In this document: one piece after another, positions 1-64,000 of the stretch
Layout of the letters: each line of letters begins with the position of its first letter
Numbering within the stretch: the stretch's first letter is position 1
NCBI GenBank assembly: GCA_035772785.1
Contig: JAOCPU010000035.1
Location: forward strand, 294,791-358,790
Direction of reading: 5' to 3'
DNA: 64,000 nt
Source: Phlebiopsis flavidoalba
Lineage: Eukaryota > Basidiomycota > Agaricomycetes > Polyporales > Phanerochaetaceae
Made by a program: the position numbers and the translations under genes
The notes under the pieces: generated by a model
Databases searched by the model: none
Seen by the model: the letters and a program-made list of their open reading frames with translations, nothing else
What the model was told of the DNA's origin: nothing

Positions 1-1640
1 GTCCCTTGAGCAACTCACTGAGAGGATAGCGTTGAGATCCGTTCAGAACGACCAGCAGCTCCTCCGCATACTCCCCCGCCGTTCGTGTTGTCTTCCATTG
101 CGACGCTGTCGACGCTGGGGGCGCAAGCGTATCAGCAGGCCCGGCGAGCGTTTCAGCTGAGGCCCGCAGTGCCGCGTCTCTGCTCTACAACGGGCTGCAG
201 CGCGCACCAGTCTTGCCGCCCCCCGCAAGCCCCTGCCAGTATGTATGATCCGCGCGCACGGTCGCGTGCGCCCTCCGGCGCATTTGGTCGCAGGCCTTGC
301 GTCGGGTCCTCTGAGATTACTGTGCGATAGCTTGCGAAGGCTTTGGCGGCGCTGCTTCTTACGACGTGTTGCGGCCGCAGGTGGTGAGGGTCGGCCTTCG
401 GTAACGAGCTTTGCTTGGGCGCAGCGGAGTAGGGGTTTGCTGCGATCCTTGTCATGACACCAGGGGGGGCGCGTCGGTCAATCGGTCCGTCCTCGAGAAG
501 ATGAGGCCAATCGCTTGGTGATTCGCGCACCTGTGGAAACAGAGAAAAAGAGGTTACAGAGTGAGCAGGAGACCGCAGAATCATAATATTGGACCGCTTT
601 GCCTAGGTACTCATGGCGTCTGCTGGCAGGCTCGCGAGACGCGCCCTTCAGGTTCTCAGAGCTCCTTTGCTCCAGACCAAATCCATGCCTCAGACTGAAA
701 GCTTTGTGTCCCCCCGCGTTTAAACTGCATAGAAGATAGCAATTAAACCATGTCACCGTGATAACTATTTACTTTTGGCTCTCATAGTTTACTTTGGCCT
801 TGCGGGCCCTGTGTCGGGTCGAGTGGAGGTCCGCTCGCAAGACGTGCTTCCACCGTCTTCATCTCGGCGTCGATCTCCGCGACCTTCGTACTGTACCTTT
901 TGAAAATACGTGATGAATAAAAAATATTTTCCAAAACTCGGTGCGCACCTTGTTGCTCAATGCTCCCACCTCAATCATCCGTGGTGTTCAGCGCGTCAAC
1001 ATGTTGTTCAAAAGCGCCGTCGTCCTGTTCTTCGGGCACACTTTCAGCTGGGCGTCCAGGTCACGGCGAGCTTGACGAGCATTCATCCGCGCCGACGGTG
1101 TGCACGGCGGAGTAGCCATGGGTGAGGTCGTTGCAGATATTCGGGAGTGGCAGTCGCGGAGTGCTGGCACACGAAGGGCGTCCATGTGTCTCCTGGGCGC
1201 GCGCCGAGCGAGTAATGCCCTTTCTTTTTTTTTGAGTTGCCAATGTCGATGCGACAAGATCAGCCTGCAAGCTCGCTTCAAGCCTGGTAGTCGCTGCGAA
1301 ACCTCTTCGACTTCATTCTTCGAGGCCGCTTCGCCCCTCGAGTGATGCTATTTTGTCGTTGATGTTCTCGCGCAGGGTCGCGTAGCTCAATCTGTCCGAC
1401 CAAAGTGTGCTGTGATACGATGTCAGTCGGCATACATGGACGCAGAGCAACACGAGACTGACCGTAAGTACCCAGAAGACCATCAACGGATGCTGCCCGC
1501 TGAAGCCCTCCAGGGCAGCGCCCCTCGTGAACCCACTGTCCCTGGGCTTCTCAGTCCCGCTCCTACGTCCAAACCACGGCGATAATACGTTCCTGGTGCA
1601 CAATCAGTCTCGATCAACCTTGCACTCATTTGTGACACAC
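1..1640 (-). CDS. Putative single-pass membrane protein with coiled coils (partial, function unknown)
   Basis: I do not recognise the family. On the minus strand a clear hydrophobic segment (LMVFWVLTVSLVLLCVHVC, about 1,500-1,430) is followed by a polar, heptad-like stretch (LRENINDKIASLEGRSGL). A second coiled-coil-like exon lies at about 905-790 (STKVAEIDAEMKTVEARLA). A Pro/Ala/Thr-rich exon reads towards position 1, so the gene probably leaves the window. One transmembrane helix followed by coiled coil resembles the front half of inner-nuclear-membrane SUN proteins, but no SUN domain is visible, so this is only a comparison. Reading frames change between the segments; both introns and indels are likely. 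The start is not defined; overlapping frames upstream to about 1,940 could hold more exons. Confidence 0.33.
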
Positions 1641-2199
1641 ATACCCTTTGGACGTCCTGAACAAACCGCACTCCGAGCACCCGGTGCTCGTCCGCATGGT
1701 AAAGCCAGTGCTCTGGCCATAGATATCTTCGCCCCCTGGCTGCAACACCAGCGCATGCTCTTCGCCGCCCTCGCCACCGCCGCGCCAGCCATTGTGTGCT
1801 GCCATCTGTGAACTCGGAACGGAGCGCAAGTGCGCGACGACGTGTGTTTCCGTTCGCGGAATCGTGACACGCACCGCGCGTACACGCGACTTGTGTCCCG
1901 ATCTTACGCGCTCCGTCTCCGCGTCGTCGGTGCGTCCTCATCTGTTGTTGTTGTTAGAAAGACCCGAAGAAAATGAAATGAGGGCTTACCGCTGAAGTGC
2001 GAGCCGCCTTACACCCCATGTGAGCCGGCCCCACTTGCTGGCCCGCTTTCTCACCAATCTTGTCGATAGCGACAGCGTCGGTCCAGTGGTAGCCCGAACC
2101 GATGTTGGGGACGGCGATGGTGTGGTATAAGATCTGATATATCTTGTCCCCCCCTTGTGAGAACACTTTAGCTCAGCCAGGACACTTGACGTAGTTCAG

Positions 2200-4300
2200 A
2201 GACAGACCTAGGTCCTTGTCCAACCCAGAATACGTTTCGGGATGTTGACGTGGACCTCCTTAGTTAAAGTCCCGACGTTTGCGAACGAAGGCGATGACGA
2301 TCTGCGTTCGGGAAGTGCAAACTCTCAAGAAGCTCCCACTTCACAGGGGTTTAGTGAGCCCTATCCCACATTGACAGAAAAGCCGGGCGTACCGAAGCCA
2401 TTTTGCCCTCGGTTAATCCTGCATGTGGGACCATTCCTCGGCAGAATGTTTTTTTGTGCTCATCCTGGAGGATAGAGTCTGCGGAGTAGGGTCAAGAAGC
2501 TATTCTCGACATGATATCGAACCCTGTACCTCATCTGCAGACCCACGTTGTCGGACCACTCAACACTGAGATGAGGCAGTGATGTCCTCTCAATGACGTT
2601 GTTAAATGTTTCGGAAAACACCCGGAATAGCACTCCTATTAGACATGCGGGCCGTCACCAAAATGACTGGCAGGGACTTGCTTAAGAACGTACCATTGTT
2701 GCTTTTGGACGTCTCACGCGCGATACTCTCGCACAGACTTCGACTCATCTTGGGAAGAAGACCCCGGATTTCGTTCAAGTCTAAGAAAAATTGAGACTCA
2801 GATAGGATTGACAGACGGCCAAGCGCTAGTACGCACCGTTCCAGCGGTACACCGATACCCGTACCCTTGCACGCTTTAACGTTGGTCACCGTGTGAACGT
2901 CCTTTGCCCACGTCCCACTTGGAGCCACCGCTCGCGGGGCCCGTTGCCACCCTACCACATATTTTGATAACTAGTTATCACATGAGAGGAGAAGGTTGTG
3001 TCCATGTGAGCTCACCGGTAGCACACATGCCTTTGGCGTTCTGGAAGAACAACAGCGCGCGGGAGCCGTCTTCGGCGCATACTGCGGCAATGTTGGTGCC
3101 CATAAGCGCAGTAAAGTCAAAGTCTTCGAAGCCAGTGTGAGGATGCCCAGTACGTTGTCGGCGTTGCGCTGGGACCCTCAGGTGACGTGTACGTCTTGGT
3201 AAAACAGAGACGCGAAGTCGACCGCCCCACTACAGCGAACAGTGAGCGCTGAGTGCTGGTGAATGAGAGAAAGCCGTTGACCATACAGAGAGGGCGCAAA
3301 GCGCGCTGTTTTTGCTGCATCGGAAGGTCAACTTGACCTGTTTGCGACAGCATCAGTAGCTGGCCATCTCTTTTAATGTGATCGGTTTTACCGTGAACCA
3401 TTTTCTCTTTTTCTGCGCAGGTCCTATCGAATCTGAGACGGAAGGTCAGTGCGGTTTAACAGAAGTGGGCCAGTGAGGTGAGTGCACTTACGGTACTTCT
3501 CGAGACTTGACTTCCGCTTCATTGAACGTCGCTTCTGGTATCGTTGTTGCCACGACACTTCACGGACGTCTCCGTCGCTTGTCTTGGTGAACGCACGAAG
3601 GAAACGCCGAGCGAGAGCGGCGGCGGTCAGAGTCACGGTGCGCTGCATGAAGTTGATTAGTTCTGTCACTAGTAGACAAAGAAGGAACAACGAATCATGT
3701 AGGCAGAGGCATAACGGGCTGAAAGAGGACGTTGAAAGTATCTGAGGGTTGGTGGGTAATGTTATATACAAACCTTCCAAGAAGGTGCTTACGCTCGGAG
3801 GACCTCGCAACCGATGCTTCTAGGCCGTTCATCCAAGCGAGCTTCAATGTTTGTGTAGGAGCACGGAATATAGAGTCGAGATGAGGTACCATTCTTTCGT
3901 GACTTGGACACTGGCATGGGAAAGTATTGTCTGGCAAAGCACTGAGCGCGCTCTACCAGACGCTTCGATGTCTTCGTTTTAAAGTATAGAGACAGGTCTT
4001 AGGTTTTAAAGCAGGTCCTCAGACTTGAACGAGCAATGGGATCAAATGCGCTAGTACTAGGAAAAGAAAGAATACGACAAATGAACACTGTCCGAACGTT
4101 TGATGAAGGCGGTGCGGGTGCGAACGGGACACATTTGTTATATTGGCTCACCATTTCAAACACAGCGGCAAGCGCTGTCCCGCGATCTGTCAACAAAGTC
4201 CCGACGAGCCATTCATGGATCATGTTTTCCCCCTGCACCGCATTCCGGCCATTTTGAACTTCAGCGCCACTAATCGCCACAGATAATACACCCACGCGAG
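2200..4300 (-). CDS. Possible secreted beta-propeller protein, fucose-specific-lectin-like (very uncertain)
   Basis: Several minus-strand exons carry short repeats of the kind seen in fungal fucose-lectin propellers, where each blade pairs a small 'G-T-x-I/L-A-A-V' strand with an aromatic 'Y/F-Q-D/N' strand. Examples are GTNIAAVCAEDGSRALLFFQ at about 3,120-3,060, SLFYQDVHVT at about 3,210-3,180, GTALAAVFEMV at about 4,170-4,145 and GTGIGVP at about 2,855-2,830. A GT-AG intron is plausible after 3,490. The blades lie in different frames and no complete model could be built, so this may be a decayed copy. Other propeller or TECPR-like repeats would look similar at this depth. The family assignment is inference. 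Confidence 0.25.
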
Positions 4301-5751
4301 AAAGATGCGCAAAAATGCAGCTCCTGTCTGGTTTTGGGTAACATAGTTAGGCCTACTAAGCAAACCTCAACAGCGCGCACGGATCCAAAATTCGAATGAA
4401 AACTGTTTCAGGATGGATAGTGCTGGCAAAGTCGTGTGGTTAAATGGCCGTGGGTGGCCCTGAGTCGAACTTCCGAGACTTTACGTGGTCACATGCGTTC
4501 GTTGCCAAAGCTTATTGCCACATCGTTCTCATGGGAGGTTGCCCGCGTGGAGGTGCGCGAGCTTTTAGTGCATATCTACATTGTGTCTATATCCACAAAA
4601 GGATCAGGTCAATTCGCAAGTGGGAAGCAAAAACAGCACGTACACTGAGAACCAGAAGCTGACAAATCCTGGGGATTACCGGATACTGTAGCTCACATTA
4701 CGACGCTGAGTCTGAGTCCTTAGCCAGGAACTACTGGCGCGATTTATTTCTGGAAAGTTTTACGCAACAATCACTTTTGAATTCTTGAATTTACCATTCG
4801 CATGACTTCTTTATGGCCCTGTCAAAGGATTGTGCCTCTAAATCGATGGCTTGCACGACGTCGTCGCAATCCAACGTTAAAAAAAATCAAACGTTTTTTA
4901 GCAGGCGTTAGTCTCAATCGTGAACCGTGATGTGACTGTACGTCACCTGGTCACTGTAACGAAGTCACGCGTTTTTTGCGACCTTGATCTCTACCTCGAC
5001 CTCCAATGTACAATGTTCAGATTTTTGACATTTCCCTCATTTTTCCTAGTCGGGAACATGGATATCCAAAGGAAAGCTACTACTCCCCAGGAATACATTC
5101 CAGAACCCACTTTGGATTCTCAGCGACAGAATGAATAGGCTCCTGGCAGGCACATGGAGGTGAGTAGGAAGCATATTCGATACAATAAGCAAGTCTCCTC
5201 ATCCAAAGTACAGCTCGTAATATGACATGAAACGATATTACATAAGATATTTTCTAGTGGTTTTCGTGATATATCTTTGAACACGGCTTCGCCGACATCA
5301 CCCTGGATTGGTTCGACCGTCACCGCGAACGTCCGTCGGGAGCCTGCACCAGAGCAGGACGTCCCAGTGTTGATTGCTCTCGCTTTGGTATCGATCCCCT
5401 TCACCCACGTTCTCCTTCAACATAGTTCCGTCGCACGCATAGTGTCAATTCTACTTATGGCTCTGTTCTCAGCACTCCTCTCGGTCGCGCGTTCCTGTCG
5501 GCCGCCTCAGTCATCTGACCTCTATATGCAGGCGTTTATCGTATGGCCTTTTGAGTATCGCCAAAGATATCGCCTTCAGCCGGCGCGCCGTCCGCCAATG
5601 GGAAATTTGCTTCGGGAGTTGCACAAAAAATTTCGACAGGTGGGCTTTCGCCATAAGTCTGGCTTCTATGAGTAGCTGAAGGCACAAGCTTTCAATTCTG
5701 TTGATTGTAGGGCGGCAAAATCGATTTCGGCAAGAAGTTTACGTTCGAAGT

Positions 5752-5832
5752 CATGATAGTAGGGCGAGGAGGTAAGCAAACGTGGGGTCAGGAGGTAATT
5801 CATGATAGTTGGGGTGAGGAGGGTAAGCAAAC
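5752..5832 (+). repeat. Imperfect direct repeat, two copies about 49 bp apart
   Basis: CATGATAGTAGGGCGAGGAG...GTAAGCAAAC at 5,752 recurs as CATGATAGTTGGGGTGAGGA...GTAAGCAAAC at 5,801. The second copy carries mostly substitutions. It is a local tandem duplication in non-coding DNA. Confidence 0.7.
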
Positions 5833-6560
5833 ATTGCTCCAACATACTAGTTGTTACTGACCATGTCGCGTTCTAGATACATGCAGTAGGCGGCCTCAAC
5901 ATGTTTAAATTTGCATGGCGCGCTGAATAATACCTTTTGTGGTCTATGGCGTACACCGCTCGTCTGTCAAGACATGTTGCACTGTCAGTTCTGCAGCGAT
6001 GCGTCGGAGGCTATGTTGAGAGTTATATATCGCCGTAGGCCAGCCCAGAAAAGTCCTATATTTCACTGCTTCCATATTGCCTTATATCCGCTAGGAAAGG
6101 ACTGACGCCATCTGGATGCCTTTCCTCCTAGACTCAAACCCGGAAATTCGACGTTGTTGTCCTAGCCTCTGCAGCGGCGGGTCAGCATGCCATATTTTGA
6201 TGTAACATAATGTGGGTGCTTGATTGTAGCACTCAAAAGCGAATAAAAAGCTGTGCTGCTCGCTTATCATGTCGAAGGTAGAGCACGCCACTCACAGATA
6301 TATCCCCACCGTCTTTTGGACCAGCCCATTTTAAGAAGACGACGGTCATATTATGAGCGCTCCCCGTCGCGATCTGTTAGCTCGCGTCGGTCCGGATAGC
6401 CTACTCTGATGAATGTAGTTACCAAGTGGTACCTGGTCTCTCACGCGCACTTCAAAGAGCAACAACGGCGCTCCTGGGACCTGAGGGCCTATCATGCACA
6501 TCCAATATGTTCCTGGATAGTGGGTGTTAATTTGTTTCTTCAATATCATTCACAGGTCGA

Positions 6561-6666
6561 CACCCACCCCGCCCCCCCCCCCCCCCGGCCTCAGCCCACC
6601 CCCACCCCCCCCCCACGTTGACCCACACCACCCCCCCCACAACACCCGAAACCCCACCACCCCACA
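6561..6666. repeat. Cytosine-rich low-complexity tract
   Basis: About 100 bases consisting almost only of runs of C broken by single A, G or T (CACCC and poly-C, the longest run about 15). It encodes only low-complexity Pro/His or Gly/Val frames, so the overlapping open frames are not genes. Such tracts are also error-prone in sequencing. Confidence 0.85.
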
Positions 6667-7054
6667 TCACGTTGTTGGTTAGTTTCACTACCCTACGATC
6701 GATTACCCATGGCAATGCACTACAGTCGAGACTAGACTCCTAGTGCTGGAACGACCCTTGGTGTACGCCCAAATCGCTGAAATAGCCGGGTCAACGGTTC
6801 GCAGTCAAGGCAGCGAGAAACGTCAGAGTATCGCTTTGTTAAACGATATGCCGAAGGACAGAGCATGGCACTGATTTACAACAGCGTGCATTGCTTTGGA
6901 CGACCACTCACATATATAATGAGATATCGAGTACAGCCGTTTCTTTGCTCTTCTTCTTGGCAGGTCCAGTCCACCACATCCCTTGACATTGCTGGGTCTG
7001 CGCGGTACAGGTGTCGCAGTAAGTCGTGATCTATGTCAGTGAATTATGATGCAT

Positions 7055-7086
7055 CATTTACAATCTAAGTCATTTACAATCTAAGG
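7055..7086 (+). repeat. 16-bp tandem duplication
   Basis: CATTTACAATCTAAG(T/G) occurs twice in immediate succession (7,055-7,070 and 7,071-7,086), differing only at the last base. Confidence 0.9.
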
Positions 7087-9812
7087 CTTCGTCGTGTGCA
7101 TACTTTGCATTAATTACTTAGCATATCACATCTTATAGACCATGAAAATCTACAAATTACAAAAATCTTGCTTGCCTCCTCCTAGGACTCTAGTTATTCA
7201 GTCGAGTCATCGCGCCGCCCCTTTCAACAGGTCTCCCAACGAGCGTCTTCTGTAACTCTGTCAAGTCAGCGCTAACGCTGCCGACTGTTAACTCTCGGTG
7301 CGCTTACTCCTGTACGGTAATATTTTGACAAGCTACGAAATTCTCACATTGCATAGAGCCCGCCTTTGTCAGAGAGACACGGATACATTGGTAGCGGTGC
7401 ACACCCCCGGAGGCAGGTGAAAACCGTGGCACAGGGTATTCGGAAAACATGAGTGAGTACCGGCGTTTCGCGGTGTATACACCCATTGACACGTGGGTTC
7501 TACCATTTTGTAGCGCGTCGTGCATAACGACGGGCGGTTTTGAAGGCCTGAATGCATCTTTCTCAGTGCAGAGACGTGCTGCTGGCAGTACCCCTGGGCT
7601 GGTGATTAGCAGACTACGTGACTCTAGTCTTCCTAGCTAGCATGGTCTGATAGTTTGCTTAGAGGATGCAAAAGTCATAGCCAGGGCCCACCGCCAGCAT
7701 GTTCCGGTAATGATATGTAAGCAAGATAGAACTGCACCGATACCCTGGCGGTGCGCTTCGTTTTTGTACACTCGTTTGAACTCGAGCCTATCAGGTAATC
7801 TGTGATTACCCCATGGGCTCCAACTCAATGCATTAAAAGGCTCAGTGCTCAAAATGTTTTAGTGTTGAACACTATGTGTTGACCTCTCTACGGTCCTTGG
7901 GAAACGTCGCAGAAGAGCTACCGAGACCACAAAACCAGGTATGCGAACAGTCATCCGCGAAAGGTCCTCTAGAATTAGGGAAATCTACCGACACAGCACT
8001 TGACGCGGCATGAGAATGATCGGGACTGCATTTCCCAAGGAAGATACAACAGCTGGAGTTCTTTGCATCATCATCATCCTCGATTCCTCACGGAAATCGT
8101 TCGGAGTAGGCTAACGTTGCAACCAACTTCGAGCATATTTACGGCCCCGGGTACCTGCGGACGTTGCTTTGACATTCGTGAGGGCTTTGGGAGCCCTGAT
8201 GTGGGTGCTGACTATGTGATGTCAGATCCCACGCTTTTGAGGGCGGCAGCACAATGAGACGCCTCTTATACGTCTTTGCGATCCGCTGTCGTGCTGTTGC
8301 GTTGTGATGGGGATTGCTAGATGTGGTTACGTTCGATGGTAGTAGGTGTTCGCAGTGACGAGTCTGCTGATTGCATCATCGTAATAGCCAGTTATATATG
8401 GACTAACAGACCCATACATTTTACTGAGACTCTCTAGCTCAGGGTAGTCTCGTCTCCATCCCCGGAATTTCTCAGGTAGTACTTGGTACTACCCTGGTGG
8501 TGTGTCAACTAGCGTTCCTGATGATTCCATACTAACGGTCGCTCTAAGTCTATTTGTGAACTTTTCATCTTGCGGAAACAGTCATGAAGGCTTTTGCGAG
8601 CAGCACCCCTGCTTTTCGTGGTCTTCGCAGCTATGGTGACTCCTCTGGAAATATAGCGCTCCTGTTGCCTTCATAGAGCACAAGAGTCTCGTACGCCGTG
8701 CGCCACCCACTCAACCCCCTGGTCGAGGGTATGAGGCCCGGCTCTGACTCAGCATTTAAAGCCTTCTGAGACTGAGGTGGGAGTCATTATTTTAGGAAAG
8801 TCACTCGTTTGAGTACCTCTTGACAGACTTCTTGCAGCTTGATGATAAGACCCAACGAGCTCCATATTGTGCTGGTTTTATTCAGCGCGTCGCGTTCATT
8901 GGTTCCCGAAACTCTACACCGTTTAATGTAAAACATAGGACTCCACTGTGGGTGTGTGACCACTTATACATGCTATCTTGAGACAAAGAACTCAGAGCCA
9001 CGGGCCACGCAATTATGCCCCCGTGTCCGAAATATACTACGCTAAGGTAAGCCAAGATACTTCACCATAATTATTCTGGGTTGTTTGAGGGACCGAGCCC
9101 TAAGTCTATCTTCATACTTTGCTACAGCGATTAGGGTGTGGTAAATTGGCGTACCCAGAAGAGACTGTACTGAGTCTTTCCTCACGATGTCTGTCATTTG
9201 CATGTTATATCAGCTTGATCATGTAAAAATCAAATACACTAGCAACAAAAGCACTGGACAATGCCTACAGTGTGTCGCACTTGTTCTTGAATAATACGAG
9301 ATGATTGGAGGCCGTTAGTAGGCCACTAGCAAATTCGCCCTCATTTATTGTAGTTGGAAGCAATCAAGAGAAAAGACTTAGCCTTTAGAATGAGGTGATC
9401 GATGGCGTACACCATCGAGACCTGGCCATCAATCTTTGAAGATGTGGCTGTAAATTTTACACTTCGGCCGGTTCCAAGCTTAAGTTCTCCGAACTTGACA
9501 GATAGATGGAAAGACAAGTACCCCGCTACGAGAAATGGCGACCAGTCCCGTTGCTACAGTGGACTCAAATACATCTCATAGTACATCATCTCGGTCTGAC
9601 CTCGACTATCCTCATGTTGCTTTGTGTACAGCATGAACTCGCGGTAGCCGTGGTCGACTGCATTCCAGATTACAGAACCCTTCTTTACATCCAGATGTGC
9701 ACAGCTCCACGTTGCTCATCCCTTCCGTTGTGTAGCTGCGGGATAAGGCGTGTTCGGCTCGCGGAGAACGGGAAATGGTTATGATATTTCCACATAGCAA
9801 GACTCACCGACG

Positions 9813-9865
9813 TATATATGAGGACACATCTGAGGTAGTAAGGGATCAGCAGAGCAGGTCCTCTC
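9813..9865 (+). promoter_or_regulatory. TATA box and shared 5' UTR element of SSP1
   Basis: TATATAT at 9,813-9,819 lies 82 bases upstream of the SSP1 ATG. The downstream leader contains CAGCAGAGCAGGTCCTCTC (9,847-9,865). The same 19 bases occur in the leader of SSP2 (44,360-44,342, minus strand), where a TATATAT lies 78 bases before that ATG. Shared spacing and sequence indicate duplicated, retained promoters. Confidence 0.8.
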
Positions 9866-9894
9866 GTCAGTCGCTTTCATATTCCTTCCCAAAG

Positions 9895-10303
9895 ATGCAG
9901 ACCATCGCATTCTTCGCCATCCTCGCTTTCTCCTTCCAAGCTCTCATGGGTACCGCTACGGCCGGTACAGCCCAGTGAGCTTGTCTAGCCGTGAGAGCAT
10001 GCCATTTAATGGTGCACACCAGACATGAGATAGTAAGTCTTCGCCGGCAGAATGTATCGCTCTCAGCTGAGCTAATGGGTGCGCAGCGAGCATGGTAGGG
10101 CTATAGCGTCGAACGTCACGGCACCGCGAATACCACTTTGGCAACCTCGTCAGTGGGGTAAGTAGCCAGCTCAGCTTTTCGAATTGTATCAACATCATAG
10201 TTTGATTGTTGGTTATAGTTCTGGCTCGGTCGGCGAGCCCGTGACCGAGCAAGGCGGCGCGCCCCACGTTAGGATCCGCTCATCGCGAGGGACTGCGACC
10301 AGC
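9895..10303 (+). CDS. Small secreted protein SSP1
   Basis: Unknown function. The ATG at 9,895 opens a typical signal peptide (MQTIAFFAILAFSFQALMG). Exon 1 runs 9,895-9,974, the intron GTGAGC...CTATAG 9,975-10,106, exon 2 10,107-10,157, an intron with GTAAGT follows, and exon 3 runs 10,219 to about 10,303. The frame is kept across both junctions, giving NTTLATSSVG in exon 2 and GSGSVGEPVTEQGGAP in exon 3. The exon sizes, intron phases and motifs TTL, VTE, GGAP and DCD match SSP2 at 44.3 kb. A one-base shift before the DCD segment of exon 3 is needed to stay aligned with SSP2, so the copy is either broken or misread. The last exon was not found. It faces the pectin methylesterase gene tail to tail. 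Confidence 0.7.
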
Positions 10304-10626
10304 GTAGTGACGACATGTGATAGTATAATAGTGTGGCACTCACGGAACGTCTCGTAGTTCGGGAACATTTTGAGGACTGCCTTTCCGATAATGTCCCCGA
10401 GTTTGGATGTCTCCCAACCGAAGTAGCATATCCTGTCAAGCATTGTACGCACAGCGTATTGCGGATACAGCCCGGTGGCGTGTGACTTCCATAGCTGGAA
10501 TAAATATGAACGCCTCTGCTACTCTGGAGGAGTACAAACCCGGTCGATGTGCAAAATCCTTTCACATGAGTCGAATTGCATTGCATTAAAAGGTCTTCGA
10601 CATGACGCTCACATACCATGACGCTG

Positions 10627-12040
10627 CTAAAGGTACGTGCTATCCACCCAGCTAGTATAGCTCGACCCCAGGACGGCATCGATAGTATATGTTGCCGCCT
10701 GACTGCTTGTGAGTACAGTCGCAAATGACGGTCGCGATGCGCCCGATACACCTGACCCCTGTGCTGTCGTAATCGGCAAAGAATACATGATCGGTGTTAG
10801 GTGTGCTCGAAGACCACTCGGACCACATTGCCTTGTTTCATCTAGTGATATCCGTTCACAGTGAATATATTGGGACGACGCAGAAAGGAACACGGAGCTT
10901 ACGGGCGCCGTGATAACTGTATTTTTTGAAGATGACTCTGAAATTTAGGAACTATAGGTTAGCTCATTTAAACGGGACCCTATATAGTCTACTCGCTTAG
11001 CGTAATCTGCAACGTCCACGTTAGCACCAGCTTTGCGAACGAGATGGAGGCGTACCTGACCAAGGTCTTCCTAGATAAACATTCCCGGTGACGTTCGAGA
11101 ATGCATCAGAAGCGGCGATGACGGTATTCGACTCAAACAGGTCTGTATATTCGTTCAGTTCGCGGTCTTGGGCGCTATGAAAAAGGTCAAAAGGGTGACG
11201 TACACATGGTGTCGTCATTGGACGACCTACCGGATGCAGTTATGCAACCTGCACCCTTGCTCGCGAGAGTGTTTGCCCTTGAAGTATGCTTGACCGCGTT
11301 GACCAAAGATATAATCGACGGCACCCTGTAACAGAACCAGTCAATTCGGCGTGCCGCCAAAAAATGGTCGGACGTGTGGCTCACCTCGATGTAAGATTTG
11401 AGATATACTTGGGTACCCTGCTCGGCCCAAGACAGTATCCTAGCGTCGAATGAGCCTAGATCATTCAGAATACTTATAGACACTGTTTCTACCTGGTACG
11501 AAAAGAACCGACACGCGTAGGGGGGGGGGGGCGCCAAATTGGACTGCCGTAGACGCACTCAATGCGAGAGCTTGCCCTTGCTCTTCGCGACAAAAGACCG
11601 AAGTCATTGCGTACGTCGATGTTGTACAGACGAACATTGTTTGAGTGCACTTGCAGTGTGCCGGTCGCGTCGTCGCTGGCGGAGGTCGCAAGCGAGGCGC
11701 TGTGAGTGATGACGACTTGGTTCTTCGTGAAATCCATCGTGTCTGACGTGTATCCATAAATCTGAAAGAAATATGAGCAAAGGTCATGAGGCAGGGGAGA
11801 CAGTGTACCGTTACAGCACCACTCCGTTAATGAGTACTTGCTCCTTGTACGTCCCCGGATAGATGAAATATGACCTGGGACGACCCATCGTTGGGCAAAG
11901 ACGCGACAGCGGCTGATAGTGTTTTTGTAGGGACCTGAAGAAGGATTGACAACAACGGAACCGGATGGCGGAGACATCCGCGACGCGGCCAGTACCAGCG
12001 CTGGCAAGACGCACCACGGCGAGCAGAGAGAGAGGAGCAT
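10627..12040 (-). CDS. Secreted pectin methylesterase (carbohydrate esterase family 8)
   Basis: Removes methyl esters from homogalacturonan in plant pectin, outside the cell. The ATG at 12,040 starts a signal peptide (MLLSLCSPWCVLPALVLA). Family landmarks follow in order: SGPYKT, IYPGTYKEQVLIN, a stretch ending QVHSNNVRLYNIDVRNDFG, QFGA-YACRFFSYQ|D with an intron before the Asp of the QD motif, AEQGTQVYLKSYIEG, GAVDYIFG with the catalytic Asp, ITASGRSSND, YLGRPW with the substrate-binding Arg, and a tail ending SSYTSWVDSTYL. At least five short introns separate these blocks. The coding sequence is interrupted by an extra A near 11,931, an extra T near 11,868, and a 12-G run (plus strand) at 11,520-11,531 where the codon needs two. 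The active-site motifs survive, so the gene was probably intact and the breaks may be sequencing errors. Confidence 0.92.
11520..11531. repeat. 12-base poly-G tract inside the pectin methylesterase
   Basis: The surrounding codons, read on the minus strand, require GGCGCC TACGCG (Gly-Ala-Tyr-Ala). The tract instead has about ten extra C on the coding strand, which shifts the frame. The flanking frames agree again on both sides. Confidence 0.9.
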
Positions 12041-12059
12041 TGTTATAGAATCCTTGAAG

Positions 12060-13540
12060 ACATGGCGGTCGAGATGAGGGGTATTTATGGAGTCTTCCAA
12101 GAGTGGACTTGGTTCTTCGAGTGCGCGCACCCGGGGCAGCGCCAACATGACCGGCAAAGTTGCACCACAAGGGGGGGCGCGGCCCGCCGGGAGCAGTTCC
12201 TGAGAAGGATGACCCATACGAAGTGGACATTCTTGCACCACACGACCTCGCGCCGACCTTGACGACAGCGAACAGAAGTCATCAATTTCATTCTGCAGAG
12301 CATATGAGATGATGACCGTACATATTTCTATGCGATCGGACGACTGGGGGACGCACTGCGGAGGATCATCGCGGCAGATCAACGGACTTTGACAGCTTTC
12401 CGTCGTTCGGAGCCATAGGGTTGTAGTATTACTGTGTCTATGACGAGTCAGGCGTTCAAAACGTGACCACATGCTGAGCTTAGGCGGCGGTGCTCACTTT
12501 CGTCTAATGCCGACATCCACTTCGAAGAGAAAACTGGTATGTTAGACTATGTTATGCTCGGGATGCCTGACCTGGCGTCGTCGAGGTGATGAGACCAGTG
12601 CTGTTCCTATAGAGGGTCGCAGAAGAGAGGGGCTCATGTTGCTCATCGTCGGAATATAGGCCTCCCGGCGATAGATAGATGCAAGAGTGTTATAGTCTAG
12701 AGTGGGTCGTTGGCCATCGTCGCGAGGCTAGAATATTTGTCCTAGTGAGAAGTGATAGATTGGGAGAGGTTTTTGATGAAACGTCGTAGAGATCTCAGAG
12801 TGCTCCTATGCGCCGTTGGACAGATCCAGGAGGGATTGCGCAAGAAACCGTCATCTACCCTTCTTGAGATTTTTGACTGCGCCTCGTGTCCAGGTATCGT
12901 CGAACGCAGAACGGCTCCAGTCCACAAAGAATGAACGTGATCATCCGCGACCGCCTGAGCTATGGCGAGACGTGATCCACTGTCCCGAGTGTAAAGGACG
13001 AAAGCTTCACATGGCTCTACGTCAGCGCAGCCGACACACAGCAGCGCTGTACACGTACCTGGACGGGTGTTCAAATTTAACAAATCTGAAGGTCTGCAAG
13101 CGATGCCAACATGTCTCCAAACGATATTCCAAGGCCAGGACGAAGCACAGCGTGAACTCCGTGGAAAATCCAGACAATACAAACAATTTCTTCTTTTTCC
13201 TGGTACTCACGCGGTCCAACCTTCTGACAGCTTCCATGAGACGTCCAACGTCTACGCCATGGATAATGTGACGACCTTCGCTGACAGTCGCGGCGTCGTG
13301 GGACCGTGATTCCTCAGCAGGTTATGTACCGAGTATTCCTTGGGATAAAGCCGGGTAGCAAACATGGACGGCAAGCTCTGATCCAGCGTCAGCATTTGCA
13401 CATACTACAGACGAAGAGCATACCGCCAAAAACCGCACGATATTTCTTTCCTCCAGGTAGCCAGTCCTGCCGGTTACTGCACCACCGCCAAATAGTTCAC
13501 GAGCGCTACAGCGTCGTCCCGCCGAAGGTCCACCACCTCA
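12060..13540. other. Unassigned stretch between pectin methylesterase and DUF6535 gene
   Basis: The minus strand carries several moderately long frames (for example 13,182-12,742, and a short segment near 13,280-13,210 reading GRHIIHGVDVGRLMEAVRRL before a possible GTGAGT donor). They may be exons of a gene I do not recognise. No start, motif or consistent frame could be established. Confidence 0.3.
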
Positions 13541-13554
13541 TCCAAACACTTCCA

Positions 13555-16107
13555 TCACATGACCAACTGCATCTGGAGCATCGAGCAGGCCTTCAGCTCG
13601 GGATGATGGAGAGCTCGAGAAGACTCTCCGCCGATCCGCTGGCGCACTGAGAGTACCGTCCTCCGCAGAAACACCACGACCCGACAACCCGACCCCCGCC
13701 GCGCCCTCCAGACGAAAACTACATCGCGGCTCATCACACGCCCCCGCCCGCAAACCATGCGACACATGAAGGAGCTCGGGGACGTTGTACGCACGTGGGC
13801 CGGTGACGAGCCCCGCGCTGCGTGTGCGCGCGCAAGAGCATGCAGGAGACGGAGGTACGTGCGGTGCCGCGCGGGGGAGAGCGCGGGTGCGTGGTGTGCG
13901 CGCATGCCCCAGAGGCGCGCGGGCCACGGCAGCTCGAAGAAGCATCCACAGTGCGCGATGTGCGCGTGCAGCGCGAGGGTCACGAGCTCGGCCATCTTTG
14001 GCGAGCACGGCGTTCGTCAGGTCGAGTTCGTCGGGTCCGTCGAGCAGCCGGTTCAGGTAGAGAAGCCATTCGTTGCAGAGAAGGACGAAGATGTGGATGT
14101 CTTCGGGGTTGTAGTCTTGCATGTCGCGGGAGTAGTAGTTGCAGATAAAGAGCGAAAGGGAGCGGGCGGTCATCTCTCCGGACTCTGTCACTACAAAGGT
14201 TGAGTGAGTAAAGGCTCGATTGAACCTGCGAATGAAGAGCTTACGCGACACAATGCCACCACTACATTCTATCGTCCCCAGTCGACAAGCGATAATGAAC
14301 GCGGATGACCTCAAGCCGGAACATAGACTGTCCAATGCATCCTTCAACTCCGCGTCACAGACCAAGGTCCGAATGCCCTTTACATGATGCGGTGTGATCA
14401 CAAGCGAGCGATTCGTGCAGATGCTGCCCAGTACACAGAGCAGCCCGAGAATCATCTTTCCAAGCGCAAACGACGCGCGGCCTTCCCTCAGGGGCGTCTC
14501 GAAAAGGTCTCGATGGCAGCACAAAAGGTCCGCTGCAACGAGATGCGAGAAACAGCACTACGTGCTCACTGTACAGAGTAGGGCGCAATCCGCAACTGCA
14601 CGCTTCCATACAACGCCCGCTGGCGCGCCCGCAGCACGGTCTTGTGCAACCCGACGCTCTCTACGCGCTCCACCGCCCACAACCCACGCACGAGCTCCTG
14701 CACTCCCGCGACGCCGCCGCCCGTCGGCGCACCTGTGGCCCCTCGGGTCTGCAGCGCGCCGAGCAGCGCCCAGTCAGCCACCGCGCGCACCGCGAGCGCG
14801 ACGCGTGTATCCGTGGTGGCGCCCGGGCCCGGGCCTGCGTGCAGCGATCCGAGGCTCTGCACGGCGTGCGCGTGGCAGCCGCGCGTCCTGCGACGCCTGC
14901 TGCACCCACGCGAAGCGCGCGGAAGAGCAGCGCGCACTCCGCCGCGTCGCGCTGCGCGGCGTGGCCGGACCCCGCGGCAACCACGCCGGCGCGCGCGGAG
15001 GGCGCGAACTCCGCGTAGACGGCGTCTTCGAGCGCGCGGGGGCGAGTCGAGGGCGTGCGGCGCGCCGGGCCAGGGCTCCCCGCCGGTGTCGGCGCTGTGC
15101 CCGCTGCGGTCGCGCTCGCGCCAGGCGCGAAAGCGGGGCGTCCAGCGGATGGTGACGGCGGAGAAGTGCCAGTAGCGGCGGCCGTGGCGCAGGGTGTGTG
15201 GGCGTGTCCGACGACAAAGTCGGTGGAGTACTTGATGGTGCTCGACAGAAAGCTCGCGAGGACGACACAGGCCCAGGCGGTGGGCGACTTGTACGGACAG
15301 CGCCGGAAGAAGACGGGGAGGATGGTGAACGCTGACTGGGGGGGGGGACACCGCTCCTAGGAAACCTACTATTGCTGCAGTGATTACGATGGCGACAACG
15401 GTGTCGAGGGTCCACGAGCAGAATGACGAGCCCTGCAAGGAAGAGAATCATGGCCGTCTCGAGAAGTGCGGGTACAGACGATATGGTTGCGGCGACGTTT
15501 CCAAACGCTTGCCAGGCCTCGAAGGGGATCTGCCGGACGAGCACGTTGTCGCGAGGCGTCCCTAGCGTCGAGTTCCATTGGCATGTATTCGCGTAGCCAC
15601 TGCTTTGCGAGTATGCCGAATAGAGCGGCAGAGAGGCTGAACACAAGACTGAGGAAGAAGAGGACGTTGATCCATCGAGCAGCCGTAGATGGAGCGAACG
15701 ACGTTGAGATGGCAGGAGTGGATGTCATACTGCCGTTCAAGGTAGCATCTAGCCTGAGAAAATACCCTCTAGAAGCTGATTCGTGGGTGTCGGTACTGTC
15801 TGGTTGTAACATTGTGTATGTTTCGACGACGAAGGCCGTGAGTACCGCGGAGAAAATAGACCAGCCTTAAAGTTCCTGGTTAGCATACGTCTCGGTCAAA
15901 CAACATAACTTACAAAGACGAGCAATGTATCTATGTCGTCTGCATAGTCTTTGACCATACCAGAATCATGTTTTTGAAGGTAATCTTCAATGGCTGCCCA
16001 CCCCGTTAGATGATTTCTTGGGGTGGACGGTGCGACAGGCTGGTAGAGACGATTCAGCAGCGTTCACTTCTCCCAATTGATGCCTTTACCTCATTGATTT
16101 CCCCCAT
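13555..16107 (-). CDS. DUF6535-family multi-pass membrane protein
   Basis: DUF6535 proteins are abundant in Agaricomycetes; their function is unknown. The proposed start is the ATG at 16,107, with introns at 16,089-16,040 and 15,913-15,866 (both GT-AG). The next parts read WAAIEDYLQKHDSGMVKDYA, DDIDTLLVF|AGLFSAVLTAFVVETY, then NVLFFLSLVFSLSAALFGIL with AKQWLREYM, NSTLGTPRDNVLVRQ, ALLETAMILFLAGLVILL and TVVAIVITAAIVGFLGAV. These are the family's paired membrane helices and AKQWLREY signature. A long C-terminal part includes HIFVLLCNEWLLYLNRLLDG and a His/Ala-rich end stopping at 13,555. Frames change several times, including at a 10-G run (15,338-15,347) just after the last helix pair; each change is a small indel. 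The family call is firm, the exact C-terminus less so. Confidence 0.83.
15338..15347. repeat. 10-base poly-G tract inside the DUF6535 gene
   Basis: On the coding strand it is a C run right after the hydrophobic segment ending FLGAV. The family continuation (a segment like ITILPVFFRRCPYKS) is found only after a frame change at this run, so the run length is probably inflated. Confidence 0.8.
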
Positions 16108-16641
16108 TCTTCGAGGGTCGTACGCCTACCCACAACCTACCCAGGTATGGTACAGGATTTGAGAGTGTTCGCAACATTTTGGCAGATGCTCAAGGCGTGG
16201 TCCCAAGCGCTTTGATACCCGTGGGGAGTGACATGTCACGGGACTATAACGCGAACCGTCACAGCGTCCACCCCTAATGAAGCCGCCCTTGTTCCCGCGT
16301 CGGGCGGCTTCCCATCTTGGCACTTGCCACCGCCTTCCATCCTTTGCTCGACGCTACTCTCTTCGACACTGTCGCGCTCTGCGAGCTCATTGCGCGGTAC
16401 ATTAATCACATCTTAAATCCTCCCGGCCAAAGCTAGCAGCTGTGGCGCCCGCATCGGCCCAAGCAGTGGGAACCGAACATCAAGTGCTAATAAGCTTTGT
16501 GCGTCCTCTTTGTCTTCACTTCTCATGCCTCGTATTTAACCTTCCCCTAGCCTCCTCTGTGCTCCTTTCTTCCCAGAAGCACCTTTCTCTCCCCCTATCC
16601 CCAAGCTCTTTGAATCTACGAACAGAGCAAGTCAGCCGCAC

Positions 16642-17589
16642 ATGGATTCTACACACCAACCTCCTCGCCGCCGCCGTCACACCGATCCCGCCGTGCCGAG
16701 GCCCCCGGCCCTAAACTCACGCTTCAAGCGACGAACCTCACTCGAAATCGCCCTCGACATCCTGCTGTCCAACTCGCAGCCGATTACGATTCGCAACGCG
16801 CTCGCAGCGTACATCCAGGCCGCAGACTTTACGGCCCGACGCCGCGTCCGAGGACGCGGTCACCGTCGAAGACGCCATCATCGCGTTCGAACACGCCCTC
16901 GACAAGCATCCACTACCCCTGTATGCTTCGCTGCTCTCGCCGTACGCGCATCCTTCACTCGCGCCGAAGCCGCGCAAGAACAAGAAGGTCCGCGCAAAGA
17001 AACCCGCTGCGTACGCTCCTGCTGCGTACGCCGCCGGCTCTGCGCAGACAGAACCTGTATCCTATCGTCGGCCATATATCGACGAAATCAATAAACTACG
17101 GCATGAATATTACACCGAGAAGGTCGAGAACGCGATGAAGATGGGCTCCTACCCCTGCACTTGCGGCAAATGGGCGGCGACCCCAACCTCGACCTCGGCG
17201 GGTACCTCTACGATGCCTTCCAGCGGCGATACCGGTGGAAGGTATGGACAATGCTACGGCTACGAGGTGGCCATCGAGTACGGTATAGACCCGCAGTTCG
17301 ACATCCAGGCGGCCATGGAGAGCGGGATGCTGGGAACGTGCGGGGTCGAGGGATGTTCTTGCCAGTACTACTCCGCGCAACAGGACGCATATACCCAACG
17401 TGAGTACACTCTTTTCCAAAATAAAACCCCTACCGACCCTCCCCGCTGCGCAGCCCTACTAAAGAAGCCCAAAACGCGGCAAGACAAAGACCAAGAAACG
17501 ACCCCGAGCGGCTCCCAATGAGCCCGCCGGCCCGCCGCCTGCACCTGACCCCTTCGGCCCCTCGACCAGCGCCGGCCGTGACGCTCTGA
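16642..17589 (+). CDS. Conserved basidiomycete hypothetical protein, Cys-rich C-terminal part
   Basis: Function unknown, although the sequence looks like a conserved fungal family. The ATG at 16,642 leads into a basic N-terminus, then TSLEIALDILLSNSQPITIR and NALAAYIQAADFTA. A one-base excess of C near 16,842 shifts the frame; after it come an acidic segment, a Lys/Pro-rich linker (KPRKNKKVRAKKP), PYIDEINKLRHEYYTEKVEN and AMKMGSYPCTCGK. In a neighbouring frame GGDPNLDLGGYLYDAFQRRY is followed, back in the first frame, by QCYGYEVAIEYGIDPQFDIQ and MLGTCGVEGCSC. The two switches fit single-base indels. A GTGAGT...GCAG intron is likely at about 17,400-17,455. The end is either 17,521 or, with one more shift, 17,589. 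The Cys residues suggest a metal or structural site. It lies head to head with the DUF6535 gene, about 530 bp apart. Confidence 0.65.
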
Positions 17590-18072
17590 GCCCCCCGCCC
17601 GCACACACGCCTTGACGACCTGCAATTACCCCTCCACATCCCATGTCATTCCCACGCCATACCCGCACATATATATATAGATCGCATGTATCATAGTCGA
17701 CCGCCTCGTCCCCGTTTCTTTTCTCTCCGACCTCGATTTGTACATGTATGCCGACCTCCCCTACGTCCATCTTTGTGTGGCTCGATCTTTGACGTATTTT
17801 CCTTGGGCTTTTTGTTGCGTGTGTGTATGTATTACCCCATGGTGTTTCGATCTTCGTATTCATTGTTACGTGATCTCTACAAGGTCCTGTAGTCTCCTTT
17901 CACAACTACTTCCACGGGTAACTGCGAAGCAAGCGTGCATATTCCAGCAGACTTCAGTCGGCCACCGCTCGATGCAAATCCTTGTTTACCGCGCAGAACA
18001 GTCTTGTCGAGCTTTGCTCGAAGATGCATGGCCATGAGATAGAATATTTTTCGTTCTCGCTGGCTTTGGTTA

Positions 18073-18183
18073 AAGGAAATAAATATTTATTGGAATTTAA
18101 CAGTCGCTGGGCGTTAAACATTTTAAATAAGGAAATAAATATTACTTGGAATTTAACAGTCGCTGGGCGTTAACATTTTAAAT
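18073..18183 (+). repeat. 55/56-bp tandem repeat, two copies
   Basis: AAGGAAATAAATATT...GGAATTTAACAGTCGCTGG... occurs at 18,073-18,128 and again at 18,129-18,183, with three small differences. It lies in the intergenic DNA before the first F-box-like gene. Confidence 0.93.
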
Positions 18184-18549
18184 CAGTCTGTGCAAGGATT
18201 TTTTTTTCGCGGACCTTCACGACCACCTTCGCGGTAATCAGTGCTTTGCCGTTATAGTTGCATGCTCAATTCAGATCTTTAAAGTGTATTGTCCCACAGG
18301 AGAGGATGGACCTTCCACATTCCACCACAGACGAACAGCTCAATTCGCCCAGGGTGTGTGCGTCGTCTGACGCCGCAGGCGTGCCCTGGGGGGACCTCGA
18401 CGTGCGAGATCGTCAGCCCCACAAAGTCCCACACCCAAACCACCGGTGGGCAGAAGATTTGTGCGTATGAACTAAATAGAAATCTGCTCCAAAGCCTGGG
18501 CACACCAAATAATAACGCCATATTTTAGGGAGATGCTAGACCTACGCAA

Positions 18550-20220
18550 ATGAAGTTACCATGGGATGTTCTCATCGAGATCATGCTGTGTATCAATACT
18601 AGTATTTATCGTAAGGCCAAACGACGCCTCTGTGATGACGATGATGGATGCACACTTGCCGTACACTCTACACTGCAGGAGCCCCAGACCTAGTCAGAGG
18701 AGGCGTCTAGTTCCTTGACAACATACATCGTTTCCTTAGCTTCTGCTCCTTCATGATCAGCAACGGCACAGTACCTCTCAACGCCTCGACAAATTGCGAA
18801 TCGACGCATATTACGACTGGCAGTCCCTGGATGAAGCTTCACGCAAGAGGATATTCAGGAAGATATCAAGAATGTTTAACCGGCTGTACCCACCTTCGCG
18901 TGTTGGGATTTCATGGCAACACTCCCGAGTTCTGTCTCGACGAGAGGATTGCCCGCTCCATCGCTTCTCTTCCATCCTTGCGCAAGATTTCCCTTCACCA
19001 GATCGATGAAAACGCTGCCTTTCTGATGCGGCAACACTTCCAGTAAGCTCCTCTCCAGATAATCGACGCAAGTTTCGATCCTGATTGGGCGGATTCGACG
19101 GAGGACCTCGAGGGCCCAGATCCTGTGTCAATGTTCAAGCAATTCAGTCACTCACTTCGGACGCTTTCAGCGTCATGGGCCCGATTCAACGCTACGCACA
19201 TCCCTTTTTTACACACGTTGTCACGCTTCGGATCGACCTTTACCAACTGGCGCGACGGCATGCTTCACCGCACATTTCCCAATCTACGCCATTTAGAAGT
19301 ATTACCCATGTGATCACACAGAACTGGAGCATGTCGAGGGCATGTGCGCGGGCGGACAATCTTCGAGAGGCGAGGAGAGTCGGGGACTTGGCAGTCTTTT
19401 GGATTACTTGTCCGCACAGAACTCGGCATAGCGTACGGTCTTGCGCTCCAGAGCAAGAATCGAGCACTTTATGTCTAAAACATTTACGACGTGGACAGCA
19501 CGAATACGTGCACTGTCTTCAGACTGTCTTGGCCGAATACGCAGTGCCCACAGCGCTCAGTCTGAATCGATTGACGCTGCCCAGGATTCGATCCCTCTAC
19601 TGCATCCTGCAGGTGCGAGGAGTGGCCTGTCACAGGCGCAAAATAGTCTCGTCTCGAGCTCCGCCTGTGTATGGTACATATTCGGTGTGGACGACTATGT
19701 TGATCCCACCGTCTTTCACGCCATCCGCCAATGCTCGTGAGTGGACCCCCTTTACGTCTGGGCTCTTTTTCTGACGATGCTTAAAGAACACATTATTTGC
19801 GGCGCTATCGCTGTGTCTCAATGTCAAATCCAGGTCCTTGACATCTCTCTAGATTGGCAATATAATATTCGGTCTCCTGTCCACCATTTGTTCGCAACCC
19901 ACACGCACGCGGGAGACGAAGACCAGTTTTGCATGGTACCACACGTACCCCGCCGACCGGTGTGGCCACTCAACTTGAGCACCGACTTCGATCCCCTGAT
20001 AGACGTGGCTACCCAATCCATCTCGACGCTGAGATACTTCAGCCTAAGGCTGCCAAACGCGCGGCCTTCTGCTCAACGCCACTGGGAGATTCTGGTCGAT
20101 TCGCACGGCAAGAGGGTGCCCATGGCACGCACAGGAGACGAAGAGAAGGGGTTATTCAATGACTCCAGGATATTCCGCGGTCCGTCTTCGCCACACCTTG
20201 AACATGACGAACATTGGTGA
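18550..20220 (+). CDS. F-box-like / leucine-rich protein, tandem copy 1
   Basis: F-box proteins recruit substrates to SCF ubiquitin ligases, and Agaricomycetes carry hundreds. The ATG at 18,550 gives MKLPWDVLIEIMLCI, the usual degenerate F-box opening. Further exons follow: RIDAYYDWQSLDEASRKRIF, CLDERIARSIASLPSLRKIS, IDENAAFLMRQHF, SMFKQFSHSLRTLSASWARF and FPNLRHLEVLPM. These have the spaced leucines of irregular LRRs. Later frames to about 20,220 contain VDDYVDPTVFHAIRQCS and FDPLIDVATQSISTLRYFSL. Frame changes occur every 100-300 bases, some from introns and others probably indels. Copy 2 follows 390 bp downstream in the same orientation with the same block order. Confidence 0.6.
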
Positions 20221-20609
20221 GAAGCATACGATATTTGTGATCGCAAAAATAAGATAACTCCAATATTAATCAAAAGTAAATGTAATCAAATAGCCGTAAT
20301 CGAAATATAGCCGAAGTTGAAACGTTTGAACCTCTCCCTCTCTGTCCACGTCGACGGCACGGGTAAGTCGTATGCTACAGCTGAACTGTTGATCTCAATT
20401 GAATGCAAGACTCATAGCTAGGAAGATGAATCTGCAAAACAGCCGTAACGGACGAACAACAACTGGGCACGCCAGCGGTCCGAGTCGTCAACAAGCGGCT
20501 TAAATCAGACTGGAACTGGCGTCACTGGTGAGTACCAATCCGAATATCCATACTCGAACTCACTCGTATATTAACGCGACATCTAGGACCATACAGTCAA
20601 CCTGCGCAG

Positions 20610-22227
20610 ATGAAACTCACATCACATGGGACGTACTCGTCGAAGTCTTGCTACGTGTCAAGGGACGGCCTCAACGTTCCCGGATGATGCGCTCGTGCCG
20701 CCCAATACTCTCTACGACGACCGTCTGGAGTCCCGGAAGAATTGGTCAAGGGAGACGTGTATATTCGGAATCCTTCATCATTCCTGGGATTTTTGCTCCT
20801 TCATTGATGATACGGCACTGGGCCCGCGTGCTTTTCCAACCGTCCTCAGCAAGTTGCGGCTCGGGCTGGGACGCTGCAAAAAAAAAGGCTGGCAAATAAG
20901 CGATGAAGATCGTGGCTCGCAAGATGTTCAAGCGTATGTTGCCAAAATGTTTAATGGTTGCACGCACCTTCAGGAGAGCTAGAGCTTGACATCACCACTC
21001 GCCCCCGATTTTTGCCTTAACAAGATTGGTCAGGGCCGGGTCGCGCGTTCGATCGCGTCTCTAACCGCCGTCTTACACAAGCTCATCTTGCGGAACATGG
21101 ACGAAAACACTGTGGCGCTAATGCAGCAACCCTTCAAAGCACCCGTCCACGCAATATGCGCAGACTTCGACAGCTAACTGGGCCGATGATGGCGAGGAAT
21201 CCGTTGCCGCTGTTTCAACACTTCAAGGACTCACTTCAAACATTGAACATCCATTTCTCAGGTTCATTTCCGCACCGAAAACATCCACTTTATTCATGTC
21301 ACTACCCTCAATATTACCTTCCACTTTTTGACGGCGCGGTCGGGCTTCTCTATAGTGCATTTCCTAACTTGTGCGCTCTAAGTCGTAATTGAGGCCGACG
21401 AGCCAGACTTGGATAGCGTCGAGTGGTGGCGACGGAACAGCCTCCAAAGCCAGCTCGCTGCAGGTATATGGCCGACCTTGGAATATCTTGACGCCGATTG
21501 TTGCTGTGGCATATGGCTACGGGTTCCAGTGCGAAAGATAAAACACCTCGACCTATGTCTACTCTGATCTCCGAGAGGAGAATGCACACTGCATACAGGC
21601 TGTTCTATCTGATTCCCAACCCGTGGCCGCTGCATATACAACTCTTACTGTCAGACTATGACCCAGTTTCTCCTCGGGGATTGTTTGTCCCCCTGCACGA
21701 AAACAGTCTCAGCGAACTTAGTCTCAGGATAGAATTGGCAGAAACAATCCTATGCTTCTTCCTTGTAAAGCTCAATCACCGCTTTTTCGGCCTTCTGGGT
21801 TTGTCTGATACAGTTCCTCGAAGATATACCCTTTTAGCAGCACTGTCATCATCTCTCTCGTTTGTATCCGCCTCCTAGAAATCTTTTTAGTGCCGAGATT
21901 TTCCAAGTACCTGCCACTGAATCAGACCAAGACAATGGGGGGTCGGACATGCTACCCCCGTCCACGTCGTCGCAGATGGGAGTATTCGCTCAAACGACAA
22001 GAGTTGAAGTACCTGAGCTACGAAGGCTGCGGTCAGCTCATACCGTCCATTGCAAACTATTTGCCTCACGCCTGAACCTCGGAGCCATCATTACTGGGAA
22101 ATTCAGGACGGGCCCAATGACAGAAGGGTTCCCGTTGTACTCTCTGAACTTCAGGGGCGAACAGTATTCAAGCAGAGCATACTTGAGTGTTCCTCCGAGT
22201 ATCATTTGTCGTGATTGCGGTAGATAA
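20610..22227 (+). CDS. F-box-like / leucine-rich protein, tandem copy 2
   Basis: Paralogue of the preceding gene. The ATG at 20,610 (MKLT, then in a shifted frame TWDVLVEVLLRVK) corresponds to MKLPWDVLIEIMLCI in copy 1. Parallel blocks follow: SKLRLGLGR, VAKMFNGCTHLQE, RVARSIASLTAVLHKLILR with MDENTVALMQQPFKAP (copy 1: RIARSIASL..., IDENAAFLMRQHF), and FQHFKDSLQTLNIHFSG with FPNLCAL (copy 1: FKQFSHSLRTLS..., FPNLRHL). The end near 22,227 is uncertain. It has more disrupted frames than copy 1. The F-box assignment rests on the short N-terminal motif plus the basidiomycete family style. Confidence 0.55.
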
Positions 22228-22469
22228 ATTGTACACTTGGGCCCTCGGCTTTGACTGGCAATCGGCAATCGTCCCTTCATGGGACTCAACGCATTCACCA
22301 GCGACATTCTTTGACCCCTCGTGATCATTATTCGCATGGAGATGTGGCCTGGATTCATTACAATAATGTCCTTCATTAGTTGAAGATACAAGCTGCTGAA
22401 AGTCCGAAGAATGCTACATAAATTACCGCCGTGAGTGTGATCGTTAAAAGCATGTCAAGTCAAGTACGC

Positions 22470-24387
22470 TCAATGGTTCCCATGTCCCGCGCCCTTCTTC
22501 GGCGCATACTTTGATTTTCTCCCTCAGCCGCGGCCCAAACTTGTACAACATGAGCGGAATGGGCATCATGAGCAGTGCAAGGAAGCCCAGCAGCGTCGAC
22601 GCCCACAGCGGGGATCGGAGGCGCTCGTACATCTGCGTCGCAAAGAGCGGGAAGCCGGCGCCGAACCAGGAGCGCATGACGGTGTTCGCTGCGAGCGCGC
22701 TGGCGGGGCGACGAAGAGGTACGTGTCGATGATGTAGTTGAACAGGCCGAGGAAGATCCATATGAATGCTGAACCCCAGCGGGAAGCCCGCCATCATCGG
22801 CGCCCAGAAAACTGATCGTAGAGTACGACGTCCACCCGAACCAGAAGAAGGACAACGCGAAGATGGGCGCGGCGCATATCGCCTGCTCCAGTCGCACCTC
22901 GGGCGGCACCGGCGCTGGTGCGTAATTTCTCGAGAGAGGCCGTTCGTACCGTGCGGGTTCCAGTAGAAGATGTACCCTAGTACAGGCGGCCAGGCCACCC
23001 AGTGGGATGGGTAGGACGAGGAGGCCGGATTATGCGCGGCGTTGAAATGGTGCCCGATGGAAAAGGTACGATGGGGTAAGCTTCAAGAGGAAGGTAAGTT
23101 TGACATGCCGTAGATGAAGCTTAGAAGGGTGTCAGGATGATGGTCGAACAGAAAAGTGGGAAAGAACGTACGCCTCATGTATAGGGTCAGCGCGATGAGC
23201 ATCGCTCGCGACAAAGACGATGAAAGGCCCGCGTTACAACGTCCAATGCCCCATTTCGAGCAATCCTTGCGACTCTTTTCCAGAGGGCGTAGTAGCGGTC
23301 GTCACCTGTCTCTTTGCGGATCTGCTTTGTCACGGTGAACGCAAGAATCATGGCCTGTCAAGAGAGCGTGAGACTTTCACAAGATGGAGTAACGACTGGG
23401 GTCAAGACTTACTTAAGGTCTCCGCATGGTGAAGAGAATAAACACGAAACAGCAGCCCGCGAAAATGGTCATAACCCAGTACACCCATCGCCAAGAGCCC
23501 CAGACACGGACATGAAGCCGCTGGACTGCGGTCCGAGCGACGGTCCTGCAAACGGTGCGAGGGTGAAGATGGATAACGCTTTGCCGCGAGTACGTGCGTC
23601 ACCATATGTCTCCCATGAGAGCACTGACGTATGACAGTCAGCATATTCAATATGCTACAGGCAACAGAGACGTACCCGCTCAGTACCAGGGCAGAGGGCG
23701 GAGAAACATTCCACTAAGGAAGCGAAATAAATCAAAAAATAGATGCCGTGTTACGGGAGAGCGCACAGCCAATCGTGAAGCCGGGTATATACGCAAAGAA
23801 CGATACGAGCAGGGGCGGCTTGCGTCCGTAGTTCTCGGACACGGGTCCCCCCCAGACGACGCGGGCCAACACAGTAGCCCCCGACAAAGGCGAAATCGTG
23901 AGCGCAGCAACTTCGTGGCCAAAGCCGAAGAACTTCTCCATGGCTGGGACAATGCCCGACGGTGCAGAGCTCGCGAATGTGCTTTGCAATGAGTGAGCGT
24001 ATGGCTTCGAGGGGTGTAGCTATAGAGACGCACGCGTTGACACCGAGTAAACCGCGAGGAGAGGTGATGTACCACCGCCGCGCTCGGGACCAGTTGAATG
24101 GGTGGGCGAGATCGTCTGGCATGAACTTCACCTCGAACTCATCTTCCTCTACCACATCTTTTCTCCTTGATCTCAGGCTCCGAGACTGTGACCACCGTGC
24201 CGCTTCCACTGGAGAACTTGAGTTTAGCTACCTCGGAACTGATAACCCGAGTGAGCGGAGCACGCACTTGGAAGTCGTCCGAGAGACCGACACTTCGGGG
24301 GATACATGGGTAGGAAGAACCGAAGATGTCTGTAGCATGTTCCTTGATGCTCAGCAGTCCCGAACGAAAATGGAGGTGGGTGTCCAT
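22470..24387 (-). CDS. MFS transporter, DHA1 (drug:H+ / polyamine) type
   Basis: A proton-coupled exporter of the plasma membrane, in the group that includes fungal polyamine and azole transporters. The ATG is at 24,387. An N-terminal cytosolic part (EVAKLKFSSGSGTVVTVSEP) shifts frame at an A-run near 24,160 into VVEEDEFEVKFMPDDLAHPF, the typical 'D-P-x-N-W' entry to helix 1. Then come SAPSGIVPAMEKFFGFG, EVAALTISPLSGATVLARVV and WGGPVSENYGRKPPLLVSF (motif-A-like), SFIYGM and GHHFNA in the middle, YAPAPVPPEVRLEQAI, FFWFGWTSYSTISF, SALAANTVMRSWFGAGFPLF and STLLGFLALLMMPIPLMLYK, ending SKYAPKKGAGHGNH at 22,470. The family order is complete. Several introns and at least four single-base frame changes are present. 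Confidence 0.87.
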
Positions 24388-24399
24388 CTTCGTCCGCCC

Positions 24400-26980
24400 G
24401 CAAGTGGTTTATAACGACATTTGCCTGGCCGTCGAGATACTGTCATGCTGCACGAGTGCCCACTGGCAGACAGATGCCAGCAGCCGCAAGAGATAATGAG
24501 CGGGACGAGAGGCCGTGATGCTCGCACTGGTGACGGGAGCAGCGACCATGACGTGGATGTGCGCAGGGAGGCAACGGTTTGGTGGCGTTTCCGGCGCCTC
24601 TCACGCGTCCCTGTACTCGAGCTACTGTTTTTAGTGACGCGATCGACTACGTGGCGGGGGTGTGACTGAGGGATATTCTGCGACCACGAGAGAGATTGGT
24701 CCCGAGCTGATTATCGTGCCAATACGAGCATCGAGGCGACTACGCTCTGTCAGACGCGATTAGTCTGTGTTTTGCTGGCTTCTTTGGAGTGAGCATGTAT
24801 CTCACCAGTGCCTGAGCAGTCGCAAGATTGTCGTCTGGCCTATCGATAATCAGGCCTCGTCACAACTGGTGTATTTGGCTATTGGAACAAGGCGCATATA
24901 TGTCAGGTGTCTAGGGCATGATGGATATACACACCCAGACAGCGCCGTTCATTGTCGCCACGGTGACTCGGATTGAACTTCTAAAAAGAGCTGTAAGTTT
25001 CATGATGCTTAGGACAATCAATCTAGGGTCTTTATCTGAGGTAGTTTCCTCACTTACGGACAAATGCTGAAGTCACAGATGCTTGCTCATGGGACGGTCA
25101 AACAGCCACAACGGGTAGCGGTGAAGGCTTCCAGCGTGGGATTTTTACCAAGACACTCGCGTAGATGAAGTAGAATGTATGCATGGTAATTCTTCTATGT
25201 TATTGTACAGTATTTCTAACGGCTTCATTTCGAATGTTGTCGTCAGCTGGTTATTTGGAAGGTTGAATAGCAGATCAGGACTTACAGTATTTACAGCGAC
25301 CTAACAGACGATATAGATTGACAGAGCACAGAGTTGCCAGCTTCTTCCCTCGCTCACAATAGCGACATACGAGTCGATCCAACGGCATAGTATCAGCGGG
25401 TCTTTGAAGGTAGCATGTGTCTGCAAAGCCGATGCATGATGGAGGCAGGAACGAGAGCTGTCGCAGTCCTGGAGGCGCCCGGGCCTTCTCTTGACCGCCA
25501 TGTGCGACGTTCCTGTTCTCCCACTCCGCGCTGTCTCACCTTCAGCCTCTTCGGCCGTCCGCACTACGACCCGACCTTTGGCACTGATACCAAGTAAAAA
25601 TCGCGGCGATAGGATTCGCAACGAGGCCTCTGGGGTCGTTCTTGCAATATCCACGGGTCAACACGTTCAATGCGAAGGTCACTGCACGCATGTACTGCAG
25701 GAAGCTCGGGTGGACTTATAGGCCCAATTACTCAGGTACGACTTCTCAACTGTGTGTTCATATGCTTCTAATTGGCTATAGAAACAGTATTGGCACGAAG
25801 ATGAATCTTCGAGGAAGTATATATGGTGGGCTCGCCCCCTTTCTCTGCGCGCCCCCGAATACGACCGACCCGCCCTTCTGCCCTCCAGAATCTGGGCCAT
25901 ATCCCCCTCTGCATCAATCTTGACCCGGTACGCATCTTAAAGCCCGAAAATTGGAACAGAATGCGGAGGAAATATCCCAAGATCATCCGGCCTGACCGCG
26001 CTTCGAAACTCAACGTACCGGGACTACGAAGGTTCCCGAGCTGATCATGAGGCGTTGCTCAATGGTTCTGTGGATCTTAGGTATTCCGATCTTGGGAATC
26101 GATTAGGTCACCTCTCACCTGAAGTCGTTAAAATGTGGTCCGACATGTTTTCCAATAATTCTGTGCAATGAATGTTTTTTGACCATATATTGGCGACCAT
26201 TGACCCACTCGACGGAGCGTCGTGACTTTCTTCACGATACGCTGTTCTACAAGCGGGCTCGAGGACTTTTGACGTACACCCTGATTCTGGGCAGCCGGGA
26301 ACTCATTTGCACAACGTTCTCCGCGTTATCGAAGTGCATACATACCATTTATACTTGGCGAATCAACTTCACCGCTTGAGCGCACGCGCAGGCCGATTAC
26401 TTTGGTGAGCTTGCAGCTGATACCGTCAAGTTCTTCAGCAATACGTCCACTGGGTCCTACTGCAAGGTGTCGAGCTTGGAAAGCGGAAATACTGCCAAGC
26501 GTTCAATGGCACGGGCGAATGTGTATGTGATTGGTACAACTACATACAATATTCATAAATGATTCGATAAATACACTGATCAGTCCTTATAGTCCTGTCT
26601 GTTGGCGTCGAATCTCGGAGTAGAACTGTACTTCGACAGCGCCTGGCTACGATACAAATATGCCCCGCCGCGCATCTGGGCCGACCAGAGTTGCTGCTTA
26701 CATTTCGACGTCACGGAGCACACGGTCGTTCATTACCGCTCATCAAGGTTGAACGATATCTTTCTGCTCACAGCCCATTAGCATCGCAGCGTTACACAGC
26801 AAAAGGCCACACGTCTGCCACGTACCCGTTTCTGAGCCCTTGCAAAAATCTCGTTGAAAGCAGGGGCCCCGTCCCGTGTCGATGTCTCGAAATCCGCCGT
26901 GTCCTAACCCGCGTCGGTGATCACTACACCAACCCATTTCTCTCTCAGCAGATGTCTGTCCTCGTCGTGAAACTGCAAGA
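24400..26980. other. No recognisable gene
   Basis: Short frames on both strands, none with a family motif. Splice-like signals occur but no consistent model emerges. The flanks belong to the MFS transporter and to a small secreted protein gene. Confidence 0.4.
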
Positions 26981-26985
26981 CTCAC

Positions 26986-27139
26986 CCGAAGTATGATGGC
27001 CATGAGAAGCCCCGGAAGTGAACCTAGCGAAGGCGGGCCTTCGTATGGGCTGCTAAACATTTCCGAGTCTGGGTTCAGGGATGGGCGCGGCGAGGATCGC
27101 TGTCGAGGAAGCAGCTATGATCAAAGCAAAGATACGCAT
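26986..27139 (-). CDS. Small secreted protein SSP5 (first exon)
   Basis: The ATG at 27,139 gives MRIFALIIAASSTAILAAP, a strong signal peptide with AAP cleavage context, followed by IPEPRLG. One extra base near 27,060 then shifts to a frame reading MFSSPYEGPPSLGSLPGLLM and AIILR, ending at a GTGAGT donor (26,985). An AT-rich TATA-like ATATTTAAG lies about 130 bases upstream (27,277-27,269). Later exons were not identified. The AAPIP after the signal resembles the plus-strand candidate at 42,211. The function is unknown. Confidence 0.5.
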
Positions 27140-27202
27140 GGCTAACGATTATACGAGGATGCGATTAGGTAGGCGAGTCTAGGCCGAGGGACTATGTTGG
27201 TG

Positions 27203-27221
27203 TGGTATGGTATGGTATGGT
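27203..27221 (+). repeat. GGTAT microsatellite
   Basis: About four tandem units of GGTAT just upstream of the SSP5 start region on its promoter side. Confidence 0.85.
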
Positions 27222-28299
27222 GATTCGAGCTCCAGAGCTAGGGGATATGGAATCGATTGGCGGTTGCTTAAATATTTCCGCTCGAATCTGGTCCGGCTAT
27301 GATAGAAATACCATTGTGTGAAGTTCACAAGCATTCACGTACTAATTTCCTGGCGATACAACTGCGAGCAGACGGTCGTTTGACAGTACGCTTCCCAGCC
27401 TCGGGTCTCTGGCGGCCACCGCGGGCAGTTGATCAGTGAAATCAACAGCCACCGATTTATGCCAGAAGAAATGTCATAATTTCATTTTATATTCTAGATC
27501 CCCAAATGTATCTCGATTTACAAACGTCTGGAGTGTGTACCGTCCTATTTCGCACCATTACTCGACCACCGACCGAGCTCAAAAGCGTCGGTCTGAACCT
27601 TCCACACCCGCACTGGCGGATCTTCCTCACCTTCAGCGCCTCCACACGCAGAACAAACCGACAAAAGCAGTAGTATTGATAAGAGCCCAGGCAGATTCTG
27701 TAATTTAATAGATCAATAACTGTTGCAGAGATATGCTCAGCCTGATCTGATTGAGAAACGCACAGAATAGTGAGCAACAGCTCCGTCGACTACACCGATG
27801 CAAGTATGATCAGCTCCGATGCCACGCTATACTCGCAGGTGGCGCACCGGGAGGGACAGTTGCTATCACGTAGATTGAGCAGGCGCAGCACCTGGGCGGG
27901 GGTTCAATCAACCGCGGGATATATGAACGTGTTTGACGTACCCCTGAACAACCACTGGGAACGAAGGCTCAGCGCGTCAGAGTGTGTGTAGCAAGGGGTA
28001 GGGACGACACCATGAACCAGATGGCGCCGTCGCGCCGGAGCGAGGTCAGGACGTCGGCGTTTTGGCCGGTATGGACGGCCGGAAAGCGCTGAGGACTCCG
28101 CCGCTACTAACCCCCCCCCCGAGTCTGCCTGGCTGACGTCACGATGCGAACGGCTACAGTCGCATCAGTAGGTCTGCACTGAACAACAAAGATGCGGGAC
28201 GAAATTCAGGCGAACAGCGAAAAGACGCCAAAGGCCATAAAGCCAGCACGGCACGATGTGGAAGCACAAACTCAAGATCAGCGCTCACGACGTTTATGC

Positions 28300-29365
28300 G
28301 CAAGGTACGTGTTCGTCACCTATACAGCTTTGAACGGGGCGTAATAGACTTATCGCTGCAATCCACATGGAGCCACACTGCTATTGTCCCGGTATCGATT
28401 GTTGCGAGACCTGCTCTGCGACCGCGACCACGAAAACGAAGATGGTCAGATCAGGGTACGGATGCAGGGAGTCTCGTAGCATAGGACGAGGGAGCAGGAT
28501 AGAGATGGTGTTGTGTGTTTTGATGCGTTCCCAGAGGCCCCGTAGTGAGTCATGAAACACCATATAACACCTGAAAAGTCAGTTAGAATTCGATTCGTAG
28601 AATTTTTGGAGAGGTGGGCACATGGACCATTTTGTGAATAGTGATAGGCGTCGCCAGGTTAAAATTACGACAGAAAAAAGCCCTGACAGCTAGTTGCAAG
28701 GGTGAGTCACGCCTGGCCATGCAAAAAACGGCTGGTGTTACATCTGGGAAAGTATCTTTGAGTTCTATGACCTTTGGATACGACTACAGATGATAGCTTA
28801 CCGTATGGTCGTTGGCTCCGAAACCGCTGATGACTGTCCACAGAGGTGTGTGTGAACTGAGTAAAGCTTGCGTACTGCAGAGATGCTCACCATGTGCCGC
28901 ATAATAAGAACCTATGTACCGACGCCCCATAGGTTTGGAGCAAAGTATACTCCCTCGTGACGGTCCGGACGATGGGACCAGACTGACCTCCACCTCCTTC
29001 TCAGCAGTGACCGAGATGGTCCCATAGAGCCAAAGTCCGCGGGCACCTAAATATCCAAAAACACATATAGTATACCAAGCACCACAGCTGAGCACCACGA
29101 CCCTATACCCTCTCCTCTCTCCTCTCTCTCCTCCCCCCGGCGCACACCATGACCAGACATGATCCAAGAAAGACACACTCCCGCTCTCTCGACTAGATAA
29201 CCGCGTGGAATGGCTACGAATGCTCAAGCCATAGTATGTTCTCGGAGTGGTTTCCTGGGAAGCCTGACCGCAGGAAATTATCGCGCGGAAGACCTCACAC
29301 AACTGGGGCCCCGAAGCGGAAAGTCCAGGAGGAGACCATACGGCCTCAACGCAATAAAGCTGCAC
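28300..29365 (-). CDS. Possible secreted/membrane protein with a beta-sandwich-like WLYG segment
   Basis: One minus-strand frame contains GLWLYGTISVTAEKEVEV at about 29,040-28,980. This resembles the 'G-x-W-L-Y-G-x' strand of a large set of basidiomycete type I membrane proteins with a galactose-binding-like extracellular fold. Downstream, after frame changes, LWTVISGFGANDHTV (near 28,810) fits the 'G-x-H-T-V' strand of the same domain. A hydrophobic piece IFVFVVAVAE lies near 28,440. The model is fragmentary, with no start or end fixed, and the fold is inferred from memory of the family. Confidence 0.3.
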
Positions 29366-30716
29366 ACATTCCGCATGCTACGTACAAAACAAGTACCCCC
29401 TTACAAGCGTACACCTCATCAGAGCCGACGGCGGGCCCCGATAACACACTCTAATTAGCTTGGCTTAGAAAGAAGCGAAGCACCGTCCGTTGACACCAAT
29501 GAGTTTCCCCAGGCGTGATCTGGGAGATATAGGAGTCGAGACGCCTGCAGCTGGTGTCGTCTGGGCAGTGTACCAGTGTATCGGGGATCAAGAGCGCAGC
29601 CTCGAGTGGAGATACCACATATACAGTTCATGATGGGGCCGCCCACAGGGTGCAGCTGGCAGTGTTGCGCGCATTCGCAACGCGGGCGGAACGCAGCGGG
29701 GCGGGGCTTCGCGATGCTGATCGTGCCCCCGCGGACGGGACACGGCCTGCAGCCAGGGAAGGTGGCGGGTAATGGTGATTATCTGCGCGTTATGGTGATG
29801 AGATATGGTAGGGCTGGCGGATGTTTACGGGAACTTGCATGGTAAAGCTTTGTAGCCTTAGGTCTTCGATCTTGGCGGAAAAGCGACGAAGCACAAAGAT
29901 AAGAAAAACCCAATCTCTGTTGCATCGAACGCCACACAAGGCTCGTCACACGACGCAGCGTCGCGACTCGAGGCTCGAGATGATGTTCGGAGACAAACAG
30001 TCGGCCCTCGGGCCTCGGAGGACGAAGAAGACCGGGCGCTCCGGACCCCCCCGAGCCCGAGCACGGTTCAACCGGTGTGCGTCGTCGGGGATCCCATATA
30101 CGGCACACGGCGCGGCCCCTTGCACACAAGAAACAAGACCGCGGGCAGATCGGACTCGAACCCGTGGGGCCCTCGCAAGGAAAAAAAAGGAGATCAAGGA
30201 TTGGGTGCTCGCGAAGTGAAACATACCACTGTTTGCCCCCCCGGAGTGAACGGCAACCGAGAGATCCCACTCCGAATTACGAACGCCCGCCCCCCAGCCT
30301 GCTTCGGCCCGGAGTAGATAGCGTTTGACACAGCCCCAGCTGATGATAAACGCACATTTTGGCACAAAAAAATAGATGCTATTATTGGGGTGGTGTATGT
30401 ACAGAGATCGCGATGAGTTGATTACCGGCAGGCAAATGAGATGGACACAATACGTCGCGCATATAGCCAAGCAAAACGAGGCGGGGGGGGGACGGCGCCA
30501 GACGTGGTGCGTACATCTGTCTGGCCCCCGGATCGGTGTGGTGAGAAAGCGAGAGGCGGACCCGTTCGCGGCGCGGGATCTCCGCGTGCTGAGTCAGTCG
30601 AGGAGACCTGGGTGATCACCACGCTGTGTGGCGGAGCACGCGAGTTGTCTTTGAGGTTTCGGCGAGTCACATGCGGCGTGCATGGGATGGTCAGAGTACC
30701 CAGTCGGGGGCCTACC

Positions 30717-30730
30717 GGGGGGGGGGGGGG
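30717..30730 (+). repeat. 14-base poly-G tract
   Basis: Longest uninterrupted G run of the GC-rich region; non-coding as far as visible. Confidence 0.9.
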
Positions 30731-31125
30731 ATCTGGCAGAGGTGTGACGGTTGTGGTCTTGTTCAGCGATGTACGGGCTACAGCGAAATGAGCCCGAAAA
30801 GCGAGTCCGGTGTGCTGTGACGGACAGGCACGATCGCGACGATCCGCGAATAAGTCGAGTGTCTCCTGACTCCGCGACCTGGGGAAGATCGTCATCCAGG
30901 GGAGAGGGGGGGTGGGCCCGTTGGGACAGCTCGTGTGGCTCGATGCGTGGGAGCCCACTACAAAGGTTCCGCGACTATCACACAAAAAAAAAACGGGTGG
31001 GCAGAAAAGGCCGTGAAGGAGCGTGACTTACATACGGTGAGATGTAGGTATAGCGCGAGCAGTGGGCGGAGGGTGCGATAGTTGTGTGTTGGAGGTGTGG
31101 CTGATGGCGCTTTCGAGTCACCACA

Positions 31126-31138
31126 GGGGGGGGGGGGG
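31126..31138 (+). repeat. 13-base poly-G tract next to CCGGCGCC
   Basis: The run is directly followed by CCGGCGCC. The same G-run/GGCGCC neighbourhood occurs at 11,520 and 32,300. Confidence 0.9.
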
Positions 31139-32299
31139 CCGGCGCCAGCCGGTATGTAAACGCTTGGAGGCACGTTTATCGGTGCGGGGTGAATGTTCGT
31201 TGAATGGGTGTAGTGTTTCTATGAAACCTTCCTATCAGGATGCGGAAGAAATATCAAGAGCTGTAGGGGGTCGCCTGTTTCGTTCCCAGCGGGTTACCGA
31301 ATGCAGAAAGTCGGCCGCACGGTAAAACGCGCGCCTTTATATGCTGGCACGCCACACCCTGAGGGCCTTAGGGTTGGTGGGCGGAAGGTTTCGTTATGCT
31401 GATCCTCTGGGTGGGGCGGACGGCAGCTCTGCTACGTGTGAGAGATCGCCACGGAAAGGCTCTGGCGCCGGCGGCAAACGCTCGGAAAGCCCGTCCCGGT
31501 CAGTTGGTCAGACGGACCAGCGTGTCGCTGGGGGGGGTTTTCAAAAACGAAGCGGAATACAGGGAAGAAACACAGTCGCACCGCCGGAGAGCGTTGAATG
31601 ACCCGGATTCGCCACGGAAGGGCTTCCAAGCTCCCGACGTTCGCGTTCGACCCCCCGCGTTTTCGAACGTCGCGGGTGGAAACACCAAGTACCGCATAAG
31701 CGCCGTGGACTTCAACTCTGCGACGCACACGGGGGGGCCTGGATCCGTCGCGTTTTTTTTTCTCGCATATCGCGACGCGGCTTCGTGCCGTCGTGGGAGT
31801 CCGTAGAGCTCGAACGCTGGATACGAATCCGAGCGCAGTGGTCGCGGGGGGCGTCTATGAGAAGCTTCTCCGTGGGTGCGTGCTCGTTGCTGTGTGCGAC
31901 TGTCGTGCGACTGGTGCGACTGGCTGTGCTGGCGGGTGTCGGGTGGCGCGGTTTGGCATTGTCGCGCGTGAAAACGCTGGAGAGCATAGAGGGGAGACTC
32001 ACTCAAGCTCTGTGGCGTATGTCAATCCGAGCCTCGCGGCGGTGGCGGTGCTTGAGAGGCGGAGAGAAAGACAGCCAAACCCCCGGGGCGATCAAAAAGC
32101 CCAAGTCTAACGTTGGCGCGGGGTTCGGGCACTTGTCTATGGCGTACAGACACGCTGCCGAGCATGTATCTTATTCGCCAGGTGTGAGGTTCGTTCCGGA
32201 AAGCGAGCAGAAGAAGCTTGAGGCTTGCGAGCCACCTAGAAAGCAAATTCGTAATACGACGCCCATCGAGTGTGTCAATGTCCCGACATCGTCAGCGAC

Positions 32300-32312
32300 G
32301 GGGGGGGGGGGG
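32300..32312 (+). repeat. 13-base poly-G tract next to CGCCAA
   Basis: The run is followed by CGCCAA, the same continuation as after the poly-G run in the pectin methylesterase (11,532-11,537). Confidence 0.9.
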
Positions 32313-35300
32313 CGCCAAGGCCATAACTGCCGTCTTCCCCAGCTGCTCTGGTCTCCGGATGCGCAGCTTCAGCTATGATATCCGGGCGTGGCTTCTCGAC
32401 GGACGCGACGGTGTGGGTGGCGGAAGGGCCAAAGCAAGAAGGGGCGGGCGCGCACGCTTCGTATTGGCAAGATTGGGGTTGCTGTGGTCTGTTGTTTCTG
32501 CGTTCCGCTGTTGCAGCTTCAGGTTGTTAGTGCTGAATGTGGGCCCGAATCCTGCCCACCAAGGTTGGGGTGTGTGGTGTTTTCGAGTCGTGTAAATATT
32601 GGTAAGGAGTGCTCTATATGTCTGAGCGCACGGCTGGCGGAGGCTCTCGTCCGCGCGCGAGAAGCACCCCTCGGCCGCGCGATGCAGCATCCGTCGGAAG
32701 GCGCGTTGCCATAGGCTGCAGCCCGGGCGTGTGGCATAACCGCATGCGGCGCGCGCAATCTCTCGCGTCGTCGCATCTGATGGTGGGCGTGTTCTGGCAT
32801 GAGAACGCCACGCAGGCCAGTCAAACAGAGCGTGTTCGTCTGATTCCGGGGGAACTGGGCTGTGCGGTGGGGTGATGTACGGCGCAGAGTTGGGGTTAAT
32901 GAAAAGAGCTTGCCCTGGCAGACGTCGTGAGTTGTCAGTAAAAACCCGGACCAAACTGGAGGACGAGGAACCCTCGCACCTGCTGTGTGAACAACACCGC
33001 AACGATTTTGCAGTGGCGGCGTGCACGCGACTCGGAGGGGGTCAAACAAAAGGTTTGTCGAGCGTTTCGACAATGTCCGAAGAAGGACGTGCCGCACCAC
33101 AAAGAAGATCAGCGGGCCGCGAGAGTATGGACAATGCAGCAAACACACGGCCACGGCTAGGCGAGGGTGGGGTGGGACAACAAAGAGCGGGGGCGGGGGC
33201 ACAAAAGACCATGACAACCGGTCCCAGAAGAGTGTGAGGCCTCGGTGAAGTATCAAGCTCAGGTTTTCCCCTTTGTTTCCGCGCCTGAGAACGATATTAT
33301 GCAGGCGTTCGACCCAGGAGTAAAGTGTGCGGGCTCTAGACTGGGACTACTGTCGTGCGCAGGTGGCCGCCACAACCTCCGGGCGTTCTCACGCGTCGGG
33401 GTCGTGTGGGCGATGAGGTCAACGGTGTTGATGCTCGCCTGTCGAATCGGGGGGGCTGTCCGCGGGTGATAAAGTCAGCCTACCATGTCAGGAGCCTTGC
33501 TCAGCGACGGCGATTAATGCACAAGCACCTACCCCGTCCGCCGACGGGAATGGGCCTGAATCTAGCCTGCTGCCAGCTCAATCGTTACCCGCGTCGGCGG
33601 CGTGATTCGAGTGTAACCAAAGGACAACGCGTGTGGAGGCCCCATTTTCTGGCTGTGGGTGCGAGCGGGCCGCATTGTCAGGGAGAGGAGGCGGTCCTCG
33701 CCACACACCGGAAAAGGGCGCGGGCAGGGCAACCGCTCGCTGCATCGTGGAGGTAGGGGACACCCCCACTGGCCAGACGTCGACACACAGGTGGGCGTCG
33801 TTCGCGCTCGGACCGGCCGACGGCAGCGCGAGGGGCCTGCTTACTTCACTAGATCTAGAGCCGACACGACGGCGTCGGGTGCAGCAGCCGAGGAGAAGGG
33901 CTCAGCCACGAATCGCTCCGGTTAGGACGGCCTGCCAGGCGTGTGTACGCACGCCTGCTGACGGCGGCCCCACCTTTAGCGCCGCGAATTCCTGCCGCTG
34001 CGGCCGCACTTTGTGCCCACAAAACGCACCGCGCCGCACTCGTGCCAGAACGCGGCCGGGCAGGCCGCCCGCGAGCGGGCCGAATCGGTTACTGGGACGC
34101 CCATTTGGGACCTACAACCTGCGAAAAATCCGCGGCCCCCGCACAGATTGGTTCGCGCCACGGCGAATGCCGCGGTCCCCCCCCCCTCCCTCGGCAGCCG
34201 AGAACTAGCTAGCCGGAGGCTTGCAGCAGGCCCCCCCTCCGCCAGCGCGCTTGCAGGCCCGATCCTTGGTAACGGCCACCCCAGGGCGTCCAAGCGGGCG
34301 CGTAGGACGCGATATCCTACATGGCGCGGTCTGTGCGCGCACTGGGCGGCGTCGTCGCACGGGATGACAGTGCGCCCGTTGGGCCCGACCAACCCCGCCA
34401 GCCGGACGCTCTGGTGTGTGTAGGGTGGGTCTTCTCCTCCCTGGGCCGTGTGGGACGCAGGGGGTCAAAAGCATGTGGCCGCGCTCGGTCCGTATGAGCC
34501 CAGGCGCGGCATCATGTCACGCGTGGGCGTACGTCGTGACGGATTTTTTCGCTTCGAGAAAACATTCCACCTCGCGTTCCCCCCCCCGCCCCCCCCCTTT
34601 TAGCGGGCCATCAGTGCATCAGACGCGCGGGCGTTTACAAACGCATATAGTTATTCATATCAATAGTGGTTACTGGGGGTACAGGCGTATCAAGCGCGTA
34701 ACGGCCGTCGTGCGTCACTGGCAGGAACGGATGATGCACGCAGCGTGTACTGCTCTGTGGCTACACAAGAAAGAATGCACTACACGTCCTCGACGCGTGA
34801 TTCAGAAGCAGGCGCGCTGTGGGATATGCGGGAAATGTGGACGTCTAAGACAAGGGCAACAATGAAAGCGCGGTCCGAGGGAAGGTGGACGACATGAGTT
34901 CGGCGGACGGTGCTGTTGTCTGAGCAGGGGCACGCAGGCCCTGTGGCTGAAGGGACGAGCTGTGGTTCTGGCAGGGCCATTTACTGGGCAGCCCATTGGC
35001 CCGTGGCAGGTAAGCGAGGTCCCGAGAAGGAGCGCGCGTCAGCTGGCAGGGTAATGGACGATGCCATGAATCCGCAAGAAGGCAATCTCTTATAGTCAGG
35101 TTGATGGCCTTGCCTGGTAATCAAATAATAGCCAGTGGCAGGCCTTCAGGAGCCATTTGCTGGCGTTGACGGCGAGCCCCACGAACGGCGTGGAACGCAG
35201 TTTGGCTGCGTTGACCCGGGGCTGTGCAGCGTGGAGCTGTATCGATTGTTCGGCGCAACAAGTGGTGGTTTGCCCAATGTTGGATATGTACGCAGCCAAT

Positions 35301-35645
35301 CCCGTTAGGCTCTACGCCGCTAAATGGTCGTTCGAAGCAACATTGCTCCGCAACCGTGCTCGCAGAACTCCCAGCCAGCGGGTTCGCCCGTCGCGCCCGC
35401 GCGTTTGTTGCGCGCATGCGCGTATACGGCCGCAAGGGGCAGCGGAGAGCGAGAGGCAAAGCGGCGATCTGGGAAGACATCGGACAGCGCAGATCTTGGT
35501 CCGCGAGACGGCGCATCGGCAGTCGGAGCGAGGGTGTCGGCTATTCGTGCTCCGAGAGAATATCGGAACGAATTTTTCGAGGGCAGCTGGTGATGTGTTT
35601 GTGACGTGTTTGGGCGGATTGATGCAGCCCTGGGCGGAGGGCGAA

Positions 35646-35653
35646 TATTTAAA
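35646..35653 (+). promoter_or_regulatory. TATA-like element of the H+-ATPase gene
   Basis: TATTTAAA lies about 180 bases before the proposed ATG. It is followed by a pyrimidine-rich stretch (CCTCCTCTCACCCCAAC), a common arrangement in highly expressed fungal genes. Confidence 0.5.
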
Positions 35654-35828
35654 GGTTGGCTATCCCTCCCCGACGGCCAACCTCCTCTCACCCCAACCAC
35701 CGTAATTGCTGTCGTCGTCCCCCTTCCCCGCTCTTTCTGAGCAAATCCGCATAGAAAGCCCCCTTAAAAGGGTCTTCCCCCCTCGCCTCACATCGCGTAA
35801 CAAACCGCTTGTGTCCTCTCTTTTCGAC

Positions 35829-38800
35829 ATGGTCCGCCAACGTCCGAGAAGGAGGCGCGGGCCCCTACCGAGCCCGTCAAGGATACCAACCAGACCCCCC
35901 ACTCCCTCTGAGGCGCAGCCCGAGAAGAAGAAGAGGGAGTACAAGGACTTTGGCCAATGAGGAGAGGAGAAAGCTACACGTTACGTATTCTCGCCATCCC
36001 GCCCTACCCTCCCACAAAGGGGCTGACCCGACTTGCTCCCCGCAGATGCGAAAGTGGACACATGTCCCAAGTGCGCAACCCATTGGCTTTTCATCAACGC
36101 AACGAACATGTAGCTGACACGTATACAGATCCAACTTCGCGCGGGAGGATTTGTACAGACAAGGACAAGGTTGATTTGGAGACCATCGTCGTAGACGACT
36201 GTGTTTCAAGCTGCTCGCAATGTACGGAAGCCGGCCTCGACTCTGCCGAGGCCACCCGCCGTCTGGAGCTATTCGGGTCCCAATAGGCTCGAATCTGCGG
36301 AGCAAAATCCCTTCCTGCAGTGTTACGTCGCCTACGTCATGTGTGCGGCGTGAGACCGAACTGACGCCGTTGTTTCAGTTTCCTGGTTTCATGTGGAACC
36401 CGCTCTCATGGGTTATGGAGAGGCGGCGGAGGCCGCCCTCGTCGCACATCGTCCTCTCGAACGGCGAGCACATGGCCGGGGCGCCGATTGGGAGGACTTT
36501 CTAATCATCGGTATCGTCCTGCTTCTCTGTTCGTCAACTCGGCCACTCGGTTTCTACGTAGGAGCGCAACGGGCCGGTAACGCCGTCAGGCGCTCATGGA
36601 CTCGCTCGCCCCCCAAGGCCAAGGTCAAGCGCGACGGCTCGTGGAAGGAGATCGAGTCCGCCGAGCTCGTGCCCTGGGGTTGACATGGTGCCGTTCAAGA
36701 TTGGTGACATCGTTTCCCTGCCGACTGCCGTCTCTCGTCGAGGCCATCAACGTCTCTATCGACCAGGGCCGCCCTCACAGGAGTGAAGTCCTCCCCCAGA
36801 GGCAAGAAGACCGGTGACCAGTGCTTCTCGTAAGTTTTTCGGCTCGTTGCATGCTGTCGCCGCCTTGTACTAACGCGTCTTCCAGCGGCTCTACTTTGCA
36901 AGCAGGGTGAGGCCGAGGGTGTCGTCGTGCATCTCCAACACCGGTGGGGGCCACCACACTTTCTTCGGTCGCGCGGCGTCGCTCGTCGGTCAGGACGACG
37001 ACACCACGGGTCACTTGCAGAAGATTCTCGCCCAGATCGGTGCTTTCTTCCTGCCTGATGCCGTTATCGGTATCTTTCATCATTGCCGAGATTTTCTGCT
37101 TGTACGGGGGCCGGCTTCCGCTACCACTACCGTCGCGGCATCAACGACATTTTGGTGCTTTTGATCGGTGGTATCCCCATTGCCATGACCCACTGTCCTC
37201 TCCGTCACTCTCGCCGTCGGTGCCCAGCCAGCTCGCCAAGTACAAGGCTACATCGTCACCCGTATCACCGCTATTGAGGAGTTGGCCGCCGTCACGATTC
37301 TTGTGCTGCCTGACAAGACCCGTACGCTCACCCACCAACAAGCTCACCATCGACAAGAGCACCTCAAGACGTACGGCCCCTTCTCCGCTGACGACGTCAT
37401 TCTCCTCGCCGCCTACGCTTCCCGTACCGAGAACCAGGACGCCATCGACTCTTGCGTCGTTGGCGCCATCGGCGACCGGCCCGTGCCCGCGCTGGCATTA
37501 AGCTCCTCGACTTCAAGCCCTTCAAAACCCCGTCGACAAGCGTACCGAGATCACCTACCGTGAGGAGGCCACCGGCAAGGCGGTTTCCCCCAAGCCAAGC
37601 GTTTGTCACCAAGGGTATGACATTATGACCCGGTATCATGCATCGAATACTCTGCACGCGCAACCAAGACCGAGAGAGTTCCCCCCTCAGAGGAACGTCT
37701 CGAGGCCGAGCGCGAGTGAATTCGCTACTCGTGGACTCGTGCCCTCGCCATCGCGTACGAGGAGGTCGACGGCGACGACTTTGAGGCTGAAGGCAACGGC
37801 TTCGAACTCATCGGTCTCCTTTCCATCGTTCGACCCTCCCCGTGACGACACCCAAGCAGACCATCGTGACGAAGCGCCATGGCCCTCGGTGTCAGGTCAA
37901 GATGGTCACCCGGTGACCAGCTCGCTATCGCAAAGGAGACTGGCCGTCGTCCTCGGCCTCGGCGACCACATGTATCCCCGCCAAGGTTCTCAAGGACGGC
38001 CCCGAGCCCGGCTCCCGCTTCCGCACTCTCGACGAGATGATTCTCGACGCCGACGGTTTCGCCGGTGTCTTCCCCGAGCACAAGTACGAGATCGTCAAGC
38101 GTCTCCAGGGTCTCGGCCATTCTCTCTGCGCCATGACCGGTGACGGTATGCCAACGAACGCCCCCGCTCTCTCCAGTGCCAATAGCGTCGGTATCTGCCG
38201 TCGATATGCGGTGCCACGACGGCTGCCCGATGGCGCCCGGTGCCGACATATGTCCTCACAGCGAGCCCGGTCTGTCCACCATTGTGTCCACGGCCATCCG
38301 CGGCTCTCGTGTCATCTTCCAGCGTCATAGTATGCGCAAACGAACTCCATACTACGCGTGCGCCGTCGTCACGATCCGTCATCGTCGTCTGTTTCGTCGA
38401 TCCTCGCGTTCGCGTTCAAGTTCGAGCTTCCCGCCGTTCATGGTCCTGATCATTGCCTCCTCCAACGACGGGGCGATACTCATTCCATGGACCCTCTCGC
38501 TCCAGAACTCGCGTCCTGCAATCGAAACCACCCCAAGGGAGGGAGTTGGTAGGAGCGAGGGGGACCCCGACAGTTTTGGAACTTTGGCTGAGATTGCATT
38601 CGGCCTACGGCGCGGGTGCATGGCTTACACGGTCTTTCTGTCTACCAACACCCTCTGTCTCAATCGCGACGTAAAAGTGACTGTCAATTCATCATTGTGA
38701 TAGCCTCTCGATGCTAACTACCTTCACAGGATCGCGCTCGTCGCCGTCTGCATCCGCACCGACTGGTTCCGGACCGCAAGTTTCGGCGTCACCTTCTCGA

Positions 38801-39487
38801 ACGGCGCCGTCAACCGCCGCAGGGCGACACAACGACCCCAAAGTTGCACATGATCATCATGCTACCTCCAGGTCGCCATCATCTCGCAGTGGCTCCTCAT
38901 CTTCATCACCCGTTCGCACGTGGCTTCTTCTTCATGGATTCGTCCCCCTCAGGGCTGCCCCTCTTCTTCGCGTTCTGCTTGGCGCAGCTGTGCTCGTCTC
39001 GTCGATCATTGCCGCGTACGGTGAACTGGGGCTTCACTCTCATCGCTGAGCCTCTCGAGGGTGGGTGGATTGGTAATTGTCTGGGTCTGGGTAAGTGCTT
39101 TGGTTACTTGTCTCTACTATCCAGTCACTCATACATGCGCGCAGGACTTTGTCTGGTTCGTGCCCATGGATCTTATCAAGTTTCGCGATGAAGGCCACTG
39201 TCATCAAGTACTTGCGCAACCGCCACGAGCGTGCCGTCCGCGCCGAGACTGCCCAGGTCGCGTCTGGTGTCCCAATAACATCACCCGCACCCAGTCCCCC
39301 GCGCCGCGTCGATCCACGAGTCCCTCTACTCGTATACCGTGTCAGCTTCCTCCGCCGCGCCGCCCACAAGGTCGGCTTCCGGCAAAAGGTCTCGGTCAAG
39401 CCCGAGGAGCTCCGCCGCTTCTCGTCGATCCAGGCCGCGCAGACCGGCTCCGTCCTCGCGCGCCATCCCTCGCGCCCCGCTGCATAG
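35829..39487 (+). CDS. pma1: Plasma-membrane H+-ATPase (P-type, P3A), heavily frameshifted
   Basis: Pumps protons out of the cell using ATP, setting the membrane potential used by transporters. The segments follow the family order: acidic/basic N-terminus with KKKREYKDF (35,925); [14 protein letters not shown] (36,160); [18 protein letters not shown] (36,388); [19 protein letters not shown] (36,620); [29 protein letters not shown] (36,960); [13 protein letters not shown]; the phosphorylation region, here LPDKTRTLT (37,305); [20 protein letters not shown] and [24 protein letters not shown] and [33 protein letters not shown] (38,134); LMKATVIK-like C-tail to [19 protein letters not shown], stop at 39,487. 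A frame change is needed roughly every 60-150 bases and the two catalytic motifs deviate, so it is either a poorly sequenced functional gene or a pseudogene. Small introns are probable at about 36,830-36,885 and 39,090-39,145. Confidence 0.9.
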
Positions 39488-39499
39488 ACGTGGACTACC

Positions 39500-42200
39500 T
39501 CTCGCACGCGTCGCGGTCGTTCGTTGGAGGTCGTCGCAGCAAGATCAATCGGTGTCACCGTTCCTTTTCTAATTTCATCTATCCTGTCTTAGTACGCCCT
39601 TTCACCTCCTGCCGCCGCATCCCCCTCGTCCAAGGACAATGACATCGGATACCCGTTCATGCTCGTGTTGACTCTCGATGGGTAGTTGTGCCGTTCGGCT
39701 GCCGTGCGCTGTTGTGGTTCCACCGGTTTTTCTTCTCTCCCATAATTTTCTTCCTGCATAGCCATGTTTCAATTCTTACGATTTGTCATATTTCCCTTTC
39801 ATGACCTTGACGTCTGGTGCCGGTAGTAATATTTCTTTCTACGTCGCACTCATTCACACATACGACGACCAAGCCAGCCTAGTGTACAAAGGAAGCACGT
39901 AATATAGACTTGTGATAACCAAAACACAATGTGTGACTACAAGTGCGGTGAATGACTTGCCAGTAATGCTCGAGCGACGACGACGGTGACGGCGAGGCAG
40001 TCGCCGACTCCGCCCTACGCGTCCCGAGTCCCGACTCGCATCTTGACTTGAACCATCATGACCTCATACCACACTCATCGGGCGGCGACAACACCTCGAC
40101 ACTCGGCCCTTGCGATGCGAACGCTATAATTACTGACCGGGTTTCAACCTAGAAATAACTCGCCATGTCTGCACGCCGGTCCCGGTCGCGCTGCTCCGTC
40201 GCATTCGCATCTCGCACGATGCACATGCACGCGCAACTGCGTCCGCCGACGACGCTGGCGCAGCCTCTTCGCTATTTTCGAACACGGGTGCGCGGAGACG
40301 GGGTGGCGAGGCGGTCAGCTGGTGTCGCCCCGTTCTCCAGCGGCGGAGCGCGAGCATGCGCAGATGGGGGAGATGCGGCGGCGAGATGCGTGTGTGCGGG
40401 ACCCGGGCTCGTGTAGGAGGTGCGCAAGTTCGGTCTTGAGGCGGGCTTGTCCTGTGTGCTGATTACACTCTGCTGTGCGTGGATAGGGTGTTGCTTCTCT
40501 GAATTTGCGCTCCGGAGCAAGGGGAGAGAAATGCTCGAAAACTCGCCTGCGGTTTTTGCACCGATTACTGTGACGGATTTGGTTGGTGGGGAGAGGCCGA
40601 GATATGCGCTGTGCACACGTTTGTGCTCTCCCGTGGAGCCCAAGACGGGCCCAAGACCACGAGCGAAGGGCGCAAGTCATTTCGGAAGCATAATGAAAAC
40701 TTGGAGGGCGGACGAGAGGAGATAGCGTCGGCACGACACGTCACCTTTCTCCCCAGCTGTCCACCCTTGTCCACCTCGACCCCAAGCCGTGCTTGGCAAC
40801 AGTCTAAATGCCAATGCGCCGAGCCCAGCACCCGGGCTGCGCTGCGTCGAATGAGACGACAGCGATTGCTACCTGCTGGTGAGATTCTTGTTTTGCCTCT
40901 TGGCTCTGTCTGACGGCTCAGGATTTCGTTAGGCTGTCGCCATAGGTCCCTTCTCTGTGCACCACCACGAACAGGCGTACAGTTGCTGGAGAATATCGGC
41001 CCCGCGTTTACCAGGACTTTGTACGTCGCGCCAATGTATCTACCCTCGCCGCCTACTCAATGATCACGATATGGTCCAACGAGCCTTGTGATGCATACAC
41101 TTCGACCATGGCCTCGGCTACTGATGCCAGATAGCGACCATAAGCCACGAAACTTAGACCGTTCAGTCGTCTCAAAGTTCTCAGCCTCGCCGTCTCCTCG
41201 TATTCGAGCAGACCTAGCGGCCCCGTCCTAATCACTGGTCGAGACTGTTCTTCCCGAAGCTTTGCTTCTCGCTGTGAATGAGCAAGGGGCTCGAAATCGA
41301 AAGAGCATCCGAATACGCTGCATCTCATCTTCGGCATAGGCCCGTTAATGTCGGGGTCACCGCATACCGAGCCCCCCCTTTGTACCCAGATCGCGTTCGT
41401 ACTCGACAAGATGCCCACAATGAAGGACGGAGGCGAATCGCAGCATCTACCTGCATCGACACTATCGCGCCGTCGTCCAGGTCACCAGCGCGCGCACGAC
41501 ATTCGCAGGTGCCTAACCGTCGTTCGATCTTGACATACGACTATCGCTCAGACAGCTGTCTGGTGGGTAACCTATGTCCAGGGTACTTGATCGTCGTCTG
41601 ACAGAATCCATTTAGACCACACCCATCGATAGTTCATTGACCCGCGGCGGAGGAGTAAATGCCGCGGGCCCGCGCCACGCTCTGGCGTGTCATGTCTGAC
41701 CCCGCATCGCCGCGGTATATGGATATGGGGATGTAGACCTGAGGCGCAGTCCAAGTATCCTAGCGCTAGTCAGACGTTCTTCGACCTAGTACAGCACTCA
41801 GAAGGAAACCGGTGACACCAAGGCGAATACACGGCCAATCCATACCGGTCACCAAGGACGTTTTCCTTGCAACACAAGTATTAAAAAGTTTCGACTGCTT
41901 CGATGCATTCCAATGTATAGGAAGTGTCAAACTGTACTTCTGTGTGTCGCCACGCACGCCAGCCAAGGTGATCCGCCTATCCGTATATCACCGTCGTGCA
42001 GAAGGGCGATGCGACATGTGTCCGAGCCTTATCCTCTAAGACGAGCCTCAGAAGTCGATGAAGCCAGGCTGAACTCTCTTTCTTTCCCTTTTGCGAGTGA
42101 GTGTTCATTTACCGTCCTAGCTCGCTGGACACTAACTCTAGCACCTCCAGTCGCGCCGTTCGTTCCCGCCCCTTCACCAACCAGCTGGCTGGATCATTCT
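39500..42200. other. H+-ATPase 3' flank and unassigned DNA
   Basis: Immediately after the stop is AT-richer DNA consistent with a 3' UTR to about 39,950. From 40,100 to 41,800 several minus-strand frames (40,734-40,130; 41,418-41,053) look weakly coding, for example LKTELAHLLHE and LRTLRRLNGLSFVAYGRYL. I recognise no family and cannot link them. Confidence 0.35.
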
Positions 42201-42210
42201 TCGGTTCACC

Positions 42211-42364
42211 ATGCATCTCCCCGTCATTTTCCATCTCACTCGTCTCCTTCGCGGCCGTGTTGCTCGCTGCCCCAATCCCCCATGCACCCTCAGTATCAGA
42301 CGCAAGACCGTCTCCGCCTCACGATGACAAGGCCCCGGCACTAGACCTCCTCTGCAGGGGTTAG
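42211..42364 (+). CDS. Small secreted protein candidate SSP7
   Basis: The ATG at 42,211 (MHLP) followed by a one-base shift gives SFSISLVSFAAVLLAAPIPH, a convincing signal peptide with AAP. A short Pro/Ser/Asp-rich mature part (SVSDARPSPPHDDKAPALDL) stops at 42,364, or may splice onward at CTGCAGGGG. The frame change sits in a run of C just after the ATG. AAPIP after the signal matches SSP5. Without the shift the ATG frame has no signal peptide, so the call depends on the indel being an error. Confidence 0.4.
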
Positions 42365-42419
42365 CATCGTTCGGGAACAATGGTCCAAAACTTTAACCCA
42401 GTCTTCAAACAGTTTAGGA

Positions 42420-43780
42420 ATGGGTACGTCTGCTCCCTTGTGTATTTCAGACTCCTCCTGAAACGTCACATGTAGGTTCAACGGTGTCTTTTGACCAGGA
42501 CTCTGTCATGTCGTGGTGCATATCTGGGCACGTGCTGTTAGAAGGACACTTGGACATTGAAGAAAAGGCTACTGAATTGCAAGGTCGCAAGACAAACGAC
42601 TGATTGTAGGTTATGAGATTGAAAGTGGTATCGCATGAAAAGGCGTATTTTTCAACTTATTGTTCCTGTATCATCATTTTCGTTCAGATTATTGAAACTT
42701 GACATTTTCACTCAGAGCGACCCCCTGATCATCGTGAACTATGACAGTAGACTTCACTCGACGCATAGAGTAGTCATGGATGAACTGCCGCGAGTGGACC
42801 AAATCGTCACATTGACCCCCTTCCACGGAGCCGTCATTCGCGTTCAACTTCTCCGAGTTCGTAACGATGGCTCAGCCGCTGGCATCCTCAGCAGAGGCTA
42901 TACAAACTACTCACTCTGTGTGAGCGTGTATTTGCTCCGTGCCTACATGCTACTGCGAGTGCATCGACCGAATTACTTACACGCGTTGGGAGACAGACGG
43001 ATAGATGAGCGTTTAGATCAAATTCGAGCCCAGAATGGGTAGATCGTAGATAAAGCGACAAACAAACGTCGGGCGGACGAGCAATCCAAGCCCGAGGCCA
43101 CTACTGTCACCACTACCACCACCCACCGTCGACGATGGTTTTCTTCGGCAATGAGAGAAGTATTCTCCTATCACGTATTGTGATAATTCTGCTGCAAATA
43201 CTCACTGGGAAGCGTGCTGCCCAGCGCGACTCGTAGCGTTGTAATGGCTTACCACACCCATCGAGATATCGCGTTCAGGCTGTGGTCTTGAGGCTGTTAG
43301 ACGAAGGTCTGCTCTCGAAGGGAGCACGGACCTGCCAAAATCTGAATGTACTGTATGTTTCCTTCTTAGTCATCTGCTGTTTGCTCAATCAGATCTTTAC
43401 ACTAGTCTTCACAACGTCCTCGTCCACTTAGTGACGGTGACCCATGAACTAGGCACTTGATTTGTCTACCGGCTGGGCTCTGCCGAATTTTGCGACACAC
43501 AGAAGTCAAATCTCGGCGAAACCAAAGATATTGGTGGGTTCGCCGCTCAAACTGACCTTACCGTGAGGTCGTCATACCTCGTGTGTCCATCGCCAGAAGA
43601 TTTGGTCCCCCATGAACTATTGCGAGCCAGCCAGAGTCTCACCATATCTCATTAGCGTCAGTCCTCGGTTCTAACTTCGAGCCTTGGTCACGAAAGTACG
43701 TCCCCGAACCGCGATCATTCCACTTCAATTGACGGTAGGAACGTTTAAACTTAGGCTGAATACAGACGATTGACTACGCC
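42420..43780. other. Intergenic DNA with one unassigned open frame
   Basis: A plus-strand frame (42,635-43,042, about 135 codons) starts KRRIFQLIVPVSSFSFRLL and has hydrophobic patches but no recognised motif. The rest up to the end of SSP2 shows nothing supported. Confidence 0.3.
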
Positions 43781-43787
43781 ACAAGCT

Positions 43788-44315
43788 CTATCCACATAGT
43801 CCAGTACTCGCAATGACATCATTTTGGAAGAACCCTGAGCTCGCCAACGCTGCAGGTAGGGACCTTTCTTCAAAAAAATACATCATTGCCTGAGCTAGAA
43901 GACGAGCTATGAGTCCCACACGATTATTTTTCCGTATGTCGCTACTTACGCGGGTCGCAGTCCTTCGATTCACTGGGGATTGTAGGAGCGCCGCCTGACT
44001 CAGTCACTGCGCCTCCAGAGCTATATGATCATTGACTACTCCGCCTATTGTGATGGAGAAAACACGACTCACCCTTCAGGTGCAGTACTGTTGAACAGGC
44101 CGAGCGTGGTGGCCCTAAGATGATGGCTAGTTAGCCATCGAAGTAAATGGGATTCATACGTCCTGCATGACGAAGACTCACGATTCCGTGACAGGTGCTC
44201 CGCTCAAAGGCTCTACATCACGGCTGAGCTGCAGACCAGGCTGCAGAGGCCGAGCAGCACCCATGAGGGCTTGGTAGGCAAGAACGAGGATGGCGAAGGC
44301 TGTGGTAGTCTGCAT
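43788..44315 (-). CDS. Small secreted protein SSP2 (four exons, about 102 aa)
   Basis: Best preserved member of the small secreted protein family; function unknown. Exons are 44,315-44,182, 44,114-44,073, 44,020-43,950 and 43,849-43,788. All introns are GT-AG (GTGAGT, GTGAGT, GTAAGT donors) and the frame is continuous to the TAG. The signal peptide is MQTTTAFAILVLAYQALMGA. The mature part reads RPLQPGLQLSRDVEPLSGAP, then VTES|ATTLGLFNSTAPEG, SGGAVTESGGAPTIPSES, KDCDP and a tail ending FFQNDVIASTGLCG. VTES and GGAP recur within it. Exon 1, 2 and 3 phases equal those of SSP1. The last acceptor (CTGCAG) is chosen because it keeps the frame; an alternative acceptor 16 bases earlier exists. The two mature cysteines (KDC and LCG) could pair. 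Confidence 0.75.
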
Positions 44316-44341
44316 TTTGCGAAAGAGTGCGGAAGGGATTG

Positions 44342-44393
44342 GAGAGGACCTGCTCTGCTGGAGACTCCTCGCTCTAGCGGCACTGCATATATA
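44342..44393 (-). promoter_or_regulatory. TATA box and shared 5' UTR element of SSP2
   Basis: TATATAT at 44,393-44,387 lies 78 bases before the ATG. CAGCAGAGCAGGTCCTCTC at 44,360-44,342 is identical to the element in the SSP1 leader. Confidence 0.8.
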
Positions 44394-44399
44394 CCTCGT

Positions 44400-45510
44400 T
44401 GATGCATTGTTCAACTCGGAATTAAGGCCTCTCCTCCAGGTGATGTAAGACAAACCTACAGTTGTTTGCAATGGTCTGACTGACGGAAAACGAATTCGAC
44501 TGATGCAGAGGTGCGTTCATCGGGATGTAGAGATGTATGCATCGAGATGTAACGGACGTCTTTCGTCTTTTGTAGTCGGGTTGTCCATATCAGCCATTCG
44601 CTCGTGGAATACCCAAGACCACAATGGCAAAATCAAGGTCAGGTCGACGTGTGACGTAAGCTGTTTCCACGTCTCGTATAGCAACGGATTAATGAACATT
44701 CTGCGCTCTAGTGATGTAATAGCCCATCTTTCATGATCAAGATGGGGGCGCGCCATCCACAGCCATGGTGAGAGGATATGTGACCGTCACGAAGTCCTCC
44801 GGGTGCTACTGGCATGGTATCCGAGATAGATCATAGAATGTGGATACTGGTAACACAGGTCTTACGTAAATCAAATCTTTGTCAGGTACTACCAGCCTAC
44901 AGAGCTAACCATCGCTTTCCATAGTATATTGCCACAGGGGTACTTACGAGTACGTGTGTCGCGCGCGCTATCAGAGTGCAGTCAAGGTCGGATCTATCAT
45001 GTTCTATACTGCATTATGTTTGCACGCTCATTTGTGGTGAGGGCTCACTTCAGGCTTGATTGGGCTAGATTTCTATGCGTCTTATTCGTTTGTGGTGAGA
45101 ATTCATGCGACAGATAAGAGAAAGTTGCCGTATCAAATGTGTGTAGCTTTGAGATATCGCGTACAGTCTTGGTGTCACCAATTAGCCTCGCGGCAAAGGT
45201 GTTAACATCACATCATTCTCAATGAGGCCGCTGCACTCTTAGATCGTTTTTAACTCCAGCTGGACTCAGAAAATTCACGTTATTATCACCAGTTTCAACG
45301 TTCGTGCACGACCTGACGCCACTCTACCGTGTGATGAGTACCAGCTCGAATTACAAACGGGTAGTGACAGTGAGGCTCGAGTAAGGCTCGAAACATGAAC
45401 TCAGTGCGAAGACCAATTCCCAAGCCTTTACTCCGAAGGTTGGCTCAACTCCGCGTGCCTGCTACTCCACCATCGTCAGAGTTCACCGTATAAGTGATCT
45501 TTTGACGTCG
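44400..45510. other. No supported gene
   Basis: Short frames only. A few donor-like sequences (TACTTACGAG and similar) suggest exon remnants of neighbouring small secreted protein copies, but none could be assembled. Confidence 0.35.
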
Positions 45511-45517
45511 GCTTACC

Positions 45518-45713
45518 TCAGTGACCAGGTTTCGTCGCTCCAAACACACCTTCATTACCTGGTCGAAGCCCCTCAATTTTGCCCAGGTAAGTTTCTGGTG
45601 CTCCTCCACGACGTATGCAGTCCTTCCCTCCTGGGGGAACCACAGGAGCTCCGATTGCAGAGGAGGCCCATGGCAACAAGAGTCGTGAATAGCAAGGACA
45701 AAAAGGCCTTCAT
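45518..45713 (-). CDS. Small secreted protein SSP4 (one frameshift, about 64 aa)
   Basis: The ATG at 45,713 gives MKAFLSLLFTTLVAM. One surplus G in the following GGG then separates this from ASSAIGAPVVPPGGKDCIRR and GGAPETYLGKIEGLRPGNEG, ending FGATKPGH at the TGA (45,520-45,518). With that base ignored, the product is a signal peptide plus a 43-45 residue mature peptide. A TATA box (TATATAA, 45,894-45,888) lies 180 bases upstream, and a likely 5' UTR intron (GTAGGT...TACTAAT...CTCAG, 45,816-45,760) lies between. KDC and GGAP recall SSP2, and MKA...SAI-AP recalls SSP3. The function is unknown. Confidence 0.6.
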
Positions 45714-46840
45714 TTCGAGTGGGGGATCCAGGAGAATCTGAGAGTTATACAGAGATTGCCTGAGAGAAGCTTTGATTAGTATGTAATCACACATCGACGC
45801 CATTGACCACACCTACCGGTAGGACCAGCACTACCTAGAATTGTGGTTGAAAAGAAAAAGCCAAGAGCTGAGGGCACAGGGCCCGAGTTATATACCGCGG
45901 AAACACCGGGCATGTTATGGTGTGATTCACTGCGAATGGTAGATATCAAAATCGAGTGTATATCGAATATTATTGGAAACGCCTCCGTCGCAACGTACAA
46001 CTTTAGTGCCCTGCATCACCCAGAGTGAGCCGACTCTGGATACAGAATCTGACGAACGCGATATCAAGGTCCCGGTGGCATCTTTCAAAATTAGGAGATA
46101 CTCGTAACTCAGGTCATATCTTGCGATTCGGCTTAAGCTTGCTTGCAACGTGATCTCGCGCCCATGCCAACGTCGCACGTCCGCGGAAGCTCAATGTCCG
46201 AACTTGTCCTCGAAATATACGAGCAGTCCTCTTGCCCTTTTGCACAAACACAGTGAGAGGTTGTACTATGTTCTCCACAGCCTCCTGATTATCCAAGGCA
46301 TACGGATAGGTGATCTAGATTACACGTAGTACGAGGCATCTTTTGTGTGCGTGGAGATTAGCTTGGATATTCCTCTAGCCTCGTGACGCTGCGCGATGAA
46401 CAAGAACGGCTTACGGTCTCTAGACTCGGATAAGAAAGGAGTCCTCCTAATATCAAAATCAAAAACTAGATTGACCACAACACGACCTCATTGGAAGGGG
46501 GATTGGTTTAACCTCAGCGTAGAATAAGCACTCAATACACACGCCAATGTGCAAAGTCGTGGAACTTTGCGATGATGTGACTCGATGTATTTTCTCGAAC
46601 TTACAGACACACAATGTGTTTGCCAGGCGTCATAACTAACCAGTCACGCCGTATGCGTTAAGGACAGCGGTTCATATAATTTACATAGCTCCGTCAACGA
46701 GAAACTATTAAAGCAGCACCCCTGCATGTTAAAGCCGGGAATGGGCGAGCTCAACACTCAAAGCCGTCCATCGTTGTGCGATGTGCTGTCGTAAGACGGG
46801 TCGAGTCAATAAACGCACACCGTAGGCACTATAACACCCA

Positions 46841-47138
46841 CTAATCTTCGCGGATATCTTGCGCAGTACCCTTCTCGCCTACGTGTGGTGCACCACTTCC
46901 GAAATATCCGTGTCTCTCCGACAGAGCAGTGCTATGCCGTGTCAGCCCTCTAAACGTGTTTACAAGAGGACAATGAAGGATAGGCTAACCGGTCGTTCAT
47001 GGCCGTAGCATTCGGTACGTCGGCAGGCTCGACAGCTTGCGGAAGTCGGCTTTGAGAAGACCTATTGAACGGGGCAACGATGGCAGACTGAGCGAGCAAG
47101 CATAGAGTGACGAGAATGAAACTGATGGTCGCTTTCAT
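46841..47138 (-). CDS. Small secreted protein SSP3
   Basis: The ATG at 47,138 gives the signal peptide MKATISFILVTLCLLAQSAI followed by VAPFNRSSQSRLPQAVEPAD. The open frame ends at 46,950, but a GT donor after NDR (GTTAGC) would allow a second exon reading GYFGSGAPHVGEKGTAQDIR to a TAG at 46,843-46,841. A TATA run (47,346-47,337) and a 5' UTR intron (GTAAGC...AATAG, 47,244-47,181) mirror SSP4. The signal peptide matches SSP4 in pattern (MKA, SAI-AP). VEP is shared with SSP2. The second exon is an inference from frame and the GAP motif. Confidence 0.6.
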
Positions 47139-47399
47139 GCTATGAATGCAAAAATCGTCGTGCTGATAATACTGGAAGGGCTATTTGGTCAAACATAGTG
47201 AGATGAATGAGTGCCAAGGGAGAGATCTGAGCCCAGAGGCTTACCACAGTACCTGTACCGCGCAAAAAAGGGTCGGGTTGGACGACTCGGCTGGCCGGAG
47301 CTGGTAGGAAAAGCAGATCAACAGATAAGCTGGAGCTATATATATAGTGACAGTCATCTTGAGCGGTGCATGCAGGCAGCATAAAGTGCGCAAACAGTG

Positions 47400-48320
47400 C
47401 TAGTCATGGCTCTGCTTGGAAATTAATCAGCAGCAATCTGACACTTCTGCTGCCCTTGGCCACAAAGCGCTGTCCTTGATTTGCACTTACCACGATGCTG
47501 ACTGGAAGGGGCTTACTTAGTCAACTGCAGTGGGCTGCAGCCGCATCTCCCTGGATACAGTCACAGCAAGAAATCTGGTCGACGCATATGAACATGAAGA
47601 TGAGACCCGGCCCTACCGCCTTAGTGGATGAGCGATCAGTACGCAAGTTTGGTAACTCATAGATCATGATAGGTCCATTGAGGGCCGATAGATCTCCCAT
47701 CCGCGTCGCAACTATGGGGTGTTAGTATCCTAACCGTCATTTCAGATGGACCCAGGGCTCGGGATGGGCTCGGTCAGGATTTGGGAAGGTTATCTGGGTG
47801 CAGTGTACCACAAGGATGAAGTGGCTCGAGCCAACGGTTATTACGGCCATGATTGCTGATTGAATCTGCAATGACCATCCAGATCATACTAGATTGAGAT
47901 TGCGTGACAGACTCACCAGACGTAACATTACTATAGCATCAGGTAACGAGAATCCAATAGGCGGGACCAAAAGAATAATAACGTTAGATTGAATGATACC
48001 TGTGTAATACCCCGCAAGTGGATATCAGACCCGGAGTGAGCTTGGGCACGTTCGCGGCTCGAAGTCGTCATTAATCCAGCGAATAAATATACAGTCAGAT
48101 GTAGCCGCAGACCATCGCCTTATAGAGCAATTCGCTTACTCTTTCCGCCTTAAAGCAGTCCGCTGCTTGCCCCTTTCCGCAATAAGTTGAACGAGGTGTT
48201 TGATAGCATATCTTCACTTGCAAATACATGTGGGCCCAGGAGTACATCAATCTGAGTAATCAATCTAGCCTTTCACGAGGTTTGATATGGAGAACATTTG
48301 TTAGGCAGGTTGGCGATGAC
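47400..48320. other. No supported gene
   Basis: Mostly stop-rich DNA in all frames. A minus-strand piece near 48,230-48,130 follows a possible acceptor (ATTACTCAG) and may be the tail of the adjacent relic. Confidence 0.35.
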
Positions 48321-48324
48321 TTAC

Positions 48325-48500
48325 GTGTGCTCCAGGCCAGCATCATCTTTACCGGCGTCGGTCGTCGCCGAGATCACCATTTTTTCAAGAATCTGTGTAC
48401 ATCAGGCTCTCCCGCCGACCGTAACTGAACGCCAATTTCTCACCTTTCATACAAGCTTTCGCGAAGTCCTGGAAGCTAACATCGTTAGATGAACCTTGAC
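48325..48500 (-). pseudogene. Small secreted protein relic, copy B (two exons visible)
   Basis: An exon end reading SSNDVSFQDFAKACMK stops at a GTGAG donor (48,443). A second exon (48,392-48,325) reading ILEKMVISATTDAGKDDAGL lies between CACAG and GTAAGT. The first matches the exon end of copy A (PSNSDVVQDLREGSDG before GTGAGAA) at both DNA and protein level. No intact start or signal peptide was found upstream, where an in-frame TGA occurs. Confidence 0.4.
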
Positions 48501-48871
48501 GAGGAGCTCACCGGCCGTAGCAACCTACACCTGCATGGCGGGATCCCAATAGCTAGAAGCAGGATAGGCGGACTAGTACCTGAGTTAACGAAGCCCGGGT
48601 AGCCCGCAGCACATGAGCACATTTGAAGCTAATTCCGACGGTCGAGACCTGGGTCCCTTGACGGGTACATCGCTAGCTCTATACCGCCTCCGGGAATCTC
48701 ATTTCCAGTCTGATAGGGATGACCAACCAATAAGGATTTTCAACCGTTGATACATGCCACCTCTTTCGATACATGTTGCGGAACATACGGGCAGAAAATG
48801 GATTTAATTGATTCTAGTTCTTCGAGATATTAATATGGGTACGCCGGTTGACTGAAGGGATTGTGACTTAC

Positions 48872-49200
48872 CAGCTCGCTACGCTAGCGTCGCCTCGCCT
48901 CTGCTGACAGCGTGATACACCGTCCCAACCATTAAAACCTATGCGGGTCAGATTTTTATACCAATTATACACTTTAAAAGATTCTCACCTTCCATCCGAG
49001 CCTTCGCGCAGGTCCTGCACGACATCACTATTCGATGGTGTGCGTGCACCGCTGAATGCGATTTCCTTGAAGAGGCCCTTGAGATCGAGCAGGGACAGCG
49101 GCGCCGTTTGCCTGGTCGCGTGGAGTGAAATGCAACGGAATGGCGAGAGAGGGGCAGCGGCAGGAGCATGGCGTGTGAGCAGAATAAAGGGAATTTGCAT
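48872..49200 (-). pseudogene. Small secreted protein relic, copy A
   Basis: A TATA-like TATATG lies about 107 bases before the ATG at 49,200. The first exon (49,200-48,989) starts MQIPFILL and runs as one open frame through LLDLKGLFKEIAFSGARTPS to DVVQDLREGSDG at a GTGAG donor. A second exon-like block (48,938-48,872, between CATAG and GTAAGT) hits a stop in the joined frame. The hydrophobic start is weak unless a frameshift is assumed. It is related to copy B 0.5 kb downstream, so the two form a tandem pair. Confidence 0.42.
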
Positions 49201-49660
49201 CGTAATGCTGGTGTGGATGGAGAACGGCAAAGGGAAGTCGATTCACAAGAAAGCGGTCAACGCTGGGATATCCTGTCCTGGGGCAGGTTGCTTGCGGGCT
49301 CCCGCATATATGTACGCATGCGCCTCCATCAATTCCGGTCTTGGTAACGGTGAATAAGCCATCGTTTTTACGTCGGAAAGAGAAGGGGCGCCGCGATCGA
49401 TGTCGTATTCAATGGTAAGGGTTCCGCGGGAACAAACACAGGATCCGCATCGCCATGTACGCGTTAATACGAGTCGGCGTAGGCAAGTGTGGGAGCCACA
49501 TATGGCACGTCTATCACTGACTGCGGTGATGCGAGTGCGAGTCTGAGGTTCGTGGTCTGGGGCGTTCGTGTGGCCTGGACTTGCAGATCGCTCAGGTCGT
49601 GCGGGGCAAGGCACAGAGGTTCGGGCGTATAATTACATCAAAACCTGACGCATCTCCCTA

Positions 49661-50186
49661 GGACCCCTGACAAATAGGGGGGGAACCCATCCCGGCGTCC
49701 GTATAAATTTGGCGGCCGCAGGCCCCGCCAAGCCGTCGCCTCATCCGCATACGGAGGCCAAATTTTGGTCCGGATGCCAACCCGTCCGTCCGTATACGCA
49801 TGGCCGGACCTGGGGGGAGGCCGACCCCAAGTCCGTATGGCACCCAGGTCGTCGGCGTCCGAATATGAGTCAGGAGAAGTGTTACGGTCCTTCATCTGAC
49901 TTTGAAAGAATTGGGGCCAGATCGGAGGAGCGAGGGCTCATCGCGCGCGTTGATGGGTGTTTCGCGAGTAAGGAAATTGGTGATGGGGTAAGTAAATTAG
50001 TGATGAGGGTAAGTAGAGTCGTACTGACAACCCGTCGCCAGAGTCCGTACATTGGTCCGGCCGCAGGCCGGACGCTGTCGAAAGTCCGTACAAATCTGGC
50101 CCGAATCGCGCGATTTCCGTCCGTATATCTGGGGCGGTTTTGAAAAAATCTTCGGGTATGGGTTCCTCCCCCATTGTCAGGGGTCC
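49661..50186. mobile_element. 526-bp MITE-like element with terminal inverted repeats and TA target duplication
   Basis: The left end GGACCCCTGACAAATAGGGG... (49,661) and the reverse complement of the right end GGACCCCTGACAATGGGGGA... (50,186) match over about 30 bases with one gap and few mismatches. Both ends abut TA (49,659-49,660 and 50,187-50,188), the target site of Tc1/mariner-type transposases. No transposase is encoded. The interior holds many copies, in both orientations, of GTCCGTA/GTCCGGA, likely subterminal transposase-binding repeats. The element probably depends on an enzyme encoded elsewhere. It lies between small secreted protein genes. Confidence 0.85.
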
Positions 50187-50473
50187 TATCTCACTCAGCG
50201 TACGATCATTACGGGATCGGCAGCTGTAGGCGTACCTGTCATAATCCCAGCAATGAGCCATGCTGCGCCTTGATTCCCCACTGTCGATCGGTGTCGCACT
50301 CCGCATGACGACGAGGTCGCCAATGTTGAGTTCGCGCGCGGGCCCATAGCATCTTGTCCTTCCTTCGGGCGGGCGGCGTAATGATGTAGCAGTGCATTGC
50401 AGGCCACTGCGAGCGTAGCGGCGGGAAGCTACAACGAGTGAGAGGAGTCAAAGAGCTGACGAGTCTCGCTCTA

Positions 50474-50596
50474 TCAGCACATCTGGTGTTTCTCCCTGGA
50501 GTCGAGGGGTTTGACGTTGACTGGAAGAGCTGGATGGTAGGTATTAGCCTGTAGAACCTGCAGGAACATCATAAGGACCACGGCAAGCATGAACAT
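50474..50596 (-). CDS. Small secreted protein candidate SSP6 (40 aa)
   Basis: The ATG at 50,596 opens MFMLAVVLMMFLQVLQA, a short hydrophobic signal, then NTYHPALPVNVKPLDSREKH and QMC before a TGA. Only one open exon is visible and a splice continuation is possible. Membership of the family is inferred from size, signal peptide and location, not from shared motifs. Confidence 0.35.
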   Translation of the reverse strand: MFMLAVVLMMFLQVLQANTYHPALPVNVKPLDSREKHQMC

Positions 50597-50759
50597 TGGA
50601 AGTGACCACCAACCGTGTGAATCTGACCCGCCGTCGCAGCATTCTCGCCAAATGACATTGATTCCACCTTCAATGGTGCTCAGAGATACGTGGAATGTTG
50701 CCAGAGGCGTATGGTACGTCGCAGCGTTCCTTGGTAGCATGTGAATCGAGAAGCTCGCC

Positions 50760-51840
50760 GAGGTTTTTGGTAGAGTATAACGCAGCGGTGCGAGCTTGAC
50801 CGTTCTGAATCTTGAGCATTTCGATGGTATGCGGTCGCAGCAACGAGAGGTTTGGACAATCCTTCTGAGACCGACTCTAGTTACACTAGAGAGATCACAC
50901 TATGATGCCCAGTATAACATACCTTCGGTAGATCTTCGTCTTGCTCACCGTCCATCCGAGGCAATAGTGAAGCCTCAGAATATCTGGGCAACTGGGGGAT
51001 ACTGCCCACGTGAGTGTTCGAGCAGTCTTCACATTAGAATCCTATCGTGAAGCTATAACTTAGACAAGGGAGGAGGGTTGGTTGAGTGAAATGAGACTCA
51101 CAAATAGACCAGAATGAGCCGTAACGAGATTCTATCTAGGCGGACACTGCAACGAGTGACTGCATCCTCTGCGTGGGGTAATGGCGGGACGGTCAAGGGA
51201 CGGCAGTGGTTGGAGGAAGTATGCGAATTTCAATCCGAAGAGCTCCAATTTGACCGCAGAGTGTTGTCGTTGAGGGCGTCGATTGAATAGAGAGCGATTT
51301 GCCTGCGTCATCATACCATCGGTCAAAATAATGAAAGCGAAAGTAGTTCGTCGTAGTAGGGAGAGTCGCCTTTCTCGTCTCAAAACTCCGCGGATCATGA
51401 TCGTGCGCGCGACGGCGGCCACGCGACGGTCTGATGCGCCTTTTGACGACCTACCACGACGGTCGTCGGCCCTGTCTCTGGTGAGTATCCGTACTCGAGA
51501 CTCGTGCTACCATGTGTAGCTATATTCACAACAACGCACTAGCCTATTACTTGTAACCTCGAACCCAAGAGCCGACACTCATGAGAATGAACCTGCACCT
51601 CCCGCTTGCGAAGGCGTCATCTGACGCGTTTTCCCTCCCTCCTGGCCTCCTCATTCCCGCCCTTGCTGTGTCGCGCTCCCACGTCGGCTCCTCGGCTCCG
51701 AGTTTCTCTTTCCAACCTTTTCCATCCCGCTCGGCGACCCCCCTTGACCTTCCATCTCTCCGCGTTCGACTCCGCGGTGAAGAAGAGATAGTTCGGACGC
51801 GACTTCATAACTTCCGTTGACAAGCAGCTGTGCCCTGGTC
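50760..51840. other. Unassigned DNA upstream of the D-lactate dehydrogenase
   Basis: A minus-strand frame (51,422-51,132) includes TTFAFIILTDGMMTQANRS and could hold another small secreted protein, but no ATG is suitably placed. The stretch 51,560-51,849 is the promoter and leader side of the next gene and carries a pyrimidine-rich segment. Confidence 0.35.
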
Positions 51841-51849
51841 CAACTCAAA

Positions 51850-54288
51850 ATGTACCGCTTTTCGACGCGTCTATCTCAGCTCGCGCGTGCGCGCGCACCT
51901 ACGAGAACATTTGGAAGCGCGAGGGCGTACTCGAGTAGTGGCACGAAGACCGAAGGTCTCGGTCACGTCTTGCTCGGCACAGGCATCGGAGTCGTGTTCA
52001 CCGGTCTCTGGTTGAACTACGCCTCTTCATCCTCGGCTTCTCACGCAGCCCCATCACCACAAGCGTAGTCCTTGGAGAGAGTAGGGCGGACGTGCCAATA
52101 ACAGATCCACCAGCCGGGACGAGCGTGAAGATAAGCTCGGAGAACCTCGCCAAAGAGCTGCAAGACGCGCTGGGAGATGTGGACAGAGGTCTCGACGGAC
52201 CCAGAGGTGCTACACGTTCACGGATATAGCGAGAATGACTATCACCCTGGTGCGTCCGCCTTCATTGCTATCGCATCTGTGTACTTACGCGAAATTCGTG
52301 GATCGAACAGGCTCACCGCCCACAGTCGTCGTCTACCCGCTCTCCACTGAAGACGTCGTGAAGATCGTGAATATCTCGCGGAAACACAAGGTTCCAATCA
52401 CGACGTACGGGGGCGGCACGTCACTTGAAGGTCATTGGCGTGCCCCCACCTGGCGGCGCGATCTGTGTCGACATGAGCCGCATGGACAGATACTCGAGAT
52501 TCACGGTCAGTCGCCTGCCACACTGTGCTGGTAACATTACTGACTGATTTTGCCTTGCTATCATCTGCCTATGATTCATTCATGCCTGTTCTCTGACGAA
52601 TTTCCGTTCGATCAACTGCCCGGTGTGGACTCGTATGGACGCTTGCATATGCTTGTCGGTCCACAGAAGAAGACTCCGGACTTGGTATGCCAACCCGGAA
52701 TCTGGATGGATGGACATCAACGCCGAACTAAAGCGCCGCGGTATTTCCTTTGTTCTTTCCTGTTCGTCCTATGATTTTACCTTCGTGTGCACGAGACTGA
52801 AGGGGTGCAGATTGACCCTGCGCCCGGTGCGTCAATTGGCGGGATGATCAGCACGGGCTGCTCAGGCAGTGGGTAGATTTTCCTCCCTTGCATACACACA
52901 GCTCACGCGGCCTTATGCAGCGAACGCCGTACGGTACGGCACAGCCAAGGGCGAGTGGTTCCTCAACATCGTGCGCCGTCTTCATCTGCTTGAGTACGAA
53001 CCTCGCTGACAGTTGCAGACCGTCGTTTCTCCCTTCAGGCGAGGTCATCAAGACCCGCCGGCGTTCACGCAAGTCATCTGCCGGATTCGACACGACAAAA
53101 CTATTCATTTGGTGCCGAGGGCACGCTCGGTATCATTACCGAAGGTACGCCTCTCACTTTGCGTCATGTACATCCCAAACTTAATGCGTGCCTGCTAGTC
53201 ACAATCAAGCTTGCGCCTGTACTCCCCACGACGGTCGCGGTCGTGCAGTTCCCGGACGTTCGACGTGCAACCGAGGCTGCGCGCGAGATCGTCAACGCGG
53301 GTGTCGGTATTCGTACGTTTCCAGTCCCGTTGTGCTGTCTACCCTTGGCACTGACATCCTCGTGTGAAAGAGTGCATCGAGCTGTGCGATAACGAGTTCA
53401 TGCGCTCGACGAACCTCTACGGCCAGTCCCTCCGTCAATGGCCGGAACAAGACTCCCTGTTCCTCAAGTTTCAGGGGCCCTCCGCCGCGTCCCTCCAAGA
53501 GGCGGCTGAAATCAGCCGCACGATAGCCGAGCAGCACGGCGGAACCGGGTTTGCGCTCGCAGCGAACGATCAAGAGGCTACCGCGCTGTGGGCGGACCGC
53601 AAGAACGCACTCTACAGCGGCCTTGCGCTGGTTCCGGGTTCGCGCGGATGGAGCACGGACGTGTGTGTACCCGTTGGTCGTCTCCCGCAGCTGGTGCTCG
53701 AGACCAAAGCCGATATCGAGAGTAGTGGGCTTGTTTGTACAATTGTAGGTCATGTCGGAGACGGTGCGTGGTGCTTGTTGCTTCCTCTGTTTATGCCTGA
53801 CTTGTGCGTGCAGTGTAACTTCCCATGCATTATTACTCTTCAAGACAGATGCGGAACTCGACACCGCGCGCGAGCTCGTTCACCGCATGGTTGAGCGTGC
53901 AATCCGGCTTGACGGAACATGTACAGGTGAACACGGAGTCGGGATAGGAAAGCGCGAATAACCTGTACGACGAGCTCGGTGCTGGTACGGGTGGGCCTCA
54001 TGAAGACCCTCAAGCAGGCGCTTGATCCTGATGGGCTCTTCAACCCCGGAAAGGTGCGTAAGTTTTTCTCTTACTGATCACCAATGCAATGCACAAGGGC
54101 AGATGTCTCCTTGTGGCTGTGGTTCCCGGGGGGCCTTGGTTAACCTTGGTCCTTTGCATGATGTGGTATCCTGCTGCACACACCCAGCACTAATGATGGC
54201 CCTGTAGCTTTATCCCGATGAGCCAAACTCAGACGCCCAGACTCACCTTGTTGTGAGCCATGGCACCAACGGACAGCCATCTCTGTAG
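51850..54288 (+). CDS. dld1: D-lactate dehydrogenase (cytochrome), mitochondrial, FAD-linked
   Basis: Oxidises D-lactate to pyruvate and passes electrons to cytochrome c. The ATG at 51,850 gives an Arg/Ser-rich mitochondrial presequence (MYRFSTRLSQLARARAPTRT) and an inner-membrane helix (GHVLLGTGIGVVFTGLWLNY). Then SSENLAKELQDALG, ENDYHPGASAF, PTVVVYPLSTEDVVKIVNI and TTYGGGTSLEGH (FAD/PCMH domain), GGAICVDMSRMD, GGMISTGCSG|TNAVRYGTAKG across an intron, SGEVIKTRRRS, EGTLGIITE, TIKLAPVLPTTVAVVQFPDV, QDSLFLKFQGPS, RKNALYSGLAL, VGHVGDGN and GTCTGEHGVGIGKREY, LKQALDPDGLFNPGK. It ends PDEPNSDAQTHLV...GQPSL at 54,288. The flavin-binding and active-site His regions (GDGNFH, GEHGVG) are recognisable. 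About ten introns occur. A few single-base frame changes remain, for example near 52,430-52,490 and 53,940-53,985. Confidence 0.9.
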
Positions 54289-55443
54289 TTCCTGACTAAA
54301 CATCATTATCAAATCTATGCTTTATCTAAAGCACACTGAGAAATAAATAAGATGAATAGAAAAACAATTGGTATCTGATTCTCTCAAGAGTCAAGGTGGT
54401 TTTGTCTGGGGTTGTGAAGGGCATAACAGCAATTGAGAAGTTGTTTCTGCAGGCCACTTCCTCTATTATCAAAGGTAACTTAGAGCCAGTAACATAATTT
54501 GCTAGTGTGTCCTTGTGAAAGCTAAGTATAGCAGATACTTGAGAAAGTTTGAGCAATGAAAGTATAAAAGAATTTTGACAATATTGTCAACTTTGGAATT
54601 TAATACTAAAGATAGCCTACTATATATAATGCTACATACTACTACATACTACTATAATATTGTTGATACACTGGTAAATATAAATATATCCCAGAAAAAG
54701 GACCTTCTAATAGCAATTGACAAAGTAAGCTTTTGGAAATATCTATCTGATAGCCTGCATAAATTGATTATAGTGAATTTTGATTTAGATCTATATTCTA
54801 TTTCTCTATATTACTTTATAGTATTATCTATTATATTTAAGCTTCAAGACTATACTTTAGCTTCCATCTAAATTTAAATAAAATTATTAAAATATATTAT
54901 CAATGCAAATATAATAATATAATTTTTATAACAATAAAAAGGCTTATAGATGAAAAATGCTTTGATAACTAGTTATAATAACATATTTTAACAAGTAGAG
55001 CTGCTTGAAAAATAGCTCTTGACTGCATACTACTGTATTAGCACAACTATTTATTCACGCTATGTAACATATGATGTGTTGTGTATACAAGTAAGTTTAC
55101 AGTTTTTGCACTTTGTATGATGTATGATATCAGTGCACCTATTTGGGCTAGTTTTTAGGTCAGTTGCTTGATAGACTGCAATATAGCAACAGCGAGCAAT
55201 AGAACTATTATCCTTTATATTTTTTAATGCAGTGTGACTGCTATTTTGGCTCTATATTGAAATGGCTGGAAAAGGAGGCAGCCACTAGAAGATTAAAAAA
55301 AAGGCAATATGCTCTAAGTGCTCTAATTACGCTAACAGACCATAATTTACAACTTCACTATAATGCGTGACATTTATTTGTCTGAGACTTATTTATATCT
55401 TTTATGATATGTGATGTGAACAAATAGTCATACCAGTACAATA

Positions 55444-55829
55444 CACTGGGGTGGGGTGGCTCGTTTTTGGTGGTGAAAGAACGTGACAAAAAACGTTGGC
55501 AAGGGGTAAAATTCTGTCACGGTTCTTGGCGGACAAAGTATGTGAAAGGGATTTGATCTCGCCCTAAACTCTGGGCGCATATCAAATCTGACAGAAATCA
55601 AACCAAAATATCCGCGCTTTTTCATGGTCCTGCGCGACTTTTTTACCCGCAAAACGGCCCAAAACGGTATGACATCACTGTCACATTCCTGCAGGCACAA
55701 GGAATCTAACACGGAATTTGATCACTGTTAGAATCTGCAAGCGTCGGAAACGATACCGGATTTTTTGCTCCCCCTCACCGCATCCTGTCACGTTTCTGCC
55801 ACCAAAGAAATGGGCCAGGCCACCCAGTG
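55444..55829. mobile_element. 386-bp inverted-repeat element, GC-richer copy
   Basis: It begins CACTGGGGTGGGGTGGC and its reverse-complemented end begins CACTGGGTGGCCTGGCC, giving short terminal inverted repeats. ATA flanks both ends (55,441-55,443 and 55,830-55,832), a possible 3-bp target duplication. It is non-coding and has kept its CpG sites, in contrast to the surrounding AT-rich DNA, which suggests later insertion. Confidence 0.65.
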
Positions 55830-56319
55830 ATAAAAGCTAGGAGAAATTAGTAACAAAAATATCAACAAATCTTGTGCACAATCATTTTTTTTTTGCAATA
55901 TTAGACACCAAAAAGAAAATTCTTGTAAAGTTATTTTGATTAATCTCTTATAACTTCTCATTTTTGACTACTACAAAATATTGGTTTATAGACAAATAAA
56001 AAGTTTGTACAAACTAATAATTATATTATACAAAAGCTATAGTATTTAATAAAGTTTACTAGTTTTTCAATATATTGACAATAAAAAAATAATAGAAAGT
56101 TATAATAATCCTATAAGCGTACTATTGAAATTACCAATTTTAGTCATTTAAATGAATTTACTGATTTATATGCTAGTATAATTATTATTACAAGATTTTT
56201 ATAATAGAATTGAAATACTAGCTATATTGTTATTTTAAAAGCTAAAAAATTTGCCTTAGAAAAAATAAACAAATCAAAAGAGGATGCTTGAAATAATTTT
56301 GACTTGCAATAACATTATA

Positions 56320-56475
56320 CACTGGATAGCTTAGTTTTTGGTAATAGTAGAAATATAACAAAAACATTGGCAAAGGGCAAAATTCTGTTACAGGTTTGGC
56401 AGACAAAAAATATGGAAGAAATTTAATTTTGCCCTAAATTTTGGGCATTTATCAAGTATGACAAAAAATTATGCT
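56320..56475. mobile_element. Decayed, truncated copy of the same inverted-repeat element
   Basis: CACTGG at 56,320, again preceded by ATA, starts a stretch aligned to 55,444-55,610: for example TTGGCAAAGGGCAAAATTCT versus TTGGCAAGGGGTAAAATTCT, and TTTTGCCCTAAATTTTGGGC versus TCTCGCCCTAAACTCTGGGC. Nearly all changes are C-to-T or G-to-A, and CpGs are lost. The right end is not recognisable. Confidence 0.75.
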
Positions 56476-58034
56476 AATTTTTTATTTATTTATTTATTTA
56501 TTTTTACAGTTTTGTGAATTCTAACCTATACTGTCCATTTTATATAAATAATTAACTGTGCAATACTTTTGAGGGCCACAAGAAAAATATAGATACATAA
56601 TAAATCCTGGTGCATAATAATAAATAGCGATAACTATCTATATACAAAAAAGTCCTTTTTTGTGTGTGAGATAAAAGAAGTCTCCTTCAAGATAATGAGT
56701 TAACAAAGATGTACTAACGATTTTCAAATGGGCAAAATAGTGGCTAAGCACTGTGTGCTAAGTCATTAAAGATGACTCAGCACTTTGGTAAGCTGGGCAA
56801 GTACATCCAACCTATTTTTTTTTACAATCATGATGTCAAATAAACTATAGCGATGCCTTGTTCTTCCAAAGATATCAAGAAAAATTCTATTGATAATTAT
56901 TATTAATCCATTAGTTGGCTGTTTTCTGTTTATTTTTTGTATTTTTCTGCCCTATTATTTGATTACTGTCTTTTTATTTAATTATTGTTTTGTGATATGG
57001 TTTTATCTTATCAAGCTCAAAGCTACTGTTTGCCTATTAATAATCTGTTAAGTATTAACATGTTATCGCTTGTGTTTTTTGTTCATTATTTGGCCATTTA
57101 AGGATTACCCAATACTATCAGTGCATTTTTATATTCTTTGCATGTTATTGCTGAGTTTTTCCGGCGTTATCCCGCCATCTATTTCATTTAGTCAAAGTTA
57201 AATAGAGGGCAGAATTTATCTAATAACAGGCTGATATATATGTTAGTGTATTTTTTTATAGTTTGTTGTTTATTAAATTGTGTCTATACTCTAAATACTT
57301 ACTATATGATATATAGTGTATGAAACCCTGATCTATTCTATTTTAATCTATATTATATATTACAAATGTATATTGCCACTGTATAGCCAATTTATTTATT
57401 TAAACAGTCAAATTGCAAAATAGCTGTGATATTAATATCTAATATAACTGAAACATAATAATATAGTGTAATAGATGACTGTAAAAAAATATACCAATTT
57501 AGATTATCAGAATATCTATTACTATTGTAGTTTATATCTTGATTTGCCATGGTAAAGGATTTAGAGTTTTCTTAATTTGCCAAGGTAAAAAATGTAACAC
57601 CAGTATAAAGGTAAATCTATTCAATCAAAATATCTTCAATTTACAAGAGATATAAATATATAATAGTAAGTAGACCTATTTTGATTTTTTGCGCATTTTT
57701 AACTAATTTATAATAAAACCATATAAATAATAACCATCTATTTAATGACCTGAAATGATGATTTAAGGAAAAAAAAATGAAATGTGGTTCAAAAAACCAG
57801 GTTGTGATCATCTCGAGAAACCCCTAACACTAATCCACACCAATTAACACTAATCTTGAGAGAAATAGTGGATTAGTGAATTAGCATTAATTCTCCCGGA
57901 AATTCAGTCCTCTTATGATAGTTGATTCATTAATTTTGGCACTACCAGCTCACTAATTTGACACTTTTTTGGCACTTTCTGCAGACTATCCTGTTAATCA
58001 GGTAATTTGAGGCTAACATATAGCTAAGTAGCTA

Positions 58035-58116
58035 TTCAACTTATTCACACCTTTCAGTGTGTTATATTCTTATATTTCAACTTATTCACATCTTTCAATG
58101 TGTTATATTCTTACAT
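58035..58116 (+). repeat. 41-bp tandem duplication
   Basis: TTCAACTTATTCACACCTTT... (58,035-58,075) repeats as TTCAACTTATTCACATCTTT... (58,076-58,116). The three differences are all transitions. Confidence 0.92.
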
Positions 58117-58399
58117 ATAGTAGGTATTGGCATGGCCCAGGCATCTAGCATGGTCTCTGATGTTTTAAAACAGATGTATATTATCATCTATGGTACTACA
58201 TACATACTTATATGTAGTAACATAGTGTACACATGACTGAGAGAGAATTTTTACTTAACCATCACTGATCCCAAGCACAGCTATGTGCGCAGATGTCCTT
58301 TGTCATAGTCAAAGGACACGCACCAGGTGCAATGACCAAGGACACTAGCATGCCCCGTTAAAACTTTCATACTATGTGTGTGAATACGGCAGTTCAGCT

Positions 58400-59980
58400 G
58401 ACAAGTGGAAAACGTACTTACATCGTGCCTAGCCGTGCGCGTAGTGGTCACGGCTACGGCGGTGCACAGTCGAATGGATAGTGAGCCACGGCCGCGCGGC
58501 GCTCGCAGGTATGTTCCGGTCTTGAGGATGGCGAGAGCGGAGGTGGAGATGAAGGTGAGGCCGTGGCTTAGGCCGTCGGGAGGAGAACATGGCCATGGGC
58601 AAACATGATGGCGTTGAGGAGGACGAGAGCTGGGGTGTGTGCGTCAAAAAAGGGCAGTGCCAGGATGCCGCTACTACGGTGAGGGCCAGGGCGGAGGAGA
58701 GGGTCCAGGGCAGAGGGGGGATGGCGTATGCAGAGCGCAAGCGAAAATATAAAGCGTCGAGGGTTAGAATTGAGGGTTGGGGCTTCTGAGGGAGATGAGG
58801 ACTGGGACGTGTGCGTGTGTCGAAAAGTTGTGCGCGCAGGTGGAAGTGTGTTGAACAGAGGCGTGCGCGCATGGTGTGTGTCGGTCAGGGCTGGGGTCTG
58901 GATATCGAGATGGGCGAGGGCTGAGGTGTGGACCGAGACTCCTGGAAGGCGTCGAGGGGCGCGTGCGTTGAAAAGGGCATGCGCCAAGGGTCAGGGAGTG
59001 TAGTTGAGAAGGACGAGGGGTGTTGAGAACGGCACGTGGCGACATCTCAACGAGGTGTGGGGACGCTGCGCGAGATACAGGGTGCGTGCGAGCGCAAAAT
59101 CGAGAGGAGTACCCTCCGCTCACCAGTGGGGGCTTTGATGGCCATCAAGTATAGGCAGGTGCGGGCGCCAAGCCGAGGGCGAGGGCGAAGACTTGCTGCG
59201 TGAGGTGCGGGCATCGAGGAAAGGCGGGGCCGGCGGGCCGCGAGAAGAAAGAGAGCGAGGATAGCGAGATCAAGAGAATCGAGAGGGCGACTCTACCAGC
59301 GGCATGGTATTTGTTTTGCGACTAGGAAACGTTTGTACATACACGACAGTGTCGTCAAATGGAGGTGTACTCGGAGTGCTCTAATCACTCACCGGATATG
59401 CTGCGGAGCTCGCAGGCTCGTATCATCCTGTCAGGAGGCCGGGTTCGTGTGCCAAGCATACCTCCCCCCGGCCGTCCCCAACGCTCTTGGTAGCGTTTCT
59501 GGTCCTTGTTCGGGGTCTTCGAGGTCGGCTCGCCGGTATGAAGAGGTCCGGTGTGGGCGCGAGTCGGGCACACGGCGATGTTTGAGCTTGGCAGCGCGCG
59601 CAGTTGGGAAAGAGTGGGGAGTTTGGGGAGAGAGATACCATCAGAGGTCTCGTAAGAGACCCCTGTGCGTGTGTGGGACAGCCGTCGTGCTTGCAAACGA
59701 CGTCCGATGGCGGAGGAGCGAAGCCGAACCGTGGGCGCTTCGACCTTAGGTCAATGCACGGCAAGTCCCCGTGCGCTGCGCGCACGACACAAAAACGACG
59801 CGTCGACACATCGAGACTCACCAGATTCGAGTCGAAAGGGGTACTGAGGCTGGTGAACGTTATGTATTCCATGAGCAAAGCAAGAGAAATGTAGGTAACG
59901 GTCTTGGGGAGCCACTGACAAGTCACCGCGCGGTTACAGTGCAAGCGCCCACAGACTTGGCGCATTTTTGTGAAGCATTG
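58400..59980. other. GC-rich island inside the AT-rich block
   Basis: About 1.5 kb with high GC and strong strand bias (G-rich plus strand). The minus-strand frames are Pro/Thr/His/Ser-rich, with loosely repeated phrases such as LFNTRAPRR, LFNTLPPAR, LFDTRTRPS and FSTHAHVP, indicating a degenerate short repeat. A minus-strand frame near 59,920-59,700 (TVTYISLALLMEYITFTSLS) contains a hydrophobic stretch. No family was recognised. It may be gene debris or a captured segment. Confidence 0.4.
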
Positions 59981-59999
59981 GTGTGGTTCTGACAACCTC

Positions 60000-60895
60000 C
60001 CTGCTCTTGTGCACTAACCTCGTGCATTATAGCATCACAGGGAATCTTTGCTTAATCTACACCAATGTCAGTTGCCACATATCCATAGAGCTTGTTGTAT
60101 CAATGTACTTATGCTGTGTGAATAGTAGTGTGTGAATAGTAGTATTGACTTTTACTGAGCAGCCATAGTGATTTCTATTTTGCATACAATAATTGCTTTC
60201 AAGTAACAATGAAGCTCAAGCAAGGGGTCATTTGATCTGGGAGGCTGGGTTGTATATTGATTATCTAGTAACCTAGTGGCACTATGTTATGTGGACACTG
60301 AATACATGCATGAGAGTTAGATATAAGTAATTTAATTGGTAAGTAGACTAATGCATAGTTAGAGAGTAACAAGGCAGTAAATTTCTACAAGATTGTAGAA
60401 TAATAGTATACTGTAGTGTAAGTGGCATTTGAGCCCCTAGATAATACATTGTGAAAGGATTAGCAGATAAAGACTTGATTATCCTCTATTTAATTCTTGA
60501 ATAGGAACCAGATAGCTATTGAGTAGAATAGTTATTAAGCTTGGAGAAAGTGTGAAACAAGCCTTTAACTCTAAAGAAAGCTCTGAAAAGCCACTTATAA
60601 GCCTCAAGATAGTGGAATAATGTTTTAACAGTAAAGAAGCTGACTTTAAGGCACCAATAAGTTGGTCAATAGATAAAGAAACCAATTAGAGCAAAGAAAG
60701 TCACAGATCAACTGATTAATGTCAAAAAAGATAGAAACAAGTGGATTAGTGAGTTAGTCCTCAATAAGTGAGAAAAAAGTACATGAATAGGAGCAAATTA
60801 ATGGATTAGCAATTTAGTGCCATTAGCTATCTGTTTACTCCAAGAAAGTGGCATGTAAAGAAGATTAAGACTAATCTACACTAATTTGGATTTAG
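60000..60895. other. AT-rich repeat-derived DNA, right arm
   Basis: Composition as in 54.3-58.4 kb. Contains recurring GGATTAGTGAGTTAGT / GGATTAGCAATTTAGT phrases similar to GGATTAGTGAATTAGC at about 57,870. No gene is supported. Confidence 0.6.
60115..60142 (+). repeat. 14-bp tandem duplication
   Basis: TGTGTGAATAGTAG occurs twice in a row (60,115-60,128 and 60,129-60,142). Confidence 0.92.
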
Positions 60896-60899
60896 AGAT

Positions 60900-61510
60900 T
60901 CTCTTGATGCCATTCTTCACACATATCCATCTTTCTCCGTAATGTACTTGCAATTCGGGCAAACAGACTCCGCGAAGTCGATTGCGCGCAAACACTGCCG
61001 CCTTCCGGTTCCGCCGCGCGACTACTCGATCGCAACTCCACGACGCGCGGGAAGTTTGCGCTGAAGATACTAAAGGAAACGTTCTCACCGCCGGCATGTG
61101 GGTCTCTCAGCCAATACCTTCTAGTCGCCGACGACATGTGCGAGCCCGGCTTGGCGGTCAAACCGTCGGTGGCGGAAATGAGCGAGGCAATCCATGCTCC
61201 CAACCCTGGCGGCGTGCTTTGGCTTTATCGATTGGGTTACCTACACGCGCTCATGGGAGCCGGGAAACCACACCACGATCGAAGTTGCGGACGCCTTCAA
61301 AATATTTCATCATGGGACCGACTCCGCTTTTACTTCTCGCGAAGAAACCCACATGAACTGGGGTGAATCTCGGCGGAGCATGCCTTGCGGACGACGTCTG
61401 AAGGATTCTACGCCAGTTCGGCATAGCATAATTGACGAGTTCTTGCGTCCATGTGGACGGGGTTTGCCACAGCGTCGCAGCCCTTCTTTGCGTCCCTTAT
61501 GGTAGCTATA
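60900..61510. other. Unassigned coding-looking DNA
   Basis: Composition returns to normal. Plus-strand pieces in different frames (CEPGLAVKPSVAEMSEAIHA, PGGVLWLYRLGYLHALMG, IEVADAFKIFHHGTDSAF) and a minus-strand piece (LFARIASTLRRKMDMC) may be exons. I cannot decide strand or family. Confidence 0.25.
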
Positions 61511-61858
61511 CGCTCCGCGTCTTTCCCAAGCTTGTCAGTGGGGCCCGAACCTGTATAGAGTAACTCCCACGGGAGCATAGTCTTACAGCTGGTCTTTTTG
61601 CTATGCTGGTCGTACGAATTCAAACAGCATATTGTCGGGGAGCAATTGCCGCTGTAAAATATACAGCAGTCCACCATGATTACACCCACTGATGGTTTCC
61701 CTTCGACCCCCTATTGTGTTCCACGCCTTTGGACGTGGTCGCTGCTCTCGATAATGAGGAGTGGGTGCTCCTGCGCTGCCCTGAACCCTGGGCTCATATT
61801 ATCATCTCCTGTATGAAATTCTACGTTTGTCTTCCTCAGTTGCGACTGACTAGTATAT

Positions 61859-62400
61859 CAGGAGTATTCCGTCGCTGACTTGTTGGCGGACACGGTCGCC
61901 CGGCTTCGAGTCTGTATCAGAAAAAATGCTTTTGATGAGGGAGTGCAATCAACGTTACGCAACATCGCTGCCGCCTACATCCTCATGCGCCGTTCAACGG
62001 ATCCCGTGTTAAAGCTCTTTGCAGAGCTGATCATGAACCTCATCTGCCGTCCTGGATATGACTTTCAGCGTGAGATGACCATCTTATCGCAATTTCTGAG
62101 AGCAGTTATTCCGGTGAGATGACATCTCACGCTACGCCCTCGTATACTCAACACCTTTGTGACATACAATGTCAACGTCCTTCAGGGCCTGGTGGATAAC
62201 GTACGCAAGATTCATCTCATGGACGTTCTGCATAATGTACCAGAGCCCGTTACTAGTACGTTCTTTGCACAAGGACTTTGAAATCTGTGTCAAACCCTTC
62301 CCCTTAGTGGAGACCCACCCGAGCCCCAGTCTGTCCAACGCAAATGAAGACGTATCAAAAGCTGGAGAGACATTATGCAACGCTGCTCGCGTAGGTTAAG
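61859..62400 (+). CDS. Unknown protein fragment, alpha-helical
   Basis: The frame from about 61,859 reads EYSVADLLADTVARLRVCIR, then EGVQSTLRNIAAAYILMRRS, DPVLKLFAELIMNLICRPGY and DFQREMTILSQFLRAVIP, ending at a GTGAGA donor (62,113). A later stretch (NVRKIHLMDVLHNVPEPV, near 62,200-62,250) may be the next exon. The amphipathic leucine pattern and lack of low complexity support real coding, but no family is recognised. Confidence 0.3.
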
Positions 62401-62409
62401 GGTTTTGTG

Positions 62410-63340
62410 TACATGTATAGTTGAAAGATTGTATGCCGCGCGTTGATCCGGGAGATTTCATTGGTAACCCTGCCTGCTTTCGGGTAATAGTCAAGCGTCG
62501 AAGAAGGAGTTTACGGCCTTTAGCGCAATTACGTAGAACTCAGCAGAATGAAGAAAAAGAAAGAAAGAGAAAAAAAAACTGGCAGTCCCACATGGTCGGC
62601 GTGGGACGCAATACCGCCATAAGGTACAACGTGTAAACTCCAGCACAAGTCTGAACAAAATTGAGACCCGCGAGGATGTCGTGCCGCTTGCATATAGCCC
62701 TTCAAAGGCACGTAGAGCAGCGCACCAAGACCGATCAGAGTATCTTTTAGACGACGCCTTTGCGTGTCCCGCGCGAATTCCGGGGCTACAATGAGCCAGC
62801 TCGGATAACGCGTCCGCCCTTACACGGTATGTCAAACACGCTTTCTAAAGAAGGCGTCGTAGTGTTCTGGCACTATTCACGTCGGTATCTTGGAGCTGGC
62901 AGATGTCGCATTTGAATGGCGATAGCCCGTTCAAAGGTCTGCGAAGGCCGCATGAAGGACTTACGGCGCAATGCAATACTCAGGAATAGCGGATCTTGCA
63001 GCAAGGCCTGAAGAACTTCGCCGAAAAGACAACGACTGCATTGCGGCATCTCGGTTGCACCGCAAATTCACCTGTCTTACTAAACGATACGGTCGCTCGA
63101 TCTGCACCTTCCTACGAGCATTCGGCATCGCACAACAGGTGAGTAAACTTGCCCTCAACCGTCTCGATGCGCATTTGATCAGCATCCCGAGTCTTGTTAG
63201 CCCTCGCAAGGTAGCTCCATTCGTCCGGAACCGCGAAGTTTGCGAATCTGCCGCCGGAAGCAAAACCGCGCGACGTTCTCTCTCTCTATATATATATTTC
63301 TCATTGATTTAGGAGCGTATAAAGTGTCGCTCGCTATATC
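62410..63340. other. No supported gene
   Basis: Frames on both strands are short or low-complexity, including an A-rich stretch at 62,550-62,580. The TATATATATA run at about 63,286-63,295 lies 80 bases upstream of the BED zinc-finger gene and may serve as its TATA box. Confidence 0.4.
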
Positions 63341-63372
63341 CTGCCTTGACCCATCACACCCACTCGAATATC

Positions 63373-64000
63373 ATGTCGAAACCCAGGAAGAAGGCGGCGG
63401 CGCGCCATAACGCGCTTGATACGTCTTCGTCGCGGGGCTCCTCGCCAACTCCCCAAACTCAACGTCGCTCTACCAGGCCTCCACCGAGCGACCAGTCATC
63501 CCTGTCCGTACTTTCAGAGGCCTCCGACCCTTCTCAAGCAACGCGTGGATCGAGACGTTCGAAGGGAAAGAAAGTGGCGAGTGCGTCGTCTTGTCCCCTC
63601 ACGCTGAATTGGTTTACTAACTTGCGCGCCCTTCTCGCGTATCGATAGCCGATTATTCAGATCGAGAAACCTTTGACCTCGACGACGTAGTTTCAGACCC
63701 GGAGTCTACGGTCGAAACCGTTCCCTCAGGGAGGCCCATCCCCTCAGCGGATGTACCGGCAGTCAATGCGGCCAATACGCCTTCTATCGTGCAAGCAAAG
63801 CGGAAGGCGGTAACCCCAGGTCCAGATGACTCCGTAGCCCCACAAAAGAATACCGAAGACCTCCGTCTTTTCTTTGATCCCCCAACCAAGGCACCCGATC
63901 GAACGAGCTACGACGTGCCTGCAAGCTCTGCGGGACTGCTACGTATAAGGTATCGACAGGTTCGGGAGAACTTACGCAGCCACCTCAAGAAGAAGCACTT
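63373..64000 (+). CDS. BED-type zinc-finger protein, likely hAT-transposase-derived (partial at window edge)
   Basis: The ATG at 63,373 (MSKPRKKAAARHNALDTSSS) starts a Ser/Pro/basic N-terminus. The intron 63,581-63,648 (GTGCGT...TTTACTAAC...GATAG) has a textbook branch point and keeps the frame into TDYSDRETFDLDDVVSDPES. The next parts include TPGPDDSVAPQKNTEDLRLF and FDPPTKAPDRTSY. The zinc finger follows in two frames: CKLCGTATYKVSTGSG in one, NLRSHLKKKH in the other, matching BED C-x2-C...H-x4-H. One-base shifts on each side of the first half are required. BED fingers with this tail stand before hAT transposases and their domesticated relatives; the catalytic part would lie beyond the window. 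Confidence 0.7.

What the first reader, a model, noticed from the sequence alone, without database searches (positions are those of the whole stretch)
9813..44393. Two dispersed small secreted protein genes share TATA spacing, a 19-base identical leader element and exon phases
SSP1 (plus, 9.9 kb) and SSP2 (minus, 44.3 kb) both have TATATAT about 80 bases before the ATG, an identical CAGCAGAGCAGGTCCTCTC in the leader, signal peptides starting MQT, and matching exon borders and phases (exon 2 ending with TTL..., exon 3 containing VTE and GGAP). The mature protein is far more diverged than the leader. Conserved regulation with a fast-changing secreted product is typical of effector-like or communication peptides. 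The sequence match is direct; the role is inference.
Basis: partly seen in the sequence, partly recalled or inferred. Interest (0 to 1): 0.82.

Follow-up and report, generated by a model that had tools for sequence, protein, structure and literature searches.

The report
Promoter-defined fungal secreted-peptide gene family
The two small secreted-protein genes belong to a larger fungal family, most of it on one contig, whose members differ almost completely in protein sequence but share the same short mirror-symmetric DNA tag between the TATA box and the start codon.

Summary
SSP1 and SSP2 carry TATATATG at -82/-78 and an identical 19-mer with no other exact copy in the 36.3 Mb genome. They are the best-preserved of four gene pairs, A-D, in an inverted duplication: 5.3-10.4 kb against 43.9-49.3 kb. 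The 19-mer contains a dyad element, AGAGC(N)GG(N)YCTC. It recurs 33-41 bp after a TATA-type box and 37-54 bp before an ATG at 11 loci over 73 kb of contig C35, two on C11 and one on C49. The C49 locus was picked by promoter searches alone and looks like a clear family member. Around the element these leaders align no better than chance. Proteins share only short pieces: (A/T)(R/L/E)P at the signal-peptide end and GAP in many. SSP1's frame is broken, but BiP and Rpb2-type genes are also broken in this assembly, so pseudogene status is undecidable. Best reading: co-regulated precursors of secreted peptides evolving by duplication and divergence. An effector or communication role is untested. No STE3 or UstYa match lies on C35.

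The parts
9813..9820 (+). TATATATG box of SSP1 (gene D1)
9847..9865 (+). 19-mer with dyad element core AGAGCAGGTCCTC at 9851-9863 (D1)
9895..10363 (+). SSP1 (D1): ATG, signal peptide MQTIAFFAILAFSFQALMG, later frame-broken exons with VTEQGGAP; homologous block ends about 10363
44386..44393 (-). TATATATG box of SSP2 (gene D2)
44342..44360 (-). 19-mer with dyad element core AGAGCAGGTCCTC (D2)
44182..44315 (-). SSP2 (D2) exon 1, 134 nt, signal peptide and ARPLQP; ends at GTGAGT
44073..44114 (-). SSP2 (D2) exon 2 (ATTLGLFNSTAPEG)
43942..44020 (-). SSP2 (D2) exon 3 (GGAVTESGGAPTIPSESKDCDPRK, stop); a further spliced exon via GTAAGT is possible
   Evidence: end computed from the 84-residue model
5351..5679 (+). 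gene A1: AGAGCAGGACGTCC leader and ORF from 5457; pair partner of A2
48989..49310 (-). gene A2: TATATG 49305-49310, ATG 49200, exon 1 to 48989 (IAFSGARTPSNSDVVQDLREGSDG)
6913..7543 (+). gene B1: TATATAAT, ATG 7142, ERHGYIGSGA piece; pair partner of B2
46758..47346 (-). gene B2: TATATATATAG, ATG 47138 signal-peptide ORF, ERHGYFGSGAP piece in another frame
8393..8700 (+). gene C1: TATATATG, ATG 8584 (MKAF), frame-broken; pair partner of C2
45518..45894 (-). gene C2: TATATAA 45888-45894, ATG 45713 (MKAFLSLLFTTLVAMGLL), second frame with GGKDCIRRGGAPETYLGKIEGLRPG
5343..10363 (+). left arm of the inverted duplication (A1-B1-C1-D1)
43889..49287 (-). right arm of the inverted duplication (D2-C2-B2-A2 read along +)

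Best explanation
SSP1 and SSP2 belong to a multigene family of short secreted precursor proteins in a fungus, probably an agaricomycete. SHOWN by sequence: a TATA-type box, then 33-41 bp from its first base to the first base of a dyad-symmetric 13-mer AGAGC(N)GG(N)YCTC (often containing the perfect palindrome AGAGCCGGCTCT), with an ATG 37-54 bp after the first base of that 13-mer, usually opening a hydrophobic N-terminus. This arrangement marks a cluster at C35:266-339 kb, which continues into the window, plus copies on C11 and C49. Within the window, four genes were duplicated together as inverted arms. INFERRED: a TATA box places the transcription start about 30-40 bp downstream, where the palindrome sits, so a symmetric sequence-specific factor bound there probably switches the family on together. 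The signal peptide is removed near A-(R/L)-P. Some precursors are cut after KR. The short C-terminal part, in many members with a GAP core, is the likely secreted peptide and is free to diversify.
For: AGAGCMGGYYCTC has 21 sites genome-wide, 9 within C35:266-339 kb (binomial p about 1.6e-19). TATA lies 20-50 bp upstream of 9 of the 11 sites in the C35 and C11 clusters and of 0 of 10 elsewhere on the strand of the match (Fisher p 1.9e-4). TATATG plus element: 7 sites genome-wide, 6 on C35; backward control 1. In 194 kb of C35, element with at most 1 mismatch plus TATA plus ATG: 13 hits against 1 in five shuffles together. Element-blind scan for TATA plus hydrophobic leader over 194 kb: 6 of 7 hits in the cluster stretch carry the element, 0 of 3 outside in the same orientation (Fisher p 0.033). 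The C49 locus, picked by promoter and ATG searches, reads MHGVFFVSLYVSLYAVMGSARPLL...SDKRN, kin by eye to C11a and K. Mean pairwise identity of 13 leaders is 0.25-0.33 around the element and 0.88 in it (the 0.88 is partly by selection). (A/T)(R/L/E)P(L/I/V/A) follows the hydrophobic stretch in 12 of 13 loci I picked for the check. All four pairs beat every control window, 300 for A, B and D and 400 for C. Exon 1 of D2 and of distant member E both run 134 nt to the first strong donor.
Against: No expression, splice, TSS or peptide data. Members were recognised partly by the element itself. The TATA-plus-hydrophobic-leader scan alone is little above chance: 11 hits against 1-9 in 20 shuffles. 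L and M give a hydrophobic leader only after a change of frame and K's is weak. I has TATTTAA in place of TATA; E has two candidate boxes (-33 and -22) and a G at the last element base. GAP lies downstream of 11 of 18 loci against 24% of background stretches (p 9e-4), so 7 of 18 (I, G, F, B1, C1, A2 and the doubtful 257262 locus) show none. The distance to the first strong donor differs in the other members (40 to 297 nt). A has a degraded element, B and C none that is clear. The cluster site at C35:278844 has no TATA. One 'elsewhere' site and 'outside' ORF coincide: at C35:185797 a TATATAG and a hydrophobic ORF flank the element read on the other strand, so the strict counts are orientation-dependent. 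Four of the five non-cluster TATA-plus-element sites (C8, C20, C32, C55) were not examined. No homologue of D2 was found, but that database seems to hold few relevant fungal proteins.
Confidence: 0.72

Rival explanations
1. SSP1 and SSP2 are simply two diverged copies from one inverted segmental duplication; the 19-mer is a chance stretch left identical by descent.
For: They are colinear paralogues within a 4-gene duplication. At 78% identity a 19-base run in 126 bp arises in 20% of simulations.
Against: At identities of 0.62 and 0.70 the chance is 0.4% and 3.4%. The core recurs at the same spacing at further loci whose flanks do not align.
Confidence: 0.08
2. The genes are host-directed effectors: secreted proteins co-induced during colonisation and diversified by an arms race.
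For: Small, secreted-type N-termini, clustered, fast-diverging, shared promoter.
Against: The fungus and its lifestyle were not identified; the D2 model has a single cysteine; no Pfam family matched at a credible E-value.
Confidence: 0.25
3. The genes encode precursors of signalling or ribosomal (RiPP-like) peptides, cut by a Kex2-type protease, acting between fungal cells or against competitors.
For: KR in the first coding piece of three members (C49 in the ATG frame; K and C11a in another frame), and GAP close to a stop codon in K, C11a, D2 and B2.
Against: No clear tandem repeats of a core seen, no UstYa match on C35 (0 of 4 genome-wide), and no STE3 receptor match there (0 of 8); both searches are weakened by introns and the indel-rich assembly.
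Confidence: 0.3
4. The palindrome acts in the mRNA leader (hairpin or translational control) instead of as a DNA site.
For: It lies 37-54 bp upstream of the ATG, so it is probably transcribed at least in part; AGAG/CTCT arms can pair.
Against: Arms of only 4-6 bp with little or no loop make a weak hairpin (judged by eye, not folded); the tight TATA spacing fits a promoter element equally or better.
Confidence: 0.2
5. The element belongs to a transposon or MITE that scattered signal-peptide fragments.
For: The cluster stretch gave few recognisable genes.
Against: Only 21 exact sites genome-wide; no shared sequence beyond the element in 13 loci; TATA and ATG spacing kept.
Confidence: 0.03

Closest known systems
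IGYP family of small secreted proteins in Dikarya (Cheng et al. 2014, PMC4367982; abstract and two results sections read)
   Same: Multigene family of secreted proteins with low overall similarity, short conserved terminal motifs and a shared exon structure
   Different: IGYPs of M. brunnea are mostly 187-268 aa with two conserved cysteines, IGY and QMxIP motifs; ours are about 84 aa (D2 model) with ARPL and GAP. A shared promoter element was not mentioned in what I read
KEX2-processed repeat proteins, KEPs (Le Marquer et al. 2019, PMC6339444; passages read)
   Same: Signal peptide, fungal secreted precursor, KR sites in a few members
   Different: No repeated core between KR sites recognised by eye; family defined by promoter; the paper's main text does not contain the word promoter
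Dikaritin-type RiPP precursors with UstYa oxidases (recalled)
   Same: Secreted precursor cut by a Kex2-type protease
   Different: No UstYa match on the contig
Basidiomycete mating pheromone precursors (recalled)
   Same: Short, fast-evolving, multigene, possible communication role
   Different: Recalled as having a C-terminal CaaX box and no signal peptide; no STE3 match on the contig
Conotoxin or frog-peptide style 'conserved leader, variable mature part' families (recalled)
   Same: Conserved leader with diversified product
   Different: Here conservation is strongest in an untranslated 13-bp promoter/leader element, and less in the signal peptide

Membership tests
IGYP | length 187-268 aa with two conserved cysteines | tested here: not met
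   D2 model has 84 aa and one Cys; other members lack complete models
IGYP | IGY motif after the signal peptide and QMxIP near the C-terminus | tested here: not met
   Not seen by eye in the printed translations of the members; definition
KEP | signal peptide | tested here: met
   Hydrophobicity scan and translations; no trained predictor available; L and M only after a change of frame
KEP | internal repeats separated by KEX2 sites | tested here: inconclusive
   KR noted in K, C11a and C49; proline-rich repeats in C11a without KR between them; frames broken
UstYa RiPP precursor | UstYa gene in the cluster | tested here: not met
   0 of 4 UstYa matches in the genome lie on C35; introns and indels lower sensitivity
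Basidiomycete pheromone locus | linked STE3 receptor gene | tested here: not met
   0 of 8 STE3 matches on C35; they lie on C23, C32 and C69
Basidiomycete pheromone precursor | C-terminal CaaX box, no signal peptide | tested here: not met
   D2 ends KDCDPRK and starts with a hydrophobic leader; other C-termini uncertain; the definition is recalled
Any Pfam family | match to a Pfam model | tested here: not met
   7 member proteins or exon-1 pieces: one match only, CstA to E at E 0.26, far below its cut-off
Transposon or MITE-borne element | high copy number, away from genes, with shared flanks | tested here: not met
   21 exact sites, flank identity 0.25-0.33 in 13 loci
Effector | expression or activity in a host | not testable with these tools
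   No expression data; organism not named

The most novel reading that the evidence does not exclude
A lineage-specific secreted-peptide repertoire is defined by its core promoter and not by its protein: one dyad element placed at the transcription start acts as the family's common switch, while the peptides diverge past recognition. Members can then be found genome-wide by the promoter alone, as happened with the C49 locus.
Probability: 0.4. Interest if true: 0.8.

Novelty: new variant of a known kind. Interest (0 to 1): 0.62.

Why it matters
Fast-evolving secreted peptides are hard to find because their proteins do not align. Here a 13-bp promoter mark at fixed spacing identified otherwise unalignable genes, and found a new one on another contig without using protein sequence. 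If the mark is a family switch, its binding factor would give one handle on the whole repertoire, and similar promoter-first searches could uncover hidden peptide families in other fungi. The case also shows that apparent pseudogenes in an indel-rich assembly must be checked against housekeeping genes.

Tried and rejected
SSP1 as a pseudogene: its frame breaks, and so, by eye, do those of several relatives (C1, C2, J, K, L, M, C11a, C11b). The control changed the reading. An HSP70 gene on C58 (BiP-like by eye) makes two changes of frame inside about 640 bases with no room for an intron. The RNA-polymerase second-subunit domain comes out in fragments at all three places it was found, with overlapping pieces in different frames on C20; introns may explain part of that. 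The assembly is therefore probably indel-rich, and frame breaks say little about gene death.

Mating-type or RiPP locus: STE3 and UstYa were searched and do not fall on C35.

High-copy transposon: rejected.

Protein homologues: D2 found none at E <= 10 among 6 candidates. A DUF6535 control found only one relative at E <= 0.001, so the database is probably poor in relevant fungi and the null is weak. No fold prediction was made. The third protein search was not used.

Papers: searches. I saw listings with abstract openings; beyond that the abstract and two sections of PMC4367982, 12 of 26 passages of PMC6339444, and a word search of PMC7329392 that returned no passage. None of the listed titles or abstract openings describes this promoter-defined family; that is not proof that none is in print.

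Statistical caveats: the clusters and the cluster stretch were delimited after seeing the data. The strict GAP pattern and the post-signal pattern were also chosen afterwards; one search used 13 loci I picked (G, D2, K, L, C11a, C11b, C49, J, E, F, H, I, B2), four of them (K, L, C11a, J) read in a frame other than that of the ATG, and left out M, D1, A1, A2, B1, C1 and C2. The strict GAP count was 9 of 18 against 8% background. Whole-genome counts can be lower bounds by the tool's own statement. The control counts of the loose pattern (11) are close to its 13 hits on contigs other than C35 and C11, so those are mostly chance. In one search one fetched piece was missing and L008 was joined directly to the window, so its negative coordinates are wrong; one search replaces them.
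Full report
What was claimed and what holds. The 19-mer occurs twice in the window and has no other exact copy in the 36.3 Mb genome. TATATATG lies 82 and 78 bases before the ATGs. The loci are paralogous over about 560 bp at 62%. The SSP2 gene model is plausible; the matching SSP1 model is not open.

An inverted duplication. A sensitive comparison of 1.0-12 kb with 42-52 kb gave colinear inverted matches at D (9804-10363 / 44402-43889, E 1e-31), B (7198-7414 / 47091-46877, E 3e-10) and, weakly, A (5362-5422 / 49268-49212, E 0.05); the opposite orientation gave nothing better than E 6.6. A fourth pair, C (8424-8700 / 45879-45607), lies between them; blastn had not listed it, but a direct alignment found it. 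Each pair scored above every same-length control window, 300 for A, B and D and 400 for C. So each arm carries four small genes. Seven of the eight have a visible TATA box or TATATG; A1 has only a less clear TATATC.

A family beyond the pair. Scanning fetched C35 (194 kb) for a TATA-type box within 130 bp of an ATG with a hydrophobic leader, without using the element, gave ten hits. Six carry the element (269711, 274539, 279337, 285453, 304685, 339105), all inside the cluster stretch; one hit there (289603) does not. Such a scan alone is little above chance: a wider version gave 11 against 1-9 in 20 shuffles. The element makes the difference: with at most one mismatch, a TATA-type box upstream and an ATG within 70 bases, 13 hits were seen in the 194 kb against 1 in five shuffles together; at three mismatches there is no excess. 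Of the 13, one is a palindrome read backwards (268583) and one (298798) has no hydrophobic leader. Loci by element start on C35: I 266330, L 267473, J 268572, G 269665, H 274489, E 279296, K 282935 (minus), M 284167, F 285415, D1 304641, D2 339146 (minus). L and M show a hydrophobic leader only after a change of frame; K's is weak; I has TATTTAA in place of TATA; E ends its element in G and has two candidate boxes. Two more loci lie on C11 at 673118 and 674754. Six of the 13 leaders aligned have the perfect palindrome AGAGCCGGCTCT.

Genome-wide counts. AGAGCMGGYYCTC: 21 sites, 9 in C35:266-339 kb and 2 on C11; backward control 15. The number is thus not above chance genome-wide; the clustering is. 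TATATG plus element: 7 sites, 6 on C35; control 1. TATA plus AGAGCNGGNYCTC: 24 rows at 16 distinct sites, namely 9 in the C35 cluster, 2 on C11, and one each on C8, C20, C32, C49 and C55; control 4. Element plus ATGC: 30 rows, of which 11 C35 loci, 2 C11 loci, 4 backward reads of palindromes and 13 on contigs other than C35 and C11; control 11. Only one site outside C35 and C11, on C49, appears in both the TATA and the ATGC lists. Its sequence reads MHGVFFVSLYVSLYAVMGSARPLLRNPNLEYAGG...SDKRN in one open frame, close by eye to C11a and K. That is an out-of-sample success of the promoter rule. The other four TATA-plus-element sites were not examined. One further candidate is C35:185797, where a TATATAG and a hydrophobic ORF flank the element read on the other strand.

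What is conserved. Aligned on the element, 13 leaders are 25-33% identical in every neighbouring 13-base block, as unrelated DNA would be, and 88% in the element. The element value is partly by selection; the contrast and the narrow TATA spacing (33-41) less so. In the D1/D2 pair only the element (100%) and the first 54 coding bases (80%) stand out. Nine of 18 signal-peptide codons differ, seven of them changing the residue. Mature exons are about as diverged as introns.

The proteins. (A/T)(R/L/E)P(L/I/V/A) follows the hydrophobic stretch in 12 of 13 loci picked (peptides copied, four read in a frame other than that of the ATG). GAP occurs within 650 bases downstream in 11 of 18 loci against 24% of random stretches, for example SEPYNGAPRLND (E), AEPFGGAPYLFQ (H), TTSPFFGAPKMV (J), FAFAGAP (K, and C11a outside the 18). 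Exon 1 of E and D2 both run 134 nt to the first strong donor, but the other members differ. No credible Pfam match.

Frame breaks. Many members change frame inside or just after the signal peptide. The same happens in an HSP70 gene and probably in the RNA-polymerase second-subunit genes, so the assembly looks indel-rich. I leave pseudogene status open and have mended nothing.

Mechanism. Shown: promoter geometry, locus clustering, secreted-type N-termini, inverted duplication. Inferred: start of transcription at the palindrome, a dimeric factor, co-expression, signal-peptide removal near ARP, KR cleavage in some, a C-terminal peptide as product. The role (signalling, antagonism or host effector) is open.

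Novelty. Small-secreted-protein families with unified gene structure are known (IGYP). A family held together mainly by a dyad promoter element was not described in any of the titles and abstract openings listed by my searches.

Noticed in passing
window 14777-15866 (-): DUF6535 gene split over two reading frames.
   Followed up: partly
window 52085-53891 (+): FAD-linked oxidase gene: FAD_binding_4 and FAD-oxidase_C pieces.
   Followed up: partly
window 54001-58000: AT-rich stretch, 26-36% GC against 55-57% on either side; a 41-base tandem pair follows at 58035-58116.
   Followed up: no
whole genome G000 (C58, C26, C20, C3): Assembly looks indel-rich: an HSP70 gene and RNA polymerase genes are broken across frames.
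   Followed up: yes
window 18073-18182: Two 54-base near-identical tandem copies.
   Followed up: no
G000 C8:337780, C20:281195, C55:203394: TATA-plus-element matches identical on C20 and C55 and sharing their last 19 bases with C8, probably a dispersed repeat unrelated to the family.
   Followed up: no
window 8475-8493 and 45818-45835: The C1 leader carries another inverted repeat, GGTAGTAC TTG GTACTACC, with an imperfect counterpart in C2 (by eye).
   Followed up: no
G000 C35:185797-185870: TATATAG, the element on the opposite strand, and a hydrophobic ORF (MLPAALVALAFAVLA...) about 80 kb from the cluster: a possible further member.
   Followed up: no
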